A stretch of 57,978 nt of DNA, taken from the NCBI GenBank assembly GCA_016188575.1, contig JACPHN010000254.1, forward strand, positions 1 through 57,978, read 5' to 3'. Made by a program: the position numbers and the translations under genes. The notes beneath the pieces are model-generated. The model searched no databases. It was not told the DNA's origin and worked only from the letters and a program-made list of their open reading frames with translations. Within the stretch, counting starts at the first letter, position 1; every line of letters begins with the position of its first letter. The DNA comes from Candidatus Schekmanbacteria bacterium (GTDB lineage Bacteria; CSSED10-310; JACPHN01). Below are positions 1 through 57,978 of this stretch, one piece after another.

Positions 1-499
1 GCCGATCTCCACGATGCGCTGCGCCTCCTCGTATCCTGCGCTCCGGTAGCGAAGGCTGTAGGAGCCCGGCGAAAAGGCCGCCTCTCCGGCTGCTGGCGAG
101 AACGAAAAACCGCCGCTCGCGCCGGTAACGGTCTCGAGGGGTTCGACCAGGGCATCGGCAACGCGGAATTCGCCCCCCCCCCGAAACCATGATGAGCCCA
201 ATCCCTCCCGCGACCGCAAGGCGCGCCCGCCGCCCGGCCCCGCGCCGCCACGCCACCGCCAGGACCGCTGCCAACGCGATCAGCATCGCCGCCTGCGCCG
301 GCCCGGAGATCCCGACATACACCTGCGACAAGGACACCGCGATGCCGGCATGGTCCGCGGCGCCGCTCAGGTAGGCGTGCCCGGAAATCGCCGTCACCGG
401 CCCCGCCGCGGCCGCGCTCCCTGCCAACAACGTCATCCACGCGGAGCTCGCCGCGCCAGAAACCCACGCCTCCCGCCGCCAATTCGTGCGATCCGACAT
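1..499 (-). CDS. Secreted protein, CarboxypepD_reg-like domain split by a two-helix hairpin; partial, frameshifted
   Basis: Read on the minus strand from ATG at 499 and running off the window start. Residues about 1-32 look like a long signal peptide ending in an Ala-rich stretch. Residues 34-58 (SGHAYLSGAADHAGIAVSL) resemble the first strands of a carboxypeptidase regulatory-like beta-sandwich. Residues about 60-109 are two hydrophobic segments separated by WRRGAGRRAR. After a run of ten G (173-182) the frame breaks. In the next frame the sequence continues sensibly (EFRVADALVEPLETVTG, then PGSYSLRYRSAGYEEA), which matches the remaining strands of the same domain. A tract of nine G would restore a single frame. 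This is either a sequencing error or a slippage (phase-variable) site. The domain assignment is inference from strand pattern. The gene is divergent from the kinase at 780. Confidence 0.6.
   Translation of the reverse strand, partial: MSDRTNWRREAWVSGAASSAWMTLLAGSAAAAGPVTAISGHAYLSGAADHAGIAVSLSQVYVGISGPAQAAMLIALAAVLAVAWRRGAGRRARLAVAGGIGLIMVSGGGRIPRCRCPGRTPRDRYRRERRFFVLASSRRGGLFAGLLQPSLPERRIRGGAAHRGDR
173..182. repeat. Homopolymer G10 tract (C10 on the + strand)
   Basis: Ten consecutive C on the plus strand lie inside the minus-strand gene 1-499, at the exit of its second hydrophobic segment. Nine would keep the gene in frame, so this single-base difference explains the break. Confidence 0.9.
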
Positions 500-779
500 G
501 TTTTTCCCCTGCGTCGAGCGACCCGGTCGATTTCTCCGAGCTCTCCACCCAGGTTACGCGCGCCCTCCTCGGCTGTCAAGGCGCGGAGCCGTCCTGAATT
601 CACCGCCGGTCCGACGTCGATGCGATAGTGCCCTCCTCCGTCCTTCACCATAGGCGTCCGGTCAAGGCGGGTGGATTCAGGCCGACTTGCCCTCTTCCAG
701 CCATGGCTCTATGAACCTCAAGCGAGATGCGGTCGCGCTCCTGGCCTTGGACGCCTCCGCCACCCGCCTCGGATAAACA

Positions 780-3700
780 ATGACCCTTCCGCAGTCGCGC
801 GCGCCAGCCCGAATTGGTCCCTATGTCATCGAACGCGAGCTCGGACGCGGCGGCATCGGCGCGGTCTACCTGGCGCGCCACCCGCATACCGGAGAGCTGG
901 TGGCGGCGAAGGTCCTCCAGTCGCCCGCGGCTTCCGTGCTTCCGCTGGTCCGACGTGAAATCCTCGCCCTCAGCCGGCTCGCTCACCCCGGCGTCGTACG
1001 CATCGCCGACAGCGGCACCGAAGGCGGGCTGCCCTGGTATGCCATGTCCTACATCGAGGGCGAAACCTTGGCTGACTACCAGGCCGGCAGCGCGCCGCGG
1101 ACGTCGGACACCCGCGACGCGAAAACGAGCCGCTCCACTCTCGTCCAGGTCGCCCACGACGCCGATACCCCGACCGATCCTGTCGCCAATGGCGCCGGCC
1201 CGCGGGCGCTGACCCCCATCGATCCCTCGCGCCTTCGCGGCCTCATCACCATCATCTGCAGACTCTGCTCGGCGCTCGCATACATGCACGGCGAAGGCAT
1301 CGTCCACCGGGATTTGAAGCCCCAAAACGTGATGATCGGCAGGGACGGCCTCCCTATTCTCGTCGACTTCGGTCTCGCCCACCGGTATCGCGGCGACGAG
1401 AGCCGGGAAGTTCTCGAGCTTGACGGCCTGACCGCAGGGACGCTCGCATTCATGGCGCCGGAGCAGATCATGGGGCGATTCGTCGATCCCCGCGCCGACC
1501 TGTACTCGCTCGGGTGCATGATCTACTCGCTGGTGGTTGGACGCACGCCGTTCTCTGGCGCCTCCGGAGCACAGCTTGTGAAGATGCACCTGGAGGTGCC
1601 TCCGACGCCGATGTCGCAGATTGTGGGACCGCTTCCCGCAGCGCTGGACGAGCTGGTTCTCCACCTGCTCGCCAAAGATCCCGCCAGCCGCATCGGGCAT
1701 GCGCAGGACGTGGAGCGAATCCTACTCGACCTGGGCGCCGAGCCCTGGCCCGCGGAAGCGCGGCTGCCGCTGCCGCGACTGTATCTCTATCGGCCGCGCC
1801 TGGCCGGACGGCAGTCGGCGCTGGCGGCGCTAAAGAGTAGTCTGAGCCGGCTCGATCGTGGCGGCGGCGAGCTCCTGCTCGTGCGCGGCGAGAGCGGCGT
1901 CGGCAAGACGCGGTTGCTGATGGAGCTTGGCGCGCTGGTTCGTCGCGCGCGCCTCGCTTTTCTGGTCGGCGAGTGCCGCGTGTCGTTCGGGGCGAATGGG
2001 GCCGGCGAGCGCGCCCCCGCCGAACCCCTGCATCCCTTTCGTCCGATCCTGCAACAAGTCGCCGACACGTGTCGCGAGAGCGGGCTCGAGGAGACCGAAC
2101 GCATCCTCGGCAGTCGAGGTCCCATTCTGGCGCCCTTCGAGCCGTCGCTTGCCGACCTTCCCGGGCAGCAGCGGCACGATTATCCCGGGGACCTCAATTA
2201 CACCGAATCCCAGGTTCGCCTGTTCGTCAGCCTCGCCGAGACACTCGAGGCCTACGCCTGCGATACCCCGTTTGCGCTCTTCATCGACGACCTGCAATGG
2301 GCGGATGGACTGTCGGTGGAGCTCATCCGCTTTCTGCTGCGCTCGGGGCGGCTCAAGCGCACCGGCATGCTGATGATTGGCACCTATCGCAGCGACGAGG
2401 TCAGCGACGTCTTGCGGGAGCTCATCGAAACGCACAGCGTGCGGATCTTGGAGCTCGAACGCCTGAATCGAGAGGGCACCGCCTCCATGGTCTCCGACAT
2501 GTTGGCGCGTCCCGACCCGCCGGTGGATCTGGTGCAATTCATGCACGAGCACTCCGAAGGCAACCCTTTCTTCGTGGCGGAATACCTGCGTTCGGCGGTC
2601 GCGGAGCGGTTGCTCCAGCGAGACGGGTGCGGCCAGTGGGTGGTGGCCGGCCAGCACGAGTCTCAGGGCCGACCCCCCGACTTTTCGGCATTGCCGGTGC
2701 CGGGTTCGATCTACGGACTGGTGACTCGCCGCCTGCAGGCATTGTCCGGCATGGCGGCTCGCGCGGTGACCATCGCGGCGGTTCTTGGCCGCGTCGTCAG
2801 GGCGGATGCGCTCGCCGCGGTCGGCGGCATGTCAGCGGAAGAGCTTGTGGACTGCTCGCTCGAGCTCCTGCAGCGCCAGGTGCTCGAAGAGGTTTCCCCC
2901 GATGTTTTTCGGTTCGGGCACGACAAGCTTCGGGAGGTGGCATACGACACCACGCCGCCGGAAGAGCGGAAGCGCCTGCACCGTCTCGCCGCCGCGTGGC
3001 TCGAGCAGCTCTCGGTGGGGGGCGAGGCGGCGGATCACGCGGTGCTGGCGCGCCACCTCGAGCACGCGGGAGAGCTCGGGCGGGCCGCCCGGCACTACCT
3101 GGAAGGCGGCCGGGCCGCGGCCGAGCGCTTTGCTCACCAGGACGCGATCGGCCTGTACCGCGCGGCGATCCGCCTGGCGGAAACGCCGGATGTGGTGCCG
3201 GCGGCGCATTTCGAGCTCGCGACTCGGGTGCTGGCCATCATCCGACAGGATCGCGAGGCACTCGTGGTCTTGCAAGCCGGCCTCGACATTGCGCTGCGCG
3301 GTGGCGATGGCCTGGCGGTCGGCGCCTTTCAGCAGAAGCTGGCCAGCGTGCTGGCGAAGCTGCGCCGGTTCGCCGAAGCGGAGGCGATCTGCAAGCAAGC
3401 CATGGCAACGTTTGCCGCCGCCGGAAGCGACCGGGATGTGGCGATCGTGCTCGGTGAGCTGGCGGTCATTCGCAGTGGTCAGGGGCGCGGCGCGGAGGCG
3501 ATCGAGCTGCTGCAAGCTGCGCTGCAGAAGCATCGCGAGCTTGGAAACAGACTCTACGAAGCGATCACGCTGGGGAATCTCGCAACTGGCCGGCAGGCCA
3601 TGGGCGACCTCTCCGCCGCCGCCGAGCACTACGAGGCGGCGCTGGCGATCTACGCCGAGGTTCCCAGCCGGAAACATCAGTTCATCATGCTCAGCAACCT

Positions 3701-4424
3701 CGCGGCATTGCGCTGGTCGATGGGAGACGCGGCCGAGAGTCGCCGGCTGTTCGAGCGGTCCCTTGCCATCCATCGCGCCATGGGCAACCGCACCTGGCAG
3801 GCGGCGGTCTTGACCAACCTCGCTGTCTTGGCGGAGGACCGGGGCGACTACGGGGGCGCGCTGCAGCTCGGCAAGGAGGCACTCGCGCTGCATCGCGCTG
3901 TGGGCAACGCGCGCGGCGAAAGCCAGACATTGACCAATCTCGGTTGCGTCCTTACCGAAATGGAGATGCTTGGACAGGCCCGGAGCGCGTTCGCGGAGGC
4001 CTTGTGCTTGTGCCGAGCGCTGGCAGACGCGGCCGGGGAAGCGGCGGCGCTCGTGCTGCTCGGCCGCTGCGAGCGACGGCTCGCGGGCGAGCTCGAGAGC
4101 GCCGAGGGGCACTTGCGGAAAGCGATGGAGATTCTCGATCGCCACGGCGACGAGACGCTGAAGGCGCGTGCACTGTGTGAGCTCGCGCACGTGGCGCTGG
4201 CGAGGCGGGCAAGCGCCACGCCCTACGTGCGCCAGGTCGAGCAGTACTGCGAGGCGGAGAAGCTCGGTGCCGCCAGCTTGCCGCGGCGGGCGCTGCGCGA
4301 GGTGCGCGCGGCGATCGATGCCCAGGAGCGGGGCCAGGAGCTCGTCCGCGGTGAGGCTCCGGGGGCGCTGCCGCTGCCACAGACGCCCACCTCCGTCCCT
4401 CCCAACGCCAGCGGGGGGGGGTGA
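780..4424 (+). CDS. Serine/threonine protein kinase fused to AAA-type ATPase and TPR region
   Basis: A 1214-residue cytoplasmic signalling protein. The kinase domain occupies about residues 10-310, with glycine loop GRGGIG (22-27), Lys44, HRDLKPQN (His176, Asp178), DFG (Asp196) and MAPEQ. An insertion of about 45 residues rich in Thr/Asp lies between the hinge and the catalytic loop. A STAND/AAA-like ATPase follows, with Walker A GESGVGKT at about 370 and Walker B LFIDDLQWAD near 500. The C-terminal 450 residues are helical TPR-type repeats (for example LGNRLYEAITLGNLA and MGNRTWQAAVLTNLA). This is the architecture of large myxobacterial-type kinases, here without a C-terminal GAF or histidine kinase module. 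There is no strong ribosome-binding site before the ATG, so the start rests on the kinase beginning immediately afterwards. Its substrate is unknown. Confidence 0.93.
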   Translation: MTLPQSRAPARIGPYVIERELGRGGIGAVYLARHPHTGELVAAKVLQSPAASVLPLVRREILALSRLAHPGVVRIADSGTEGGLPWYAMSYIEGETLADYQAGSAPRTSDTRDAKTSRSTLVQVAHDADTPTDPVANGAGPRALTPIDPSRLRGLITIICRLCSALAYMHGEGIVHRDLKPQNVMIGRDGLPILVDFGLAHRYRGDESREVLELDGLTAGTLAFMAPEQIMGRFVDPRADLYSLGCMIYSLVVGRTPFSGASGAQLVKMHLEVPPTPMSQIVGPLPAALDELVLHLLAKDPASRIGHAQDVERILLDLGAEPWPAEARLPLPRLYLYRPRLAGRQSALAALKSSLSRLDRGGGELLLVRGESGVGKTRLLMELGALVRRARLAFLVGECRVSFGANGAGERAPAEPLHPFRPILQQVADTCRESGLEETERILGSRGPILAPFEPSLADLPGQQRHDYPGDLNYTESQVRLFVSLAETLEAYACDTPFALFIDDLQWADGLSVELIRFLLRSGRLKRTGMLMIGTYRSDEVSDVLRELIETHSVRILELERLNREGTASMVSDMLARPDPPVDLVQFMHEHSEGNPFFVAEYLRSAVAERLLQRDGCGQWVVAGQHESQGRPPDFSALPVPGSIYGLVTRRLQALSGMAARAVTIAAVLGRVVRADALAAVGGMSAEELVDCSLELLQRQVLEEVSPDVFRFGHDKLREVAYDTTPPEERKRLHRLAAAWLEQLSVGGEAADHAVLARHLEHAGELGRAARHYLEGGRAAAERFAHQDAIGLYRAAIRLAETPDVVPAAHFELATRVLAIIRQDREALVVLQAGLDIALRGGDGLAVGAFQQKLASVLAKLRRFAEAEAICKQAMATFAAAGSDRDVAIVLGELAVIRSGQGRGAEAIELLQAALQKHRELGNRLYEAITLGNLATGRQAMGDLSAAAEHYEAALAIYAEVPSRKHQFIMLSNLAALRWSMGDAAESRRLFERSLAIHRAMGNRTWQAAVLTNLAVLAEDRGDYGGALQLGKEALALHRAVGNARGESQTLTNLGCVLTEMEMLGQARSAFAEALCLCRALADAAGEAAALVLLGRCERRLAGELESAEGHLRKAMEILDRHGDETLKARALCELAHVALARRASATPYVRQVEQYCEAEKLGAASLPRRALREVRAAIDAQERGQELVRGEAPGALPLPQTPTSVPPNASGGG

Positions 4425-4528
4425 GGTGGGAGCTTGATCCCGCTTCGGCGGCAGTCTTGCATGTTCCGCACAGCGGCCATACGAACACCTCCACGCACTG
4501 TCGCCGCCCTCGCCTGTCCGGTCGATTG

Positions 4529-5323
4529 ATGTACGTTGACGTTCATGCTCATCTCGTCCACCCGGCGTTCGCGGGTGAGGAAGACGCTGTCGCCGGCCGC
4601 GCGGCCGCGGCGGGGGTGGAAATGGTCGTGGTCACCGGGCTGGAGCCGCGCTCAAACCGCGCCGTTCTCGAGCTGTGCGAGCGCCATGCGCACCTGCTTC
4701 CAGCCCTCGGCATCTACCCGGTCGACGCCCTTTGCAAGCTTGTCGATCGCTCCTCGTGGCAGCACCCGTTTCCGCCTCCCGAGCGCTTTGACGTCGAGGA
4801 AGAGATCGCGTTTATTGACTCGGTCGCGGGCCGGTTGGTCGCCATCGCGGAAGTGGGGCTCGATCAGTACTGGGTGCCGGATTATCCCAGGGAGCAGGAG
4901 GAAACCCTCCGCAAGCTGTGCGCCGTCGCCATGCGGCACGACTTGCCCGTGGTGCTCCACAGCCGCAAAGCGGAATCGAGGACCTTTGCGGTCGTGCGCG
5001 AAATGGGAGTGGCGCGGGCGGTTTTTCACTGCTTCGGCGGCAAGCTCAATCTGGCCAGACAGATCGCGGATCACGGCTATTGTTTCTCGATCCCCCCGGT
5101 CGTGGAGCGGGCCGAAGCCTTTCAAGCGCTTTGCCGAGCTCTCCCGCTGGACAGGCTGCTGACGGAGACGGACTGTCCTTACCTGGGACCCGATCGCGAT
5201 CAGCGCAACGAGCCCGCCAATATCCCGCGCGCCGTGCGCGCCATGGCGGCGGCGCGAAAGATCCCCGAGCGAGAAATGGCCGCCGCGGTGCGCGCCAACT
5301 TTCGCCGCACGTTTGGGCGCTGA
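4529..5323 (+). CDS. TatD-family metal-dependent hydrolase
   Basis: A 264-residue TIM-barrel hydrolase of the TatD (amidohydrolase/DNase) type. Metal-binding motifs appear in the expected order: DVHAHL near the N-terminus, AIAEVGLD for the bridging Glu, VLHSR, FHCFGG, and TETDCPYL for the catalytic Asp. TatD proteins are generally metal-dependent deoxyribonucleases or phosphodiesterases, but the substrate here cannot be read. The frame is open further upstream (from 4421). The ATG at 4529 is chosen because it directly precedes the barrel's first strand, YVDVHAHL. The gene follows the kinase by about 100 bp on the same strand. TatD proteins usually start exactly at this point, which supports the choice. 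Confidence 0.9.
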   Translation: MYVDVHAHLVHPAFAGEEDAVAGRAAAAGVEMVVVTGLEPRSNRAVLELCERHAHLLPALGIYPVDALCKLVDRSSWQHPFPPPERFDVEEEIAFIDSVAGRLVAIAEVGLDQYWVPDYPREQEETLRKLCAVAMRHDLPVVLHSRKAESRTFAVVREMGVARAVFHCFGGKLNLARQIADHGYCFSIPPVVERAEAFQALCRALPLDRLLTETDCPYLGPDRDQRNEPANIPRAVRAMAAARKIPEREMAAAVRANFRRTFGR

Positions 5324-5441
5324 GTCGCGTGGGCGCTGAGTCGCGCGGCCGCCGCAACGATCTCGCGCGCGCGCCGCGCTCGCGCTATGATTATCGCGCT
5401 CTCGCTGCATTCGGAGCATCCCCTCGATAGGTGCCACGGCA

Positions 5442-7592
5442 ATGAGCCCGCACAACAAGACCCTGTCAATTCCACGACGCACGAGCTACTCGATCCGCAC
5501 CCGACTCACCGTGCCCCTGGCGGCTCTCGCCTGCCTTGTCGTCACCAGCGCCGGTGCCACCGTCACGCAGATTCGGCTCCAGCGCTCCGATGCGCTCACC
5601 ATCAACATGGCCGGCAGGCAGCGCATGCTCCTCGAGCTGACAAGCTATCGCGCCGCACTGTCGTGCTGTTCAGGTCCCGCACTGTGGCCGGCTTCCGAGG
5701 CACCCGCCGGCCGCGGCTCGCTCGCGCCTTCGGCTCCCGGCACCAACGCCCGCAGTCTCTTTGAGCAGACACACCGGGCGCTCCTGTCGGGAGGACAGAC
5801 CTTCCGCGACCTGCCAATGACCGAACCGGTCTATGTCCCGGCTGTCGCGACCCCGGTCGCCCGCGCCCACCTGCGCGCCGTGGGCGACCAGTGGCGCGCG
5901 TTGCTCGGCCTGCTTGCGGAGGCCGAGGAATCCAGACTTCGGGTGGCATCCGTTCTGGATCTGCGGCAGCGTTTCGCGGCTCTTGAGCAGCAGGAGGCGA
6001 CGCTGCTCCAGGAGCTCGACAAGGTGGTAGCGTTGATCGAAAGCGACGCCTCTCGCCGCCAGCAGCTTGTCCTGTACACGCAGATCGCGTTTCTCATCGT
6101 CGGCATCTTCGTCATGGTGCTGATCTACGTCCACGTCAACAGCTCCATTGTCCTGCCGCTGGCCCGCCTCACGGGTAAGGTCCGGGCGCGGCACAGACCG
6201 CCGGCAAGCTGTGGCGAAACGAGCATCGACGAGGTCGAGTTGCTGAGCAATGAGCTGGACGAAATGAGCCGCCAGATCGACGAGCACATCGCCGGGTTCG
6301 AAGGCGCCGTGCGCGCCCGAACGGCCGAGCTCGAAGCGGAAATCGCGCACCGCAAGCAGGTCGAAGCGCAGCTCGTCGCGGCGAAGGCGATGGCTGAGGC
6401 CGGATACCGGGCGAAGTCTGCCTTCTTGCGCACCATGAGCCACGAGATCCGCACGCCCGGTGCCGGCGTGCTCTCTGCGACCGGTCTGCTCCTGGAGACG
6501 CCCCTGTCCGAGCAGCAGCACCACCTGGCCAACGTCGCCTATCGCTCGTGCGTCAACCAGCTCCGCCTGTTGGACGATATCCTGCTGGCGTCGAAGCTGG
6601 AGGCCGGTTGGGCTTCGCTCGAGCATAGTGATTTTTCGGTGGCCGCGCTGATCGCAGAGGTTGTCGAGCTCTTTTCGGTATCGGCGCGCGAGCGCGGCAC
6701 GCGCATCCTGGCAGAGCTCGCTTCAGCATTGCCGCGGTCCGTGCAAGGCGATCCGCTCCGGCTGCGGCAGGTGCTCGCCAACTTGATCGGCAATGCCGTG
6801 AAGTTCACGGAAGGCGGAACGATCACCGTCAGAGCCCGCGCCGACGCGCTCGACAGCAGCCAGGTCTTGCTCCGCTGCGAAGTAGAGGATGACGGTCTCG
6901 GCATTCCCGATCACTTCCAAAGTCGCTTATTCGACGAATTTACGCAGCTCGACGACTCGGCACGGCGGGCGCACGGTGGCGTGGGGCTCGGTCTGAGTAT
7001 TTGCCACAAGCTAGTCACTCTCATGGGGGGCCAAATCGGCGTGACCAGCGTGGACGGAGAGGGAAGCACGTTCTGGTTCGCCATCCCGGTGCGCATGTCA
7101 GAGGCAGGCGGCGAGGTGATCGCGTCGGGCGGAAGCGGCCCGCGACCGCGGGAGGGCTCGCATGCAGCCTCACCGGTACGTGCCGGCAGCGGCAGCATAC
7201 TGATCGTCGAAGACGAGAGGACCAACCTGGCGCTGACCAGTGCGGCGCTGAAAGGCGTCGGGTGGACGGTCGTGACCGCGTCATCGGGGGCCGCGGCGAT
7301 TGCGGCGTGCCGGCAGCAGGACTTCGCTCTCATCCTCATGGACTGCGAAATGCCGGGCATGACCGGTGGCGAGGCGGCACTGGCGATCCGCCAAGAGGAA
7401 GCGCAAGCGGGTCGCCCGCGCGCAATGATTGTCGCCCTGACCGCACACGCGCTCGCGGAGGATCAGGCGCTATGCGTGACCGCGGGCATGGATGGCGTGC
7501 TCGTGAAGCCGATTTCGCCGCACGACTTGCGCGAGGCGGTCGCGTCCTACGTGGATCGGGGGAGGCGAGTCGGCGAGGAATCGCCGGCGTAG
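5442..7592 (+). CDS. Hybrid sensor histidine kinase / response regulator
   Basis: A 716-residue membrane-bound phosphorelay protein. An N-terminal transmembrane segment is followed by a periplasmic region with a PilJ/NarX-type N-terminal motif (DALTINMAGRQRML). A second transmembrane helix (IAFLIVGIFVMVLIYV, about 209-225) and a HAMP-like linker come next. The HisKA domain carries MSHEIRTP with phospho-accepting His334. The HATPase has N-box NLIGNAVKF, G1 DDGLGIP and G2 GVGLGLSICHKLV. The C-terminal receiver begins ILIVEDE and carries phospho-acceptor Asp634 in LMDCEMPGM and Lys in VLVKPI. After SHEIRTP the usual MN is GA, a small change. No DNA-binding output is present. It converges on the methyltransferase at 7623, and its target is unknown. 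A partner may be the HD-GYP regulator at 8437-9459, by proximity only. Confidence 0.93.
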   Translation: MSPHNKTLSIPRRTSYSIRTRLTVPLAALACLVVTSAGATVTQIRLQRSDALTINMAGRQRMLLELTSYRAALSCCSGPALWPASEAPAGRGSLAPSAPGTNARSLFEQTHRALLSGGQTFRDLPMTEPVYVPAVATPVARAHLRAVGDQWRALLGLLAEAEESRLRVASVLDLRQRFAALEQQEATLLQELDKVVALIESDASRRQQLVLYTQIAFLIVGIFVMVLIYVHVNSSIVLPLARLTGKVRARHRPPASCGETSIDEVELLSNELDEMSRQIDEHIAGFEGAVRARTAELEAEIAHRKQVEAQLVAAKAMAEAGYRAKSAFLRTMSHEIRTPGAGVLSATGLLLETPLSEQQHHLANVAYRSCVNQLRLLDDILLASKLEAGWASLEHSDFSVAALIAEVVELFSVSARERGTRILAELASALPRSVQGDPLRLRQVLANLIGNAVKFTEGGTITVRARADALDSSQVLLRCEVEDDGLGIPDHFQSRLFDEFTQLDDSARRAHGGVGLGLSICHKLVTLMGGQIGVTSVDGEGSTFWFAIPVRMSEAGGEVIASGGSGPRPREGSHAASPVRAGSGSILIVEDERTNLALTSAALKGVGWTVVTASSGAAAIAACRQQDFALILMDCEMPGMTGGEAALAIRQEEAQAGRPRAMIVALTAHALAEDQALCVTAGMDGVLVKPISPHDLREAVASYVDRGRRVGEESPA

Positions 7593-7622
7593 CTATGGAG
7601 ACTCACGCCCGCTGGCCGCGGC

Positions 7623-8420
7623 TCACAGTCGGGCAGCGATGCGGAAGATGTGCGCGTCGACGCGGTGGCGCACGGTGAACGGGTCGGGCGCGATCCGCGC
7701 GAGCAACACGGCGTGCTCGCGATCGAAGGCCTCCACTTGCGCAGGCGTGAGGGTCGCGCCGATGCCGCGGCAGGCGCGGATTCGGCCCCGCCAGCCCGCG
7801 TGGGTGAAGGCGAGGTCCTCGTCATGGAAGAACATCGCCTCGACGACGAAGTCGTCGGCGGACCACGCCGGTTGCGCAGGCACGACGCCGTCGTAGCCCG
7901 CCGCGGTCCAGTCGGGGTTGTGCGCCAGCACCAGCGCTTCGGTCTGCCTCGCAACGGCATCCTCGCGCGGGAGCCAACAGAGGTGGCAAGTCACCAGTCG
8001 GCCGCCGGGGGCGAGAAGCCGCTTGACCTCGTCGATGATCCGCGGCCGCGGGAAGTAGAGCCAGCACTGCGCGGCGGTAACGACGTCGAAGCTCGCGTCC
8101 GGGAGCTCCGTGCTCTCGGCGGGGGCGACCCGAAAATCCAGCGTCACGCCTTCCTCGCGTGCGCGGCGCCGGGCCTCTTCGATTTGCGGACCGGCGATGT
8201 CCACGCCCGTGACCCGGCACCCGCGGCGCGCCAGCTCGCGCGCAAGTAATCCCGTGCCGGTGCCGAGATCCAGCACGCGCTGGCCGGGTACCCCGATTCC
8301 GAGCACGGTGAGGCGATCATACAGGCTGGCGGGGTAGCCGGAGCGGTACCGGCCGTAGTCTGTCGAGGTCCTTCCCCAGTCGATTTCGCGTCCGTGATCC
8401 TCTGCCGACAGCGTGTGCAT
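7623..8420 (-). CDS. Class I SAM-dependent methyltransferase (Methyltransf_11 type)
   Basis: A 265-residue cytoplasmic methyltransferase. SAM-binding motif I is VLDLGTGTGLLARELA, followed by the acidic ribose-binding VTGVDIA and motif IV around FDVVTAAQCWLYF, with LLAPGGRL after it. This pattern is typical of small-molecule or cofactor methyltransferases, but the substrate cannot be inferred. It lies 16 bp downstream of the HD-GYP regulator gene on the same strand and is probably co-transcribed. The ribosome-binding site is weak (a GGCGGG-like stretch). Confidence 0.88.
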   Translation of the reverse strand: MHTLSAEDHGREIDWGRTSTDYGRYRSGYPASLYDRLTVLGIGVPGQRVLDLGTGTGLLARELARRGCRVTGVDIAGPQIEEARRRAREEGVTLDFRVAPAESTELPDASFDVVTAAQCWLYFPRPRIIDEVKRLLAPGGRLVTCHLCWLPREDAVARQTEALVLAHNPDWTAAGYDGVVPAQPAWSADDFVVEAMFFHDEDLAFTHAGWRGRIRACRGIGATLTPAQVEAFDREHAVLLARIAPDPFTVRHRVDAHIFRIAARL

Positions 8421-8436
8421 CGTCTGCCCGCCGCAA

Positions 8437-9459
8437 TCAGTTTCGCCGCGGCGACGCGGGCACGGGCTCGACCTGCCAGACCTTCAGGAACGCCTCCACG
8501 ATCCGCGGATCGAACTGCGTGCCGCTGCAGTGCTGCAGCTCTTCGATCGCTTCCTCGTGCGTGCGCGCGGAGCGGTACGGGCGCGTGGTCGTCATCGCAT
8601 CGTAGGTGTCGGCCACCATGAGAATCCGCGCCCCGAGCGGTATGTTCTCGCCGGTAAGCCCATCGGGGTGACCGCGCCCGTCGAATCGCTCGTGGTGATG
8701 GCGAATCGGGCCGAGCGTCGGGTACAGCATGTCGATCGGCGCCAGGATACGCGCGCCGATCACCGGGTGCTGAGCGATGTGCTGATACTCTTCGCGAGAC
8801 AGCGGCCCTGGTTTCAACAGTACGTGCTCGCTGATGCCGATCTTGCCGATATCGTGGAGCATCGCGGCGAGCTCGAGCTGGCGGATTTCCTCCTCGGCGA
8901 GACCGAGCTGCTGCGCAATCAGAACCGCGAAGTAGGTGACGCGACGCGAATGCCCTTCGGTGTAGTTGTCCTTGGCTTCCAGGGCGAGCACCAGTGAGTT
9001 GATGGTGTTGATGAACAGTACTTTGATTTGTTCCGTACGATCGTCGACGAGCTCTTCCAGGTGCTTGTGGTAGCGCTCGTTTTCGCGGACGACCCGCGTG
9101 TGCGTGAGCGCGCGCTCGATCGACACCAGCACTTCTTGGAAGCGGAAAGGTTTGGTGATGTAGTCGTACGCGCCGGCCTTGAGCGCGCGGATGACGTAGT
9201 CCGAGGTGCTGATCGCGGTAAGCAGGATCACCAGGAGGTGAGGATCGATCTGCTTGATCTCGCGAAGTAGCGTGATGCCATCCATACCGGGCATGTTGAC
9301 GTCCGAAAGGACGAGATCGAAGGTCTGCTGCTGAAGTTGGGCGAGCGCCTCGGCGGCGCTCGTGGCAGCGACGGGGCGATATCCCTCTTGCTCGAGCTTC
9401 ATCGACAGCACTTCGGCGATTGCGACTTCATCGTCGACGACGAGAATCCGTTCGCTCAC
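8437..9459 (-). CDS. Response regulator with HD-GYP domain (putative c-di-GMP phosphodiesterase)
   Basis: A 340-residue two-domain regulator. The receiver occupies residues 4-120 with phospho-acceptor Asp53 in LSDVNMPGMDG and Lys in ITKPF. After a short coiled linker the HD-GYP domain shows LHDIGKIGI, HPVIGARIL and IRHHHERFDGRGHPDG. The signature GYP tripeptide is GHP here. The metal-binding His and Asp positions are kept, so phosphodiesterase activity on cyclic di-GMP remains plausible. The start is GTG at 9459 with GGAG seven bases upstream. The gene is first in a two-gene unit with the methyltransferase. The cognate kinase may be the hybrid kinase at 5442-7592, but this is by proximity only. 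Confidence 0.93.
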   Translation of the reverse strand: MSERILVVDDEVAIAEVLSMKLEQEGYRPVAATSAAEALAQLQQQTFDLVLSDVNMPGMDGITLLREIKQIDPHLLVILLTAISTSDYVIRALKAGAYDYITKPFRFQEVLVSIERALTHTRVVRENERYHKHLEELVDDRTEQIKVLFINTINSLVLALEAKDNYTEGHSRRVTYFAVLIAQQLGLAEEEIRQLELAAMLHDIGKIGISEHVLLKPGPLSREEYQHIAQHPVIGARILAPIDMLYPTLGPIRHHHERFDGRGHPDGLTGENIPLGARILMVADTYDAMTTTRPYRSARTHEEAIEELQHCSGTQFDPRIVEAFLKVWQVEPVPASPRRN

Positions 9460-9707
9460 ATCAGAGCTCCAGGGAAGCGGTGGCGCAGCCAGACAGTTAT
9501 GCGGGACGTTCGCGACTCGAGACTTTCAATGTAGCACAACAGCCGCGAGCCGAAAAGGGAGGCGGTTCTCCCTGAAGCTACGCGGCAGTCGGGACCTGCG
9601 CCCGCTTGCCGGGGGAGGTGAGGCGGGGTCTGCGAGGTGCGCGGCGCGGCCGAGGAATGCTATATCCTAGTGCCGCCCCGTGTCACCTCATTCGACGGAG
9701 TCTCCCC

Positions 9708-10730
9708 ATGAACGCTCTCGTCACCGGCGGCGCCGGCTTCATCGGCTCCCACGTCGTCCGCGCGCTGCTTCGCGACGGCCATCGCGTGCGCGTGCTCCAC
9801 CTGCCCAAGGAAAACCTGGCCAACCTCGCCGAGCTCGACGTCGAGAAAGTCGCCGGTGACATCACCGACGCCGGCGCCGCGCGCAACGCCATGCGCGGGT
9901 GCGACTGGGTCTTTCACCTCGCCGCGGTGTACGCGTTGTGGCTGCCGCGTCCCGCGCTCATGCGCGAAGTCAATGTCGGCGGCACGCGCAACATCCTTGA
10001 CGCCGCCGCTGACCTCGGCGTTTCCAAGGTGGTCTTTACGAGCTCCATCGCCGTGTTCGGCGGCCAGGGGCTCGACCGCGACGCCACCGAGCACAGTTCC
10101 TTCGCGCTGCGCCATACCGGCGACCTGTACTGCATCACCAAGCTCGAATCGCACCGCCTCGCGGAGACCTACGCGGCGCGCGGTCTTGACGTCACGATCG
10201 TGGCGCCCACGGGGCCGGTCGGCCCCGGCGATATCGGCCCGACCCCGACCGGCAAGCTCCTGCTCGCCTGCCTCAATCTTCCGGTCGCGCTGGTGACCGA
10301 CACCGTGAGCAACTTCGGCGACGTGCGCGACATTGCCGAGGGGCATCTGCTCGCAGCCCATCGCGGCCGGCCGGGCGAAAGCTACCTGCTTGGCGGTGAA
10401 AACGCTCGCTTCTCGGACGTCGCCCGCCTCGCGATGCGCGTGCTCGACCTGCACAAGCCGGTTCTTTCGGTGCCGCCCGGGGCTCTTGGCGTCGCTTCTC
10501 ACTTTCTCGTCGCCTGGGCAAACCGCGTGTCGCGGTCGGCGCCGCTGGTCACCCCCGCGGCTGTCGAAATCAGCCGATTGGGGCTGCGCGCGGACTGCGC
10601 GAAAGCCCGGCGGGAGCTCGGCCTGCCCTCCCGCCCGCTGGAGGAGACGCTGCGCGACGCCGCGGCGTGGTTTGCAGGCCACGGGTACGTCCGCAGCGCC
10701 GCGGTCCGTCGCAAGATCCTGCAGAGCTGA
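9708..10730 (+). CDS. NAD(P)-dependent sugar epimerase/dehydratase, HpnA-like extended SDR
   Basis: A 340-residue extended short-chain dehydrogenase/reductase. The Rossmann motif is GGAGFIGS (7-14), followed by the usual FHLAA. The catalytic pair is Tyr141 and Lys145 in YCITK, with the upstream Ser in VFTSSIAV. The text LEGLDVEKV-like plus LAAVYALWLP resembles hopanoid-associated epimerase HpnA, but no hopanoid genes are nearby, so this is only a resemblance. The ATG at 9708 has GGAG eight bases upstream. The frame is open from 9606, but the extra residues are basic and unlike the family. The gene is followed after about 110 bp by the M48/AIM24 operon. Confidence 0.88.
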   Translation: MNALVTGGAGFIGSHVVRALLRDGHRVRVLHLPKENLANLAELDVEKVAGDITDAGAARNAMRGCDWVFHLAAVYALWLPRPALMREVNVGGTRNILDAAADLGVSKVVFTSSIAVFGGQGLDRDATEHSSFALRHTGDLYCITKLESHRLAETYAARGLDVTIVAPTGPVGPGDIGPTPTGKLLLACLNLPVALVTDTVSNFGDVRDIAEGHLLAAHRGRPGESYLLGGENARFSDVARLAMRVLDLHKPVLSVPPGALGVASHFLVAWANRVSRSAPLVTPAAVEISRLGLRADCAKARRELGLPSRPLEETLRDAAAWFAGHGYVRSAAVRRKILQS

Positions 10731-10838
10731 AGTGTCGCCGGGAACCGTTCGCGCAGCCCTTGCGCCGCGCGAGCGTCTTCGACTATGGTGACGAGCCTGG
10801 GCCTTCACCGACAAGCACTCCCAGGGCAGACGCAACGC

Positions 10839-11942
10839 ATGCAAGGAAAGCTCTTCGGTCGCACTGCAGCCGGTGGTGAGAGTTGCGAGGTCAGCGTCGC
10901 GGGCGCTTGCCTGCAGGCGGAGCACGAGGAGCAGACGGTGCGGTTTCCGGCCGAAAGCTCACGGCTATCGATCGGCGGCACCAACGGCTGCATGTTCGTG
11001 CTCGAAAAAGATGGCGCCTCGGGAACCGTCAGCCTCTATCTCGATCGGCCGCAGAGCCGGCAGCTCTTGCTGGCGGCCGGGTTCGCGGCGCGTCTCGCCG
11101 AGCTCGAAAGCGCGCACAGCGCTGTGCGCGCGCGCTGGGCGGGCGTGGCCGTGCTCGTCGTGGCGGCGTGCCTGGCGCTCGCGTTCGCTGTCAACAAGGT
11201 CGCCGATCTCGTCCTCGTCTCGGCCGTGCAGCAGGTGCCGCTCTCGTGGGAGTCCAAGCTCGGCGCCACGATGATGAGCGGCGTGCTCGCGACCGCGACG
11301 GAAGTTTCGCAGCGGGAAGTCACCGCCGCGGTGGAGACCGTCGTGTCGCGGCTGAAGGGCGCCCTCGAGCCGCCTCGCGACGACATCGCCGTGCACGTCT
11401 TGCGCGACGACGAGGTCAACGCCTTCGCCCTACCCGGCGGACAAATCGTGCTCAATACCGCCCTGGTCGCCTCGTGCGAGCGCCCCGAGGAACTGGCCGG
11501 CGTGCTCGCGCACGAAATGCAACACATCCTGCTGCGGCACAGCCTGCAGTCGATCGCGGAAAAGATGAAATGGAGCATTCTGCTCTCCCTGGTCATCGGC
11601 GACTTCGACTCGGTGCAGGCGGCCATTCTCGGCGGTGCTGCCGGCCTCGCCCGCCTCGGACACAGCCGTGATATGGAACGGGAAGCCGATCGCCAGGGGC
11701 TCCTGCTGCTCCATCGCGCCAACATCGATCCCGAGGGCATGGTCGACTTCTTCGCCCGACTGGGCGCCGCGAATCGACCCGAGAGCAGCGCGCTGCTGAG
11801 CTTCGCATCGACACACCCCGGGGACGAGGAACGCGTGTCCTATCTGCAAGCGGAAATCGCCGGGCTGGGCGAGCGCACCGTCGAGCCCCTCGCGATCGAT
11901 TGGGAAACTATGCGCCGGATGCTCAAGGAGGGTAGCTCGTGA
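10839..11942 (+). CDS. M48-family zinc metallopeptidase, membrane-anchored
   Basis: A 367-residue protein. A soluble N-terminal region of about 80 residues begins MQGKLFGRTAAGG and is typical of this subfamily. One transmembrane helix follows (about 101-117, VAVLVVAACLALAFAV). The M48 catalytic domain contains HEMQH (His225, Glu226, His229) and the downstream third-ligand region SRDMEREADRQG. M48 enzymes of this type resemble the Oma1/BepA/HtpX group that degrades misfolded membrane or envelope proteins. The start at 10839 is preferred over an in-frame ATG at 10785 on family grounds, but neither has a strong ribosome-binding site. The stop overlaps the GTG of the next gene in a GTGA junction. 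This makes it the first gene of a five-gene operon with three AIM24 proteins. Confidence 0.9.
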   Translation: MQGKLFGRTAAGGESCEVSVAGACLQAEHEEQTVRFPAESSRLSIGGTNGCMFVLEKDGASGTVSLYLDRPQSRQLLLAAGFAARLAELESAHSAVRARWAGVAVLVVAACLALAFAVNKVADLVLVSAVQQVPLSWESKLGATMMSGVLATATEVSQREVTAAVETVVSRLKGALEPPRDDIAVHVLRDDEVNAFALPGGQIVLNTALVASCERPEELAGVLAHEMQHILLRHSLQSIAEKMKWSILLSLVIGDFDSVQAAILGGAAGLARLGHSRDMEREADRQGLLLLHRANIDPEGMVDFFARLGAANRPESSALLSFASTHPGDEERVSYLQAEIAGLGERTVEPLAIDWETMRRMLKEGSS

Positions 11943-12598
11943 AAGCGGCAATCGATGGCAATCCCGACTTCGGTAACCTGTGGCTGACGCTGGATGCGGG
12001 AGACAAGGTGCTGGCCGAGTCGGGTGCAATGGCACACATGTCGGCCGATGTCGAGGTCAAGACCAGGCTCATGGGGGGATTCTTCAAGGCGCTCGTCCGC
12101 AGGCTGCTGGCGGGCGAGTCGCTGCTGGTCGGCGAGTACACCGGACGGTCGGCAGGAAGCCGGTTGGCCGTGTCGCCGGCGCTCCCCGGTGAAGTCGGCT
12201 TTCGCGATTTTGACGGCGACGGCTACTACTTCCAGGCGGGCTCGTTTCTCGCCAGTACGCCGGGTATTGCGCTGAAGACGAAATTCGTGGGACTGAAGGC
12301 GCTGTTTTCAGGCGAGGGCGCTTTCTTCCTCTATTGCACGGGCACGGGAAGACTGTGGTATAACGCTTACGGCGCGATCGTGGAACGGGACGTCGACGGA
12401 GAGCTCTTCGTCGATACCGGCCACGTCGTCGGCTGGGAGCCGACGCTGACCTGGAAGATCTCGGGGACGGGCAACTTCTTCAGCACGATGTTTTCGGGTG
12501 AGGGGTTGCTGTTGCACTTTCAGGGCCGCGGCAAGGTGTTGCTCCAGACCCGCTCGGTGGGCGCTCTGGTTTCCTGGACCAAGACGTATCTGCGCTGA
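11939..12598 (+). CDS. AIM24-family protein, paralogue 1
   Basis: A 219-residue AIM24-fold protein, a double beta-sandwich-like family related to yeast mitochondrial Aim24. Diagnostic stretches are VLAESGAMAHMSADVEV, LLVGEYTG, FRDFDGDGYYFQAGSFLAST and LFVDTGHVVGWEPTLTW. The start is GTG at 11939 with a strong AAGGAGG upstream. It overlaps the stop of the M48 peptidase, so translation is probably coupled. No signal peptide or membrane helix is visible. The molecular function of bacterial members is not established. Confidence 0.88.
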   Translation: MKAAIDGNPDFGNLWLTLDAGDKVLAESGAMAHMSADVEVKTRLMGGFFKALVRRLLAGESLLVGEYTGRSAGSRLAVSPALPGEVGFRDFDGDGYYFQAGSFLASTPGIALKTKFVGLKALFSGEGAFFLYCTGTGRLWYNAYGAIVERDVDGELFVDTGHVVGWEPTLTWKISGTGNFFSTMFSGEGLLLHFQGRGKVLLQTRSVGALVSWTKTYLR

Positions 12599-12609
12599 GG
12601 AGCACGGCG

Positions 12610-13287
12610 ATGCGATTGCAAGTATTGGGAAAGGGAGCATTCTCCCGCGTGCGCGTCGAGCTGAATCCGGGCGAGACGTTCATCAGCGAGGCCGGAAAGA
12701 TGGTCCGGCAGTCCGCCGGCATCGACATGGACGTGACGACGAAATCGCGCGGCAAGGGCGGGCTGCTAGGGGCCATGAAGCGGCTCGTCGGCGGCGATTC
12801 CTTCTTTCTCGCCACCTACCGCGCCCGCGGGACGGGTGAGGTGGTGCTGGCGCCGGATTTGATTGGCGAGGTGGCGGTCCTGCAGCTCGACGGCGGCTCC
12901 GCGTGGATGTGCTCGGGCGGCTCGTTTGTGGCGCAAGGACCGGAAATCGGCATCGAGGCGCGCTGGCAGGGTGCCAAGGGGTTGTTCAGCGGCGAGAGCC
13001 TGTTCTTCCTCGAGGCGACCGGCCGCGGGCCGATTGTCGTCAGCGCCTTCGGCGCCGTTCGCGAGATCGCGGTCGACGGCGAGTACATCGTGGACACCGG
13101 TCATGTCGTCGCCTTCGAAAACAGCCTCCAGTACGACATCACCAAGGCGGGTTCCTCGTGGCTCCACTCGTTCCTCGCGGGCGAAGGCCTGGTGATGAAG
13201 TTCCGCGGCCACGGACGGCTCGTCGTGCAATCCCACAACCCCACCGCGTTCGGCCGTTTCCTCGGCCCCAAGCTTCCTCCGAGGTGA
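12610..13287 (+). CDS. AIM24-family protein, paralogue 2
   Basis: A 225-residue second copy of the AIM24 fold. Matching landmarks are FISEAGKMVRQSAGIDMDV, FFLATYRARGTGEVVLAP, AWMCSGGSFVAQGPEI and EYIVDTGHVVAFENSL. GAGGAG precedes the ATG. The gap from the previous gene is 11 bp. It is clearly homologous to its neighbours but well diverged, so the duplications are old or the three copies do different jobs. Confidence 0.9.
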   Translation: MRLQVLGKGAFSRVRVELNPGETFISEAGKMVRQSAGIDMDVTTKSRGKGGLLGAMKRLVGGDSFFLATYRARGTGEVVLAPDLIGEVAVLQLDGGSAWMCSGGSFVAQGPEIGIEARWQGAKGLFSGESLFFLEATGRGPIVVSAFGAVREIAVDGEYIVDTGHVVAFENSLQYDITKAGSSWLHSFLAGEGLVMKFRGHGRLVVQSHNPTAFGRFLGPKLPPR

Positions 13288-13290
13288 ACC

Positions 13291-13959
13291 ATGAGATACG
13301 AGATCGTCAAGCCCGGGGCCTATCCGGTGCTGGAGGTAACGCTGGCGGCGCAAGAACGCCTCGTCGCGGAAGCCGGCGCGATGTCGTGGATGAGCCCAGG
13401 CATGAAAATGGAGACGTCGATGCGCGGCGGCGTCGTTTCCAGCCTGAAGCGCAAGGCGCTGGGCGGTGAGAGCCTGTTTCAAAACACGTTTTCGACGACC
13501 GGCGGCGCGGCGACGGTCGGCCTGGTCCCCGGACAGCCCGGTGAGGTGGTGGTGCTCGAGCTCACGGGGCGCGATCTGTTTCTCGAGCGCGGCGCCTATA
13601 TCGCCTCTACTCCCGAAGTTCAGCTCGACGCCAAGTTTCAGGGGCTGAAGGGGCTCTTCAGCGAGGGTCTTTTCGTGCTGCGGGCGTTTGGCAAGGGGCT
13701 GTTGTTTTTCGCGGCGTATGGATCAGTGGACGAGATCGATGTGGACGGCGAATACATCGTCGACAACGGCTACGCGGTGGCGTGGGAGAGCTCGTTGAGC
13801 TACAGCGTCACGCGCGCCCGCAAGATCCGCAGCTTCCTGTTCGGCGACCAGCTTCTGCTGGTTTTCCGCGGCCGCGGCAAGGTCTGGGCGCAGTGCCGCT
13901 CCGCCGTGTCCTTCGCCAACTGGGTACACCCGTTTCGACCCGTGAAATCCAAGAGCTGA
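13291..13959 (+). CDS. AIM24-family protein, paralogue 3
   Basis: A 222-residue third AIM24 copy, with LVAEAGAMSWMSPGMKMET, LFQNTFSTTG, LFLERGAYIASTPEV and EYIVDNGYAVAWESSLSYSV. It starts three bases after the previous stop, with GAGGTGA upstream. Paralogues 2 and 3 share the EYIVD(T/N)G loop that paralogue 1 has as LFVDTG. Confidence 0.9.
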   Translation: MRYEIVKPGAYPVLEVTLAAQERLVAEAGAMSWMSPGMKMETSMRGGVVSSLKRKALGGESLFQNTFSTTGGAATVGLVPGQPGEVVVLELTGRDLFLERGAYIASTPEVQLDAKFQGLKGLFSEGLFVLRAFGKGLLFFAAYGSVDEIDVDGEYIVDNGYAVAWESSLSYSVTRARKIRSFLFGDQLLLVFRGRGKVWAQCRSAVSFANWVHPFRPVKSKS

Positions 13960-13982
13960 GCTTTCGGAGGGAGGTTGCCGCG

Positions 13983-14420
13983 GTGCTCGGCTACGACGAC
14001 GAAGAGAAGGAAGAGAAGGACTCGTTGCTCACCAAGGCCTATGAAAGCCTGGTCCCGGACATCTTGCGCAAGGCGTACTTGCTTGGGCTCGGCAGCGTGG
14101 CGATGACCGAAGAGGGTCTGCGGCGCATGATCTCGGAGATTCGGCTGCCGAGGGATGAGGCGAAGAAGCTGATCGACTTTCTGATCGACCAGAGCCGGCG
14201 CAGCAAGGAAGAGGCGCTGAGCCTGGTCGGCTCAGAGGTCAACAAGTTTCTGCGGACCATGAACTTCGAGGACGAGATGCGCAGGATGCTCTCCGGTCTG
14301 CGCATCCACGTCCGCGCCGAGATTTCTTTCGAGCGTCTGGACGACGAGAGTCAACCGACCGAGCTCCGCGTGCAGCCGGAAATCGTGACGAAACGAAAGC
14401 GACCCAAGAAGGCGGAGTAG
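13983..14420 (+). CDS. Phasin-like helical protein
   Basis: 145 residues, highly charged and predicted helical throughout, with a basic C-terminus ending KRKRPKKAE. The pattern YESLVPDILRKAYLLGLG followed by amphipathic helices (KKLIDFLIDQSRRSKEEAL) resembles the polyhydroxyalkanoate-regulator/phasin-like group. Such proteins coat granules or act as scaffolds. No PHA synthase is in the window, so this is a resemblance only. The start is GTG at 13983, chosen for the GGAGGGAGG just upstream and its position 23 bp after the third AIM24 gene. The frame is open further back but overlaps that gene. It is last in the M48/AIM24 operon. Confidence 0.75.
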   Translation: MLGYDDEEKEEKDSLLTKAYESLVPDILRKAYLLGLGSVAMTEEGLRRMISEIRLPRDEAKKLIDFLIDQSRRSKEEALSLVGSEVNKFLRTMNFEDEMRRMLSGLRIHVRAEISFERLDDESQPTELRVQPEIVTKRKRPKKAE

Positions 14421-14427
14421 TTGTAGC

Positions 14428-14505
14428 GGACCGAGAACATGAACGCTCGGGACCGAGAACAGGTACCCCGCCGGGCCCACATTCATTGAGAATGGACCGA
14501 GAACA
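14428..14505. repeat. Three direct copies of GGACCGAGAACA
   Basis: The 12-mer starts at 14428, 14450 and 14494, spacings of 22 and 44 bp, with CCCACATT following the second and third copies. Such phased short direct repeats in an intergenic gap look like the tail of a degenerate transposon end or a protein-binding array. No transposase is adjacent. Confidence 0.7.
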
Positions 14506-14539
14506 GCCGATCCGGACCCACATTATCTGCGAACGACAA

Positions 14540-14989
14540 TCAAGCTGTCACCACCGCCCAGTCGTGGCGTACCTGCCAGGCGGTCGCGAATGACCCGTAG
14601 GTACGCCGCGCCAACTCCGCGACCGTCAGCTCCGGGTCACGTTCGAGCTCGGCCCACATGTCTGCTCGATAGCTCGGCCCCATGCGCACCCGGCATCGGT
14701 AGGTGCGGTGGCGGCGAGCGAGCTCGGTCGGGCTGAGAATGTCGGCCGGCCTGTCGCGAAGGATACCGGCGGGGACGCGGAGCGGGCCGTCGGCGAAGCG
14801 TCCGTCCTCGCCGCGGCGAGCGAGCTGGAAGTCGGTCCCTACCGCCAGGAGATCGAGGCGCGGTCCATCGTAGAGCGCCTGGAGCCGTGCCAGACGGCGA
14901 TCCTTTGCGAGCCAGCAGCCGATCGCCGCCCAGAACGCCCGCACCCGCGGCGACGCGCTGGCGCGAAGCGCCCGCCGGCGTCGGCCCAT
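14540..14989 (-). CDS. Hypothetical protein with C-terminal helix-turn-helix-like segment
   Basis: 149 residues with a basic N-terminus (MGRRRRALRASASPR). The middle reads like a folded domain (LDLLAVGTDFQLARRGEDG, then LRVPAGILRDRPADILSP). The C-terminus (DPELTVAELARRTYGSFATAW) looks like a winged-helix recognition unit. TAAGG lies a few bases before the ATG. I do not recognise the family. It sits at the edge of a toxin-antitoxin island and could be a transferred accessory gene or a regulator. Confidence 0.6.
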   Translation of the reverse strand: MGRRRRALRASASPRVRAFWAAIGCWLAKDRRLARLQALYDGPRLDLLAVGTDFQLARRGEDGRFADGPLRVPAGILRDRPADILSPTELARRHRTYRCRVRMGPSYRADMWAELERDPELTVAELARRTYGSFATAWQVRHDWAVVTA

Positions 14990-14995
14990 TCTGCC

Positions 14996-15072
14996 TTACA
15001 CCTGAGGCCGCCGCACAGAGGCGCGATTTGTCGCGCCCGGTCCTCGCGGCCGGTGATCGGGGCGGATCATTC
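14996..15072. repeat. Left arm of a 77-bp imperfect inverted repeat
   Basis: The reverse complement of this segment matches 16761-16837 at 67 of 77 positions by direct comparison. It contains the palindrome GGCGCGA-TTTG-TCGCGCC (about 15020-15037). Together with the right arm it brackets the toxin-antitoxin genes. Confidence 0.85.
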
Positions 15073-15196
15073 GCGGCGCGTCGGAAAAACGGGGCGCCGG
15101 GCGCTGCCGCTGACCCGGCGCCCCGTTAGGCGCAAGCCAATTCCGGCTAATTTCTCCACCGCGCTGTGAAGGACGAAGCGATTGACGACGTTCTAG

Positions 15197-15215
15197 GTAT
15201 GACGTATCACCATAC
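15197..15215. promoter_or_regulatory. Possible autoregulatory operator upstream of antitoxin
   Basis: An inverted repeat GTATG-N9-CATAC ends 14 bp before the antitoxin ATG at 15230. RHH antitoxins commonly bind such sites at their own promoters. The assignment is inference from position. Confidence 0.4.
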
Positions 15216-15229
15216 TGATGGAGGTCGCT

Positions 15230-15472
15230 ATGGCGAAAACCAAGGTTGCAGTCACGCTCGACTCGAAGTTGATCATCCGCCTGAACACCCTCATCGCAGA
15301 GGGCCACTTCCCCAATCGCAGTTCCGCGATTGAGGTTGCGCTGGAGGAGAAGTTGGAATGCTTGAGCCGTGCCCGGCTTGCCCGCGAGTGCGCAAAGCTG
15401 GACCCCAGCGAGGAGCGCGCGCTGGCGGAAGAGGGGCTCAACGCTGAGCTTGCAGCATGGCCGGAATACTGA
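15230..15472 (+). CDS. Ribbon-helix-helix antitoxin of a MazEF/PemIK-type module
   Basis: 80 residues. KTKVAVTLDSKLIIRLNTLI followed by PNRSSAIEVALEEKL is the beta-strand/helix/helix layout of a CopG-like RHH DNA-binding domain. The acidic C-terminus (DPSEERALAEEGLNAEL) would wrap the toxin. The ATG at 15230 is preferred to 15218 because GGAGG lies at the right distance before it. The 3' end overlaps the toxin gene by 16 bp. Confidence 0.85.
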   Translation: MAKTKVAVTLDSKLIIRLNTLIAEGHFPNRSSAIEVALEEKLECLSRARLARECAKLDPSEERALAEEGLNAELAAWPEY

Positions 15473-15795
15473 GGGGCGAAATCCGGTGGGCAGACCTCGA
15501 TCCTGTTCGCGGCCACGAGCAGGCTGGGCTTTGTCCTGTCCTCGTGCTCAGCCAGGACGTCTTCAACGAGCGCTCGGGCACCGTATTCGCGATGGCGCTG
15601 ACGAGCCAGCCACAGCGTGCCGGCTTTCCGCTCACGCTGGAGCTCTCGGACCCGAGCCTGCCGAAGCGATCGTGGGTAAAGATCAGCCAGATCCGGACGC
15701 TCGCGACAGAGCGCATCGGCAAGCCGATCGGACGGGCGTCCCCGGAGGAGCTCGCTCAAGTGATCGACGGTCTCCTCGAGATCGTAGGCGTCTAA
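15457..15795 (+). CDS. PemK/MazF-family endoribonuclease toxin
   Basis: 112 residues with the family's opening RGEIRWADLDPVRGHEQAG, then CPVLVLSQDVFNE, PLTLEL, SWVKISQIRTL and a C-terminal helix. MazF-type toxins cleave mRNA at short sequences and are neutralised by the upstream antitoxin. The conserved Arg after RG and the SQIRT block are present, so it looks intact. It overlaps the antitoxin gene, which implies translational coupling. Confidence 0.9.
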   Translation: MAGILRGEIRWADLDPVRGHEQAGLCPVLVLSQDVFNERSGTVFAMALTSQPQRAGFPLTLELSDPSLPKRSWVKISQIRTLATERIGKPIGRASPEELAQVIDGLLEIVGV

Positions 15796-15948
15796 CAACG
15801 CGCTGCAGCGGACGGGCCGGAAGCCGGCCTGTCCCTGACCCGGCGCCCCGCTACCACGGACGCTGCGCGCCGTGCCAGCGGGCGGAGGAGGACGGGGTCA
15901 TGGCTCTTGTGAACACGGCCTCGTTCATCGTTTGGGCCACAGCAAAGG

Positions 15949-16236
15949 TCATGCGGCGTGCCAATAGGCGCATGCCACTGGCGATGCCTTCGGCCAGACG
16001 TTCCAAGAGTCTCGGAAACGATGGAAGCCTTGGTATTCGTGGCAAGGCGCGTCCATCTCCTCCTGCGAACAAGTATCGAGCAGTTGCCGAAAGGTCCCCA
16101 TGTGGTCGGCCATCGAGATAAGCAGTTCTTCATCGCCGCCGCGCCAAGCCTCGCAGATCATTTCGCGCGAGCACGGGCCGAGCGACGCATCATCACCGTC
16201 CATCCAAAGCAAGGCGTGAGTGTCGAGAACGATCAC
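15949..16236 (-). pseudogene. Truncated VapC-type PIN-domain toxin
   Basis: The first 41 residues (MIVLDTHALLWMDGD, then EAWRGGDEELLIS) match the start of a VapC PIN ribonuclease, including the first catalytic Asp5. After that the expected ISFWE block and the later Asp residues are missing, and the reading continues as unrelated sequence to a stop at 15949. No other frame restores the PIN domain, so this looks like a deletion or replacement. The GTG start at 16236 overlaps the antitoxin stop as GTGA. Confidence 0.7.
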
Positions 16237-16463
16237 GCCAGTGCCTCCCAGTCATTCGCGGCGATGGGCGAAACAATGTCGCCTTCGATGTGCAGCGTGG
16301 GGTGCAGGCCGAAGGGTGAATTGGCGCGTGTCCCGGAATAGGGCCGTAGCTCTGCCACGGGTTGGCCGTTCTTGGTGATCACCAGCGTTTCTCCCGTCCG
16401 GGCGATGTCGTCCATCAGCGCAAGACAACGGGCTTTGAAGTCGGATGCCTGAATCGTCCGCAT
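16233..16463 (-). CDS. Phd/YefM-family antitoxin
   Basis: 76 residues. MRTIQASDFKARCLALMDDI and the strand GETLVITKNGQPVAEL are the hallmark of Phd/YefM antitoxins. The ATG at 16463 has AAGGAG upstream; the longer frame to 16508 adds unrelated residues. Its partner is the adjacent truncated VapC gene, so the antitoxin may be an orphan that persists for its DNA-binding role. Confidence 0.88.
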   Translation of the reverse strand: MRTIQASDFKARCLALMDDIARTGETLVITKNGQPVAELRPYSGTRANSPFGLHPTLHIEGDIVSPIAANDWEALA

Positions 16464-17550
16464 TGGTAGCTCCTTGGTGACCATGCTAAGGACTATAGTC
16501 GTTAACATGCCCTATTACCAACGTCTGCTCACGCCGCGGCCGTGCCCGCCACGGGCCGGCGGTCGTGGTAGCGGACCCGGCCGATATTGGGGGCGACAGA
16601 CGCCACTGTCGAGCTTGAGCCTCTTTGGATCGGGGTCAGGAAAGTCGGCGTCGGCTGAATGTCCGGTTTCGTCCTTTACACTACTTCCCGCCGCAGGCTT
16701 GGGCGCTGAGGGGCGCGATTCATCGCGCCCCCAATTCCGGGCCGGGGATCATCAGGCCGAGAATGATCCGCCCCGATTGCCCGCCGCGATGACCGGGCGC
16801 GATTCATCGCGCCCCTGCGTGGCGGCCTCAGGTGTAAAGCAGATTCGGTCGACGCCAGACGCTGGCTGCGGGATCGGCAGGTTCTTGTTGTCCTTGGCCG
16901 TCTACTGCTCGGGTTCCGCCAGTCTATCTCGGGCGGTGCTTACACCCGATGATTTGGAGAATCTTGCGGAATGGACATGTCGAGACCGAACTGTGGAACG
17001 TCTGGAGCGCTCCTTCTTTCGCCGAGTTGACAGCCCGATCCTCGCAAAGGTATCCGCTGCTCACCACCAGCTCGTGAATGTCGAGCCGCGTGCAAACCTC
17101 GCAGCTCGTCCCGAAGCGATTTGGAGGTTGCGGAACCCGAGTTGCGAAGGGACGGCGATCATTCGTTATTCGTTTTCTCCGAAGCCGCGGAAAGCGGTCA
17201 GGGATCCAACGTAGCATCCACGCGAGACGCGACAGGGTCGCGCCGGGTGCTTCTTTTCAAATACCCCCTCTGAAAGAGGGACGCTGGGGAGCGCTGTTGC
17301 ATCGACGGCCTACGGCGGTGGATTCAGGCTCCCGAGCCGCATTGCGCCGGCGGCGTTAACGACATAGGCTAGTTCGAGGACGGCCGCTGTTCCGGAGATT
17401 TCAGGGGAACGACGTGAGTCTAGTAATTGCGATTTCCCCTCGCCGGTGGCGGCAACGCGCCACGTTCTGTCCGATGCAACAAACCCCTGATGCGCGCTCG
17501 CCGCGAAGGCGGCGCGCCGTTGGGTCCCGATCTATTGCAAGGAGGTTTCC
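16464..17550. other. Gene-poor accessory interval with GGGCGCGAT palindromes
   Basis: No convincing gene in about 1.1 kb. It contains two identical 20-bp palindromes, GGGCGCGATTCATCGCGCCC, at 16711-16730 and 16795-16814. The second lies inside the right inverted-repeat arm. The open frames here have compositions unlike the neighbouring proteins and no family resemblance. Confidence 0.6.
16761..16837. repeat. Right arm of the 77-bp imperfect inverted repeat
   Basis: Partner of 14996-15072, about 87% identical in inverted orientation. The two arms are 1.7 kb apart and enclose the MazF-type pair and the broken VapC pair. Confidence 0.85.
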
Positions 17551-18357
17551 GTGGACGAGCAACACCGCATCGACATCGTCCGCAAGCTGTACCAGGACTT
17601 TGTGGAAGGCGACATTCCGGCAATCCTGGCCGTACTGTCCGCAGATGTGGAGTGGCACGAGCCGCCTTCCGGGCCGTTCCCGTTCTGCGGCACCCGCCGT
17701 GGCCGCGACGCGGTCGGCGCGTTTTTCCAGAGCCTGACCGAAGTGATGGATATGACGTCATTCGCGCCGCACGACTTCGTGGCCGCCGGCAACCGCGTCA
17801 TCGCTTTTGGCAGCTATGCCGGGCGCGGCCGTGCCACCAACCGCGAGCTCACGACTGACTGGTCCATGGTGTGGACGTTCAAGGACGAGCACATCAGCCA
17901 TTTCCAGATCTACAAGGACTCGGCCGCCGAGCTGATGGCGCTGGGCGAGCCCGCGATCAACGAACGCAACATCGCGATCGTCAAGAGGTTGTATTCTCTG
18001 TTCGGCAGCGGCGACGTCGCGGGCATCCTTGACCACTTGCGAGCCGACGTCGCCTGGGACAGCGACGCGGCCGACCGCGGCGTACCCTGGATCAAGCCGC
18101 GTCACGGTCGCAAGGAGGTGGCCGAATTCTTCGCGAGCCTGGAGGCGCTCGAGTTCCGTACGTTCGAGCCCCTGGATTTCCTGGCGGGGAATGGCAAGGT
18201 CGCTTCGACGGTTCGCTTCGAGGCACGTGTGAAGGCCACGGGCCAGATGCTTTCCGAAATCGAGCTCCATTTATTCGCGTTTGATGAAGGCGGGCGCGTG
18301 CGGTCGATGAAGCACTACGTCGATACCTTCCGGCACGTTCAAGCGTCGCACGCCTGA
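17551..18357 (+). CDS. Tandem NTF2-like (SnoaL/ketosteroid-isomerase-like) protein
   Basis: 268 residues built of two NTF2-like alpha+beta units. The first opens IDIVRKLYQDFVEGDIPAILAVL and the second IAIVKRLYSLFGSGDVAGILDHL; each is followed by DVEWH- or DVAWD-type strands. Such cone-shaped folds act as small-molecule isomerases, hydrolases or binding proteins. No specific substrate can be inferred. The start is GTG at 17551 with AAGGAGG upstream. The two halves indicate an internal duplication. The gene stands alone after the gene-poor interval. Confidence 0.85.
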   Translation: MDEQHRIDIVRKLYQDFVEGDIPAILAVLSADVEWHEPPSGPFPFCGTRRGRDAVGAFFQSLTEVMDMTSFAPHDFVAAGNRVIAFGSYAGRGRATNRELTTDWSMVWTFKDEHISHFQIYKDSAAELMALGEPAINERNIAIVKRLYSLFGSGDVAGILDHLRADVAWDSDAADRGVPWIKPRHGRKEVAEFFASLEALEFRTFEPLDFLAGNGKVASTVRFEARVKATGQMLSEIELHLFAFDEGGRVRSMKHYVDTFRHVQASHA

Positions 18358-18537
18358 TCCTACCGGGGTGAAACCGCGTTACTGAAACTGAACGATAACA
18401 CAAACAGCCGCAGGAAGGCGGGCGGGGATGGGAGCCCCACCCCTTCCTGCGATTCGCCAACAGCTCTAGCCGGCGCCGCAAGCCCAACCCGCATCTGGGC
18501 AAAGGCACCTGAGCTTTTTCCGATGTGAGGAAACGAC

Positions 18538-19521
18538 ATGGGCAATGCCGTCCGCGCGGTGATGATCGCTATTGTGGGACTGATAGCAGGCTCGACCGTG
18601 GTGCAGGCGGAGACTTTCCAGCCCGGCGAGGTCATCGAATACAAGGTGGGCGGTGCCTATCCCGAACGGTGGGAACGCGGCGTCATCGTGCGCGTGCTTC
18701 CCGAGGGAAAGCAGTATCTGATTCGCCAAAAGCCGACTCAGTTTTTTGCCGAGGGCGCCGAGACGGCGTTCGCGGTGGCGGATCTGCGGCGTCCCAAAGA
18801 CGAGAAACCGGCGCAGGCCGGCGGCGCATCGGCAGCATCCCCCTTCGACAGCGCCGCATACGCCCGAAAACCGGCGCCCGCACCGCCGTGCGGCGAAGGC
18901 GCGGACGGAGGGCTCCTGAGCAAGGACCAGGTCATCGCCCACGCCCGCCTGTTGATGGGTGCCAACCCCTTTACCAACCCCATCCGCGATTCGATTCTCG
19001 AGCGCATCCGCGACTACGTGAAGAGCTGCGGTACCAATTTCGGCACCGACGACGACTTTCGGGCCCGCATGGACGCGCAGGGCACCATGTCCAGCCACAT
19101 CGGGTGGGCCGTGGACAGCAATCGAGGCGCCCGTCCAAAGCTCGACGACTACTTCGGAACCTGGCTGTTGCGCGCGGCAAGCCGTGGAAGCACGGTGGTG
19201 TCGCAAGCGAACGGCAGGACCGTCGCGCGGACGACCGACTCCCAGGCGGAGTCCGGCAGATTGACGATCCATGCGGACCGAACCTACGTCTGGGAGGTAC
19301 TGCGCGGTGATCCCGAGGAAAAATGGCTGCGGGGCCGTTGGCGAGAAGTCGTCCCCGAAGAGCTCAACGCGTGGGAAGCGGGGCCGGCGATCTGGCTCGA
19401 GAAGGCCAAGCAGGGAGACGAGTACATGGTGCGCATGGGCCGGGACCCGGAATGGCCCGGCTGGATCGACGTGGGCGCTGGCAAGGCGCGCACTCCCGTC
19501 GAGTATGGCCGCAGGCCGTAA
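18538..19521 (+). CDS. Secreted hypothetical protein
   Basis: 327 residues beginning with a signal peptide (AVMIAIVGLIAGSTVVQA). A small beta-rich domain follows (VIEYKVGGAYPERWERGVIV then QYLIRQKPT), resembling a Tudor-like barrel. An Ala/Pro linker leads to a helical region with one Cys (YVKSCGTNFG). The last third is Trp-rich (YVWEVLRGDPEEKWLRGRW). GAGG lies upstream of the ATG. The family is not known to me. The protein is probably periplasmic. Confidence 0.75.
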   Translation: MGNAVRAVMIAIVGLIAGSTVVQAETFQPGEVIEYKVGGAYPERWERGVIVRVLPEGKQYLIRQKPTQFFAEGAETAFAVADLRRPKDEKPAQAGGASAASPFDSAAYARKPAPAPPCGEGADGGLLSKDQVIAHARLLMGANPFTNPIRDSILERIRDYVKSCGTNFGTDDDFRARMDAQGTMSSHIGWAVDSNRGARPKLDDYFGTWLLRAASRGSTVVSQANGRTVARTTDSQAESGRLTIHADRTYVWEVLRGDPEEKWLRGRWREVVPEELNAWEAGPAIWLEKAKQGDEYMVRMGRDPEWPGWIDVGAGKARTPVEYGRRP

Positions 19522-19537
19522 TCGTGCCCGCGGCGCT

Positions 19538-20203
19538 CTACCGAGTCGCCGCGGGCTTGACCCCGCGATACCACGCCACTGTGCCGAACACCGTGGCGGC
19601 GTGATGTTCCTCGCGCACGCCGGGAAATCCGGCCGCCGCGATGAGCCGCGGGAGCTCGCCGTGCACGTTTTGCGCCGTGGCGCTCAACCCATCGGCGAGC
19701 CGGGGGGCTAAGGACGCCAGCCGCATGGCCAGGTTGTGCGCCTTCCCCAGGTCGAGGACGTGCAGCTCGCCACCCGGGACGAGTAGCTCGAAGGCGGCGG
19801 CCAACGTCCGCTCCTTGTCCCCGGGCAGGAGATGGTGCAGCACGAGGCTTGACACAATGCGGTCGAACGACGCCGCCGGAAATGGCGATTCCCAGGGGAA
19901 GGCCTGAACCAGGCCGGCGGCAACCCCGGCAGCGGCGAGCTTGCGACGAGCAATGCCGAGCACCGCGGCGTCGGGATCGAGGCCCACGAGGCTGACACCG
20001 GGTATCTGCCGCGCGATCATGACGAGCAATGTCCCCGTGCCGCAGCCGAGGTCCATGAGGCGATGGCCCGGCGCCAGTGCGGCTTGCTGGATCAGCCGCT
20101 CCTTGAATCCCCGCTCATCGAGCGCCAGGCGCAGCAGGGGATCGAAGAACCGCGTGAGAAAGTGAAAGCGCAGCGCGGGGACGAATCTGGCGGCGAGAAC
20201 CAT
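19538..20203 (-). CDS. Class I SAM-dependent methyltransferase
   Basis: 221 residues. Motif I is LMDLGCGTGTLLVMIA, followed by VSLVGLDPDA, then FDRIVSSLVLHHL and LLVPGGELHVLDLG. This resembles the UbiE/phospholipid-type methyltransferase group. AAGGA lies eight bases before the ATG. It is 30 bp downstream of the small membrane protein on the same strand and is probably co-transcribed. The substrate is unknown. Confidence 0.87.
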   Translation of the reverse strand: MVLAARFVPALRFHFLTRFFDPLLRLALDERGFKERLIQQAALAPGHRLMDLGCGTGTLLVMIARQIPGVSLVGLDPDAAVLGIARRKLAAAGVAAGLVQAFPWESPFPAASFDRIVSSLVLHHLLPGDKERTLAAAFELLVPGGELHVLDLGKAHNLAMRLASLAPRLADGLSATAQNVHGELPRLIAAAGFPGVREEHHAATVFGTVAWYRGVKPAATR

Positions 20204-20233
20204 GTGCGATGTCCTTGCAAGTTGCTGGGAGCG

Positions 20234-20500
20234 TCAGTCCTGTGCCCAGGGGAGTGGCAGATACGTTTCGCCGAGGGCGAGCTGGCCGCCGAGGTGGCCA
20301 CCGGCGAGCACCAACAAAGCCGCGATAGTGATTATCCCAAGGTAGATCGCGCGGCGCGCAGACGCAAGCATCACGTCGCGGTGGGTCGCTACCCGCGCCA
20401 GGAGCAGCGGATCGTCCGGATAATGGGCAGCATTCAGCAAGCCCGTGGCAATCGCCGGCAAGAAGCTGACCACCGTCGCCAGATGAGCGTATTTGCCCAC
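20234..20500 (-). CDS. Small membrane protein, similar to the C-terminal half of DUF2231 proteins
   Basis: 88 residues with two hydrophobic segments, around LATVVSFLPAIATGLL and AIYLGIITIAALLVLAGGHLGG. The second, ending GGHLGGQLALG, is like the end of DUF2231 family proteins, which normally have about four helices. Either this is a short version or the N-terminal half has been lost. GTG at 20500 is chosen because GAGGAG lies four bases upstream; the frame is open further back but reads as non-coding. It precedes the methyltransferase. Confidence 0.55.
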   Translation of the reverse strand: MGKYAHLATVVSFLPAIATGLLNAAHYPDDPLLLARVATHRDVMLASARRAIYLGIITIAALLVLAGGHLGGQLALGETYLPLPWAQD

Positions 20501-20800
20501 AGTTCTCCTCGCGCTGCCGAATAGTGTGCACCCGAGCACCCGAACGCCATCTCCGTGACGCCGGTTTTCCGGCGCTGCCGCGCAAGAAACGTGGCGCTGG
20601 AGCAATGTCTGCGGCGTCGGAGGACCGGAGCCGCCATTGCCTGAGCGCGCGCAAATACCCTCTTTCACGCGATCGCCATGCGCTTCTGCGGGGAGCACCG
20701 GCGACCGCGCCCGGACATGAAGCTCGCCAGTGCGAGCGGGTACGAGCCCTGCAAAGGCGAGCTAGCGCATGACCTTGGAATCACTCTGGAGAAACGCATC

Positions 20801-23311
20801 ATGGCACATGGTCAAGTCTTCAAGTCGGGAGCTCCGTTTGTCCGTTTTCGGGCGCGGCTCGTAGCGGGAGCCTCGCTAACGTTGGCCCTTGCATCATTGT
20901 TATGCGCGCCTGCATTCGCTACAGACTATCATGTCAGCAGCGGCGGAGGCTCGGACGCGAACGACGGCCTCTCTCCGAGCGACGAAGGAAAGAACCACGG
21001 ACCATGGAAAACCCTGAGCAAGGCTTCTGAAAAAATCTATCAACCCGGAGACAGACTTCTTCTCGACCGGGGAAGCACGTGGAGCGACAAGGATTTTACG
21101 AAGGACGGCGGCGAATGTGAGCTTGTCCTGAAGGGAACCGCTGACATCAGGAAAAACGAATGGATAACGGTCGAGCCGTATACCAGGGTTTCTGGCGATG
21201 AGAATATGCGCCCGCACATCACCTTTCCTTCAAAAGACACGACGCCGGGACTGCTTGACTGGGCAGACGTAGTCAGTTGGGCCAAGAAGCACCAGGGCAC
21301 GGGATTCGATCAGTATCTGGATCGCGATTATGTACGGATAGCGATTCGCATTGACGGCAACGGCTGGAAGATTCGCGGCCTCGAGATTTCTCGAGCAGAG
21401 ATGGGCATTGCGAGCTACCTGGAATTCGGTGACGGATTCTGGTTCGAAGACCTATACATGCACGATATGATTGGTCTTGCCTGGCCGAAGCACCCGGATT
21501 TCACGGAGAAACAAACGCTGTTTTCGACGACGCCATTGATATTTGGCGCTATTCACATGAAGGCATACAACGTAACCGTAAAGGATTGTTCAATCATAAA
21601 GAATTACGATCCGTTATTTATTGGCGGAGACGGAATAAGCGGGGAGTTTCACAACGCGCTATTCGAAAACCTGTATATTTCTCACATGGCCGGCGCCGGC
21701 GGAATGTCGTACGTGAGCGGAACGAACATAACCGTCAGAAACTGCACGATACTTCATGGTGAGCATGGAATGTGCACGCTTGATCCGAATACATTCGAGC
21801 ACGTTCTTACCCCACAGTTCCAGGGATGCTGGTATGGACCCGATGCCTTTGACATAACATACAGCACGAACTACGTCATAGATAGTAGCGAAGTTGCATA
21901 CGTGAAATCAGGCCCTGGCGGAGCTGACCAATCACCCATATCGATTCAAGGTGAAAACGTCAATGTTACAGTAGAAAACTCATTCTTGCACGGTTCTGAA
22001 CATCCTGCGTTCGGTTTCCACTATGGGATTGGCATATTCAAGCAGAAAGGGACCAGGATCGAAAATAACGTCATATATCGGAATGGAGTCGAAAACCCCG
22101 ACGTAATGCCCGCACTTTCCGGTGACGCGATGTGGCCGCTGGACTATGACCCCGCGTCCACCAGCGACTTCACCTATGCGGGCAACCGGGTCTACCGCGA
22201 CGAGGCATCGGGGCAGGAGCTACTGGCGTATGTCGACGGCGACCCCGCTCACTATTGGAACGATTTCAGCGAGCTTTCATGTCCGTACGAGCCGCCTCAG
22301 GGTAACTACTCCTGGTCGGGTCTCGGCAACCGCGTCATTACCACTGGCTACGACAACTACGTGCCCACACCGCCGCGAATTTCCAGTGTGAATCTCGCCA
22401 CCAGAGCCCGCGTCACCCAGTCTTCCCGCCACGGGCGCAACTACGACGCGAGAAACGCCAGGGACGGCAGCTTCGCGACCTATTGGCGCCCTTCCGAAGC
22501 GGACTGGACCGACGGCGACGTGTGGATCAGGTACACCTGGCGGTCGCCAAGAGACGTGGACCGCATTCGCATCTTCGATCGCCGGGAAGTGGGACACGCC
22601 AGTCGCTCCGGCTATCTGCTGTTCTCCAACGGCGCGCGGGTGAATGTTACGGGCGGCATTCTGGACAATGGCGCCATGCGGGAAGTCATCCTGGACGCGC
22701 CGCAGCGCGTCACCTGGGTCGAGCTCCACGTCACCAGGCGAGAAGGCGGCGCCGGCATCTCCGAGCTCCGGGTCCATGCGAATTCGGTACAGCACACCGT
22801 GCCCGAGGAGCCGTCTGCCGGATCGTTCACCGATGACTTCGAGACCTCACCCCTGGATGTGCTCGTGGGGACCGCGGGCGGCCCGTCCGAGCCCAAGAAC
22901 AATATCGACTGGGGCAAGGCCGATTTTTCAGTAGCCGAGGAGTCGCCCGGAGGCAATCGCTTCGCCTTCATCAACTTTACGCCCCTCGTCGTGCTCGACC
23001 CGCCCACGGCTTTCCCCGTTACGTGGGCGAGCCGGACCATCAAGCTCCCGAAGGGGAAGATGCTGAAGAGCATCGACGTGTACGCGCCGCCGTCAGCGGA
23101 GTTTGGCCAGTTTGGGATCTACATTGGCCAGCTCGGTGCCGATGCGCCAATAGAGGTTTCTGAGTCGGATGGCGGCTGGCACACCTACACCATGGGCTGG
23201 TCCAATGGCTCGCCCCAGAGTGACGTCGTCATGGTTGGTGTCTGGTTGCCGGGCCATGCGAGCGGCTACGGCGTCGATACGGTGGCTTTCGACAATCTCA
23301 TCTACGAGTAG
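20801..23311 (+). CDS. Secreted right-handed beta-helix protein with discoidin domain
   Basis: 836 residues from the ATG at 20801, with GGAG upstream. A signal peptide ends near AFA-TDY (about residue 41). Residues about 45-500 are parallel beta-helix sequence with repeated short strands (ENLYISHM, ITVRNCTILHGEHGM, VNVTVENSFLHG) like polysaccharide lyases. Residues about 531-665 form an F5/8 type C (discoidin) carbohydrate-binding domain (VTQSSRHGRNYDARNARDG, then WIRYTW). A last beta-sandwich of about 155 residues ends VAFDNLIYE. DNA up to about 22.12 kb is clearly AT-richer, with codons such as aaa, ata and tat. The 3' third has the high GC of the neighbours. The first part therefore looks acquired and joined to a native tail. 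The substrate is unknown. Confidence 0.82.
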   Translation: MAHGQVFKSGAPFVRFRARLVAGASLTLALASLLCAPAFATDYHVSSGGGSDANDGLSPSDEGKNHGPWKTLSKASEKIYQPGDRLLLDRGSTWSDKDFTKDGGECELVLKGTADIRKNEWITVEPYTRVSGDENMRPHITFPSKDTTPGLLDWADVVSWAKKHQGTGFDQYLDRDYVRIAIRIDGNGWKIRGLEISRAEMGIASYLEFGDGFWFEDLYMHDMIGLAWPKHPDFTEKQTLFSTTPLIFGAIHMKAYNVTVKDCSIIKNYDPLFIGGDGISGEFHNALFENLYISHMAGAGGMSYVSGTNITVRNCTILHGEHGMCTLDPNTFEHVLTPQFQGCWYGPDAFDITYSTNYVIDSSEVAYVKSGPGGADQSPISIQGENVNVTVENSFLHGSEHPAFGFHYGIGIFKQKGTRIENNVIYRNGVENPDVMPALSGDAMWPLDYDPASTSDFTYAGNRVYRDEASGQELLAYVDGDPAHYWNDFSELSCPYEPPQGNYSWSGLGNRVITTGYDNYVPTPPRISSVNLATRARVTQSSRHGRNYDARNARDGSFATYWRPSEADWTDGDVWIRYTWRSPRDVDRIRIFDRREVGHASRSGYLLFSNGARVNVTGGILDNGAMREVILDAPQRVTWVELHVTRREGGAGISELRVHANSVQHTVPEEPSAGSFTDDFETSPLDVLVGTAGGPSEPKNNIDWGKADFSVAEESPGGNRFAFINFTPLVVLDPPTAFPVTWASRTIKLPKGKMLKSIDVYAPPSAEFGQFGIYIGQLGADAPIEVSESDGGWHTYTMGWSNGSPQSDVVMVGVWLPGHASGYGVDTVAFDNLIYE

Positions 23312-23320
23312 CACCGGTCC

Positions 23321-23364
23321 GCCCCCCTCTGTCCTCCCGCTTGCGGAGAGGTGAAGAGGGGGGC
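23321..23364. terminator. Bidirectional hairpin between convergent genes
   Basis: The outer stem GCCCCCCTCT (23321-23330) pairs perfectly with AGAGGGGGGC (23355-23364). An inner stem CCTCCCGC with GCGGAGAGG closes the loop. It lies between the stops of the beta-helix gene (23311) and the ATPase gene (23407). It lacks a clean U-tract, so termination is inferred from position. Confidence 0.55.
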
Positions 23365-23406
23365 GCATGCGAGCACGAGCCCAGGCGACAGCGCCGTTAC
23401 GAATCC

Positions 23407-25260
23407 TCAGATGAACCCCCGCGGCAGCGGCAGGTTGAGCCGGCGCGACAGGTCCTCGCGGTCCATCGACTTGCCTAGCGCCTCCGTATACTGGACCTGC
23501 TTGCGCTCCACGAGCGTTGCGAGATGCTGGTTGAGCAAGAGTTGTCCATCTTGTTTTCCGGCCTGCATCATCGAAGGAATCTGGATGGTCTTTCCCTCGC
23601 GGAGCAGGTTCGCTATCGCGCGCGTCACGACCATGATCTCCAACGCTGCACAACGCCCCCCGGTGCGGCGCTTACAGAGCATTTGCGAGACCACTCCCTT
23701 CAGGTTGTCGGAGAGCGACGTCCGCAACTGATCTTCCTGATCCGCCGGAAACGAATCGATGATGCGATCTACGGTGCTGACCGCGGAGCTCGTATGCAGC
23801 GTCCCGAAAACCAGATGCCCGGTGTTGGCGAGCTCCATCGCCAGCATCATGGTCTCGGTGTCGCGCATCTCGCCGACCAGCACGATGTCCGGGTCTTCGC
23901 GCAACGCCGCTCGCAGCGCGCGGGCAAAGGACTGCGCGTGCCCGCCGACCTCGCGCTGGTTGACCAGCGCCTTCTTGCTCGGGTGCACGAACTCGATGGG
24001 GTCTTCCATGGTGATGATGTGCACCGAGCGCGTCTCGTTGACGTGGTTGATCAGGGCGGCAAGCGTGGTGGACTTGCCGCTGCCGGTTGGACCGGTGACG
24101 AGAATGAGGCCCTTGGGGAGGTCGCAAAGTGACTTCAGAATGTCGGGCATCCCGAGCTGCTCGAGCGTCATGATCTGGCTCGGAATCAGGCGCAGAGCGG
24201 CACTGGCGCCGTGGTGATCGGTGAAGAGGTTGACGCGGAAGCGGGACCCATTGGCGGACGCGTAGGAAAAATCGACGTCCTTCGTCTCGCGGAACTCCCG
24301 CAGGTGGCGCTCTTCCATGACCGGAAACAGGAGCTCGGCGGCCTCCTCGGTGGCCAGCACCGCCGTATCCTCGATTGGGTGCAAGTCGCCGTCGATGCGC
24401 CAGCGCGGTTGCTGGGCGGCGCACAGGTGCAGGTCCGAGGCACCTTCGGACACCACCCGCCGCAGCAGTGCGTCGAGTCGTGGGGAGCGGCACTCGGCCG
24501 GCGCTTCAACGGGCGGAGCCGGCGCCGCCTCCTGGTCGCGTTGCCAGCCGCCGGCTCCCGCCGCCGACCGCATGTAGGCATCGAACGCTTGCCCGCGAAT
24601 CCGCACCGGCAGCACATCCATGCCGGGAAGATGGCGGCGCACCATGTCGAGCACCGCGGGGCTGAGTGTCTCCACACATCCGAGCGTGAGCTGATTGCCT
24701 TCAGCCTTCACAGGAAGGACGCGGTGACGCTCCAGAAATGCCATTGGCAGCAGCCCCACGGTTGCCGGTTCCAGGGCCGCCGGGTCGAGGTCATAGTCCG
24801 GCAATGGCACCAGCCCCGAAACCTGCTCGAGCCGCGCGGCCAGACCCTGTGCGAGCGCCAGGCTGAAGCGCGGGATTTGTTCGGACATGCGCGCGAACAC
24901 TGCCGCGGAAAAGCGCAACAGCCTTACCGGTCCCTTGGCGGTAACGGTCGCGGTGCGCGGCCTGTCCAGCAGGAGACCCACTTCGCCGAGGACCAGTGGG
25001 GCTGCCAGATCGCTAATGTGCGCCAGCTCCCCGGATCCCGTCCTCACTGCCACCGACACGCACCCGGAAAGCACGACGAAGAAGCTGTCAGAAGGAGCTG
25101 CTTCCGCGAGAATGAGTCCCTCGTCGTCCACCTGTTCCATGACGCCTGCGGTCAAGACGCGCTCCAAGTTCTCGCGGCTCAGCGCGCCAAAGAGGCGGAG
25201 CTCCCCAAGTTGCTCGACCACAGAATCGCGTTCCGCGGCGCTTACCATGACGTCCTGCAT
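23407..25260 (-). CDS. PilT-like type IV pilus/type II secretion ATPase with N-terminal cNMP-binding domain
   Basis: 617 residues. Residues about 18-135 form a Crp-type cyclic-nucleotide-binding domain (LFGALSRENLERVL, SFFVVLSGCVSV, VLGEVGLLLDRPRTATVTA). A MshEN-like region follows (about 165-230). The PilT ATPase is SEGASDLHL, Walker A GPTGSGKST (about 388), Asp box ITMEDPIEFVH, Walker B LREDPDIVLVGEMRD and His box TGHLVFGTLHT. PilT proteins power pilus retraction; the sensory domain suggests control by a nucleotide or phospholipid signal. The second ATG (25260) is chosen because GAGGGG is six bases upstream of it and only one base from the first. It is divergent from the GAF-ATPase at 25445. 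No other pilus genes are in the window. Confidence 0.93.
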   Translation of the reverse strand: MQDVMVSAAERDSVVEQLGELRLFGALSRENLERVLTAGVMEQVDDEGLILAEAAPSDSFFVVLSGCVSVAVRTGSGELAHISDLAAPLVLGEVGLLLDRPRTATVTAKGPVRLLRFSAAVFARMSEQIPRFSLALAQGLAARLEQVSGLVPLPDYDLDPAALEPATVGLLPMAFLERHRVLPVKAEGNQLTLGCVETLSPAVLDMVRRHLPGMDVLPVRIRGQAFDAYMRSAAGAGGWQRDQEAAPAPPVEAPAECRSPRLDALLRRVVSEGASDLHLCAAQQPRWRIDGDLHPIEDTAVLATEEAAELLFPVMEERHLREFRETKDVDFSYASANGSRFRVNLFTDHHGASAALRLIPSQIMTLEQLGMPDILKSLCDLPKGLILVTGPTGSGKSTTLAALINHVNETRSVHIITMEDPIEFVHPSKKALVNQREVGGHAQSFARALRAALREDPDIVLVGEMRDTETMMLAMELANTGHLVFGTLHTSSAVSTVDRIIDSFPADQEDQLRTSLSDNLKGVVSQMLCKRRTGGRCAALEIMVVTRAIANLLREGKTIQIPSMMQAGKQDGQLLLNQHLATLVERKQVQYTEALGKSMDREDLSRRLNLPLPRGFI

Positions 25261-25444
25261 CGGCATCCCCTCATTGGCTCGGACCCTACTACGATCTCGT
25301 CGTCACTCGCGGGCCTAGTCTAACCACCGCGCCTCGACCGGCGCAAGGTTTCGCACACCGGCCGTGCCGCCGCTTGACAGGCTCCCCTGCGCTCGGATAC
25401 TGTTGACCCACCCCGTAGCTACCCCCGCGCGCAGGAGCCACGTC

Positions 25445-27781
25445 ATGACGCAGGCGAAGACCCATCAAGATCTCGAGCGCGAGCTCGTCTTTCGCAAGAA
25501 GCTGGCGGAAGTCACCAACGCCATCAATCTCGCCGCTTCGCTGGAGGATCTCCTCCTACACGTCAAAGACAATGTGCTGGAAGTCATCGACGCCGAGATC
25601 GCCACGGTCTTCGCGGTCGATTCGGAGAAAAGCGAGCTCCGCTCCTTGCACGAGCTCGAGGAGGCCGGCGAGATTCAGGAAATTCGCCTTCCGATCGACC
25701 ACTGCTCGATTGCCGGCTTCGCGGCGTCCGCAACCTCAGTGGTCGCGATCACCGACGTGTACGACGAGCTGGAGCTGAAGCGACTGCACCCTGAGCTCCG
25801 CTTCGATCGCCGCTGGGACCTCAAGAGCGGGTACCGCACGCGCTCGATCCTCGCCGCACCGCTGGAGCTCCGCGGCGAACGGCTGGGCGTTCTGGAGATC
25901 ATCAACAGGCGCGGCGGTGTCGCGTTTACCGATCAGGACAGGGAATCGGCCGAAGAAGTCGCGCGCGTGCTCGCCATCGCCCTGCACAATCTGAGGCGGT
26001 CCAGCCAGATTGGGCGACCCGCGAAGTTTGGATACCTGGTCCAGAAGAGACTGATCACCTCCAGCCAACTCGAGGAGGCGATTACCGAAGCGCGGATTCA
26101 GCACCTGGACGTCGCCAACGTCCTCATGAAGCGATTCGAGATTCCGCAGAAGGAAATCGGCCGGGCGCTCTCGTCCTTCTATGGAGTGCCATTCTTTGCC
26201 TATGACGGCGTGAAAACGATGTCGAAGGATCTCGTGAGCCGCGTTCCCGTGGACGTCCTGCTAAAGCTGCGCTGCGCGCCTGTCAACACTACCTCGTCGG
26301 GTCTCATGTTCATGGCCGTGGATGACCCGTTCGACCTCACGCGCATGGATGCCATCCGCGCCTTGCGTTTTGCCACTCGCTACGAATTTCAGGCAGCGCT
26401 GTTGGAGGACATCTACGCGTACCTGTCCGCGTCGTACGGGCTCAAGAACCTGGCCGGTGATGGTGTTGCGGCGATGCGGGGGATGGAACAAGACATCGGC
26501 GCTCTGCTCAAGGAGCTTGGGCAGGAGCTCGGCACGTCAACAGCGGCAGCGCTCGGGCAACCCGACGAGCTGGACGAATCGGACTCCAACGTGGTCAAGC
26601 TCGCCAACCGCATCGTGCTCGAAGCGTTCAGCCGCGGCGCCTCGGATATCCACATCGAGCCTTACGGTATCGGCGAACCGTGTGAGGTGCGGTTTCGCAT
26701 CGACGGCGCCTGCCAGACCTACGTCGAGCTGCCAGGGCAGTATCGGAGCGCGCTGATTCAGCGCTTCAAGATCATGGCGCAGCTCGATATTTCAGAGCGG
26801 CGGTTGCCACAGGACGGCAAGATCAAGTTTCCGCTCCCGAATGGAGGCCAGATCGAGCTGCGAGTCGCCTCCCTACCGACCGCCGGCGGCAACGAGGACA
26901 TCGTCATGCGCATCCTCGGCGCGTCGAAGCCACTCCCGCTGGCGAGCATGGGATTCAGCGATTGGAATCTGCAGCGGTTCAAGCAGGTTGCCTCCGAGCC
27001 GTACGGAATCGTGCTGGTCGTCGGTCCGACGGGCAGCGGCAAGACCACAACGTTGCACTCGGCGCTCGCGCACATCAACACCAAAGCCCGCAAGATCTGG
27101 ACTGCGGAAGACCCGGTGGAGATTACTCAGCGCGGGCTTCGTCAGGTTCAGGTCTTTCCGAAGATCGGCCTGACCTTTGCGGCCTGCATGCGATCTTTCC
27201 TGCGGGCGGACCCGGACGTGATCATGGTGGGCGAGATGCGCGACCAGGAGACGGCCGGGATCGCGATCGAGGCGTCGCTGACGGGCCACCTCGTGCTGTC
27301 GACGCTGCACACCAACAGTGCGCCGGAAACGATTACCCGGCTGCTGGAGATGGACATCGATCCGTACAACTTCGCCGACAGTTTGCTCGGCGTGCTGGCG
27401 CAACGCCTCGTGCGCGCGCTGTGCAAGTCGTGCAAGCGCCGCTACGAGGCATCAGCAGACGAAATCGCGGAGCTTCGCACCGCCTACGGCCCGGCCGCCT
27501 GGGACACTGAGGAGAAGATGCCGAAGGCCCCGGTGCAGCTCTATCAGAAGGGGGGCTGCAAGGACTGCGGCCGGTCGGGCTACCGCGGCCGGCTGGCGAT
27601 TCACGAGCTGCTGATCAACTCCGACGAGATCCGCCACCTCGTGCAGCAGCGGCGGCCGGTCGCCGAGATCCGCGAGCAAGCCCGGCGCGAGGGCATGCGC
27701 ACGCTATTGCAAGACGGCGTTGCGAAGGTGCTTCTAGGGCATACGGACTTTCCCCAGGTGCGGGCGGTGTGCCTGCGGTGA
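25445..27781 (+). CDS. GspE/PilB-family secretion ATPase with N-terminal GAF domain
   Basis: 778 residues. Residues about 25-180 are a GAF sensor domain (AASLEDLLLHVKDNVLEVI, GYRTRSILAAPLELRGERLGVLEIIN). A MshEN/T2SSE_N domain follows (about 195-255, GYLVQKRLITSSQLEEA). The ATPase has GASDIHIEP, Walker A GPTGSGKT (527-534), DPVEITQRGLRQVQV, Walker B DPDVIMVGEMRD, TGHLVLSTLHT, and the tetracysteine zinc motif CKSCKRR/CKDCGRSG of PilB/GspE extension ATPases. CAGGAG precedes the ATG; the longer frame from 25364 has no support. This is the assembly counterpart of the divergent PilT-like gene. The pair is probably controlled from the 184-bp space between them. Confidence 0.93.
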   Translation: MTQAKTHQDLERELVFRKKLAEVTNAINLAASLEDLLLHVKDNVLEVIDAEIATVFAVDSEKSELRSLHELEEAGEIQEIRLPIDHCSIAGFAASATSVVAITDVYDELELKRLHPELRFDRRWDLKSGYRTRSILAAPLELRGERLGVLEIINRRGGVAFTDQDRESAEEVARVLAIALHNLRRSSQIGRPAKFGYLVQKRLITSSQLEEAITEARIQHLDVANVLMKRFEIPQKEIGRALSSFYGVPFFAYDGVKTMSKDLVSRVPVDVLLKLRCAPVNTTSSGLMFMAVDDPFDLTRMDAIRALRFATRYEFQAALLEDIYAYLSASYGLKNLAGDGVAAMRGMEQDIGALLKELGQELGTSTAAALGQPDELDESDSNVVKLANRIVLEAFSRGASDIHIEPYGIGEPCEVRFRIDGACQTYVELPGQYRSALIQRFKIMAQLDISERRLPQDGKIKFPLPNGGQIELRVASLPTAGGNEDIVMRILGASKPLPLASMGFSDWNLQRFKQVASEPYGIVLVVGPTGSGKTTTLHSALAHINTKARKIWTAEDPVEITQRGLRQVQVFPKIGLTFAACMRSFLRADPDVIMVGEMRDQETAGIAIEASLTGHLVLSTLHTNSAPETITRLLEMDIDPYNFADSLLGVLAQRLVRALCKSCKRRYEASADEIAELRTAYGPAAWDTEEKMPKAPVQLYQKGGCKDCGRSGYRGRLAIHELLINSDEIRHLVQQRRPVAEIREQARREGMRTLLQDGVAKVLLGHTDFPQVRAVCLR

Positions 27782-27809
27782 GACGGGGTCAGGGCGTGGG
27801 GCGCAGCGA

Positions 27810-29669
27810 TCAGCGCGCCCCCGGCAGCGGCAGTGCGGCTCCAGGCAGCAGGCCGCCATCGGCTGGAAGTCCGCCGGCGCTGCGGCGCAGGCGGTTGATC
27901 CAGTCGGCCAGGAACCGATTGTATGGCCCGGCGCGGCCGACCAGCCCGAGCGCCGCCGCCTCGGCGCGCGCGGACGCCACCTCGGCTTCTTCCTCGGCGC
28001 CCGCCTCGCGCAGCGCTCTGTCCAGCTCCAATAGCGCCAGCACCTGATCTTCGCGAATCTGGGCCTCCTCTGCGAGGGCGATCGTTCGCTGCAACATCTG
28101 CACGGACTCCAGCTTCTTGCCGAGCTTTCGCAGCGCCATGCCGGCGATGAGACCCGCGCGGTACACCGTCAACACCCCCGGCGCGCAGGCCAGGACCCGC
28201 ACCAGCCGCTCGACCTCGAACTGTGTCTCGCCGTCCTTGGCGTCGCTGAGGTACAGCCACCACAGGCGGGCCAGGGACTGGACCGGCCATTGGTCGGGAA
28301 GGCAGGCGCTCAAGGAATCGACGCGCGCAAAGAGCTGCGCCGCCGTGGCGGTCCGTCCCGACCGCGCCATCACCTGCGAGGCACCGAACAGGATCGCGGG
28401 CAGCCGCGACACCAGCCCACCGCCCTGTGCGACCCGCCCCGCCTGCTTCAGGTCGTCGAGGGCCGGCTGGTGGGCTCCGAGGTCACTGCGCAGCAACCCT
28501 ACCGCGGCCAGACCGAGCGCGTGCACGTCGGCGTCCTCACAATCCGACAGCGCCATGGCGACGCGTCCTGACACGACCAGCGCGCGGTCGAGCTCGCCGC
28601 GCACCCGATTACATTCCAGCACCACGCTCAGCGCGCGCAGCAGGCCCAGGCGATCGCTCTGCGCTTCGGCTTGCCTGACCCGGCCTTCGGCCGCGCTCAG
28701 GCGGCGCTCCAGCTCCGCCTTGTCGAAACCGCGGCGACTTCCGAGCTCGAGGGACCCGGCAGCCGGTGGCGGCTCCGCCGGCGTTCCCGCGTTCATGGTG
28801 GTCTCGACGATCTCGCCGAGCTCCATCTCCACGGCGAAGGCATCCGCCGGCCGCCGGTTCGGGTCTTTCTCCAAGAGCCGGCAGATCAAGCTGTCGAGCG
28901 CCGCGGGAATCGCCGGGTTCAGCTTTCGCGGTGGCACCGGCTCGTCGCGAATCTGCCGCGCGATCACTTCCAGGGCGTTCTTGCCGACAAACGGCTTGCG
29001 TCCTGTGCTCAACTGGTAGAGGATGACGCCCAGGGAATAGAGGTCGGCACGCAAATCCACCTCGCCGGCCGCCGACTTCCCGCGCGCTATTTCCGGCGCC
29101 ATATAGGATGGCGTGCCGATCATGGCGCCATCCTCGGTCAGCGCCACGGCGGCCTCCTCGAGTTTGACGAGACCGAAGTCCGTAAGCTTGATGCGATCCC
29201 CGGGAAATACCAGGATGTTGCTCGGCTTCAGGTCCCGATGCACCACGCGCTTGTTGTGCACGGTGGAAAGCGGCTTGCAAACGCGGCGGATGAGCAGACA
29301 GGCGCGCAGGATTTGGGGCAAGGTCGGCGGCAACAGCCCGGCAAGTGGCCGGCCGCCCGGGCCGAAGAAGGCCTCGGCGAGCGGCTTGCCGTCCACGAGC
29401 TCCATGACGTAATACGGCCTACCGTCCGCTTCGCCGTAGTCGGTAACGCGCACCAAACCCGGGTGCTCAATCCGCTGCATGACCTGGTACTCGCGGCGAA
29501 AGCGGTCAAGCTGCTTGCCACGGGCCACGTCGAGCTGTTTGAGCGCGTAATCCAGGCCGTCCTCAATGCACGTGACGCGGTATACGACCCCCATGCCGCC
29601 CCGCCCCAGAATGTCGCGGACGACGTAGCGGTCGATACGCGCCGGCATGGGTGTCGGTATCGCCGTCAC
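27810..29669 (-). CDS. Serine/threonine protein kinase with C-terminal helical repeats
   Basis: 619 residues. The kinase domain (about 14-290) has GRGGMGVVY, Lys in YALKQL, HRDLKPSNIL, LTDFGLVKL, GTPSYMAPE and DLYSLGVILY. The remainder is an Ala/Leu-rich helical region like degenerate TPRs (LGLAAVGLLRSDLGAHQPAL), which would bind partners. No membrane helix is seen. The start is GTG at 29669, overlapping the stop of the upstream gene as GTGA. It is the last gene of a three-gene minus-strand operon. Confidence 0.92.
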   Translation of the reverse strand: MTAIPTPMPARIDRYVVRDILGRGGMGVVYRVTCIEDGLDYALKQLDVARGKQLDRFRREYQVMQRIEHPGLVRVTDYGEADGRPYYVMELVDGKPLAEAFFGPGGRPLAGLLPPTLPQILRACLLIRRVCKPLSTVHNKRVVHRDLKPSNILVFPGDRIKLTDFGLVKLEEAAVALTEDGAMIGTPSYMAPEIARGKSAAGEVDLRADLYSLGVILYQLSTGRKPFVGKNALEVIARQIRDEPVPPRKLNPAIPAALDSLICRLLEKDPNRRPADAFAVEMELGEIVETTMNAGTPAEPPPAAGSLELGSRRGFDKAELERRLSAAEGRVRQAEAQSDRLGLLRALSVVLECNRVRGELDRALVVSGRVAMALSDCEDADVHALGLAAVGLLRSDLGAHQPALDDLKQAGRVAQGGGLVSRLPAILFGASQVMARSGRTATAAQLFARVDSLSACLPDQWPVQSLARLWWLYLSDAKDGETQFEVERLVRVLACAPGVLTVYRAGLIAGMALRKLGKKLESVQMLQRTIALAEEAQIREDQVLALLELDRALREAGAEEEAEVASARAEAAALGLVGRAGPYNRFLADWINRLRRSAGGLPADGGLLPGAALPLPGAR

Positions 29670-30154
29670 GGTGTCGGTCGCCGTTTCCCCTGGACCAGCG
29701 GTGCGAGCTTTCCAAGACCTTTCAATGAGCGAATCCTGAGCTTACCCGTGTCGTCCTTTTCCAGCACCAGTAGCACGCGCTCCGGGTTCTGTAGCGATCC
29801 GAGCGCCATGCCGCGAACGCCCTGATACGAGAGCAGCACGCGAAAACTGACGTCGGCTTCCGCCGCGGCCCGGCCCTCGATGATGTCGATGTGGTCGAAG
29901 AGTATGCGGATATTGTCGTATCGCCGAAACGCCTCCGCCAGTAATACCGCGACCTCGCTCTTGCTGGTGTGGTGACCGTCGTCAAACGTGTCCGCAAGAT
30001 TCGCCAGCACGCTCTCCGGAAGCTCGCGCTCGAGCGCCGATGCCGTCTCGCGAATCACCTGTTCTACGGGTCCCGTGCGGAACAAGACATGCCACGCGAT
30101 CAGGCCCGCGACCGCCGCGACCGCGGCACAAGTGGCGATAAGGCGCATGGACAT
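29666..30154 (-). CDS. Membrane-anchored NTF2-like protein
   Basis: 162 residues. An N-terminal uncleaved helix or signal (LIATCAAVAAVAGLIAWHVLF) is followed by an alpha+beta domain (EQVIRETASALERELPESVLANLADTF-type helices, then strands VSFRVLL and RVLLVLEK), similar to SnoaL/NTF2-like periplasmic proteins. A basic tail ends QGKRRPTP. The ATG at 30154 has AGGAG seven bases upstream. The frame is open far upstream, but that reading lies over the neighbouring gene. Coupling to the kinase suggests it feeds envelope information to it; that is inference. Confidence 0.75.
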   Translation of the reverse strand: MSMRLIATCAAVAAVAGLIAWHVLFRTGPVEQVIRETASALERELPESVLANLADTFDDGHHTSKSEVAVLLAEAFRRYDNIRILFDHIDIIEGRAAAEADVSFRVLLSYQGVRGMALGSLQNPERVLLVLEKDDTGKLRIRSLKGLGKLAPLVQGKRRPTP

Positions 30155-30189
30155 GGCCGCTCTCCTGCTCGACGCCGGTGGCGTCAGGG

Positions 30190-31893
30190 TCAGTGCTTCA
30201 TTCGTTCGCCCTGGTCCTCGGTCATGAAAATCCAGCTTACGATTTTTCCCGCCTCGATCTCTCCGCTGCCGAGCCAATATTCTCGGTCTCGCTCGTATCG
30301 GGACGAGCTCGCGCCGTGCGGGACTTGCTCGATCTCCGCGAAAATGCGCTCGACTCGCTGCTTCCACCGTGCGGCGTTGGCAGGCCGCAGGTCGACCCAG
30401 CCGTCCGCCGTCCAGCGATCGATGGACGTGGGCGTCACGGGGAGCGCGTCCAACCCCCGCGAGGTGGGAATCTTGAGCAGTGGCCCCCGCAACAGCGAGG
30501 TGCCGTCGGGCATCAAGATGGCAATGCCGATCGAGAGGATCCGCGAGCGCAGCGCCGCGTTTTCGCTGATTTCCGCCGCGAGCGCGGCGACCACGTCGGC
30601 GACAGCGGCCGCGCGGAGCGCCGGCAGCGATCCAAAGCAGCGGCGCAGGAGGTGCGCCTCGTAGAGCAACTTGGCGAGCCGCGGCGGGCCAAGAATCTCG
30701 AACGCGACGCTGTCGACGCCATGCGCTCGCTCCAGCTCGCGGAGTCGCGCGATCGCTCGGCCGCGCAGCGTCCCCGCTCGGTATGTCGGTCCGAGACACG
30801 CGTAGTCAAGTGCGTTGATGATTTCGTGGCCGGAGTTTCCTCCCTTCAGCTCGAAGCTCACCTCTCTGGCGATTTCCTCCGGGGTGACGAACTCCATCTG
30901 GCCGGGGGCGGTAATGGCGATGAACTCCTCGGCTGAGAACACCCCGTTTTCCCCGGTGTCGACGTAGACGGAGCTCAGCACAGGGGCCCCGGCCACCTTC
31001 TCATCGGCTGAAACCGCCAATCGCGGAGCGCGAAGCTCGAGGCGGTCACCCAGCCGGACGGCGCCCTCAGGCGGGCAGTCGTACAGTCTGATCGGCTCCC
31101 CGCGCCGGTGGATTGGACCGTAGCCGATGCTCTTCCAGGCAATGACGGCAGTGGGCTTGATCTCCTTGACGATCGGGCAACCCGGCGTTCGTCCCATCAG
31201 GAACAGGAGCATCGTGTGCGCGCCGGCAATCGCCGACTTGCTCAGCAAGACCGGCGACGGTTTTTCCTCGCTATGCGTGTAGGGGATGTTCAACCCCATG
31301 CCGCCGGTGCCGCTGGTGCCGATCTTCAGGTAGATCTCGGCACCGCAGTCGGCGAGCGCGGCAAAGAGAATCTGCATGTGGCGGATGAGTTGGGGCAGAT
31401 AAAGGGTGCAGAGCTGCTGTTCGGCGGCCGCGGCGAGCCGCTCCTGTGGCCCGTTCAAGGCGGCCTTCAGCTCCCGTGACGCGGAAAACATGTCCTGGTA
31501 GGCGACGGCGGTAGCCGTGTTGACGGCATCGATCACGATCTGCGGCCGGTAGCGGGTCAAGAGCTGATACAGATACTGGCGATGAACGAGCTCGGGAGTG
31601 AGGTCGCCGAGAATGTCGTCGACGAGCTGCGCGCGCAACTCCGGGTCCGACAGCAACGCGCCGCGCGGACAATCCTTGAGGGTGGAGCGCACAAAGACGT
31701 TTCCCCAGGCCGGCTCGATGCGAATCCCGGAGAGCTCGCGGCGAAGCTCCTCACACGCGCCTTCGGACTCCTCCCGGAGAAGCGAGGAAACGACGATCTG
31801 CGCGGGACGATCCGCCGCCAGCTCGCGGCATACGGCAGCGCCCACCTGACCGGCGCCGCCCAGGACAAATACGTGCTTACCCTCGATTGTCAT
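30190..31893 (-). CDS. Rossmann-fold NAD(P)-binding protein, atypical SDR
   Basis: 567 residues. The N-terminal nucleotide-binding motif is VFVLGGAGQVGAAVCREL, followed by VIDAVNTATA. The mid-protein KIGTSGTGGMGLNIPYTHSE replaces the usual Tyr-x-x-x-Lys region, with a Lys in LLSKSAIAGAHT. The C-terminal 300 residues are unlike classical SDRs. Long SDR-like proteins of this kind are known as uncharacterised. It is first of the operon with the NTF2-like gene (35 bp gap) and the kinase. The reaction is unknown. Confidence 0.82.
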   Translation of the reverse strand: MTIEGKHVFVLGGAGQVGAAVCRELAADRPAQIVVSSLLREESEGACEELRRELSGIRIEPAWGNVFVRSTLKDCPRGALLSDPELRAQLVDDILGDLTPELVHRQYLYQLLTRYRPQIVIDAVNTATAVAYQDMFSASRELKAALNGPQERLAAAAEQQLCTLYLPQLIRHMQILFAALADCGAEIYLKIGTSGTGGMGLNIPYTHSEEKPSPVLLSKSAIAGAHTMLLFLMGRTPGCPIVKEIKPTAVIAWKSIGYGPIHRRGEPIRLYDCPPEGAVRLGDRLELRAPRLAVSADEKVAGAPVLSSVYVDTGENGVFSAEEFIAITAPGQMEFVTPEEIAREVSFELKGGNSGHEIINALDYACLGPTYRAGTLRGRAIARLRELERAHGVDSVAFEILGPPRLAKLLYEAHLLRRCFGSLPALRAAAVADVVAALAAEISENAALRSRILSIGIAILMPDGTSLLRGPLLKIPTSRGLDALPVTPTSIDRWTADGWVDLRPANAARWKQRVERIFAEIEQVPHGASSSRYERDREYWLGSGEIEAGKIVSWIFMTEDQGERMKH

Positions 31894-32240
31894 GGCACCA
31901 ACCTACTACCTGCGAGCGTGACCGTCAACAAAACGGGCGGTCGTCGGGCCGAGCTCTCACCCCGAGCTCAACCGAAGTGTGTACGAAACCGCTTCGACCG
32001 GTGACGGCCGCACCGCGTAGGATGCAGTCCTCGCGTCTTCGACGGCGCGCGCACGGAGAGCGCCGGGGGCCACGGCCACCATTTCTGGGCGCAGGGGTGG
32101 CTGGCGTCCAGAATGTTCCTCTCAGACTGTCAGCCGCGTCCGGTAATTTCAAGGGGCAGGCGATGTCGGTCACGGCCGCCTGTTCGGCCGCGGGCCGCTA
32201 ACGGATAGGGCGCGGGGCCGCCGTGGAGCTCCGGATTACG
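31894..32240. other. Intergenic, divergent promoter region
   Basis: About 350 bp with no recognised gene between the minus-strand SDR-like gene and the plus-strand regulator. Nothing else is seen apart from the elements listed at 32241-32282. Confidence 0.5.
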
Positions 32241-32251
32241 TTGTGACACAA
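32241..32251. promoter_or_regulatory. Palindrome TTGTGACACAA, likely operator
   Basis: A perfect 11-bp palindrome three bases upstream of the -35 box of the promoter at 32255. It is probably bound by the RHH protein encoded just downstream; that is inference. Confidence 0.5.
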
Positions 32252-32254
32252 TAC

Positions 32255-32282
32255 TTGACAACGTGATACGGCGTGTTACATT
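32255..32282 (+). promoter_or_regulatory. Sigma70-type promoter
   Basis: TTGACA (32255-32260) and TACATT (32277-32282) are separated by 16 bp, 26 bp before the ATG at 32309. The -35 box is a perfect consensus, unusual in this GC-rich window. Confidence 0.7.
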
Positions 32283-32308
32283 AAGGCCATTGGCCCTGAG
32301 GAAACCCC

Positions 32309-32872
32309 ATGAGCAGCGAAACCAAGAGAAGCGCCAGCGCGAAGAACGAACGGGTTCTCCACACCCGGATTCCCGAGGTTCTGGAGACGGAGCTCAAGCG
32401 ATTCGCGGAGAGTCTGCGGGTTCCCGTTTCCAACTTGGTGCGGACGATTCTCGAGGACGTCGTCACTGCTGCTGGGGCGGTTTCGGAGATGGCCGAGGAT
32501 GAGCTGCGGACGGTCGCCAGGCGGCTGGCCGAGCAGCGATGGCGGTTTCAGGACAAGGCGCAGGAAGTCGGAGCGGCGCTGGCGGCGGCGACAACGGGCG
32601 AGGGCGCTCGGGTCGCGGACCGCGCGGTTCTCGTAGTCCCGAAGTCAGCTCGCGAGGAGAAGCGCGAGCTGCTCGCCGGCGTGCTCGGGTTTCAGCCGCT
32701 CGTCCTCGCGGTTGCCGCGCGCTGCGCGCTGTGCGGGCGGCGCCTGTTTCCGGGCGAGCAGGCTCACCTGGGTGTGCGCGGGGCGCCGGGGCCGACCGTG
32801 GTGATTGGTGATGAATGCCTGCCAAAGGCGCAGGCGGAGAGCACTCCCCTCAATGCTGGAGAAGGACAATGA
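32309..32872 (+). CDS. Ribbon-helix-helix protein with C-terminal zinc-ribbon-like motif
   Basis: 187 residues. Residues about 15-55 (RVLHTRIPEVLETELKRFAE, then VPVSNLVRTILEDVV) fit an RHH/CopG DNA-binding domain. A helical middle section follows. The C-terminus has CALCGRRLFPGEQAHLG and a later GDEC, four candidate Cys/His ligands of a zinc ribbon. It is probably the regulator of its own operon, given the palindrome and promoter just upstream. The stop overlaps the ATG of the next gene as ATGA. Confidence 0.75.
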   Translation: MSSETKRSASAKNERVLHTRIPEVLETELKRFAESLRVPVSNLVRTILEDVVTAAGAVSEMAEDELRTVARRLAEQRWRFQDKAQEVGAALAAATTGEGARVADRAVLVVPKSAREEKRELLAGVLGFQPLVLAVAARCALCGRRLFPGEQAHLGVRGAPGPTVVIGDECLPKAQAESTPLNAGEGQ

Positions 32873-33183
32873 ACGAGTACACGCCGTTGGTCGATCGCGA
32901 GAAGTTGGACAAGGCCGTCAGCGAGTTTCTGAAGGTCGGCAGAGTCTGGGCCAAGCATGGCCTGGAAGCTGGCGAAGCTGCGCTGCAGACGACCGCGCAG
33001 GCGCTGCGCCACGTCGCGGCAGGGCTGAAAGAGCTGGCGGACGGCATCACGCCCGAGCAGAAGGCGAACGCGCAGGAAGCGGGTGAAGCGGAGGCCGAGA
33101 CGGCGCAAGAGCCGGCGACGACGCCAGAGGCCGCGACGGCGGCGCCCGCGGAAGCGAAGAAGGAAGAGACGGTCAACGCCTGA
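32869..33183 (+). CDS. Small phasin-like helical protein
   Basis: 104 residues. The N-terminal 60 are amphipathic helices (LDKAVSEFLKVGRVWAKHG) and the C-terminal 40 are Ala/Glu/Pro-rich. The layout resembles phasins or small granule proteins. GGAGAAGGA precedes the ATG at 32869. It is translationally coupled to the RHH regulator; phasin genes are often next to a PHA-responsive regulator, which fits but is unproven. Confidence 0.65.
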   Translation: MNEYTPLVDREKLDKAVSEFLKVGRVWAKHGLEAGEAALQTTAQALRHVAAGLKELADGITPEQKANAQEAGEAEAETAQEPATTPEAATAAPAEAKKEETVNA

Positions 33184-33229
33184 GCCCGTAGGTGCGCGTC
33201 CTCATCGAGGGCGGCGCGGATGTTGCAAC

Positions 33230-33255
33230 CCTTCCCCCCGCACGCGGGGGGGAGG
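33230..33255. terminator. G/C hairpin between convergent genes
   Basis: CCTTCCCCCCGC pairs with GCGGGGGGGAGG around a CAC-type loop. It lies between the phasin-like stop (33183) and the hydrolase stop (33299). It is also one copy of the dispersed GCGGGG-GAACAG repeat. Confidence 0.45.
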
Positions 33256-33298
33256 TGAACAGGTACCCGCACGCGGGCGGGTAGGTAGGGTGGGGGCT

Positions 33299-34975
33299 TC
33301 AGTTTGCGTCCAGTTGCGACCTGATCCAGGCGATCGACTCATCGTCCGCCAGTTGGCTGCTGGTCAAATAGAAGAAGGCAGTAGTTTCGTGCTCGGCCCC
33401 CGGCACCACCACGTAATCAATCGCATTGCCTGCTGCTTGCAGCGCTTCGACGGTTTCCCGTGTGTAGGGCTCTGGAGTCGTGTTGTCCTCGTCACCTTGA
33501 TAGACCCGGAAAGGCGCCGTCTGTTCGTATGGGGCGACTGCATTCAAAGTGAACGCGTCGTGAACCATAGTGTACTCGCTCCACGTCTCCGTCTGCATTT
33601 CGTGGAGAAACGTTTCGTCAAAAATTCGATTCGGGATATCCGGAATACGATCACCTATGGATTCTCCGAGTGCAAACATACAGTAGTTATTCATCGTGTC
33701 GTCGATTGTGGAGGAAAGACTGGATGCCCAGATCGGTTTGCTCCAACCATAGCGATCCGCCCAAGCGTAGAATAGCATCGCATGATATTTGAGCGCATCT
33801 GTGATGTAGCTCGTTGTGGGCAGCCAATGGCTCTCCCACACCGTGGCAGGTCCGGCGGCGGCAAAGGCGCGGATATCCAGGTCGGGAGCGTATTCCGCGT
33901 GCAGGGCTGCGGCGGCGAAAGTGGCGTGCCCACCCTGGCTCAGACCAGCAGCCGCAAATCGATTCGTGATCGGTAGACCCAGGAGCGCTGCCAGCGTCCG
34001 CGTCGCGCGCATGCCGTCCAGAGAGCTCGTGGCTTCGACCCGCTGTGTAAGGTAATGATGTAGGCCGGGCGTTCCGAGGCCGGCGTAGTCGCTGGTTACG
34101 CCGATCATGCCGCGCCCGCCAAAGTAGGATGACAAGCCGATGCCGACCGACAGCCCGGCAGTCGCGCAAACGTCGCCGATGCCGACAGTGCCGTGATTAT
34201 TGGCGGCAATGTGCCATCCTCCTGCCGGAGGTGTCAGCCCGGTATCGAATGGCACGGTAACCGTGGCACCGGAAACGGCTCCATCCGTGGCGTAGTAGAT
34301 CGTGTAGATCGAGTACCCGTTGTCGAAATTGATATCCGGGGTGGCGTACGGATCGATGACGGCCTTGGTGTACGAGCCACCGTACGAGCACTGCCGCAGA
34401 CAGCCGTTCGTGGTGCACTCCGGCGCGACATCGATCGTTCCTACCGGCACCATTACCGTGTCCGATTGCAATACGCCGTCGCTGCTGGTGACGAGCGTCA
34501 CCCAGTAGTCGTAGGTGACCCCGGCGGTGACCTGCGTATCTGTATAGAGCTTCGTGCCCTGGGCATCGATAACGGCGAGCGGATCCAGACGCGACTCCGA
34601 TTGACTGGCAAAGCCCACGCCAGCGGCCAGGAGAGCGAGCACCGGAGGCGCGAGGCGCGGTAGGCGGCCCTGGCGTCCCCTGAGCCATGTGCCCATGAGG
34701 GCGATCCCGAGCGCTGCGAGGAGCAGGGCGGTCAGCGTGACGCCATTGGCCGCGGGCACCGTTAGCTGATGAGCTTGCCGGTAGACCTCGTAACGGACAA
34801 AGCCGGCGTCGGTCGTGGAAGTCCACCACAATTCGACGGACGGCGTTGCATCCGGTGTCACGCTCTGCAGTACCAGCGTCGAGCTCGCCGCCACCTCGGC
34901 AACCGTTACTAACGACAGCGCTGCGAGCAGGCCAGCTCGGAGAGCCCACCGAGGCAAGTCCCTTGACAGTTTCAT
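33299..34975 (-). CDS. Secreted lipase-like alpha/beta hydrolase with FN3-like domain split by a two-helix hairpin
   Basis: 558 residues from the ATG at 34975; the longer frame to 35101 is basic and unsupported. A signal peptide (ALRAGLLAALSLVTVAEVAA) leads to an FN3-like domain. Its early strands VELWWTSTTDAGFVRYEVYRQ are separated from its late strands LAVIDAQGTKLYTD and VTYDYWVTLVT. Between them, residues 73-125 hold VPAANG, a hydrophobic helix, WLRGRQGRLPR and a second hydrophobic helix. The catalytic part (about 190-558) resembles secretory lipases. The nucleophile elbow is GLSQGGHA (Ser346), with acid candidate GDED and His in VPGAEHET. The family usually hydrolyses esters of lipids. 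The hairpin would place the hydrolase on one side of a membrane or make it a processing substrate. Confidence 0.82.
   Translation of the reverse strand: MKLSRDLPRWALRAGLLAALSLVTVAEVAASSTLVLQSVTPDATPSVELWWTSTTDAGFVRYEVYRQAHQLTVPAANGVTLTALLLAALGIALMGTWLRGRQGRLPRLAPPVLALLAAGVGFASQSESRLDPLAVIDAQGTKLYTDTQVTAGVTYDYWVTLVTSSDGVLQSDTVMVPVGTIDVAPECTTNGCLRQCSYGGSYTKAVIDPYATPDINFDNGYSIYTIYYATDGAVSGATVTVPFDTGLTPPAGGWHIAANNHGTVGIGDVCATAGLSVGIGLSSYFGGRGMIGVTSDYAGLGTPGLHHYLTQRVEATSSLDGMRATRTLAALLGLPITNRFAAAGLSQGGHATFAAAALHAEYAPDLDIRAFAAAGPATVWESHWLPTTSYITDALKYHAMLFYAWADRYGWSKPIWASSLSSTIDDTMNNYCMFALGESIGDRIPDIPNRIFDETFLHEMQTETWSEYTMVHDAFTLNAVAPYEQTAPFRVYQGDEDNTTPEPYTRETVEALQAAGNAIDYVVVPGAEHETTAFFYLTSSQLADDESIAWIRSQLDAN
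34601..34759 (-). other. Internal sorting-signal-like hairpin module, copy in the lipase-like protein
   Basis: Encodes residues 73-125 of the lipase-like protein: VPAANG, a helix TALLLAALGIALMGTW, the basic turn LRGRQGRLPRL, and a helix PPVLALLAAGVGFA. It interrupts the FN3-like fold between strands C and D/E by sequence pattern. Confidence 0.65.
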
Positions 34976-35451
34976 CCTACCGTACCTCGAAGGAGGAGAA
35001 CGCTTTCGTGCCAGAGCGCGGCGTCGCCCGGGGCGGCAGGAATGCGAGCCCGGCCAGGGCTCGCCGCCACCCTGGAGCCAGCGCCGCCGCAGCCCTTGCA
35101 ACGCCTCAACAAGGGCGCAACATAGGTGTGCTCGATAGCGGAGTCAAGCAGCGCGGCTTCCCTGAATCAGCCGCTCCTCGCTGTTCCTCCCGGCGCGGGG
35201 GGAGGGACGGCATCCGCGCTCGGATAGGACGGATGCCGCTTCCTGTCCTCCTACCCTCGCTTGCGGGGGGAGGATCGGGGTGGGGACGGACAGCGGCGGG
35301 CTAGCCCTTCTTCCCCTCTCCCGGTCTCCCCCAGTGAGCGGAGGATGGCTATTGCGCGTTGCCACTGCTTATCCGAGCGCGCTTGGGAAGGGACGGTGGG
35401 GGTCTTCGCGAAGACTTTCCGCGCAACTTGCAGGCGCACCGGCAGCGGAGC
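34976..35451. other. Intergenic interval with dispersed palindromic repeats
   Basis: No convincing gene in about 475 bp. It holds a copy (about 35205-35280, inverted) of a repeat also found near 40060-40120, recognised by GGAAGCGGCATCCGTC with flanking GC-rich inverted arms. A second CGCTTGCGGGGGGAGG element is at about 35256-35275. Confidence 0.55.
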
Positions 35452-36261
35452 TCACGGGACGCGCCGAGCCTCCGTGCCGGCGATCATCCCCTCACTATTC
35501 TTGATGGCCTCCATGAGCGGCTCGATCTGGGAGCGCACTGTTTCGTCAAGCTTGATCCCCTGTGACGCCAGCTCCTCCAAATAGGCCGCGGTGTTGTTCT
35601 CACTGGGGGGCGTGAGCTCCGCGACGGCCTCGCGCACGCTCTTGTCGCCGTAATTGTTGAGGTAGAGGTCCTTTTGCGCCTGGCGTCCGGCTTCCATGGA
35701 GGCGAAGACAGCGAAGCTGCCCACCGCGCCCGGTACGGTGGCGATCTTGGTCGAGGCGTTGCGCAGGTTTCCCGGGTTGTTGGCGCGCCACGCGAGCGAC
35801 CCCCCGACCTTGACGACATCATCGTAGGCGACGTAGCGCCGGGGTTGATCTCCAACCTGTTGCGCGGCCTCATTGACGGCGAGGATGGTGTTTGCCGACA
35901 GCTCTCCGCCGGCGGCGATCACGCCCTTGACGGTGAGCTGCGGGGCGGGAGCCGCAGGGGCGGCGGGTTCGCTCAGGTCCTGGCATGCGAACATGCCGGC
36001 CGAGCTGTCGATGGGAGCTTCGATCTCGCCGCGGCACCCCAGGACGGCGGCCAGCGCCGCGGGGTTGCCGTGGCGCGCGGCAAGCATGCGCTGCACGTCT
36101 TTGCCGCTGGACGTGTCCTGCCAGTCCGTGTAGCCCAGCTCGGGCGCGCCAACTGCGGGTGCGGCCGGCGGCGTGTCTGTGCTCGTCGCCGGCGCGGTGA
36201 GCGGGCTGAGCGGCAAGGTAGGTAGGGCGGGCTTTTCGGTTGGCATGTCGGTGCGGAACAT
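35452..36261 (-). CDS. Protein with NNPGN-type muramidase-like domain
   Basis: 269 residues. The N-terminal 110 are Pro/Ala/Thr-rich and unstructured, with two Cys. The C-terminal half has WRANNPGNLRNA (about 158-169), GSFAVFASMEAGRQA and the final helices. This is the pattern of phage structural protein P5/NNPGNIR lysozyme-like domains that attack peptidoglycan. GGAG lies eight bases before the ATG. No signal peptide is seen, so it could be delivered by a phage-tail-like or secretion device, or lack enzymatic function. No phage genes are adjacent. Confidence 0.65.
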   Translation of the reverse strand: MFRTDMPTEKPALPTLPLSPLTAPATSTDTPPAAPAVGAPELGYTDWQDTSSGKDVQRMLAARHGNPAALAAVLGCRGEIEAPIDSSAGMFACQDLSEPAAPAAPAPQLTVKGVIAAGGELSANTILAVNEAAQQVGDQPRRYVAYDDVVKVGGSLAWRANNPGNLRNASTKIATVPGAVGSFAVFASMEAGRQAQKDLYLNNYGDKSVREAVAELTPPSENNTAAYLEELASQGIKLDETVRSQIEPLMEAIKNSEGMIAGTEARRVP

Positions 36262-36987
36262 GCGTCATCTCCAGGAAAGGCGAATGGGCAGTGCGCTCTT
36301 GAGTTTCGTTCCTACTGCTTGCAGGATTCGCGCCAAGGACGCGAGCGCGACGAGTTGCGACGGAGTCGCGCGCCAGGCGCTACACGTGGCAGCCGTCCAC
36401 CCAGTTGTGTGCGCGATACACGCACTCGCGCGCCGACCTCGCCGGCAATCCTCTCCCACCTTGTCACGTGCTACCGGCCATCCATCTGGATAGCCGTACG
36501 AAAAGGCGGGATGCCGGTTTGCAGCCCAACAACCTCGGCCCGCCGATCCGTCCGCCGGCTCGGCGACGGCGGTGACGCTCGCCCGCAGCAACGACCCCAA
36601 GCTCCTCGCCAAGACGCGGTCCCGCGCCAGATCGCTTTTGCCCAAGCGACGCCGGAGTGATAACCCCGCGCCACAGTCAATGCCGCCCTCCACGTTCACG
36701 GGGGAGCGGACCACGGACCACTCGGCATCAGTCCTGCGTGGCGCCCATCGGACGTAGCTTGGCGGTTTGATCGAAAGGCTCCATTCGAGCTATGATATTT
36801 CGTCTACGAAACCGATCTCCATGTAACTGCCGCCGTCGCAACCTCGCCCAGAAAAGTCGTTCGGCGTCGCTCACCTCGGTTCTCAAAGAGCGGGTGCGAG
36901 TGCGTTGTTGCGCCATTTCTAATCCCCCCCTCTGTCCCCCCCGCAAGCGGGGGGAGGGGGCGAACAGATATGTGAGGAGCACGCGTC
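36262..36987. other. Gene-poor interval with a DUF559 relic
   Basis: About 725 bp with no intact gene. Apart from the DUF559 fragment at 36797-36916 and a GCAAGCGGGGGGAG repeat at about 36936-36971, I see nothing recognisable. Confidence 0.5.
36797..36916 (-). pseudogene. DUF559 endonuclease-like N-terminal fragment
   Basis: Forty residues (RTRSLRTEVSDAERLFWARL, then HGDRFRRRN) match the start of DUF559 proteins, Vsr-like PD-(D/E)XK nucleases of about 120 residues. The catalytic core that should follow is absent, so this is a remnant. Confidence 0.65.
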
Positions 36988-39144
36988 ATGGGCACGAGCC
37001 GAGCTACCGTGTGTCCGTTCTGCGAGGCCATGTGCGGCCTTCTGGTAACGGTGGAAGGGGGCCGCGTGGCGGCCATTGAGGGAGATGCGGCCGATCCCCT
37101 CAGTCGCGGTCACCTGTGCCCTAAGGCCTTCGGTCTTCGCGATCTGCACGAGGACCCGGATCGCCTTCGGCAGCCGCTTTGCCGCCGCGGCGGTGAGCTC
37201 GTGCCATGCACGTGGGATGAGGCGTTCGCGGCGGCAGCGAAGTCCTTGCGCGGGGTGCAAGCGGCGGGAGGACGAGACGCGGTCGCGCTCTACCGCGGCA
37301 ATCCCGTGGCGCACAACTATGCGGCGCTGCTGGGCAGTGAATTCGTGGCGAAAAGCTTGGGCACGCGCAACGTCTACTCGGCCAACTCCGTCGATGCGCT
37401 GCCCCTGATGTTCGCCGCCAACCTCCTCTACGGGCATCCGTTGCTGGTGCCGGTCCCCGACATCGACCGGTGCGAGCTGCTGCTGATGCTCGGCGCCAAC
37501 CCGGTGGTGTCTAACGGCAGCGCGCTGTCGGCGCCGGGAATCCGCGAGCGGTTGCGCCAGCTCCGCGAGCGCGGGGGCCGCCTGATCGTGGTCGATCCAC
37601 GGCGCACGGAAACGGCGGAAATTGCCGACGAGCACGTCTCCATTGTGCCGGGCACAGACGCCGCACTGCTGCTTGCCTTGCTCCACGAGATCGTCGCGAA
37701 GCGCCGGGAACGCCTAGATCGGTTGGCGTCGATGGTCACCGGGCTCGACGAGCTACGTGAGCTCGTCGCGCCATTCGCTCCGGAGTGGGTCGCGCCCATG
37801 ACCGGAGTACCGGCCGACGTCATCGCGCGGCTCGCGCATTCGCTTGCGACGGCGACGGCGGCGGCGTGCTACGGGCGAGTCGGTGTCAGCACGCAGAGCT
37901 TTGGCGGCCTTTGCTGCTGGCTGATCCAGGTGCTGAATATCGTGACCGGGAATCTGGACCGCCCGGGCGGGACGCTCTTTCCGCGGGCTGCCGTTGACAT
38001 TGCGGCTACTCCCTTTGGCCGCGGGCCCGTTTTCGGCGCCTTTCGCAGCCGGGTGCGCGGGTTGCCGTCTTTCGCTGGCGAGCTTCCGGTGGCGGCGCTG
38101 GCCGAGGAGATCGAGACTCCCGGCGTTGGACAGATCCGCGGCCTGGTCACCATTGCGGGCAACCCGGTGCTGTCGACTCCCGATGGGACCCGCCTCGATC
38201 GCGCCATCGCGGGGCTGGAGGCCTATGTCGCGGTGGATTTTTACCGCAACGAGACCACGCGGCATGCGCAGGTCATCCTGCCACCGCCGAGCCCGGCCGA
38301 GCGCGACCACTTCGACCTTTTCTACCGGGCGTTCGCGGTGCGCAACGTCGAGCGGTATGCGCCTGCAATCCTGGCGAGACCGGCGGGGCAACCCGCGGAG
38401 TGGGACATTCTGTGCCGCCTGGCGGCTCGGGTCGCGGCGGGCAGGGAGGCGCGCCGCTTTGCGGTCGGCGTCGTCGCCGCGGGGTTACGCGCGATCGGCG
38501 CGCCGCGCATCATCGAGGCGCTCCTGTCGATTGGCCGTGGCCGCCAGCGGCCGTCCTGGCGATCGGTGGCGCGTCTGAGCGAACAGTACCCGAGCGGTCG
38601 CGATCTCGGGGGGCTCGAACCATGCTTGCCGGCGCGCCTGAAAACTCGGCCCCGACGCCTTGCGCTGCACCATGAGGCGATGGCGAGCGAGGCCGAACGC
38701 CTGAAGACCGCGCTCGTGGCCGCGGCTGACCGCCCCGCCGGCGACACCGCGAGCTTGCTCCTTGTCGGGCGGCGGGAGCTGCGCAGCAACAACTCGTGGA
38801 TGCACAACCTCGCCACCCTGGCCGGAGGCAAGGACCGCTGCACCCTCATGATGAATCCGCTCGACGCCGCGGCGCGTCAGATTGTATCCGCGTCCACCGT
38901 GCTGGTGACCAGCGCCACGGGGGAGCTGCGCGTGCCAGTGCGGCTGACGGCGGCGATGCGTCCCGGCGTGGTGTCGCTGCCGCATGGTTGGGGGCACGAT
39001 CGGGCGGGAGCGGCGTTGTCCCTCGCCGCGCAAGCGCCGGGTGCGAGCTACAATGACCTGACGGCTGCGGAGCTCGTCGACGCGGCGACCGGCACAAGCG
39101 TCCTGAACGGTATCCCCGTCACCGTCCGCGCGGCAGCTTCGTGA
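36988..39144 (+). CDS. Molybdopterin-dependent oxidoreductase with [4Fe-4S] site
   Basis: 718 residues of the formate dehydrogenase/DMSO-reductase superfamily. An N-terminal iron-sulfur motif uses Cys9, Cys12, Cys16 and Cys44 (CPFCEAMC, GHLCPKA). Cofactor-binding blocks follow: ALYRGNPVAHNY, LLMLGANPVVSNGS, LIVVDPRRTETAEIAD, HVSIVPGTDAALLLALLH and NIVTGNLDRPGG, with a C-terminal guanine-binding domain (SNNSWMHNLATLAGG). No Tat signal is visible, so it is probably cytoplasmic. The residue at the usual Cys/Sec/Ser ligand position is not clear. GAGGAG precedes the ATG. It stands alone without electron-transfer subunits. The substrate is unknown. Confidence 0.9.
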   Translation: MGTSRATVCPFCEAMCGLLVTVEGGRVAAIEGDAADPLSRGHLCPKAFGLRDLHEDPDRLRQPLCRRGGELVPCTWDEAFAAAAKSLRGVQAAGGRDAVALYRGNPVAHNYAALLGSEFVAKSLGTRNVYSANSVDALPLMFAANLLYGHPLLVPVPDIDRCELLLMLGANPVVSNGSALSAPGIRERLRQLRERGGRLIVVDPRRTETAEIADEHVSIVPGTDAALLLALLHEIVAKRRERLDRLASMVTGLDELRELVAPFAPEWVAPMTGVPADVIARLAHSLATATAAACYGRVGVSTQSFGGLCCWLIQVLNIVTGNLDRPGGTLFPRAAVDIAATPFGRGPVFGAFRSRVRGLPSFAGELPVAALAEEIETPGVGQIRGLVTIAGNPVLSTPDGTRLDRAIAGLEAYVAVDFYRNETTRHAQVILPPPSPAERDHFDLFYRAFAVRNVERYAPAILARPAGQPAEWDILCRLAARVAAGREARRFAVGVVAAGLRAIGAPRIIEALLSIGRGRQRPSWRSVARLSEQYPSGRDLGGLEPCLPARLKTRPRRLALHHEAMASEAERLKTALVAAADRPAGDTASLLLVGRRELRSNNSWMHNLATLAGGKDRCTLMMNPLDAAARQIVSASTVLVTSATGELRVPVRLTAAMRPGVVSLPHGWGHDRAGAALSLAAQAPGASYNDLTAAELVDAATGTSVLNGIPVTVRAAAS

Positions 39145-39177
39145 GGCCGCTGCGGCGGGCGGTCGAGCACGGCGCGC

Positions 39178-39759
39178 TCAGCTCGCCTTTCGCCGCTGCG
39201 CCGCGGCATTGCCTGGCTTCTGCAGCATGAACGACACGAGCTGCGCGAGATCCACGCGCAGTTCCGCGACTTCGCGTCGCAGCTCGCCGAGCGATTCGTT
39301 CTGGCGGGCCAGCTCGCAGCGGAGGTGCTTGACGCTGCGCCGTTGCCGGGTCAGGTGGCGGTCGATCGCGGCGAAGTCCTCGCGGTTGCCGGCGAGGCGT
39401 TCCAGACCCAGGGCGAGACGATCTTGCACGTCGATCATGGCGCGCACGAGCTTCTGCGCGGAGTCCGCCGGTGGGGCCGCGCCGGGCGGCATCGCCGCGA
39501 CGCCGTCGCTGGTGGTATCGATGGTCATGGGGAAGCTCCGACCCAGATTGTGGGCGATCTGCGCGGACGTCATTCCGCATCGCAGGCTTTCGGCGATGGT
39601 CTGCAGCACGTCCACGGCCTCGCCGCCATAGCGCTTGCGGCGGCCGTCGCCGCTCGAAGGGATGAACTCGGCGAACCGCTTGGCGTAATAGCTCGCCGTG
39701 GATGGCGGCAGATTCAGCCTGCGGGCAATCTCTGAGATGGTCAGGAAGTCGTCGGTCAC
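39178..39759 (-). CDS. MerR-like helix-turn-helix regulator with coiled coil
   Basis: 193 residues. A winged-helix N-terminus (FLTISEIARRLNLPPSTASYYAKRF, split as LTISEIARRL and STASYYAKRF) and the GDGRRKRYGGEAVDVL wing fit a MerR-type DNA-binding domain. The C-terminal half is a long coiled coil (LARQNESLGELRREVAELRVD) for dimerisation. GTG at 39759 is chosen for GGAG eight bases upstream. It converges on the oxidoreductase at 36988-39144. The effector is unknown. Confidence 0.82.
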   Translation of the reverse strand: MTDDFLTISEIARRLNLPPSTASYYAKRFAEFIPSSGDGRRKRYGGEAVDVLQTIAESLRCGMTSAQIAHNLGRSFPMTIDTTSDGVAAMPPGAAPPADSAQKLVRAMIDVQDRLALGLERLAGNREDFAAIDRHLTRQRRSVKHLRCELARQNESLGELRREVAELRVDLAQLVSFMLQKPGNAAAQRRKAS

Positions 39760-39905
39760 AGTGCGTGCTCCGGGAAAGGCCCTTTCGTGCGAGATTGTAG
39801 CAGTACCGACAACATCTCGGCAATGGTAGCCAGGGCCATAGTGGCGGAGAAATCGGCCGCAGTGGCCCGCAGGCGAGGGCAGCTCACGGAGCGAGCCGCG
39901 AACGG

Positions 39906-39917
39906 AACAACGTTGTT
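39906..39917. promoter_or_regulatory. Palindrome AACAACGTTGTT
   Basis: A perfect 12-bp palindrome about 150 bp upstream of the MerR-like start. It is adjacent to repeat R1, as the TTGTACAA pair is adjacent to R2. A regulator site is inferred. Confidence 0.45.
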
Positions 39918-39925
39918 GCTGTGGT

Positions 39926-40000
39926 CGAGTAGACTTATGGCCTCCGATGTGGCAGGTCTGGTGTTTGTTTTCGCTGTTTCCGCCTGGTTTACCGGCGGTG
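39926..40000. repeat. Direct repeat R1
   Basis: Matches 45808-45874 with small gaps (shared blocks CGAGTAGAC, GTGGCAGGT, CGCTGTTTCCGC). Each copy lies upstream of a minus-strand gene. Confidence 0.7.
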
Positions 40001-40053
40001 CTGTCGACCATCGTCGATGTGCTTGGCGATCACGTGTCCATCCTCTACCACCA

Positions 40054-40078
40054 CCCTCCCCCAGCACTCGGGGGAGGG
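40054..40078. terminator. GC hairpin downstream of the SBBP gene
   Basis: CCCTCCCCC (40054-40062) pairs perfectly with GGGGGAGGG (40070-40078) around a seven-base loop. It is 136 bp after the stop of the minus-strand SBBP gene. No U-tract. It is also part of a dispersed repeat. Confidence 0.45.
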
Positions 40079-40213
40079 GACAGGAAGCGGCATCCGTCTT
40101 ATCCGCGCGCGCATGGGGGTGGAACACACGCCTGCGCGTGATGTTGAGGCGCCGTCGATGGCGACCGTGCACCGGAGCGCTGCGGCCACCGGCGCGACCG
40201 AGCGCGGTTGCTC

Positions 40214-43200
40214 TCACCTCCGGGCGGCGTCCGACCCACTGCTTTCACGCCGCCTGCGGCTCCCGATCCTGGTCGACGCGACGCCCAGCAGCAACACCGC
40301 CAAGGTGGCGGCAACCACGGGCGACGCCACCGGGACGGGCGCCATGAACGGTTCCAGCTCATGGCGGTTGCTCTTGTTTCCCTCCGCGTCGATCGACAGG
40401 AGGCGGGCATAATACGGCTTACCCGGGAAGAAACCGGCCAGGGTGATCTCGTGGTGCTCCGTGTGCTGCCCGTCTTGCGCCAGCAGCGCGTATTGCATCC
40501 CGCCACCGTATTCGACGATGGAGCTCGCGGGCTCGTCGGTGTCCCACTCGACCACGGCGGTCTGGCCGTCCTCCCAACGGAATCGCACCGACGCCGCTTC
40601 GATCTGTGGCGGCGTCACGTCCTTTTCGGGCGGGAGCTGCACCTGCCCGGGGCCGAAAGACTGCCCGTTGCCCGCGACATCGCTGGCGCCGATCTGATAG
40701 AGAATCTTCTTTCCGGACTCCAGTCCCGTGAGCAGCACCAGATGGCTGGTCACCAGCGCATGGTCTTCGATCCGCAAGCGCAGGGGTAAGGACGTCCCGT
40801 AGGTCACAATGCTCTTCGCCGGCTCGGAGGTGCGCCAGCGCAGCAGCGCCATGCCGTCCGACAGCGGCACGACCGCCACGTCCGCGATCTGGGGGGGCGC
40901 CGTATCCGGTTCCGCCGGAGGATTGACGTCGAGATCGGGCGACTCCGACGCCAGGTCGTACCCGTCGAAGGTGCGCGAGTAGACCACTGCGGTGTAGATT
41001 CCTGGTATCACCCCCGTGAACACGGCGCGGTGGCTCGTTCCCGCCGCGGCGCACATCCATACGTAGCTCGCTTCCGCCGATCGCAGCTCGAGCGCGCCGG
41101 TCGTGTCCCGATTGGTTTGCCAATCCACCACGATTCTGTCCATCGCCGAGAGCACGACAATGGCGGCACCGATCAGGGCGGGCGGCATGGTATGACCCGC
41201 CTCCAAGGTCGAAAAGATCAGCGCTTCCGATTCGACGGCTCGGTTGTAGAGGTCGACGCTGCGCACGACTACCGAATAGCGCGTATTCGCGGACAGGTTC
41301 GTGAGCGCAATCTCGTGCTCGAGCCCCAGTGGTCCGACCTCCGCCGACGGGGTGAGCGTTCGCGTGATGCGTGGAGGCGACACCGCCGGACCGAGCTCGG
41401 CATCGCTCCCCACCTCCGTGAGGGAAACGATCGACCCGGTCGCGGCAAAATCCGTGGTCCAGGAGATGATGACCTGGTTGGTCCCCAGTCGGCGGTAGTC
41501 GGCAAACGGGCCCGCGGTGATGCGAAGGTCGCCGATGGGAGCGGCGGCGGCCGTCTGGCAGGCTCCGGTGATGACCGGCGCGGCGTTGCCCATGCGGTCA
41601 TGGAAGGTCACGCGGTACTCGATGTCCACGCCGGTGGTCGAGCCGGGCAGAAACAGAGTCTGCCTCCGCAACAGCGTGGCGAGGTCTGCAACCCCGCCCA
41701 GCGCGCCCCCCGAGCTCCCCCACTGCAGCGTGGCCCGAACCAGCAGTGGAGATTCGAGAATGATCACCGCTCCCGCGGCGCCGGCGGTCCGCGAATCGCA
41801 AAACACGCTCGCCGTGGAACCGATGCTCGGAGCGCAGCCCACGCAAGTCGTGACGCGCCTCTCGCCGGAGACGGCCTGGTTGCCCGCATGGTCGGTCGCG
41901 ACCACAGAGAACAGATAGGTCACCCCGGGCCCTAGCCCCGTAACCTCGACCAGGTGCTCTCGAGACAGGAACAAGCGCCTCGCCAACCTTCGCCCATCGG
42001 AGCGCTCGGGCCGCAGCGACACCTCGACGAGCACCGGCTCGTCCGCGATGATGCGGATGACGATTCGATCGCTGCCCACCTCGATGACGGATGGCGCCTC
42101 GTAGAACACGGGCCGGACCGTGTCGCCGCCCGGAACGGGTGGGATGGTGATCGGATCGGAGCAGGACGCGTCCCGTGCCGTCGCCGGCTGAACGCATACC
42201 GAAACGGTCTCCCCAAGCGGCGGCGCCGACAGGTCGACGAGGACGCTGCGCCGCGTAGCGAAAGCGGCGTCCGCAAACAGAGTTTCGCCCAATTCCGTGA
42301 TCACTTCCGCCGACGAGGGCTCGTTGACCGCCCACGATACCAGCAGCGAGCTCGGCGCGAGCGCTTCCACCGTGGGTCCGGAGAGGAAGTGGATCGCTTC
42401 GGCGCCCGCGGTGCTCGAGCGTGGCATGGCCTCCGCAAAGGTTCCCAGACTGGGGCCGTACATCGGGCTTCCGGACTGCCCCACCTGCGGCACGGCAAAC
42501 AGGGCGTAGTAATACGTGAGGTCATTGGCAAGACCCGCGTCGAGATAGGGGAGCTGCGGATCCGTGACCACCCAGGTGCCCTCGGCGGGCGTCCGCGGAT
42601 GGCGATCGACGGCGCGCCGAATCATCCATGAGACGCCGGTGGAGAGATCCGGAACGGCGGTCTGGCCGGCAAAGAAGGTGAGCCACACGGCGGAGTCCGC
42701 GGGGCGCGCAACCAGCTCGTCGGCGTCCGGGAGGGGAATGGCGTCCGCCGGAACGGGAGTGGGGGTGCCGGTGGAGGTGGGTGTCGAGGTCGGAGTCCAG
42801 CTCGGGGTGGTGGTGCTGGTAGGGGTAGGCGTTGCCGTGGCGGTTGGTGTTGCCGTGAAGGTATGTGTGGCCGTCTCCGTGGGCGTGTGGGTGGCCGTGA
42901 CGGTCGGGCTGCGGGTAGCGGTAGGCGTCGCCGTGAAGGTAGGTGTTGCCGCCACCGTGTGCGTCGCGGTGGGCGTGTGGGTGGGCGTGTGGGTGGGCGT
43001 GTGGGTGGCCGTGTGGGTGGCCGTGGCGGTCGGGCTGCGGGTAGCGGTAGGCGTCGCCGTGAAGGTAGGTGTTGCCGTCGCCGTGTGCGTCGCGGTGGGC
43101 GTGAACGTGGGCGTGTGGGTGGCCGTGGCGGTTGGGCTACGGGTAGCGGTAGGCGTCGCCGTGAAGGTAGGTGTTGTCGTTGCCGTGTGCGTCGCGGTGG

Positions 43201-45517
43201 GGGTGAACGTGGGCGTGTCGGTAGGCGTCGACGTCGCGGTGTCGGCCGGCGTGGCGGTGGGTGTTGGCGTCGGACCCGAGAGGTCCTGGGTGAGCCAGGC
43301 CACGAAGGCCTCTTTTTCCCCCGCTCTGCTTGCCTGGTAGCCACCGGTGGAGCCCGGGAACCCATCCGACGTCGTGACCCCCGCCACGTAGAGGTCACTT
43401 CCTGCGACAGCGGCAGCATGGCCGGTTTCGCCATCGGCGCCCCCCAGGTAAGTCGTCTGGACCAAGGTCGTCAAGGCGGGGTTTAGACGCACCACGAAGG
43501 CGTCCGTCGCCCCATTGAGTGCCGGCTGGAGGGCCCCGGTCGTGCCCGGCAAGTCGGTGGAGCTCGTGTCCCCGAGCACCAAGACCTCCGGAGCTGCCAA
43601 CCCGCCGAGGGCCAGGGCCATGCCGTCGTCGACACCCGATCCGCCGAGGTAGGTCGTCTGGACCAGCGAGGTCAAGCTCGAGCTCAAGCGGGCGACGAAG
43701 CCGTCCTCAGCGCCGCCGAAGCTTGCCTGCGCGCCACCTGCAGTGCCTGGAAAGTCCGAGCTGCTCGTGTAACCCGACAGGTAGACGTCCTCTCCCGTGA
43801 CGGCGAGGGCGCTGCCGTAATCGTTCCCCTGGCCGCCGAGATAGCTTGACTGCCACAACACCTCGAGTAGCTCGTCAAGGCGTGCCACGAAGACGTCCTG
43901 GCCGCCGCCCGTGCTGCTCTGCGCCCCACCCACCGTTCCCGGGAAGTCCCCGGACGGTGTATGGCCGACGGCAAGGACGGTGGTCCCGGTCACCGCAATG
44001 GCGGTCACCTCGTCGTAGGTCGTCATGTCCGACCCACCGAGGTAGGTCGCCCCGAGAAGCGAGGTCAGTGACGAATCGAACCGCGCAAGGAAACCGTCGC
44101 CGGTGCCTGAGAGGTTCGGCTGGGCGCCGAGGGCGGTCCCCGGAAAGTCCGCGGAGCGCGTCAACCCGCCGACAAACACGTAAAATTCCGTTACCACCAG
44201 ATCCCGAATGATCTCGGAATAGACGGTGTGCGCCCCCCCGAGGTACGTCGCCTGCGCAAGCGAGGTCAGCGACCGGTCGAGCCGCGCCACGAAGCCGTCC
44301 CCGATCCCCGCGAGGTTCTCCTGGGCGCCCCGTGTGGTCCCCGGGAAGTTGCTCGAAAACGTCTCTCCCGCAACCAACACCTCGTTCTCTGTGACGGCAA
44401 GCGCATTGATGAAATCGTCCTGCGCCCCGCCGAGGTAGGTCGCTTGAGAAAGCGAGGTCAGTGCGAGGTTGAGCCGAGCCACGTAGCCGTCCCAGTTGCC
44501 GCCCGTTGTGCCCTGGTATCCGCCGGCCGTACCGGGGAAGTCGCTCCCCATCGTCGCGCCTGCGACAAAAACCTCGCTCCCCGTGACCACGATGTCGTGA
44601 AGCTGCTCGTCGGAGGCGCCGCCGAGGTAGGTCGCCTGCAGCAACGGATCGATGACGAGCGCATGTCGTGGGTCGCGAGGGCCGACGGTGAAACCGTACC
44701 GCATCCCCTGCAGCCGATATGCTACCGGGACTTCCACCCGGCCGCCCTCATGTTCCTCGAAAGCCACGGGTTTCGACAGGGTGACGTTGCCGAGGCCCGT
44801 TTCGATCACAAGCTCGCCCTTGGTAGAGAGCGAAAGGGTGCTCGCCCCGCTCACTTCCATCCAGATGAGCTCCGGGTCATGCTGGGGGGCCACGCGGTAC
44901 ACCTTCTCGATGTTCCGACCTCGTGCCTCCAGGGTGATCTCCACGCCCGGCCAGAGCTCGCCGAGATTGATGGAATCCCAGGTCTTCAGCTCCGATCGCC
45001 AGCGACCCGGATCGCTGCCGACAAAAGAGCTTACCCTCGTGCTGGCTTCGGCCTGACCACGAACCTCGGGCGTGGAGCCCGGGAACCGCTCGACGATGGT
45101 CCAGCTTGGGGTGGCCTCGCGTGCTTCCCGCCGGGAGGCGTCCCGGTCACCTGGCTGGCCGGGAAGCGCGTAGACGATTTCGCCGCGCGCGGTGACGAAG
45201 ACCGTTCCGGCGAAGGTGTGGGCGCTGAAGCGCACCGTGGGGTCGAGCTGGCCCTCGTTGGCCACGAAGGGCACGCGCAGGTCGCCGAGGCGCGAGCCGA
45301 GCTCGGCACGCACCGGGAGCTCGGGGACGGCGCCGGCGGGCGTCGCGGGGGAGGCGAGCAGGAGGAAGAGCACGAGCGCGCGCCCGGGGCCGAGCTGGTG
45401 GGGTCCCTGGCCGGATGTTGCCGTGCGGGCGCCGCGTTGCCGTTTTGGGAGCTGTGCAGTCGCTCGGCGTGGGTGGCCGAGCCCGGCCTGGGAAGAACAT
45501 TCTGGGACGTCGGTCAT
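40214..45517 (-). CDS. Giant secreted SBBP beta-propeller protein with FN3-like domains and C-terminal sorting signal
   Basis: 1767 residues from ATG 45517 with AAGGA upstream; the frame is open to 45922 but the added part is unlike protein. A signal peptide lies at about 46-63 ([17 protein letters not shown]). A beta-rich N-terminal domain follows. Residues about 293-748 are seven SBBP repeats (TYLGG, VxVAG, DFPGT, GFVARL), exactly enough for one seven-bladed propeller. Residues about 752-925 are a Thr/Pro linker. Residues about 930-1715 are FN3-like and other Ig-like domains, repeatedly ending TRYSVVV or KILYQIGA type strands. The last 41 residues are PVPVASP, a hydrophobic helix and RIGSRRRR, a classic tripartite PEP-CTERM-like signal. 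It is probably an outer-surface protein, processed by an exosortase-type enzyme or simply anchored. The ligand is unknown. Confidence 0.9.
42750..43262. repeat. Minisatellite coding for the Thr/Pro linker
   Basis: GTGGGCGT/GTAGGCGTC-type units of 6-18 bp are repeated, with a longer block (GCGGGTAGCGGTAGGCGTCG and the following 25 bp) at about 42907, 43030 and 43135. The three blocks are about 105-123 bp apart, which implies duplication and likely length variation. Confidence 0.9.
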
Positions 45518-45762
45518 CCATCTGTTCCTTGGCAAGGGAATCTCCTTTTTGTGCGCGGAGCCAGGGGGTCCCCGACTTGCCAGCAGCATGCTTGGCCATC
45601 GCGGCGGCGACTGACACCGTTTCGAGTTGGGTCTTGATGCCCGTGCCCTTGTTTGCAACCGGTGCGCCAGGATCGCATCGGCAGCACGCGGCCCGGCCGC
45701 GCGGCGGAGGAGGCGGTACGCCGAGCTATTGCGGCCCCGAAGCGAGGCCGTGCGATCGGTGC

Positions 45763-45793
45763 AGTTGTACAAGATGACGCCAAGTTGTACAAG
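45763..45793. promoter_or_regulatory. Two AGTTGTACAAG sites 20 bp apart
   Basis: Identical 11-mers with palindromic core TTGTACAA start at 45763 and 45783, two DNA turns apart. They lie about 250 bp upstream of both flanking genes. Cooperative regulator binding is inferred. Confidence 0.55.
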
Positions 45794-45807
45794 GCGTGCG
45801 CCATGAA

Positions 45808-45874
45808 CGAGTAGACGGATGGCTTCCGGCGTGGCAGGTTGGTGTTTCGCTGTTTCCGCGTGTTTCCCGGCGGA
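45808..45874. repeat. Direct repeat R2
   Basis: Second copy of the repeat at 39926-40000, 5.9 kb away in the same orientation, so that the pair brackets the SBBP gene. Confidence 0.7.
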
Positions 45875-46041
45875 GCTACGAGATTCAGCCAGAGGGTCGA
45901 GCAGGCAGTGGATGCAGGGCATCGGCGCGCCTTGCGGCGACGCAGGTGCAGACCTAAGATGGTTGTCCGTCGCGGTGGCACCGTCGCGACAGCCAGTACC
46001 CCGGAGCCGGCAGAAACGCCATCCAGCAGCGAGGAAAGAAC

Positions 46042-47808
46042 GTGGCGAACGTCATCAAAGGCAAGCTCGTCGTGCTCGCCGGTCCTGAGTCCGGAAAGTC
46101 GTTTCCGTTTGCGCTCAAGGACGGACAGTCGATGTCGATCGGGAAAGCATCCACTGTCGACATCTCCATCCCCGAAGATACGGTATCGCGCCACCACGCG
46201 ACCCTTCTGGTGGATGGCGACCGCCTGCTCATCCGCGACGAAAAGAGCACCAACGGCACCCTGGTCAATGGCAAGAGAGGAAATCAGACGCCGCTTGTGT
46301 CCGGCGATCGGATCCAGCTTGGGCCCAAGATCAGGCTCCAGTGCATGCTAGCCGAAGAGGCGGCGGAGCGGGAGCAGGCGACTTCGGACCGCACCATGCA
46401 TCAGCCGGCGGCCGCGCCGCCCCCCCCGCCGGCGCCGAAGCCGTCCCGCCCCGCGTCTCACGCGGCCGCGCCGCATCTGCCGCCGCGCTCCACGCCAAGC
46501 ATGTCGCCGCCGCCCCCGGTCGCTCCGGCCCCCCCACCGCGGCAAGTCGCTGCGGGCGACGCGGCGGACGAAACGCTGCTCAGATTTTCTCGCGATGTCG
46601 ACCGCCACTTCCTCTCCCGCAAAACGCCGGGCGAGGGCACCGCGCAAGTCGAGATCCTCGGTACCGAGACGACCGTCGGCCGTGACGAATCGTGTCACGT
46701 CGTTATCCCGCAGCGGAGCGTCTCGAAACAGCACGCCCGCCTCACCGTAACCGGGAACAGCGTGCTCGTGGAGGACCTCGGCAGCGCCAACGGTACGTTT
46801 GTCAATGGCAGCCGCGTTACCCGACAGAGCCTGAAGGACGGAGACACCGTCGCCTTCGACATCTATGAATACGCGTACCGGCGGGTCGCCGCGGGCCAAC
46901 CGCTACCGGCAGCGCCGGTGGCGCGGGCCGACTCCACGGCTCCAAACCTCGGCCCCCCTCCCGTGGCCACATCGACCGCGCCCGAACGGCACGATCGCGG
47001 CGCACCGGTGACCTTGCCGCCGCCGCCGCCACCGATGATGGGGGCGTCCGTCCCTGACTTCGGCCAGCGCGGTGCCCCGGCACCGCCGCCCTTGACCCCG
47101 CCGTCGCTGGCGAAATCCCCACCACCGTCAATGCCGATGGGACCTCCTCCCATGGCGTATGCCGGCCGCGCGGCAACGGTTAACGCCGGGGAGGTCGCCT
47201 TTCACGGCACCGGCGGCGCACTGTTCAAGCTGATGCTGGTCGGCTACCTGCTCAGCCTCATCACGTTCGGCGTCTACTCGCTGTGGTTCACCCGCAACCT
47301 CATGAAATACCTCGGCGCTCACACCACCTTCCGCGGGCAGCCCATGTACATCGACTTCGGAATCGGCGAGCTGTTCCTGCAGATTCTCAAGCTCTACCTG
47401 CTCACCCTGATCACGCTCGGAATCTACTATCCGTGGGCAATGGTCGGCTTCCTCCGATGGATCTTCGACCATAGTCAGGTCGGCCGTTACCGCCCCCAGT
47501 TTGTAGGCTCCGGCGGCCAGCTCTTTGTCCAGGCACTGGTTGTCGGCCTCCTGAGCATCGTGACGCTCTATATCTACTTGCCCTGGGGAATTTGCCGAAT
47601 GAACCGCTTCTTTGCCGCCAACACCGTGATCGGACCGGAATGTCTGAGCTTCGAGGGCAAGGGCGGTCAGTTGTTCGCCGTCATGCTGGTCGGGACGCTT
47701 CTTTCCATCATCACGTTTGGAATCTACCAGCCGTGGTACATGTGCAAGCTTTTTTCATTCAACGCTAATAACACCCGCTTCGCCCCCATGGGGCCACCGA
47801 CGTTCTAG
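46042..47808 (+). CDS. Two FHA domains plus DUF898 membrane region
   Basis: 588 residues. FHA domain 1 (about 10-105) has [21 protein letters not shown] and [12 protein letters not shown] Pro/Ala linker follows. FHA domain 2 (about 195-275) has [21 protein letters not shown] and [11 protein letters not shown] second Pro-rich linker leads to the C-terminal 200 residues, about six transmembrane helices in three related units ([39 protein letters not shown]), which is the DUF898/YjgN family. FHA domains bind phosphothreonine, so the protein is a plausible target for the Ser/Thr kinases in this window. The GTG at 46042 has GAGGAAAG upstream. The role of DUF898 is unknown. Confidence 0.9.
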
Positions 47809-47826
47809 GCCGTCGAGCCCGACAGC

Positions 47827-49032
47827 GTGAACATGAACGAGCAACAAGCCCCGGACGTGACGCTCTCCTGTTCGCCGCCCAGGCGCCTGCGCGAGGGCCA
47901 CGGGTGGATTTTCTCAAATGAGCTCGCCCACGCTGGCGGGGAGCTCCCCGGCGTGGGCGCCCTGGTCGCGGTGCGCGACCAGGCCGGAGAGTTGGTCGCC
48001 AGCGGCCTGTTTCATCCGCATTCGCTCATTGCCGTGCGTGTCCTCGCCAGCCGTCGGTTGGTGGCGCTCGACGCGGCCTTTTTCAGTGAACGGCTGGAGC
48101 GGGCGCGCGACCTGCGCGAGCGCCTGTTTCCCGGGCAAACCTGCTATCGGCTCTGCTATGGTGAGAGCGATGGGCTGCCCGGGCTGCTCATCGACCGATA
48201 CGGCGAGCATTTCGTGCTGCAAACGACGTGCGCAGGGATGGACCAGCGATTGGACGCGATCGCCGAAGTCCTGGAGCGGCTGTTCGCGCCGGCATCGATC
48301 ATCGAGAGCAACGATTCGCCGCTGCGCGAGCTCGAGGGCCTGCCGCCGCGGCATCGCGCGCTGCTTGGCGCGCCCCCGGACGAAATCACGGTGCGCCTGG
48401 ACGATGTCGAGCACATCGTGCAACTGGCCCAGAGCCAGAAGACCGGGCTGTTTCTCGATCAACGGCGGAACTACCGACTGCTTGCCGCGCACGCGCAGGG
48501 GCGGCGCGTCCTGGATGGCTTCTGCTATCAGGGCGGATTCGCCCTGGCCGCCGCGGTGGCGGGAGCTGCCAGCGTGGTCGGGATCGACTCTTCACAGCCC
48601 GCGCTCGAGCGGGCGGCGAAGAGCGCCGTTCGCAACGGCGTCGCTGATCGCTGCCGCTTTCGCAAGGCCGATCTGTTCAGAGCGCTGGCCGAGCTGCGCC
48701 GGTCCGAGGAGCGATTCGACCTCATCATCCTGGATCCTCCGAGCTTCACGCGCAGCAAGCGCCACGTTCCCGAGGCGAAGCGGGCCTACCGCGAGCTGAA
48801 CACCAACGCCCTGCGATTTCTGCGCCCGGGTGGCATCCTCGCGACGGCCTCGTGCTCCCATCACATCCACCCGGACACCTTTCACGAGATGCTCCTGGCC
48901 TCGGCGGCGAGCGCGGGGCGAAACGTGCGCGTGCTGGCGTGGGAGGGCCAATCTCCCGACCACCCCGTCCTGCTCGGCATGCCGGAAACCCAGTATCTCA
49001 AGTTCGCCCTGCTCGAGGTGGTCGCGTTTTAG
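47827..49032 (+). CDS. RlmI-like class I rRNA (m5C) methyltransferase
   Basis: 401 residues. An N-terminal PUA-like domain (RLREGHGWIFSNEL, GELVASGLFHP) is followed by a SAM domain with VLDGFCYQGGFALAAA, VVGIDSSQ and the substrate motif ILDPPSFTRSK, then TASCSHHI. RlmI methylates cytosine in 23S rRNA; the exact target site here is inferred from family. The start is GTG 47827 or ATG 47833; neither has a clear ribosome-binding site. It follows the FHA gene by 18 bp and is probably co-transcribed. Confidence 0.88.
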   Translation: MNMNEQQAPDVTLSCSPPRRLREGHGWIFSNELAHAGGELPGVGALVAVRDQAGELVASGLFHPHSLIAVRVLASRRLVALDAAFFSERLERARDLRERLFPGQTCYRLCYGESDGLPGLLIDRYGEHFVLQTTCAGMDQRLDAIAEVLERLFAPASIIESNDSPLRELEGLPPRHRALLGAPPDEITVRLDDVEHIVQLAQSQKTGLFLDQRRNYRLLAAHAQGRRVLDGFCYQGGFALAAAVAGAASVVGIDSSQPALERAAKSAVRNGVADRCRFRKADLFRALAELRRSEERFDLIILDPPSFTRSKRHVPEAKRAYRELNTNALRFLRPGGILATASCSHHIHPDTFHEMLLASAASAGRNVRVLAWEGQSPDHPVLLGMPETQYLKFALLEVVAF

Positions 49033-49060
49033 GCCGCCGCGGGGCTCCTTTCGCGAAAGC

Positions 49061-49093
49061 CCGCAAGCGGGGTGAGGGGGTGAACAGATACCC
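49061..49093. repeat. Dispersed CCCGCAAGCGGGG-GAACAG repeat
   Basis: One of three similar intergenic copies; the others are at about 33238-33276 and 36940-36971. Each has a CCGCANGCGGGG hairpin followed by a GAACAGRTA box. All lie outside genes. Confidence 0.7.
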
Positions 49094-49121
49094 CGGGTCA
49101 CTTGCGGTTCCCCTTCTGATT

Positions 49122-51656
49122 TCAATCAGCACGGGGCCGTGGTGGCGGCGCCTCCGCCCCATTCGCCGCAAAGTCCTTCTTCCACACGCCGGCGCACCGG
49201 GCGGTGACATATACGGTATCGGTTTCCGCGGGCGACACGTGCAAACCCAGGAACGAGCGGACCGGGATCCCCTCGCCGACGTCCTGCCAGGTCTCGCCGC
49301 GGTCAGACGACCGGAATAGGCCGCGATATGGACTGACGGCGTACATGATCGACTCGTTCGCCGGACCAAGTGCCACCGCCATGGCGTCCCGCATCGCCAG
49401 TCGCTGCACCAATCGGTTGTTGCGATCCAGAGTGAAGACCCCCTTGGGAGTGGCGACATGGACGATGCCCGATTGCGGTGCGACCTTCACGTCGAAAAAC
49501 TTGTCCCCGAAGGAAGGTGAAGCCCCGGCGACCAGGGCCGGCGACCACTGGTCGCCGTGGCGCTTCAGCAACACGATTCCCTCTCCGTCGATCCCCAGAA
49601 ACAGCTCGGCGAAGTTGTTGCGCTGGGCCAGCGCTCGGCAGCCCGGCTGAGCGAGGATGCGGTGCCACTGCTCGAAGCTGTCCATCCAGAACAGACCTTG
49701 ATCGTACTGGCATACGAACAGATTTCTCCGGTCGGCGTCGAGGTATTCCAAGGCGAGCGCTGTCATGGCGCCACGCGGCAGGTGGCCGACGGCGACAGCC
49801 TCGGCCCCGTCTTTGGCGGCGGATCCAGGCCGGATATTCGGCTCGCGGTTGTTGCCGTCAGCATCTTGCCGCCGCTCCCCGCGCCCATTCGCACGTGCCG
49901 CTCGCGCGCGTTTCTCCGCTCGCCGCCCTGGCTTCGCGGGCAGCCCGGGGGATGGTTGGTCCTGTCCTCCAATGAAGCGCCAACTTTCGCCGCCGTCGTC
50001 GCTCTGCAGGACTTCGCCGTCCTTGAGCTGAAGATGGGGCCCGCGAGTCGCCAGATAGAGCCTGCCCGGCCGGCGCTCGTCCAGCGCGATGGTGCCGCCG
50101 TAGGTGCTGCCGGTGCCTGGCAAGAGGCGCAGGCTCTTTCCGCCGTCCTCGCTCTTGAATAGCCCGTGATCGCCGTACGGCAGATAGAGGATTCGCGGGT
50201 TTGCGCGGTCGATTCCTATGGAATGGGGGTAGGCGATTGCCTCCAAGCCCGTCGTGGTCCATAGGTTCTCTCCCAGTGATCGGCTCACGATCTGCCGCCA
50301 CACCGGCGGATCCACCAGAACATCGTCCGCGGCAAACGCTTGCCCGGCGGAGGCGGTGAAGTACAGCGCGTTCGGCCGCTGCCGCGACACGGCCATGTAC
50401 ATGGCGCCGAACAGGTCTTCCTTGATGGCCTTCCAGCTCCACGGGAGGTTTCGCCCATCGCTGATGACGTCCCACGACTCACCCGCGTCCCGGGACCGGT
50501 AGAGCGCCCCGGCGGCCTTTTTCTTGCGAGACCCCTCGTAGGTCTTGTTGCGGGTCTGGGCTAGATACAGACACTGGTCGTCGGTCGGATGCAGTTGGAT
50601 GTCGTAGTACGCGCCGTTGTCGAGGTCGAGGCCGCGTGTGATCCGTCTCCAGGTCCTTGCCCCATCGCTCGATTTGAAAAACCCGCCGCCCTGTCCCCGC
50701 AGATTCATGACCGTCAAGTAGGCCGTTCCCGGGCGGCGCGGATCGACCTCGATCTTGCCGCCGTCGAAGTCCGCGGCTTCAGGCAGCCCGGCGCGGCGGT
50801 GATCTACGGGCCTCGCTGCCAGCCGGGCATGCTCCAGCTTCCCGCGGTACAGTCCGGCGCGTGTGACAAGGAAGAGCTCCTGCCTGTCTTGCGGATTCAC
50901 GGCGCCAGAGTAGGAGCTCAGCGGCTGCCCCTGTGGGTCTGTGAGCTCGCCGATTTCCTCCCAGCTCCAGTCGCCGCCCGCCGCGCGGCGTCCGCGGAAA
51001 ACGAGGCCACGTGAGATCTCGGCGTGGCGGTCCACGCCTTCCTTGACCGGCGTCAGCAGCCGATCGATATTGCCCGCGACGGACGTGTACACAATGTCCG
51101 GATCCACTGGATCAAAGGCGAAGTAGCTGGCCGACTCGTCAAGCGAAGTGCCGGGCCACGTGTAGCTCAGACGCCAGGTAGCTCCTCGGTCCGCGCTCGT
51201 GTAAATCTGTCGGGTGAACAGAGCGGCCAACAAGTCCTGCGGATCTTTGGGATGTTGGGCAAGCGCAGCTACTTTTGTGGCCTGAATTCCGTACTTCTCG
51301 TAGTCAAAATCCAGGTTGCGGATCTCCCACGTTTTTCCGCCATCCAGGCTGCGCCGCATGCCGCCGCAATTGACCGCGGCAAATAACATCCGGGGATCGC
51401 TGTGATCGACGATCAGCGCCGTCAGGTGGCCGCCTCCGCCCGGTCCGATCAATTGCCAGTCGCTCTTACCTGTCTCGCCGGGTCCAGCGAGGGCAGGTAG
51501 AGCTGCCAGAGTCAGGAGTAGCCCCGTGCTCAGATGCCTGACGTTCCGAGCCCACTGCTTGTGCGGCCAGCGATCGTCATGGCGCGCCACTCCAAGGCTC
51601 CCGGTCGGCGTCTGTGGCGTGAACATGCGCTCTGAATCCAGATCTGCAAGCATCAC
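49122..51656 (-). CDS. Secreted BNR/Asp-box repeat protein
   Basis: 844 residues. An N-terminal signal-like helix (HLSTGLLLTLAALPALAG) sits about 40 residues in, so the true start may be a later codon. The rest is a beta-propeller with at least seven Asp-box motifs, for example SLDGGKTWE, SADRGATWR, SSDGARTWR, SRDAGESWD, SDDGGESWR and SSDRGETWQ. This is the sialidase/VPS10/Ycf48-like propeller fold; no catalytic residues of sialidase are evident, so a binding or scaffold role is likely. It is cytoplasm-exported. It faces the RlmI-like gene tail to tail. Confidence 0.82.
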   Translation of the reverse strand: MMLADLDSERMFTPQTPTGSLGVARHDDRWPHKQWARNVRHLSTGLLLTLAALPALAGPGETGKSDWQLIGPGGGGHLTALIVDHSDPRMLFAAVNCGGMRRSLDGGKTWEIRNLDFDYEKYGIQATKVAALAQHPKDPQDLLAALFTRQIYTSADRGATWRLSYTWPGTSLDESASYFAFDPVDPDIVYTSVAGNIDRLLTPVKEGVDRHAEISRGLVFRGRRAAGGDWSWEEIGELTDPQGQPLSSYSGAVNPQDRQELFLVTRAGLYRGKLEHARLAARPVDHRRAGLPEAADFDGGKIEVDPRRPGTAYLTVMNLRGQGGGFFKSSDGARTWRRITRGLDLDNGAYYDIQLHPTDDQCLYLAQTRNKTYEGSRKKKAAGALYRSRDAGESWDVISDGRNLPWSWKAIKEDLFGAMYMAVSRQRPNALYFTASAGQAFAADDVLVDPPVWRQIVSRSLGENLWTTTGLEAIAYPHSIGIDRANPRILYLPYGDHGLFKSEDGGKSLRLLPGTGSTYGGTIALDERRPGRLYLATRGPHLQLKDGEVLQSDDGGESWRFIGGQDQPSPGLPAKPGRRAEKRARAARANGRGERRQDADGNNREPNIRPGSAAKDGAEAVAVGHLPRGAMTALALEYLDADRRNLFVCQYDQGLFWMDSFEQWHRILAQPGCRALAQRNNFAELFLGIDGEGIVLLKRHGDQWSPALVAGASPSFGDKFFDVKVAPQSGIVHVATPKGVFTLDRNNRLVQRLAMRDAMAVALGPANESIMYAVSPYRGLFRSSDRGETWQDVGEGIPVRSFLGLHVSPAETDTVYVTARCAGVWKKDFAANGAEAPPPRPRAD

Positions 51657-51883
51657 GTCAGTCTACTACCATCAGGTGTGATCGTGGGCGGCCGGCGGCG
51701 ACCGCGATTCCGAGCGTAGGGGAACGGACGGGAGCTCCTTCGCCGCGACGCCGAGTTGGCCGCGCACGAAGGTCTGTTCGCAGCCCCACGGCGTTTTCCT
51801 CCGCCGTGCCCGTTCCTGCCCCTGCCGGGTCTAATTCGCAAAGCACCGTCTACGTTACCGCCACTCGCGCTCGGAGAGAAAAC

Positions 51884-53017
51884 ATGGCCTCGGTTTCCGC
51901 TTCAACGACCCATTCGCCCGTCCCCACCACCGCGTTCGCCCTGTCGGCTGCGCCCGCGACCCCGCCAGCACTCGGGCCCGCAACCCCACTCGCCGCCCGG
52001 CAAGACTGCTTCGAGCCCTGGGCTGGGCGGGGAGACGGCGTGATGCAGCTCGCCAGCCGCGATGGCGCTACCGGCGGCGGCCTTTCCGCAAAGAGCCCGG
52101 GCACTCCCGTTCACACCGATCTCGCGGCCCGACCCGCGGGTCCCCAGTCCCCCCGCACGATCTCCTCCGCCACTCTCCGGCCGTCGGCCTCAGTTCCCGG
52201 TGGCGCGGTTCCTCGCGGCCTGCAGAGCGGTGTCGACCTGCAGTCCCGCGATCTCGCTCCGGCGCTGCGGGGCACAGGAGTGACCCTTGCCGAGCTCCGC
52301 GGCTACGACGACGTCGACGGCGGCGGTAACACCAACGGAATCCTGGAGGGCGCCGGGCTCGGGGCCGCGCTGCGACGTCTTCGGACCCGCCCGGGCGTCG
52401 ACTACGCAAAGCTCGTCGCCGCCCTGAAGGTCGCCGCGGGCGTCGTTCCCGCCAAGCAGACCACGGGCGACCGCGCGGAGGTCGACAGCGCCCGCGCCAA
52501 GATCACGCGCTTGCAGGACGACCTGAAGCACGTGCGGACGCAAGAAGGCTACTACTGCGACGGCCGGCGACCTGACTACGACGGCTACGCCTGCGGCGCC
52601 GCCGAGCAGATGCGCGTCGACGCCGAAATCGCCCTGGCGCGCGCGAGGGAAGATCTTGCCTTCTGGCGGCAACCGCTGCAGCGGCACCTCATCCAGTACC
52701 GCAACGGGGTGAAGGTGATGCGCTACTATTCCTCGGCGCACGAGGGGAACCGCCTGCTCCGCACGCGCACCTTCGACGCGCGCGGCAGGGTCGTCCGCGA
52801 TGTCGTCCCGGAGCGCTTACGCAGCGACGGCGGCGCGATCATGGTCACCACGCAGCGCGACGGCACGGTGATCAGGCTGCACAGGAACAAGTATGGCGAG
52901 GCGCTGCATCGTGAGGTTCGCCTGCCGTCAGGAGCCGTTACGCTCTATCGGTTCTTTCCCGGTTCGCCGGCACAACGCGGCATCGAGCTCGTCGTGCCCC
53001 CGCAACCTCCAAAGTAG
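51884..53017 (+). CDS. Hypothetical protein with disordered N-terminus
   Basis: 377 residues from ATG 51884, with GGAGAG six bases upstream; the frame is open from 51806. The first 130 residues are Ala/Pro/Ser/Thr-rich. The second half has a helix/coil region (SARAKITRLQDDLKHV) and beta-strands with a GRVVRDVVPERL stretch reminiscent of YD/RHS-like repeats. EGYYCDGRRPDYDGYACG carries a Cys pair. I do not recognise the family. Confidence 0.65.
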   Translation: MASVSASTTHSPVPTTAFALSAAPATPPALGPATPLAARQDCFEPWAGRGDGVMQLASRDGATGGGLSAKSPGTPVHTDLAARPAGPQSPRTISSATLRPSASVPGGAVPRGLQSGVDLQSRDLAPALRGTGVTLAELRGYDDVDGGGNTNGILEGAGLGAALRRLRTRPGVDYAKLVAALKVAAGVVPAKQTTGDRAEVDSARAKITRLQDDLKHVRTQEGYYCDGRRPDYDGYACGAAEQMRVDAEIALARAREDLAFWRQPLQRHLIQYRNGVKVMRYYSSAHEGNRLLRTRTFDARGRVVRDVVPERLRSDGGAIMVTTQRDGTVIRLHRNKYGEALHREVRLPSGAVTLYRFFPGSPAQRGIELVVPPQPPK

Positions 53018-53226
53018 GGCGTCGGTGGGACGGGGCGAATCCCGCCGCTACGCCATGGCGATCGACGACGTGGGGGACGTCGCGGAGTCCGCCCGGGCGG
53101 GGCCACCGATTTGTTCGCGGTGACGCCGGATTGCAGCGCGAAATCATCGCGTTGGCCGGTTTCGGGACGGACATAAGGGGGTCGGGCGCGGCATTTCGCG
53201 TCCCGGCGACCCCGCTCCCGGCGCTT

Positions 53227-53290
53227 GATCAGTTTCGAGTTTCGAGTTTCCGAGCGGCAAAACTACAGGCTCGAAACTCGAAACTCGACA
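53227..53290. repeat. AAACTCG hairpin element, copy A
   Basis: Several CGAGTTT and CGAAACT units flank a core CCGAGCGGCAAAACTACA. The core recurs in inverted orientation at 53757-53830. Confidence 0.8.
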
Positions 53291-53420
53291 GCTTGTCGGC
53301 GAGTCGGACGCCGATGGTGGAATCGCGGACGATGCGCTGGAATTCCGAGCGTGTTCCACACGGTCAACGGAGGATATGGTCGGACGTGCACGAACGGGGC
53401 CGAATGGAATCAGGGAAATT

Positions 53421-53516
53421 GCACCGCGGAGAGCGCGGAGAGAAAAAAAGCAGAAGCAGGCATCATCGACAGCTCGATTCCTCTGCTCTGCGTTCTCAGC
53501 GAGCTCTGCGGTAAAC
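53421..53516. repeat. Imperfect inverted repeat of the CGCAGAG type
   Basis: The left arm CACCGCGGAGAGCGCGGAGA at about 53422 resembles the reverse complement of the right arm ending CTCTGCGGTAAAC at 53516. It is a wide-spread intergenic palindrome style. It lies next to the broken Rpn fragment. Confidence 0.65.
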
Positions 53517-53550
53517 TTGCTGGATCTCCGGTTGACCAGGCGGGACACAC

Positions 53551-53688
53551 CCGGAATTCCTTGTCGAGGGCTTCCGGCGCGCGGCTCCAGTCCACGTCCG
53601 CGTGGACTGCGGGGAAGAAAAAGGCGAGAAACGGTTCCAGGTCCCGATCGAGGAGGTCTTTCCAGACGCTGTCTTGCTGGTGCAGCAT
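53551..53688 (-). pseudogene. Rpn-family (YhgA-like) nuclease N-terminal fragment
   Basis: Forty-six residues (SVWKDLLDRDLEPFLAFFFP, then HADVDWSRAPEALDKEFR) match the start of Rpn/YhgA-like recombination-promoting nucleases, which normally run on for 250 residues or more. The frame then enters the inverted-repeat element. The gene is a remnant, flanked by the AAACTCG elements. Confidence 0.7.
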
Positions 53689-53753
53689 GGGCGGCGAGCA
53701 TACCGCCGACCGCTGCTGGCGCCGATGGCCGATGGGCCATCCGGGAGCGCGTG

Positions 53754-53830
53754 ATCAGTTTCGAGTTTGTAGTTTTGCCGCTCGGGAGCGCGAAACTCGA
53801 AACTCGAAACTCGAAACTACTAACTCGAAA
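53754..53830. repeat. AAACTCG hairpin element, copy B
   Basis: Begins GATCAGTTTCGAGTTTGTAG like copy A and carries the inverted core TGTAGTTTTGCCGCTCGG, followed by four CGAAACT units. It is about 0.5 kb from copy A. Confidence 0.8.
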
Positions 53831-54649
53831 GCGGTCCGCTCGCGGAGTCTCTCGCGCGGGTGTGGCGAGCGCGCGGCGCCAGCCCGGGAACCGTAGTGGG
53901 TACTCCAGGAGGGAATGGCCGGCGACTCCGATGCCCGGCCGCAGCCTCCGAATTCGCGTGCGGCATCGCCAAGTTGCGCCGCTTGGGTGCAAGGTTTGCT
54001 TGCGGGGCGGCTGCAACTGCTTGCGCCTTGACACCGGCGCAGCAATGGAGGATAATCAGATCCAGTTCTCCCGAGCGCGGGCCGAGATCCGCGGCCGCCG
54101 CGGGGAGGGGTCGCCCAAGACCATGGGGAAGGCGTTCATGAGACACGGCCTCGAGCCGCGACCTGGGAAGACTACGGCCGCATGCGCCGCCGTGGCACGA
54201 TTCTTGCGTGCCTGCGTGCCTGCCTTCCTCGTGGCGCCTCGGCAGCAGGCAATCTTCCCCCGGACGGCACGCTCCCTCTCGCGGCAAGCGCGGCCAAGGG
54301 GACAGAGCGCGCGCTGGTCGCGACGGAACCCGCCTTGCCAGGGCCGGAGCGCGCCCCCACAGCCGCGGAGCCCGGCCTCCCCGCAGCCGAGCGCGGGCAC
54401 CGGGAGACGGAGCGCGGCCCCCTTTCGCCGGAGCCCGCGCGGCGCGCCGCGGAGCCCGCCCAGCGCGCCGCGGAGCCCGCCACCCTGCTCGCGACCCGCG
54501 CGCCCCATCCGACGGATGCCGCCTTGCCTGCCATCTTCGCCGCCCCCGCCCGCGCGGAGCGCCCGGCCGCTCCCAAGGACCCCGCGCACGTGGCCGTCCC
54601 GGCCGCCGGCGAGCCCATCAGCAGCCCGATCCGCAACCGGAGGAGCACC

Positions 54650-55340
54650 ATGCCGAGCAGCCCCAACTGGAAACTTCGCCGTCTGGCCCCTCGAGCCATC
54701 CGCGTCCTCGCGCGCCGGGGCGCCGAGTCCCCCGCCATGGCCGCCTACGATCCCGTGCTGAAGGAGCACGCCACGGCCTTCATCGCCGCTTATGACGCGA
54801 CCCTGCGCCACTCATCGACGTGGCGCCGGGAGCTTTACGAGGGCCGCGGCGCGGCGGCGGCGATGCTGGCGGCGGTGCGCGCCTGGCTGCCGCTGCTCGC
54901 CCGCGACGTCCCCGGGTTCGACGCCGCGTCCTACGCGGGTGGCAGCGCGGTGCCCGACGACCTGCTGGCCGATGCCGAGCGCCTGGCCGAGCAGATCGAG
55001 GAGGCCCGGACCCCGGTCGGTGAGCCGCTGCCCTACGTCGCGGCGGCGCTGGCCGCCCTGGACACGGCAACGGTGGCGGCGCGCAAGGAATGGGCCGAGG
55101 CGGAGGCCGCGGATCGCCAGTACCAGGCGCAGCTCGCCGCCACCCCTCTCGGCGGGCGCGGCGTTCGAGGTGGATCTGGTCGCGTTCCGGCGCACGCTGC
55201 TCGCCATCGCCGGCCGCGGCGACAAGGACTTCCAGCGGCTGCGCGCCGCACGGGCGGCGCAGGAAGATGGGGAGGATGGGGAAGAAGCAGCGGCGACGCC
55301 GCCGAGCCCACCCACAAGCGCACCGGAAAGCGAGGTGTAG
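54650..55340 (+). CDS. Hypothetical helical protein, frameshifted near its 3' end
   Basis: About 229 residues. ATG 54650 has GGAGGAG five bases upstream. The protein (MPSSPNWKLRRLAPRAIRVL, ATAFIAAYDATLRHSS, LLADAERLAEQIEEAR) is Ala/Leu-rich and mostly helical. Around 55142-55147 a run of four C shifts the sense. In this frame it continues as Arg/Gly noise. In the next frame it reads AGAAFEVDLVAFRRTLLAIAG to a stop at 55340. Three C would join them. The first frame has no stop until the window end, so automatic calling may merge it with the next gene. The family is unknown to me. Confidence 0.6.
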
Positions 55341-55418
55341 GCTTGAGCACCCAGCGAACGAATGTTACAGCTCACGTCCCCCCCCGCTTGCCGGGGGAAC
55401 AGAGGGGGGAGATCAGCG

Positions 55419-55460
55419 ATGGCGCAAGAAGCGCTCGGCCTGCTCACGCGGCCGCCGTGA
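55419..55460 (+). CDS. Possible leader ORF coupled to the metalloprotease gene
   Basis: Thirteen codons (MAQEALGLLTRPP) preceded by a GGGGGGAG ribosome-binding site and ending TGATG, whose ATG starts the next gene. The only good Shine-Dalgarno in the area serves this short frame. It could be a translational leader, or the true N-terminus joined by a lost base. Confidence 0.35.
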   Translation: MAQEALGLLTRPP

Positions 55461-57978
55461 TGCTGGCGTTTGCGCTCACCACTCTCGTGGTCTTGCCGCC
55501 AGGCGCAGCCCGAGCCGTGGATGCGGTTACGCTGCAGACGCCGGTTGCCGCAAAGCTCCTGGTCGAGGGTGCGAGCACCGCCTACGCAACGCAGGGCAGT
55601 GAGCTGATCTACCATGCCATCGGGTCTTACGGCCCCGTGGTTCAGCTCACCTGGACCGAGAGCGCCGCCGCCGATTTCCTCGCCTACTCCCTCATTCGCG
55701 CGGACGGGCCCGGCTTTCCGGTGCCTGACTCCGGCGGGTTCGCGGTCGTGGTCCTGCTGTTTCTGGCGGCCGTGGCCTTGCGGCGTCGACGACCTTCACC
55801 CGCCCTGGTGCTCGGACTGGCGGTTCTTTTCGCCGCCGGATCATCGCTCTTGCTCGCGAAAGCAGAGACTGTGGAAGTCGGCCGCGTGACGGACCGCGGC
55901 ACGACTTCCTTCATCGATCGCGCGGCGGCGTCCGGGCAGACGTCGTACTACAAGGTCGTGCTTGTCACCCGCTCCGGAACGGCTGACAGCAATGTGGCAA
56001 CGGTGCCCGTGCCGGAGGTGGAGCCGGCAGGCGATACCTTGAGCTGGTCGCTGCCCACGGCCCCATCCGGCGCCGCGATCGATGAGCAGGGAGTGGTGCG
56101 CTGGACACCTCGCAGAGGTGATGGCGCGTCGGCGAATGTCGTCGTGCGCCTCACGTCGGTGGCGAACGGCACCGTGGATCATGCGGTTGCCGTGCAGGTG
56201 GCAGCGACGACCATCGAAAGCGAGCAGCCCATAGCAGCCGCGCAAGGAGGCACGGTGGAGGTCACGTCCGGTGGGGCGGCAGGCGTCGAGGTAACGGTAC
56301 CGGCCCAGGGCATGCCTGTCGACGCGACCGTGGCGATCGGCACGGCCAGCGGGCTTCCGCCCCTGCGGGCCGGCGTGACGACGATTACGGCCGCCTTCCG
56401 CTTCACGGCCGAAAACTCGGCGTTCCTGGATGGCACGACTGCCGGCATCCCGTACGACGAGGGGAGCTTGCCGGCGGGATCGACGGAAGCCGACATCTTC
56501 GTCGTCGCCTACTACCACGGTGCGTGGTTCGACGGCGACGTGGCGTCGCTGGACAGCGTGGCCGACGTCGCGACGGTTGCGCTCTTCGGCGCGGAGGTGG
56601 TGGTCGGGCTCGCCGTGGAGACAGGAGCGACGCGAGCTGGAACGGAGCCGCTCACCCGCGCCGTGTTTGCCGGTCGTCCCTTCAACATCGACTACGAGGC
56701 CGGCGGGGCGGACGCGCCAGTGGCAAACTGTAACACCCAGTGCGATCCGGGTGCGGGCGCGCCGGACGGGTATGTGCGGGGATATTCCGACAGGACCTAT
56801 GCGCCGGGCGTGCCCGACTACGTGCAGGATGTCGCGTTCGCGTTGCAGGACGCCCTGACGGCCTACAGGAACCTCGGCTACGCGGATCCCACGGCGGGCG
56901 GAGCGACGCGGATTCGAGTGAAGCTCAGGCGTTACGCGTTCGGCGGGCTGATGGATCGGTCCAACCAGGTTAACCCCATGTTCCCGAAAACCATCAACCT
57001 GCACAGCACGCAGAGCAGGATGTGTGGCGGGGGACGCTGCTATGACGGCGGCTACCCCACGGCCGCGCTTGTCAAGTCGGTCGTCGCTCACGAGCTGTTC
57101 CACCTGGTGCAGTATTCCTATAATCGACTGGCGCTCGCAACGTGGAGCAACGATTGGGCCTACGAAGGCACCGCGCAATGGGCAACGGGAATGGCGTTCC
57201 CCGAGGCGCTGGACATCTGGGGGAGGCGGATCCGGGACTACTACGAGCTGGGGTTTCCGAGGAAAAGCTGGCTTTCGTCTACAGCTCTGGACGGTGGCAA
57301 CGGCTACGACGCGTTTCCCTTCTGGTTGCACGTGCAGAGCCGATTCGGCAGCGCCGCGCTGGTCGACTTGTGGGAGCAGATGGCCGACAGTGGTTGGCTG
57401 GAGCAGACAGTGGCGGGGGAGCTCGCGGCCGATCGGATGCTGGCCCTTCCGCAGTACGGCTCGAGCCTGGAAGAGGAGGTTGTGGGCTTCGCGGACCGCT
57501 GGTTCTACCGGCATGACGACGACGAAATCTTCGAGGCCGACCACTGGGTGAGATTGGGTGTGCTGCCAGGACCCTTTGTGGTGAGCAGTCTCCCGCGAAC
57601 GGACACGTTCAACGTTCAGGTACGGACGTGCATTCCCCGCAAGATCCTTGCTGGTTTGTCCAGCGGCAAGCTGGTGGTGACTTTCAGCAATCCCGACGCC
57701 CCCATACCTTTCCAGGTGGCATGGCGGAGCTCGCTGCTGGCCCGGCGATCCGACTCCGGCGCGATCGTGGACGTGGGCACGTTCACGGGAGACACGGGGA
57801 CGCCGCTGGAGCTGAGGGGCTTTGGCACGACCTACAGCGAGGCGTTTCTGGATGTGTGCGCGGTGCAGTCGATGGGTGAGGTGAGGAAGGACAACATCGA
57901 GGTGTCCATGCAGGTCGTGGGAGCGGCGACGCCGACGCGAACCCCTACGGTGCCGGCGACAGCAACCGGGACAGCCAC
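55460..57978 (+). CDS. Secreted zinc metalloprotease with FN3-like domain split by a VPDSG hairpin; partial
   Basis: At least 839 residues, running off the window. A signal peptide (MLAFALTTLVVLPPGAARA) is followed by an FN3-like domain. Its strands VVQLTWTESAAADFLAYSLIR and TSFIDRA/TSYYKVVLVTRSG are separated by residues 88-133: VPDSG, a helix AVVVLLFLAAVAL, RRRR, PSP and a second helix. Beta-rich domains follow. The peptidase has HELFH (His544, Glu545, His548) with Glu569 in YEGTAQW as the likely third ligand, a gluzincin pattern. A Thr/Pro linker (TPTRTPTVPATA) starts at the edge, like that in the SBBP protein. The whole frame lacks a stop, so ORF tools miss it. Start 55460 could instead lie upstream. 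Confidence 0.8.
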   Translation, partial: MLAFALTTLVVLPPGAARAVDAVTLQTPVAAKLLVEGASTAYATQGSELIYHAIGSYGPVVQLTWTESAAADFLAYSLIRADGPGFPVPDSGGFAVVVLLFLAAVALRRRRPSPALVLGLAVLFAAGSSLLLAKAETVEVGRVTDRGTTSFIDRAAASGQTSYYKVVLVTRSGTADSNVATVPVPEVEPAGDTLSWSLPTAPSGAAIDEQGVVRWTPRRGDGASANVVVRLTSVANGTVDHAVAVQVAATTIESEQPIAAAQGGTVEVTSGGAAGVEVTVPAQGMPVDATVAIGTASGLPPLRAGVTTITAAFRFTAENSAFLDGTTAGIPYDEGSLPAGSTEADIFVVAYYHGAWFDGDVASLDSVADVATVALFGAEVVVGLAVETGATRAGTEPLTRAVFAGRPFNIDYEAGGADAPVANCNTQCDPGAGAPDGYVRGYSDRTYAPGVPDYVQDVAFALQDALTAYRNLGYADPTAGGATRIRVKLRRYAFGGLMDRSNQVNPMFPKTINLHSTQSRMCGGGRCYDGGYPTAALVKSVVAHELFHLVQYSYNRLALATWSNDWAYEGTAQWATGMAFPEALDIWGRRIRDYYELGFPRKSWLSSTALDGGNGYDAFPFWLHVQSRFGSAALVDLWEQMADSGWLEQTVAGELAADRMLALPQYGSSLEEEVVGFADRWFYRHDDDEIFEADHWVRLGVLPGPFVVSSLPRTDTFNVQVRTCIPRKILAGLSSGKLVVTFSNPDAPIPFQVAWRSSLLARRSDSGAIVDVGTFTGDTGTPLELRGFGTTYSEAFLDVCAVQSMGEVRKDNIEVSMQVVGAATPTRTPTVPATATGTA
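55721..55858 (+). other. Internal VPDSG-type hairpin module in the metalloprotease
   Basis: Encodes residues 88-133 of the metalloprotease: VPDSGG, hydrophobic helix, RRRRPSP, hydrophobic helix ending SSLLLA. VPDSG followed by a helix and Arg cluster is the layout of VPDSG-CTERM exosortase signals, but here it is internal. Confidence 0.7.

Follow-up and report, generated by a model that had tools for sequence, protein, structure and literature searches.

Known exosortase signals form the C-terminal tail of a protein, where those of the PEP-CTERM, IPTL-CTERM and VPDSG-CTERM types consist of a motif, a helix and Arg residues in that order. In GAIN and SEA domains one fold cuts itself in a loop and its halves remain associated non-covalently. 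Members of the NCBI family NF033207 (midcut_by_XrtH), such as those of Acidovorax sp. MR-S7 and Diaphorobacter caeni, have a signal peptide, a short first part, a VPTLTQWG-type motif, a helix, Arg residues, a second helix and more protein, in genomes that encode XrtH. In Haloferax volcanii, ArtA cuts HVO_0405 at a central signal, and the membrane fraction contains the resulting N-terminal piece (PMC7157517).

The window analysed here, a stretch of 57,978 nucleotides from the genome of an uncultured bacterium in candidate phylum CSSED10-310, carries three genes (A, B and C) that share with NF033207 the signal peptide, the internal motif-helix-Arg-helix, the protein downstream and the XrtH of the genome. 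The first half of their module has the tripartite order of the C-terminal signals, but the chain continues through a second helix. The downstream part of NF033207 members looks in sequence unrelated to the FnIII and carboxypeptidase halves of the window modules, and neither the copy number nor the G-tracts of the CSSED10-310 genome are described for that family. Membership of NF033207 is set at a whole-protein score of at least 45 bits; the best match in the genome reaches 26.5 bits over part of the model, paralogs score 12.8 and 10.7 bits, and B and C give no match. Judged by sequence features, the module is a broader, divergent form of the midcut-by-XrtH idea. Among experiments, the nearest precedent is the central cleavage of HVO_0405: its signal is also centrally located and ArtA is an exosortase relative. 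Unlike the module, HVO_0405 stems from two separate genes fused in a strain-specific way, and ArtA cuts it between domains at a PGF motif; its cut is experimental whereas the one proposed here is predicted. GAIN and SEA domains would be work-alikes of the proposed module, for which we claim no sequence kinship; unlike it they cut themselves and have neither membrane hairpin nor exosortase. Our literature search, with most subscription papers outside its reach, returned no paper on the module.

The window modules and their split folds

Gene B (minus strand, 33299-34975) begins with its start, signal peptide and first mature residues (34859-34975, from the sequence). The first half of an FnIII domain, strands A, B and C (34763-34885), is followed by the motif TVPAANG (34742-34762), by a hairpin (34601-34741) of helix 1 (34682-34741), the turn RGRQGRLPR (34655-34681) and helix 2 (34601-34654), and by the second FnIII half, strands C', E, F and G (34439-34600), both halves and hairpin being placed from a structure model. 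The effector (33299-34438) gives a profile match to LIP-type secretory lipases (PF03583, 3e-11).

Gene C (plus strand, from 55460) continues beyond the window end. Its signal peptide (55460-55525) and first FnIII half (55517-55717, assigned like the second by homology to B) lead to PVPDSG (55718-55735), a hairpin (55736-55864) of helix 1 (55736-55780), an RRRR turn (55781-55801) and helix 2 (55802-55864), and the second FnIII half (55865-56017). A He_PIG-like stretch and an MXAN_6640-like HExxH metalloprotease occupy 56018-57978, with HELFH at 57089-57103. The signals of PEP-CTERM type are the last residues of a protein; B and C run on for hundreds of residues, and a neighbouring gene of the window (minus strand, 40214-45922) ends in the ordinary C-terminal form. 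IPTL-CTERM proper has one match in the genome. Assignment of the VPDSG of gene C to the VPDSG-CTERM/XrtC system was rejected, the sole exosortase found scoring 19.5 bits against TIGR04151 (cut-off 300).

Gene A (minus strand, 1-499) has a signal peptide (404-499), then the two strands of a first half-domain, ISGHAYLSGAADHAGIAVSLSQV (320-403; ISGHAYL...HAGIAVSLSQV), assigned to a carboxypeptidase-regulatory-like sandwich from its homology with L038, a paralog that was modelled. The atypical motif VGISGP (299-316; ISGPA at the helix), which has no VP or IP, precedes a hairpin (173-298) of helix 1 (248-298), the turn RRGAGRRAR (221-247) and helix 2 (173-220). A tract of 10 G (C on the plus strand, 173-182) lies at the end of helix 2. 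Past it the remainder of the domain, FRVADALVEPLETVTGASGGFSFS... (1-168), is in a different frame and runs off the contig end. Owing to this frameshift, gene A is unreadable as a single protein in the current assembly. The tract is absent from the sequence-only reading.

AF2 models of gene B and of L038 are single sandwiches split by a two-helix hairpin, with pLDDT above 90 in the cores of both halves. This agrees with the split-domain structure that had been put forward for the three genes and contradicts two complete domains flanking the hairpin, which we reject. Across residues 1-150 the gene B model gives Z scores of 12.6-10.8 with solved chains that have FnIII domains, and that of L038 superposes on the transthyretin-like domain of carboxypeptidase D with Z 12.0 and 1.8 A over 79 of 81 residues. 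The Pfam carboxypeptidase regulatory-like model is matched by the A type over positions 1-81 of 82 (35.8 bits; 34.0 for the C half alone). In the paralog L005, removal of the hairpin in silico yields an fn3 match over positions 2-83 of 84 (35.5 bits); the N half alone scores 23.7 bits (positions 2-36) and the C half alone gives no fn3 match. On the models, B and C are FnIII domains split by the hairpin, and the A family is a carboxypeptidase-regulatory/transthyretin-like sandwich split likewise. The claim that the three proteins are unrelated thus holds for A, with its different fold, and fails for B and C, which have a common FnIII-type module.

The motif and the charges are placed as in sorting signals. 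The pattern [VIL]P-x(1-6)-G precedes helix 1 in 25 of 39 phylum modules; shuffles give 7.2, and not one of 5000 comes up to 25. Before helix 2 the same test finds it in 2 against 1.7. The hairpin turns of the 39 contain 171 R/K and 3 D/E, the predicted topology being N-out/C-out. Since the 39 sequences are mutually related, these counts are not independent events, and VP/IP/LP is missing from the ISGP of gene A and from about one fifth of the motifs. Within these limits, the comparison of sequences and predicted structures shows a hairpin inserted inside one fold, recurring in two folds, with its motif and charge pattern.

Paralogs, phylum and exosortase

All three genes proposed to carry a mid-protein module do so, and profile self-searches find at least about 39 paralogous split-domain hairpin modules in the genome, a lower bound because part of the census scored 150 of the candidates in this genome. 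Paralogs and copies in sister genomes have the layout of signal peptide, internal motif-helix-Arg-helix and further protein downstream; in a few, such as L010, L014 and L031, the module lies deeper inside the protein. The carboxypeptidase-type split module is found in six of eight phylum genomes with the insertion at the same loop, and its sister-genome motifs directly before helix 1 read VPALSVTG, IPTLSVTG, IPSIGVTG and VPTLSLFG. Same-loop insertion of the FnIII type extends to another family of the phylum. In 297 genomes of the phylum of G012, a Binatia genome, no full-length match was found among the candidates scored (at most 14 per genome), and the four matches inspected are all hairpin-free. 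Hairpin-free FnIII and carboxypeptidase domains also occur in the genome of the window (L019, L055).

The one exosortase found in this genome is XrtH, with the Cys/Arg/His set and 86.5 bits to TIGR04177 (cut-off 86), in line with the suggested family midcut-by-XrtH, which exists as NF033207. XrtH homologs are present in all eight phylum genomes, one of the seven others that match TIGR04177 being above its cut-off. Every module-carrying genome examined also has an exosortase, as the suggested co-occurrence would have it; with XrtH in all eight, presence or absence within the phylum is no test of dependence. A search limited to the carboxypeptidase type found no such module in XrtH-bearing beta-proteobacteria; XrtH by itself is thus no predictor of it.

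G-tracts past the second helix

Phase-variable surface genes of the poly-G kind, known from Campylobacter and Neisseria, carry a long in-frame G-tract (PMC8355987, PMC3786947). Ten A-type copies here have a tract of 9-25 G exactly past helix 2, in a frame-determining position and of varying length; compared with those genes, it stands at one fixed point past an exosortase-type hairpin and would be a putative switch. To judge from the literature found, a G-tract in the module is an unreported feature. In the genome there are 86 long G-tracts, most of them outside hairpins.

Phase variation of the ten copies appears likely from these features, rather than proven, given the draft assembly. That they are instead decaying pseudogenes or homopolymer assembly errors is a serious possibility, if the lesser one: eight of the ten are out of frame and two in frame, and several lie at contig ends of the draft. 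Against this, the tract occupies one site with homologous flanks in ten paralogs, its length differs between copies with 93-95% identical flanks, the downstream frame of out-of-frame copies stays open (e.g., for more than 850 aa), and differences between close pairs fall mostly at third positions (16, 7, 39; five pairs, three sharing members).

Proposed cleavage inside the sandwich

We favour as probable the hypothesis that the loop of the sandwich holds an internal exosortase site, cut by XrtH before helix 1, with the halves held together by their fold. Export by the signal peptide would place the first strands outside the inner membrane, where XrtH could read the IPTL/VPxxG-type motif, helix 1 and Arg-rich turn as an ordinary C-terminal sorting signal. 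It would cut at the motif, and a membrane acceptor would probably receive the C-terminus thus created on the N-terminal piece. Helix 2 would bring the chain back outside; there the later strands would join those of the N-terminal piece, and the FnIII or carboxypeptidase-regulatory-like domain would be whole. The processed N-terminal half may then hold the effector non-covalently, be it a lipase, a metalloprotease, a probable FGE-sulfatase domain or another; if the hairpin is not removed, the effector would also remain anchored through it. The cleavage, the acceptor and the association of the halves afterwards are what we infer. A point against this role is the thinness of the tether in the carboxypeptidase type, whose N-terminal piece is only some 25 residues long.

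An exosortase-type signal inside a folded domain occurs here in two unrelated sandwich folds, by the dozens in one genome and kept across the phylum. If cut, it would offer a general route to two-chain surface proteins joined by their own fold and a new role for exosortases, a large family of enzymes about which little is understood; with the G-tracts, the same point of the module would also hold a switch.

The hairpin might also stay uncut, its helices holding the sandwich on the inner membrane and the motif capping a helix or forming part of an interface. Anchoring by a pair of helices around a positive turn is commonplace, the N-out/C-out topology fits, and XrtH cleavage is itself something we infer. 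We nevertheless consider this unlikely in view of the motif enrichment confined to helix 1, as in sorting signals, the IPTL-type motifs and retained XrtH of sister genomes, and the true C-terminal signals of the same window and genome. Rather improbable is a double cut that releases the hairpin whole, with XrtH acting before helix 1 and signal peptidase I cleaving past helix 2: the charge and length of helix 2 are signal-peptide-like and some exits read AKA/E or AQA/L, but AxA motifs past helix 2 are not enriched overall (23 of 39, where 20 are expected; p 0.13), on which ground we rejected a signal peptidase I site there. The same count, and FnIII and carboxypeptidase halves that are each incomplete until joined, make it very improbable that the genes are fusions of a C-terminal-signal protein with a following one whose signal peptide became helix 2, yielding two independent products, as the HVO_0405 precedent (PMC7157517) and the sister-genome L165 (IPTL-helix-Arg-helix-GFAQ/TAHFVNP, then beta-helix-like sequence) might suggest. 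Barely credible is an exosortase acting as transpeptidase, with the hairpin excised like a membrane intein, the halves ligated covalently and the G-tract deciding in each cell whether second half and effector are made; ligation has in its favour only sortase-like chemistry and halves that fit each other.

The modules of genes A, B and C and their fold

The modules reported in genes A (1-499, minus strand), B (33299-34975, minus strand) and C (55460-57978, plus strand, running past the window) are real and can be read in the translated sequence. Gene C has the order VVQLTWTESAAADFLAYSLIRADGPGF-PVPDSG-GFAVVVLLFLAAVAL-RRRRPSP-ALVLGLAVLFAAGSSLLLAKA-ETVEVGRVTDRGTTSFIDRAAASGQTSYYKVVLVTRSGTADSNVATVPVPE. 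Gene B follows the same plan with the motif TVPAANG, and gene A has ISGHAYLSGAADHAGIAVSLSQV ahead of the hairpin, then a run of ten G and the remaining part of the domain in another frame. The downstream part is a LIP-type lipase in gene B and a MXAN_6640-like HExxH protease in gene C. The sequence-only reading held the three proteins to be unrelated, which stands for A, whose module is of a different type, but not for B and C, whose modules are ~26% identical and of one shared type.

Structure prediction bears out the claim that the hairpin splits a single sandwich; on these models the module is one domain, not two. The AlphaFold2 model of the gene B module, built on 17 paralogs, places helices 48-70 and 80-93 between strands 6-38 and 104-147, both half-domain cores reaching pLDDT 94-97, and its residues 1-150 match solved structures as a single FnIII domain (Z 12.6 to 10.8). 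The model of L038, a paralog of gene A type, has strands 2-23, helices 31-49 and 56-68, and strands 76-127; it matches the transthyretin-like domain of carboxypeptidase D with Z 12.0 and 1.8 A over 79 of 81 domain residues. Sequence profiles agree with the one-domain models for the FnIII type: paralog L005 with its hairpin removed covers Pfam fn3 positions 2-83 of 84 (35.5 bits), while the N half by itself covers 2-36 (23.7 bits) and no fn3 match came from the isolated C half. Modules B and C score too low with fn3 for this comparison. In the carboxypeptidase type the C half supplies 34.0 of 35.8 bits, so the case for a split there comes chiefly from the model.

Recurrence in the genome and phylum

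The window covers positions 1-57978 of a 60286-base contig from a 9.2 Mb draft genome of CSSED10-310, a rare, uncultured phylum (announcement of five genomes in PMC8248873) from which eight genomes, including this one, were compared. Own-genome searches with B, C, a relative of gene A and profiles, tallied by reading translations, confirmed that the module recurs, with about 21 FnIII-type and about 17 carboxypeptidase-type copies (lower bounds); among the latter, eight are frame-broken at a G-tract and two damaged otherwise. One extra hairpin, L077 (G000:C31:9002), is followed in frame by dockerin-like sequence. It is a third hairpin context, and its Arg turn contains a 10-G tract.

The carboxypeptidase type is present in 6 of the 8 phylum genomes, with motifs including VPALSVTG, IPTLSVTG, IPSIGVTG and VPTLSLFG. 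Six modules of sister genomes (L188, L189, L192, L203, L204, L213) precede what reads as a putative FGE-sulfatase domain, often across a Thr/Pro-rich linker. Among the matches listed from 297 genomes outside CSSED10-310, in the phylum of G012, a Binatia genome, none was full-length for this type. The FnIII type also turns up in a second family of the phylum, where the hairpin occupies the same loop; one of the proteins found there looks orthologous to L031, a beta-propeller protein.

Probable sorting signal, exosortase and related systems

Across 39 phylum modules, [VIL]P-x(1-6)-G lies directly ahead of helix 1 in 25 (7.2 expected) and ahead of helix 2 in 2 (1.7 expected), an enrichment at helix 1 only that is predicted by a sorting signal and not by a plain hairpin anchor. 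The turns hold 171 R/K versus 3 D/E. No enrichment of signal-peptidase-like AxA after helix 2 was found across modules. A search of the window's own genome found one exosortase, which NCBIfam types as XrtH (86.5 bits, cut-off 86); its Cys, Arg and His positions read SGCTGI, NVVRL and SHEYLW. The typical XrtH signal is a C-terminal IPTLxxWG; the genome has one IPTL-CTERM match. A 1902-aa protein (40214-45922, minus strand) bears the ordinary form, a C-terminal VPVASP-helix-RRRR signal, beside the internal one. We consider it fairly probable that XrtH would cut at the motif and that the two halves would then be kept together as one sandwich; cleavage, acceptor and pairing are proposed.

The midcut-by-XrtH family named in the sequence-only reading exists (NCBIfam NF033207, midcut_by_XrtH), with clear members here in Acidovorax sp. 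MR-S7 and Diaphorobacter caeni; a literature search for it found no paper. It has plan and enzyme in common with the window proteins, which appear to work like its members but score below its cut-off and are therefore not filed there. Experimentally, the best precedent comes from Haloferax volcanii, where archaeosortase A cuts a central site of HVO_0405; this step requires the lipid enzymes PssA and PssD (PMC7157517). HVO_0405 is, however, a two-gene fusion, whereas the site described here lies inside a single fold and is conserved between families. L165 (G002:C9:99413), with an IPTL signal, a signal-peptide-like second helix and a beta-helix-like protein in one frame, resembles such a fusion in sequence.

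G-tracts

The genome has 86 runs of at least 9 G, most with no relation to hairpins. Ten, however, share one site in the gene A family, immediately after helix 2 (window 173-182, minus strand, and loci L217-L223 and L294-L296), with lengths of 9, 9, 9, 10, 10, 10, 11, 13, 17 and 25 G. Paralogs with 93-95% identical flanks differ in tract length (10 versus 25; 11 versus 13). The reading frame is kept across the tract in two of the ten copies and lost in eight, and the out-of-frame ones have downstream frames that are still open. Close pairs show 16, 7 and 39 differences at codon positions 1, 2 and 3, most at the third (summed over five pairs, three sharing members). This pattern fits a candidate phase-variable switch, an inference since tract lengths can be wrong in a draft assembly; an off-state copy would yield nothing beyond the N half with its hairpin. 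Elsewhere (L062, L079, L080, L252), several long tracts lie in a repeated element and others in low-complexity repeats. The last bases of a Ser/Thr kinase-AAA-TPR gene (780-4424) include a 9-G tract (4413-4421), which overlaps the start of the next frame.

Follow-up and report, generated by a model that had tools for sequence, protein, structure and literature searches.

Exosortase signals have been described chiefly as tags at the C terminus. The window analyzed here, a stretch of 57,978 nucleotides from Candidatus Schekmanbacteria bacterium (phylum CSSED10-310), encodes a secreted metalloprotease in which a segment resembling such a tag lies in the interior of the protein, and it raises the question of what this segment does there.

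The host protein and the seat of the hairpin

A reading made from the letters alone (the sequence-only reading) had described a VPDSG–helix–RRRR segment at 55721-55858 (+), corresponding to residues 88 to 133 of a metalloprotease with a HELFH site downstream. The segment is present exactly as described, with the translation VPDSGGFAVVVLLFLAAVALRRRRPSPALVLGLAVLFAAGSSLLLA (VPDSG–helix–RRRR–helix), HELFH follows at 57089-57103, and the residue numbers are correct when counted from the ATG at 55460. A likely start, at least as likely as this ATG, is the TTG at 55343, which is preceded by GAGGTG and from which the motif begins at residue 127 instead of residue 88. The contig reaches position 60286, past the end of the window, and the frame continues there: a TPT-rich linker and a brief N run lead to an FGE-sulfatase domain (PF03781, E = 6e-56), whose end lies near contig position 59100. 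Because the frame runs on to this domain, the motif falls within the first ∼10% of a protein of ∼1,250 residues, and the hairpin segment lies near the N terminus, not at the center of the protease as had been proposed. The features of the protein in the window are as follows.

55343..57978, plus strand: reading frame of the secreted metalloprotease, with a Shine-Dalgarno-like GAGGTG before TTG 55343; extends beyond the window end
55343..55516, plus strand: signal peptide region, a hydrophobic stretch ending GAARA/VDA (sequence, hydropathy)
55517..55717, plus strand: N-terminal part of a fibronectin type III (FN3) domain, as far as strand C, VVQLTW..DFLAYSLIRADG (alignment, profiles, AlphaFold)
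55721..55738, plus strand: VPDSGG motif, head of the hairpin and putative exosortase site (sequence, alignment, VP count)
55739..55780, plus strand: transmembrane (TM) helix 1 (hydropathy; helix in the AlphaFold model)
55781..55792, plus strand: RRRR, predicted cytoplasmic turn (sequence)
55805..55858, plus strand: TM helix 2, predicted to return to the periplasmic side (hydropathy, AlphaFold model)
55865..56020, plus strand: remainder of this FN3 domain, with strands C′, E, F, and G (alignment, profiles, AlphaFold)
57089..57103, plus strand: HELFH zinc site of an MXAN_6640-like metalloprotease domain (sequence, NF045524 match)

The protease region shares an HExxH metalloprotease domain, here downstream of the hairpin, with the MXAN_6640 family of putative metalloproteases (NF045524; E = 1.5e-18), although its 67.5 bits are below the family cutoff of 140. 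A search of the genome contigs found no close relatives of the whole protease.

The sequence evidence identifies the segment as a predicted TM hairpin that interrupts an FN3 domain between strands C and C′. One domain is present in two halves, VVQLTWTESAAADFLAYSLIRADG before the hairpin and ETVEVGRVTDRGTTSFIDRAAASGQTSYYKVVLVTRSGTADSNVATV after it, with hairpin boundaries placed by eye on the cassette alignment. When 17 cassettes (15 from this genome and 2 from a second genome of the phylum, G002) were compared to Pfam fn3, 3/17 matched with the hairpin in place and 7/17 after its removal, and the best E value improved from 0.0086 to 4.6e-5. A profile with the hairpin excised matched FN3 domains in the PDB, including those of receptor phosphatase delta, titin, an Fn3-like protein, and fibronectin (best E = 2.7e-9). 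The FN3 assignment holds at the level of the family, because the window's own domain stays below the Pfam fn3 threshold even after excision. AlphaFold models of both hairpin proteins in the window (pLDDT 59 and 69, low to moderate confidence, from two-row alignments) place the two helices between FN3 strands at the C–C′ position. Foldseek matches for these models include FN3 domains, monobodies, and fibronectin modules, none with E < 0.001.

Recurrence of the FN3 hairpin

The combination of FN3 domain and hairpin, hereafter the cassette, was found in 16 places in the genome by a single-sequence search; a profile search gave 38 matches, 21 of them spanning essentially the whole cassette. The window itself holds a second such protein.

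33299..34975, minus strand: second FN3–hairpin protein, in which an alpha/beta-hydrolase-like region (judged by eye) follows the cassette (search, sequence)
34601..34759, minus strand: its hairpin, VPAANG–TM–RGRQGR–TM (alignment, AlphaFold)

The cassette heads or sits within very different proteins, namely, metalloprotease, alpha/beta-hydrolase-like, propeller, glycosidase-like, and FGE-domain proteins (names judged by eye, FGE excepted). Since the FN3 domain resumes after the hairpin and the insert recurs in 20 other places, the hairpin is not a one-off fusion. Identity to the window copy is only 20 to 36% for most of the others, and the TM sequences lack conservation. VP is found at the head of 18 of the 21 FN3 hairpins, compared to 12.5% of the 22-residue windows in the same proteins, a contrast that overstates the significance because the copies are paralogs and not independent. 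The residues that usually follow are A/S/V/L, S/A, and G, and the literal VPDSG is one form that the looser pattern VP-x-[SA]-[GA] can take. VP is absent from 3/21 FN3 hairpins and from both hairpins of G002. By simple hydropathy, a C-terminal TM tail is missing from all 20 other hairpin proteins whose 3′ ends are complete (two have non-FN3 host folds), and the window protein likewise ends, in GFRCARIP, with no TM tail.

Within CSSED10-310, only this genome (G000) and G002 were found to contain the full cassette. No full-length FN3 cassette was present in 16 genomes outside the phylum that encode exosortase H (XrtH), or among the candidates scored from 118 genomes of the phylum to which a Ca. 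Binatia XrtH genome belongs; these two sets yielded only two FN3-tail matches.

What appears to be a second host fold, a CNA-B/carboxypeptidase-regulatory-like domain, also carries similar hairpins (loci L015/L029, L098, L099, and L101 on contigs C195, C151, C102, and C210). At L097 (C138:12764-12991, minus strand), a hairpin lies between cohesin-like and dockerin-like segments, and at L093 (C221:6931-7218), a hairpin and the C-terminal FN3 half stand directly behind a cohesin-like domain.

The FGE domains show a feature of their own. Several hairpin-bearing FGE paralogs differ strongly in their last ∼35 residues (RGGxW..A..xRSAxR....P......GFRCAR). Beyond the window end, the stretch L019 3406-5287 (contig C111 58405-60286) covers the FGE end of the window protein and, on its 3′ side, a four-helix-bundle protein matching PF05635 (E = 1e-33) and a reverse transcriptase fragment (PF00078, E = 0.005) cut off by the contig end; the same order of FGE and reverse transcriptase occurs on contig C70. 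Together, the variability and the reverse transcriptase match the anatomy of a diversity-generating retroelement target; a search for the template repeat of such an element found none. Short AAACTCGAAACTC-type repeats, reading NSKLETRNSKL, lie between genes at L019 4913-4989 and in the window at 53600-54100.

The genome's exosortase and known signal types

The segment shares a motif, a TM helix, and an arginine cluster with VPDSG-CTERM (TIGR03778) and IPTL-CTERM (TIGR04174). Both of these types, however, sit at the extreme C terminus, neither profile matches the window segment, and the W-G of IPTL-CTERM is missing from its motif. The sequence-only reading had assigned the segment to the VPDSG-CTERM type, to be abandoned if the profile scored no better than for ordinary TM hairpins. 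When this check was run, no TIGR03778 match (≥22 bits) was obtained in the protein, the isolated piece, or the genome, and the segment is not C-terminal; the assignment was therefore dropped. Generic models of a TM helix with an RRRR tail do score on the segment (GC_trans_RRR, 17.8 versus 15.85). We also considered, and rejected as very improbable, a true VPDSG-CTERM signal served by XrtC and displaced when a C-terminally sorted protein was fused to the protease. The literal VPDSG letters followed by TM-RRRR speak for such an origin, but TIGR03778 is unmatched and XrtC is absent from the genome, whose assembly is 94% complete. A better case for an exosortase-type signal is made by the split FN3 domain, its 20 further copies, and an exosortase of the XrtH class.

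Only one exosortase in the genome scores over the PF09721 cutoff (C106:10913-11350). It reaches 86.5 bits against the XrtH model (TIGR04177), marginally above the cutoff of 86, and 19.5 against the XrtC model (TIGR04151), for which the cutoff is 300. Its Cys, Arg, and His residues (C115, R156, and H175) are invariant in an alignment of phylum members. An exosortase is present in 8/8 CSSED10-310 genomes examined; among the five with typed exosortases, G000 (86.5) and G002 (89.1 and 91.1) are above the XrtH cutoff and the three others score 65 to 80. The co-occurrence of cassette and XrtH within the phylum is suggestive only, given the few genomes and the narrow score margins. No FN3-hairpin protein was seen beside the XrtH gene in the 16 kb read. 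The genome also holds candidate C-terminal tails with VP motifs (VPVSGG, VPATSP, VPAASA, and VPSGSA), found with models that favor VP-like motifs.

XrtH is the enzyme that gives the known midcut family its name, and this family, NCBIfam midcut-by-XrtH (NF033207), is the nearest known kind. In the members compared, Burkholderiales examples from genomes with XrtH, a signal peptide is followed by a short beta segment, a motif (VPTLTQWG, VPTLSEWG, IPTLSEWG, or PVPVDHP), TM1, a basic turn, TM2, and a beta domain. The window protein has the same layout, with a VP motif in the VP/IP position and a beta-rich domain behind TM2; it thus has the central motif–TM–basic–TM hairpin after a signal peptide that characterizes membership, and its genome likewise encodes an exosortase H, if marginally by score. 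The family differs in its IPTLxxWG-type motif (in several members), its small stand-alone beta domain, and its lineage. The NF033207 model, with a cutoff of 45 bits, does not match the window protein at E values up to 10 and reaches its cutoff nowhere in the genome, where L015 scores 11 bits and the best match, a C-terminal tail, scores 26.5 bits. Since the model misses the window protein, we regard the protein, on the evidence of its sequence, as a new, midcut-like variant and not as a member.

In HVO_0405 of Haloferax volcanii, a central tripartite site is cut in vivo by archaeosortase A (PMC7157517 and its reference 12). Like the window protein, HVO_0405 carries an exosortase-superfamily signal in its interior, where cutting has been demonstrated experimentally; it differs in having an archaeal PGF motif and in being a single domain-fusion protein, with no FN3 insertion repeated through the proteome. 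PEP-CTERM matches at atypical places were deemed probably nonfunctional by Haft and colleagues (PMC1569441).

Probable internal anchoring and its alternatives

The features established from sequence, namely, a predicted hairpin with its FN3 seat in 21 places, proteins with no other detectable anchors, and an enzyme of the XrtH class in which Cys, Arg, and His are invariant, are best explained, at a rough probability of 0.55, by an internal exosortase-type anchor in the FN3 C–C′ loop that XrtH would recognize and cut before TM1. After Sec export, the FN3 halves would fold together outside the inner membrane while the hairpin inserts into it and holds the protein there. The VP motif would then be recognized by exosortase H and the chain cut immediately ahead of TM1, so that the beta-sandwich alone would keep the N-terminal FN3 strands together with the piece that bears the enzyme. 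Archaeosortase A passes its substrates to lipid, and the N-terminal strands may alternatively be transferred in this style. Recognition of VP by XrtH, the cut, and the fate of both pieces are what we infer. With ∼20 proteins bearing the same insert and one matching exosortase H, the hairpin proteins are therefore probably anchored at an internal site rather than at an end and are perhaps cut there. We favor this explanation because of the VP frequency (18/21), the 21 cassettes, the profile and structural matches of the split domain to FN3, the lack of C-terminal anchors, the presence of XrtH and its co-occurrence with the cassette in G000 and G002, the VP motifs of some C-terminal tails, the midcut layout, and the HVO_0405 precedent; it is weakened by the marginal XrtH score, the lack of a cassette gene beside XrtH, the hairpins without VP, the bias of the tail models toward VP-like motifs, the XrtH genomes without the FN3 cassette, the modest AlphaFold confidence, and the failure of the window's own domain to reach Pfam fn3. 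As for the sequence-only reading, its internal exosortase-type signal upstream of the protease, whose cutting would detach an N-terminal piece, is retained in this explanation, but its VPDSG-CTERM type is not.

A serious rival, possible but short of probable, is that no cut takes place and the hairpin serves simply as a membrane anchor, its two helices forming a foot that fastens the N-terminal FN3 domain, and hence the enzyme, to the inner membrane. VP would then merely mark the helix entry, and XrtH would serve other, C-terminal, substrates, for which the candidate tails offer a place. The topology suffices for anchoring without any cut, and both the unconserved TM sequences and the missing cassette in other XrtH genomes fit such a foot. 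The prevalence of VP at the hairpin heads argues against it, as does the XrtH-linked NF033207 family, which shows the same layout with an IPTL motif.

Excision at both ends, with exosortase H cutting ahead of TM1 and signal peptidase I behind TM2, would leave the two halves as a noncovalent split FN3 domain; we consider this unlikely. The arginines, TM2, and an AxA-like end do resemble a signal peptide, as in RRRR-PSPALVLGLAVLFAAGSSLLLAKA/ET of the window protein, LVLADA/GD of L003, and DANA/Y and EAQA/G of NF033207 members. However, AxA after TM2 is not enriched (18/27 versus 16.4 expected from composition shuffles; P = 0.30), and the NF033207 members give 5/6 versus 2.9 expected (P = 0.08); the motif is cheap in this position because TM2 is alanine rich. 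Equally doubtful is the broader proposal that the phylum anchors much of its exoproteome by a removable hairpin in FN3, in which XrtH and a second protease would excise the hairpin, the split beta-sandwich would display enzymes on the surface, and some of the displayed enzymes would carry variable FGE-type C-terminal domains.

Under the favored explanation, ∼20 proteins of one genome would share an internal exosortase-type signal that forms part of a defined fold, and internal cutting and the fate of the halves therefore become testable. In such genomes, much of the sorted proteome would escape a search limited to C-terminal tags.
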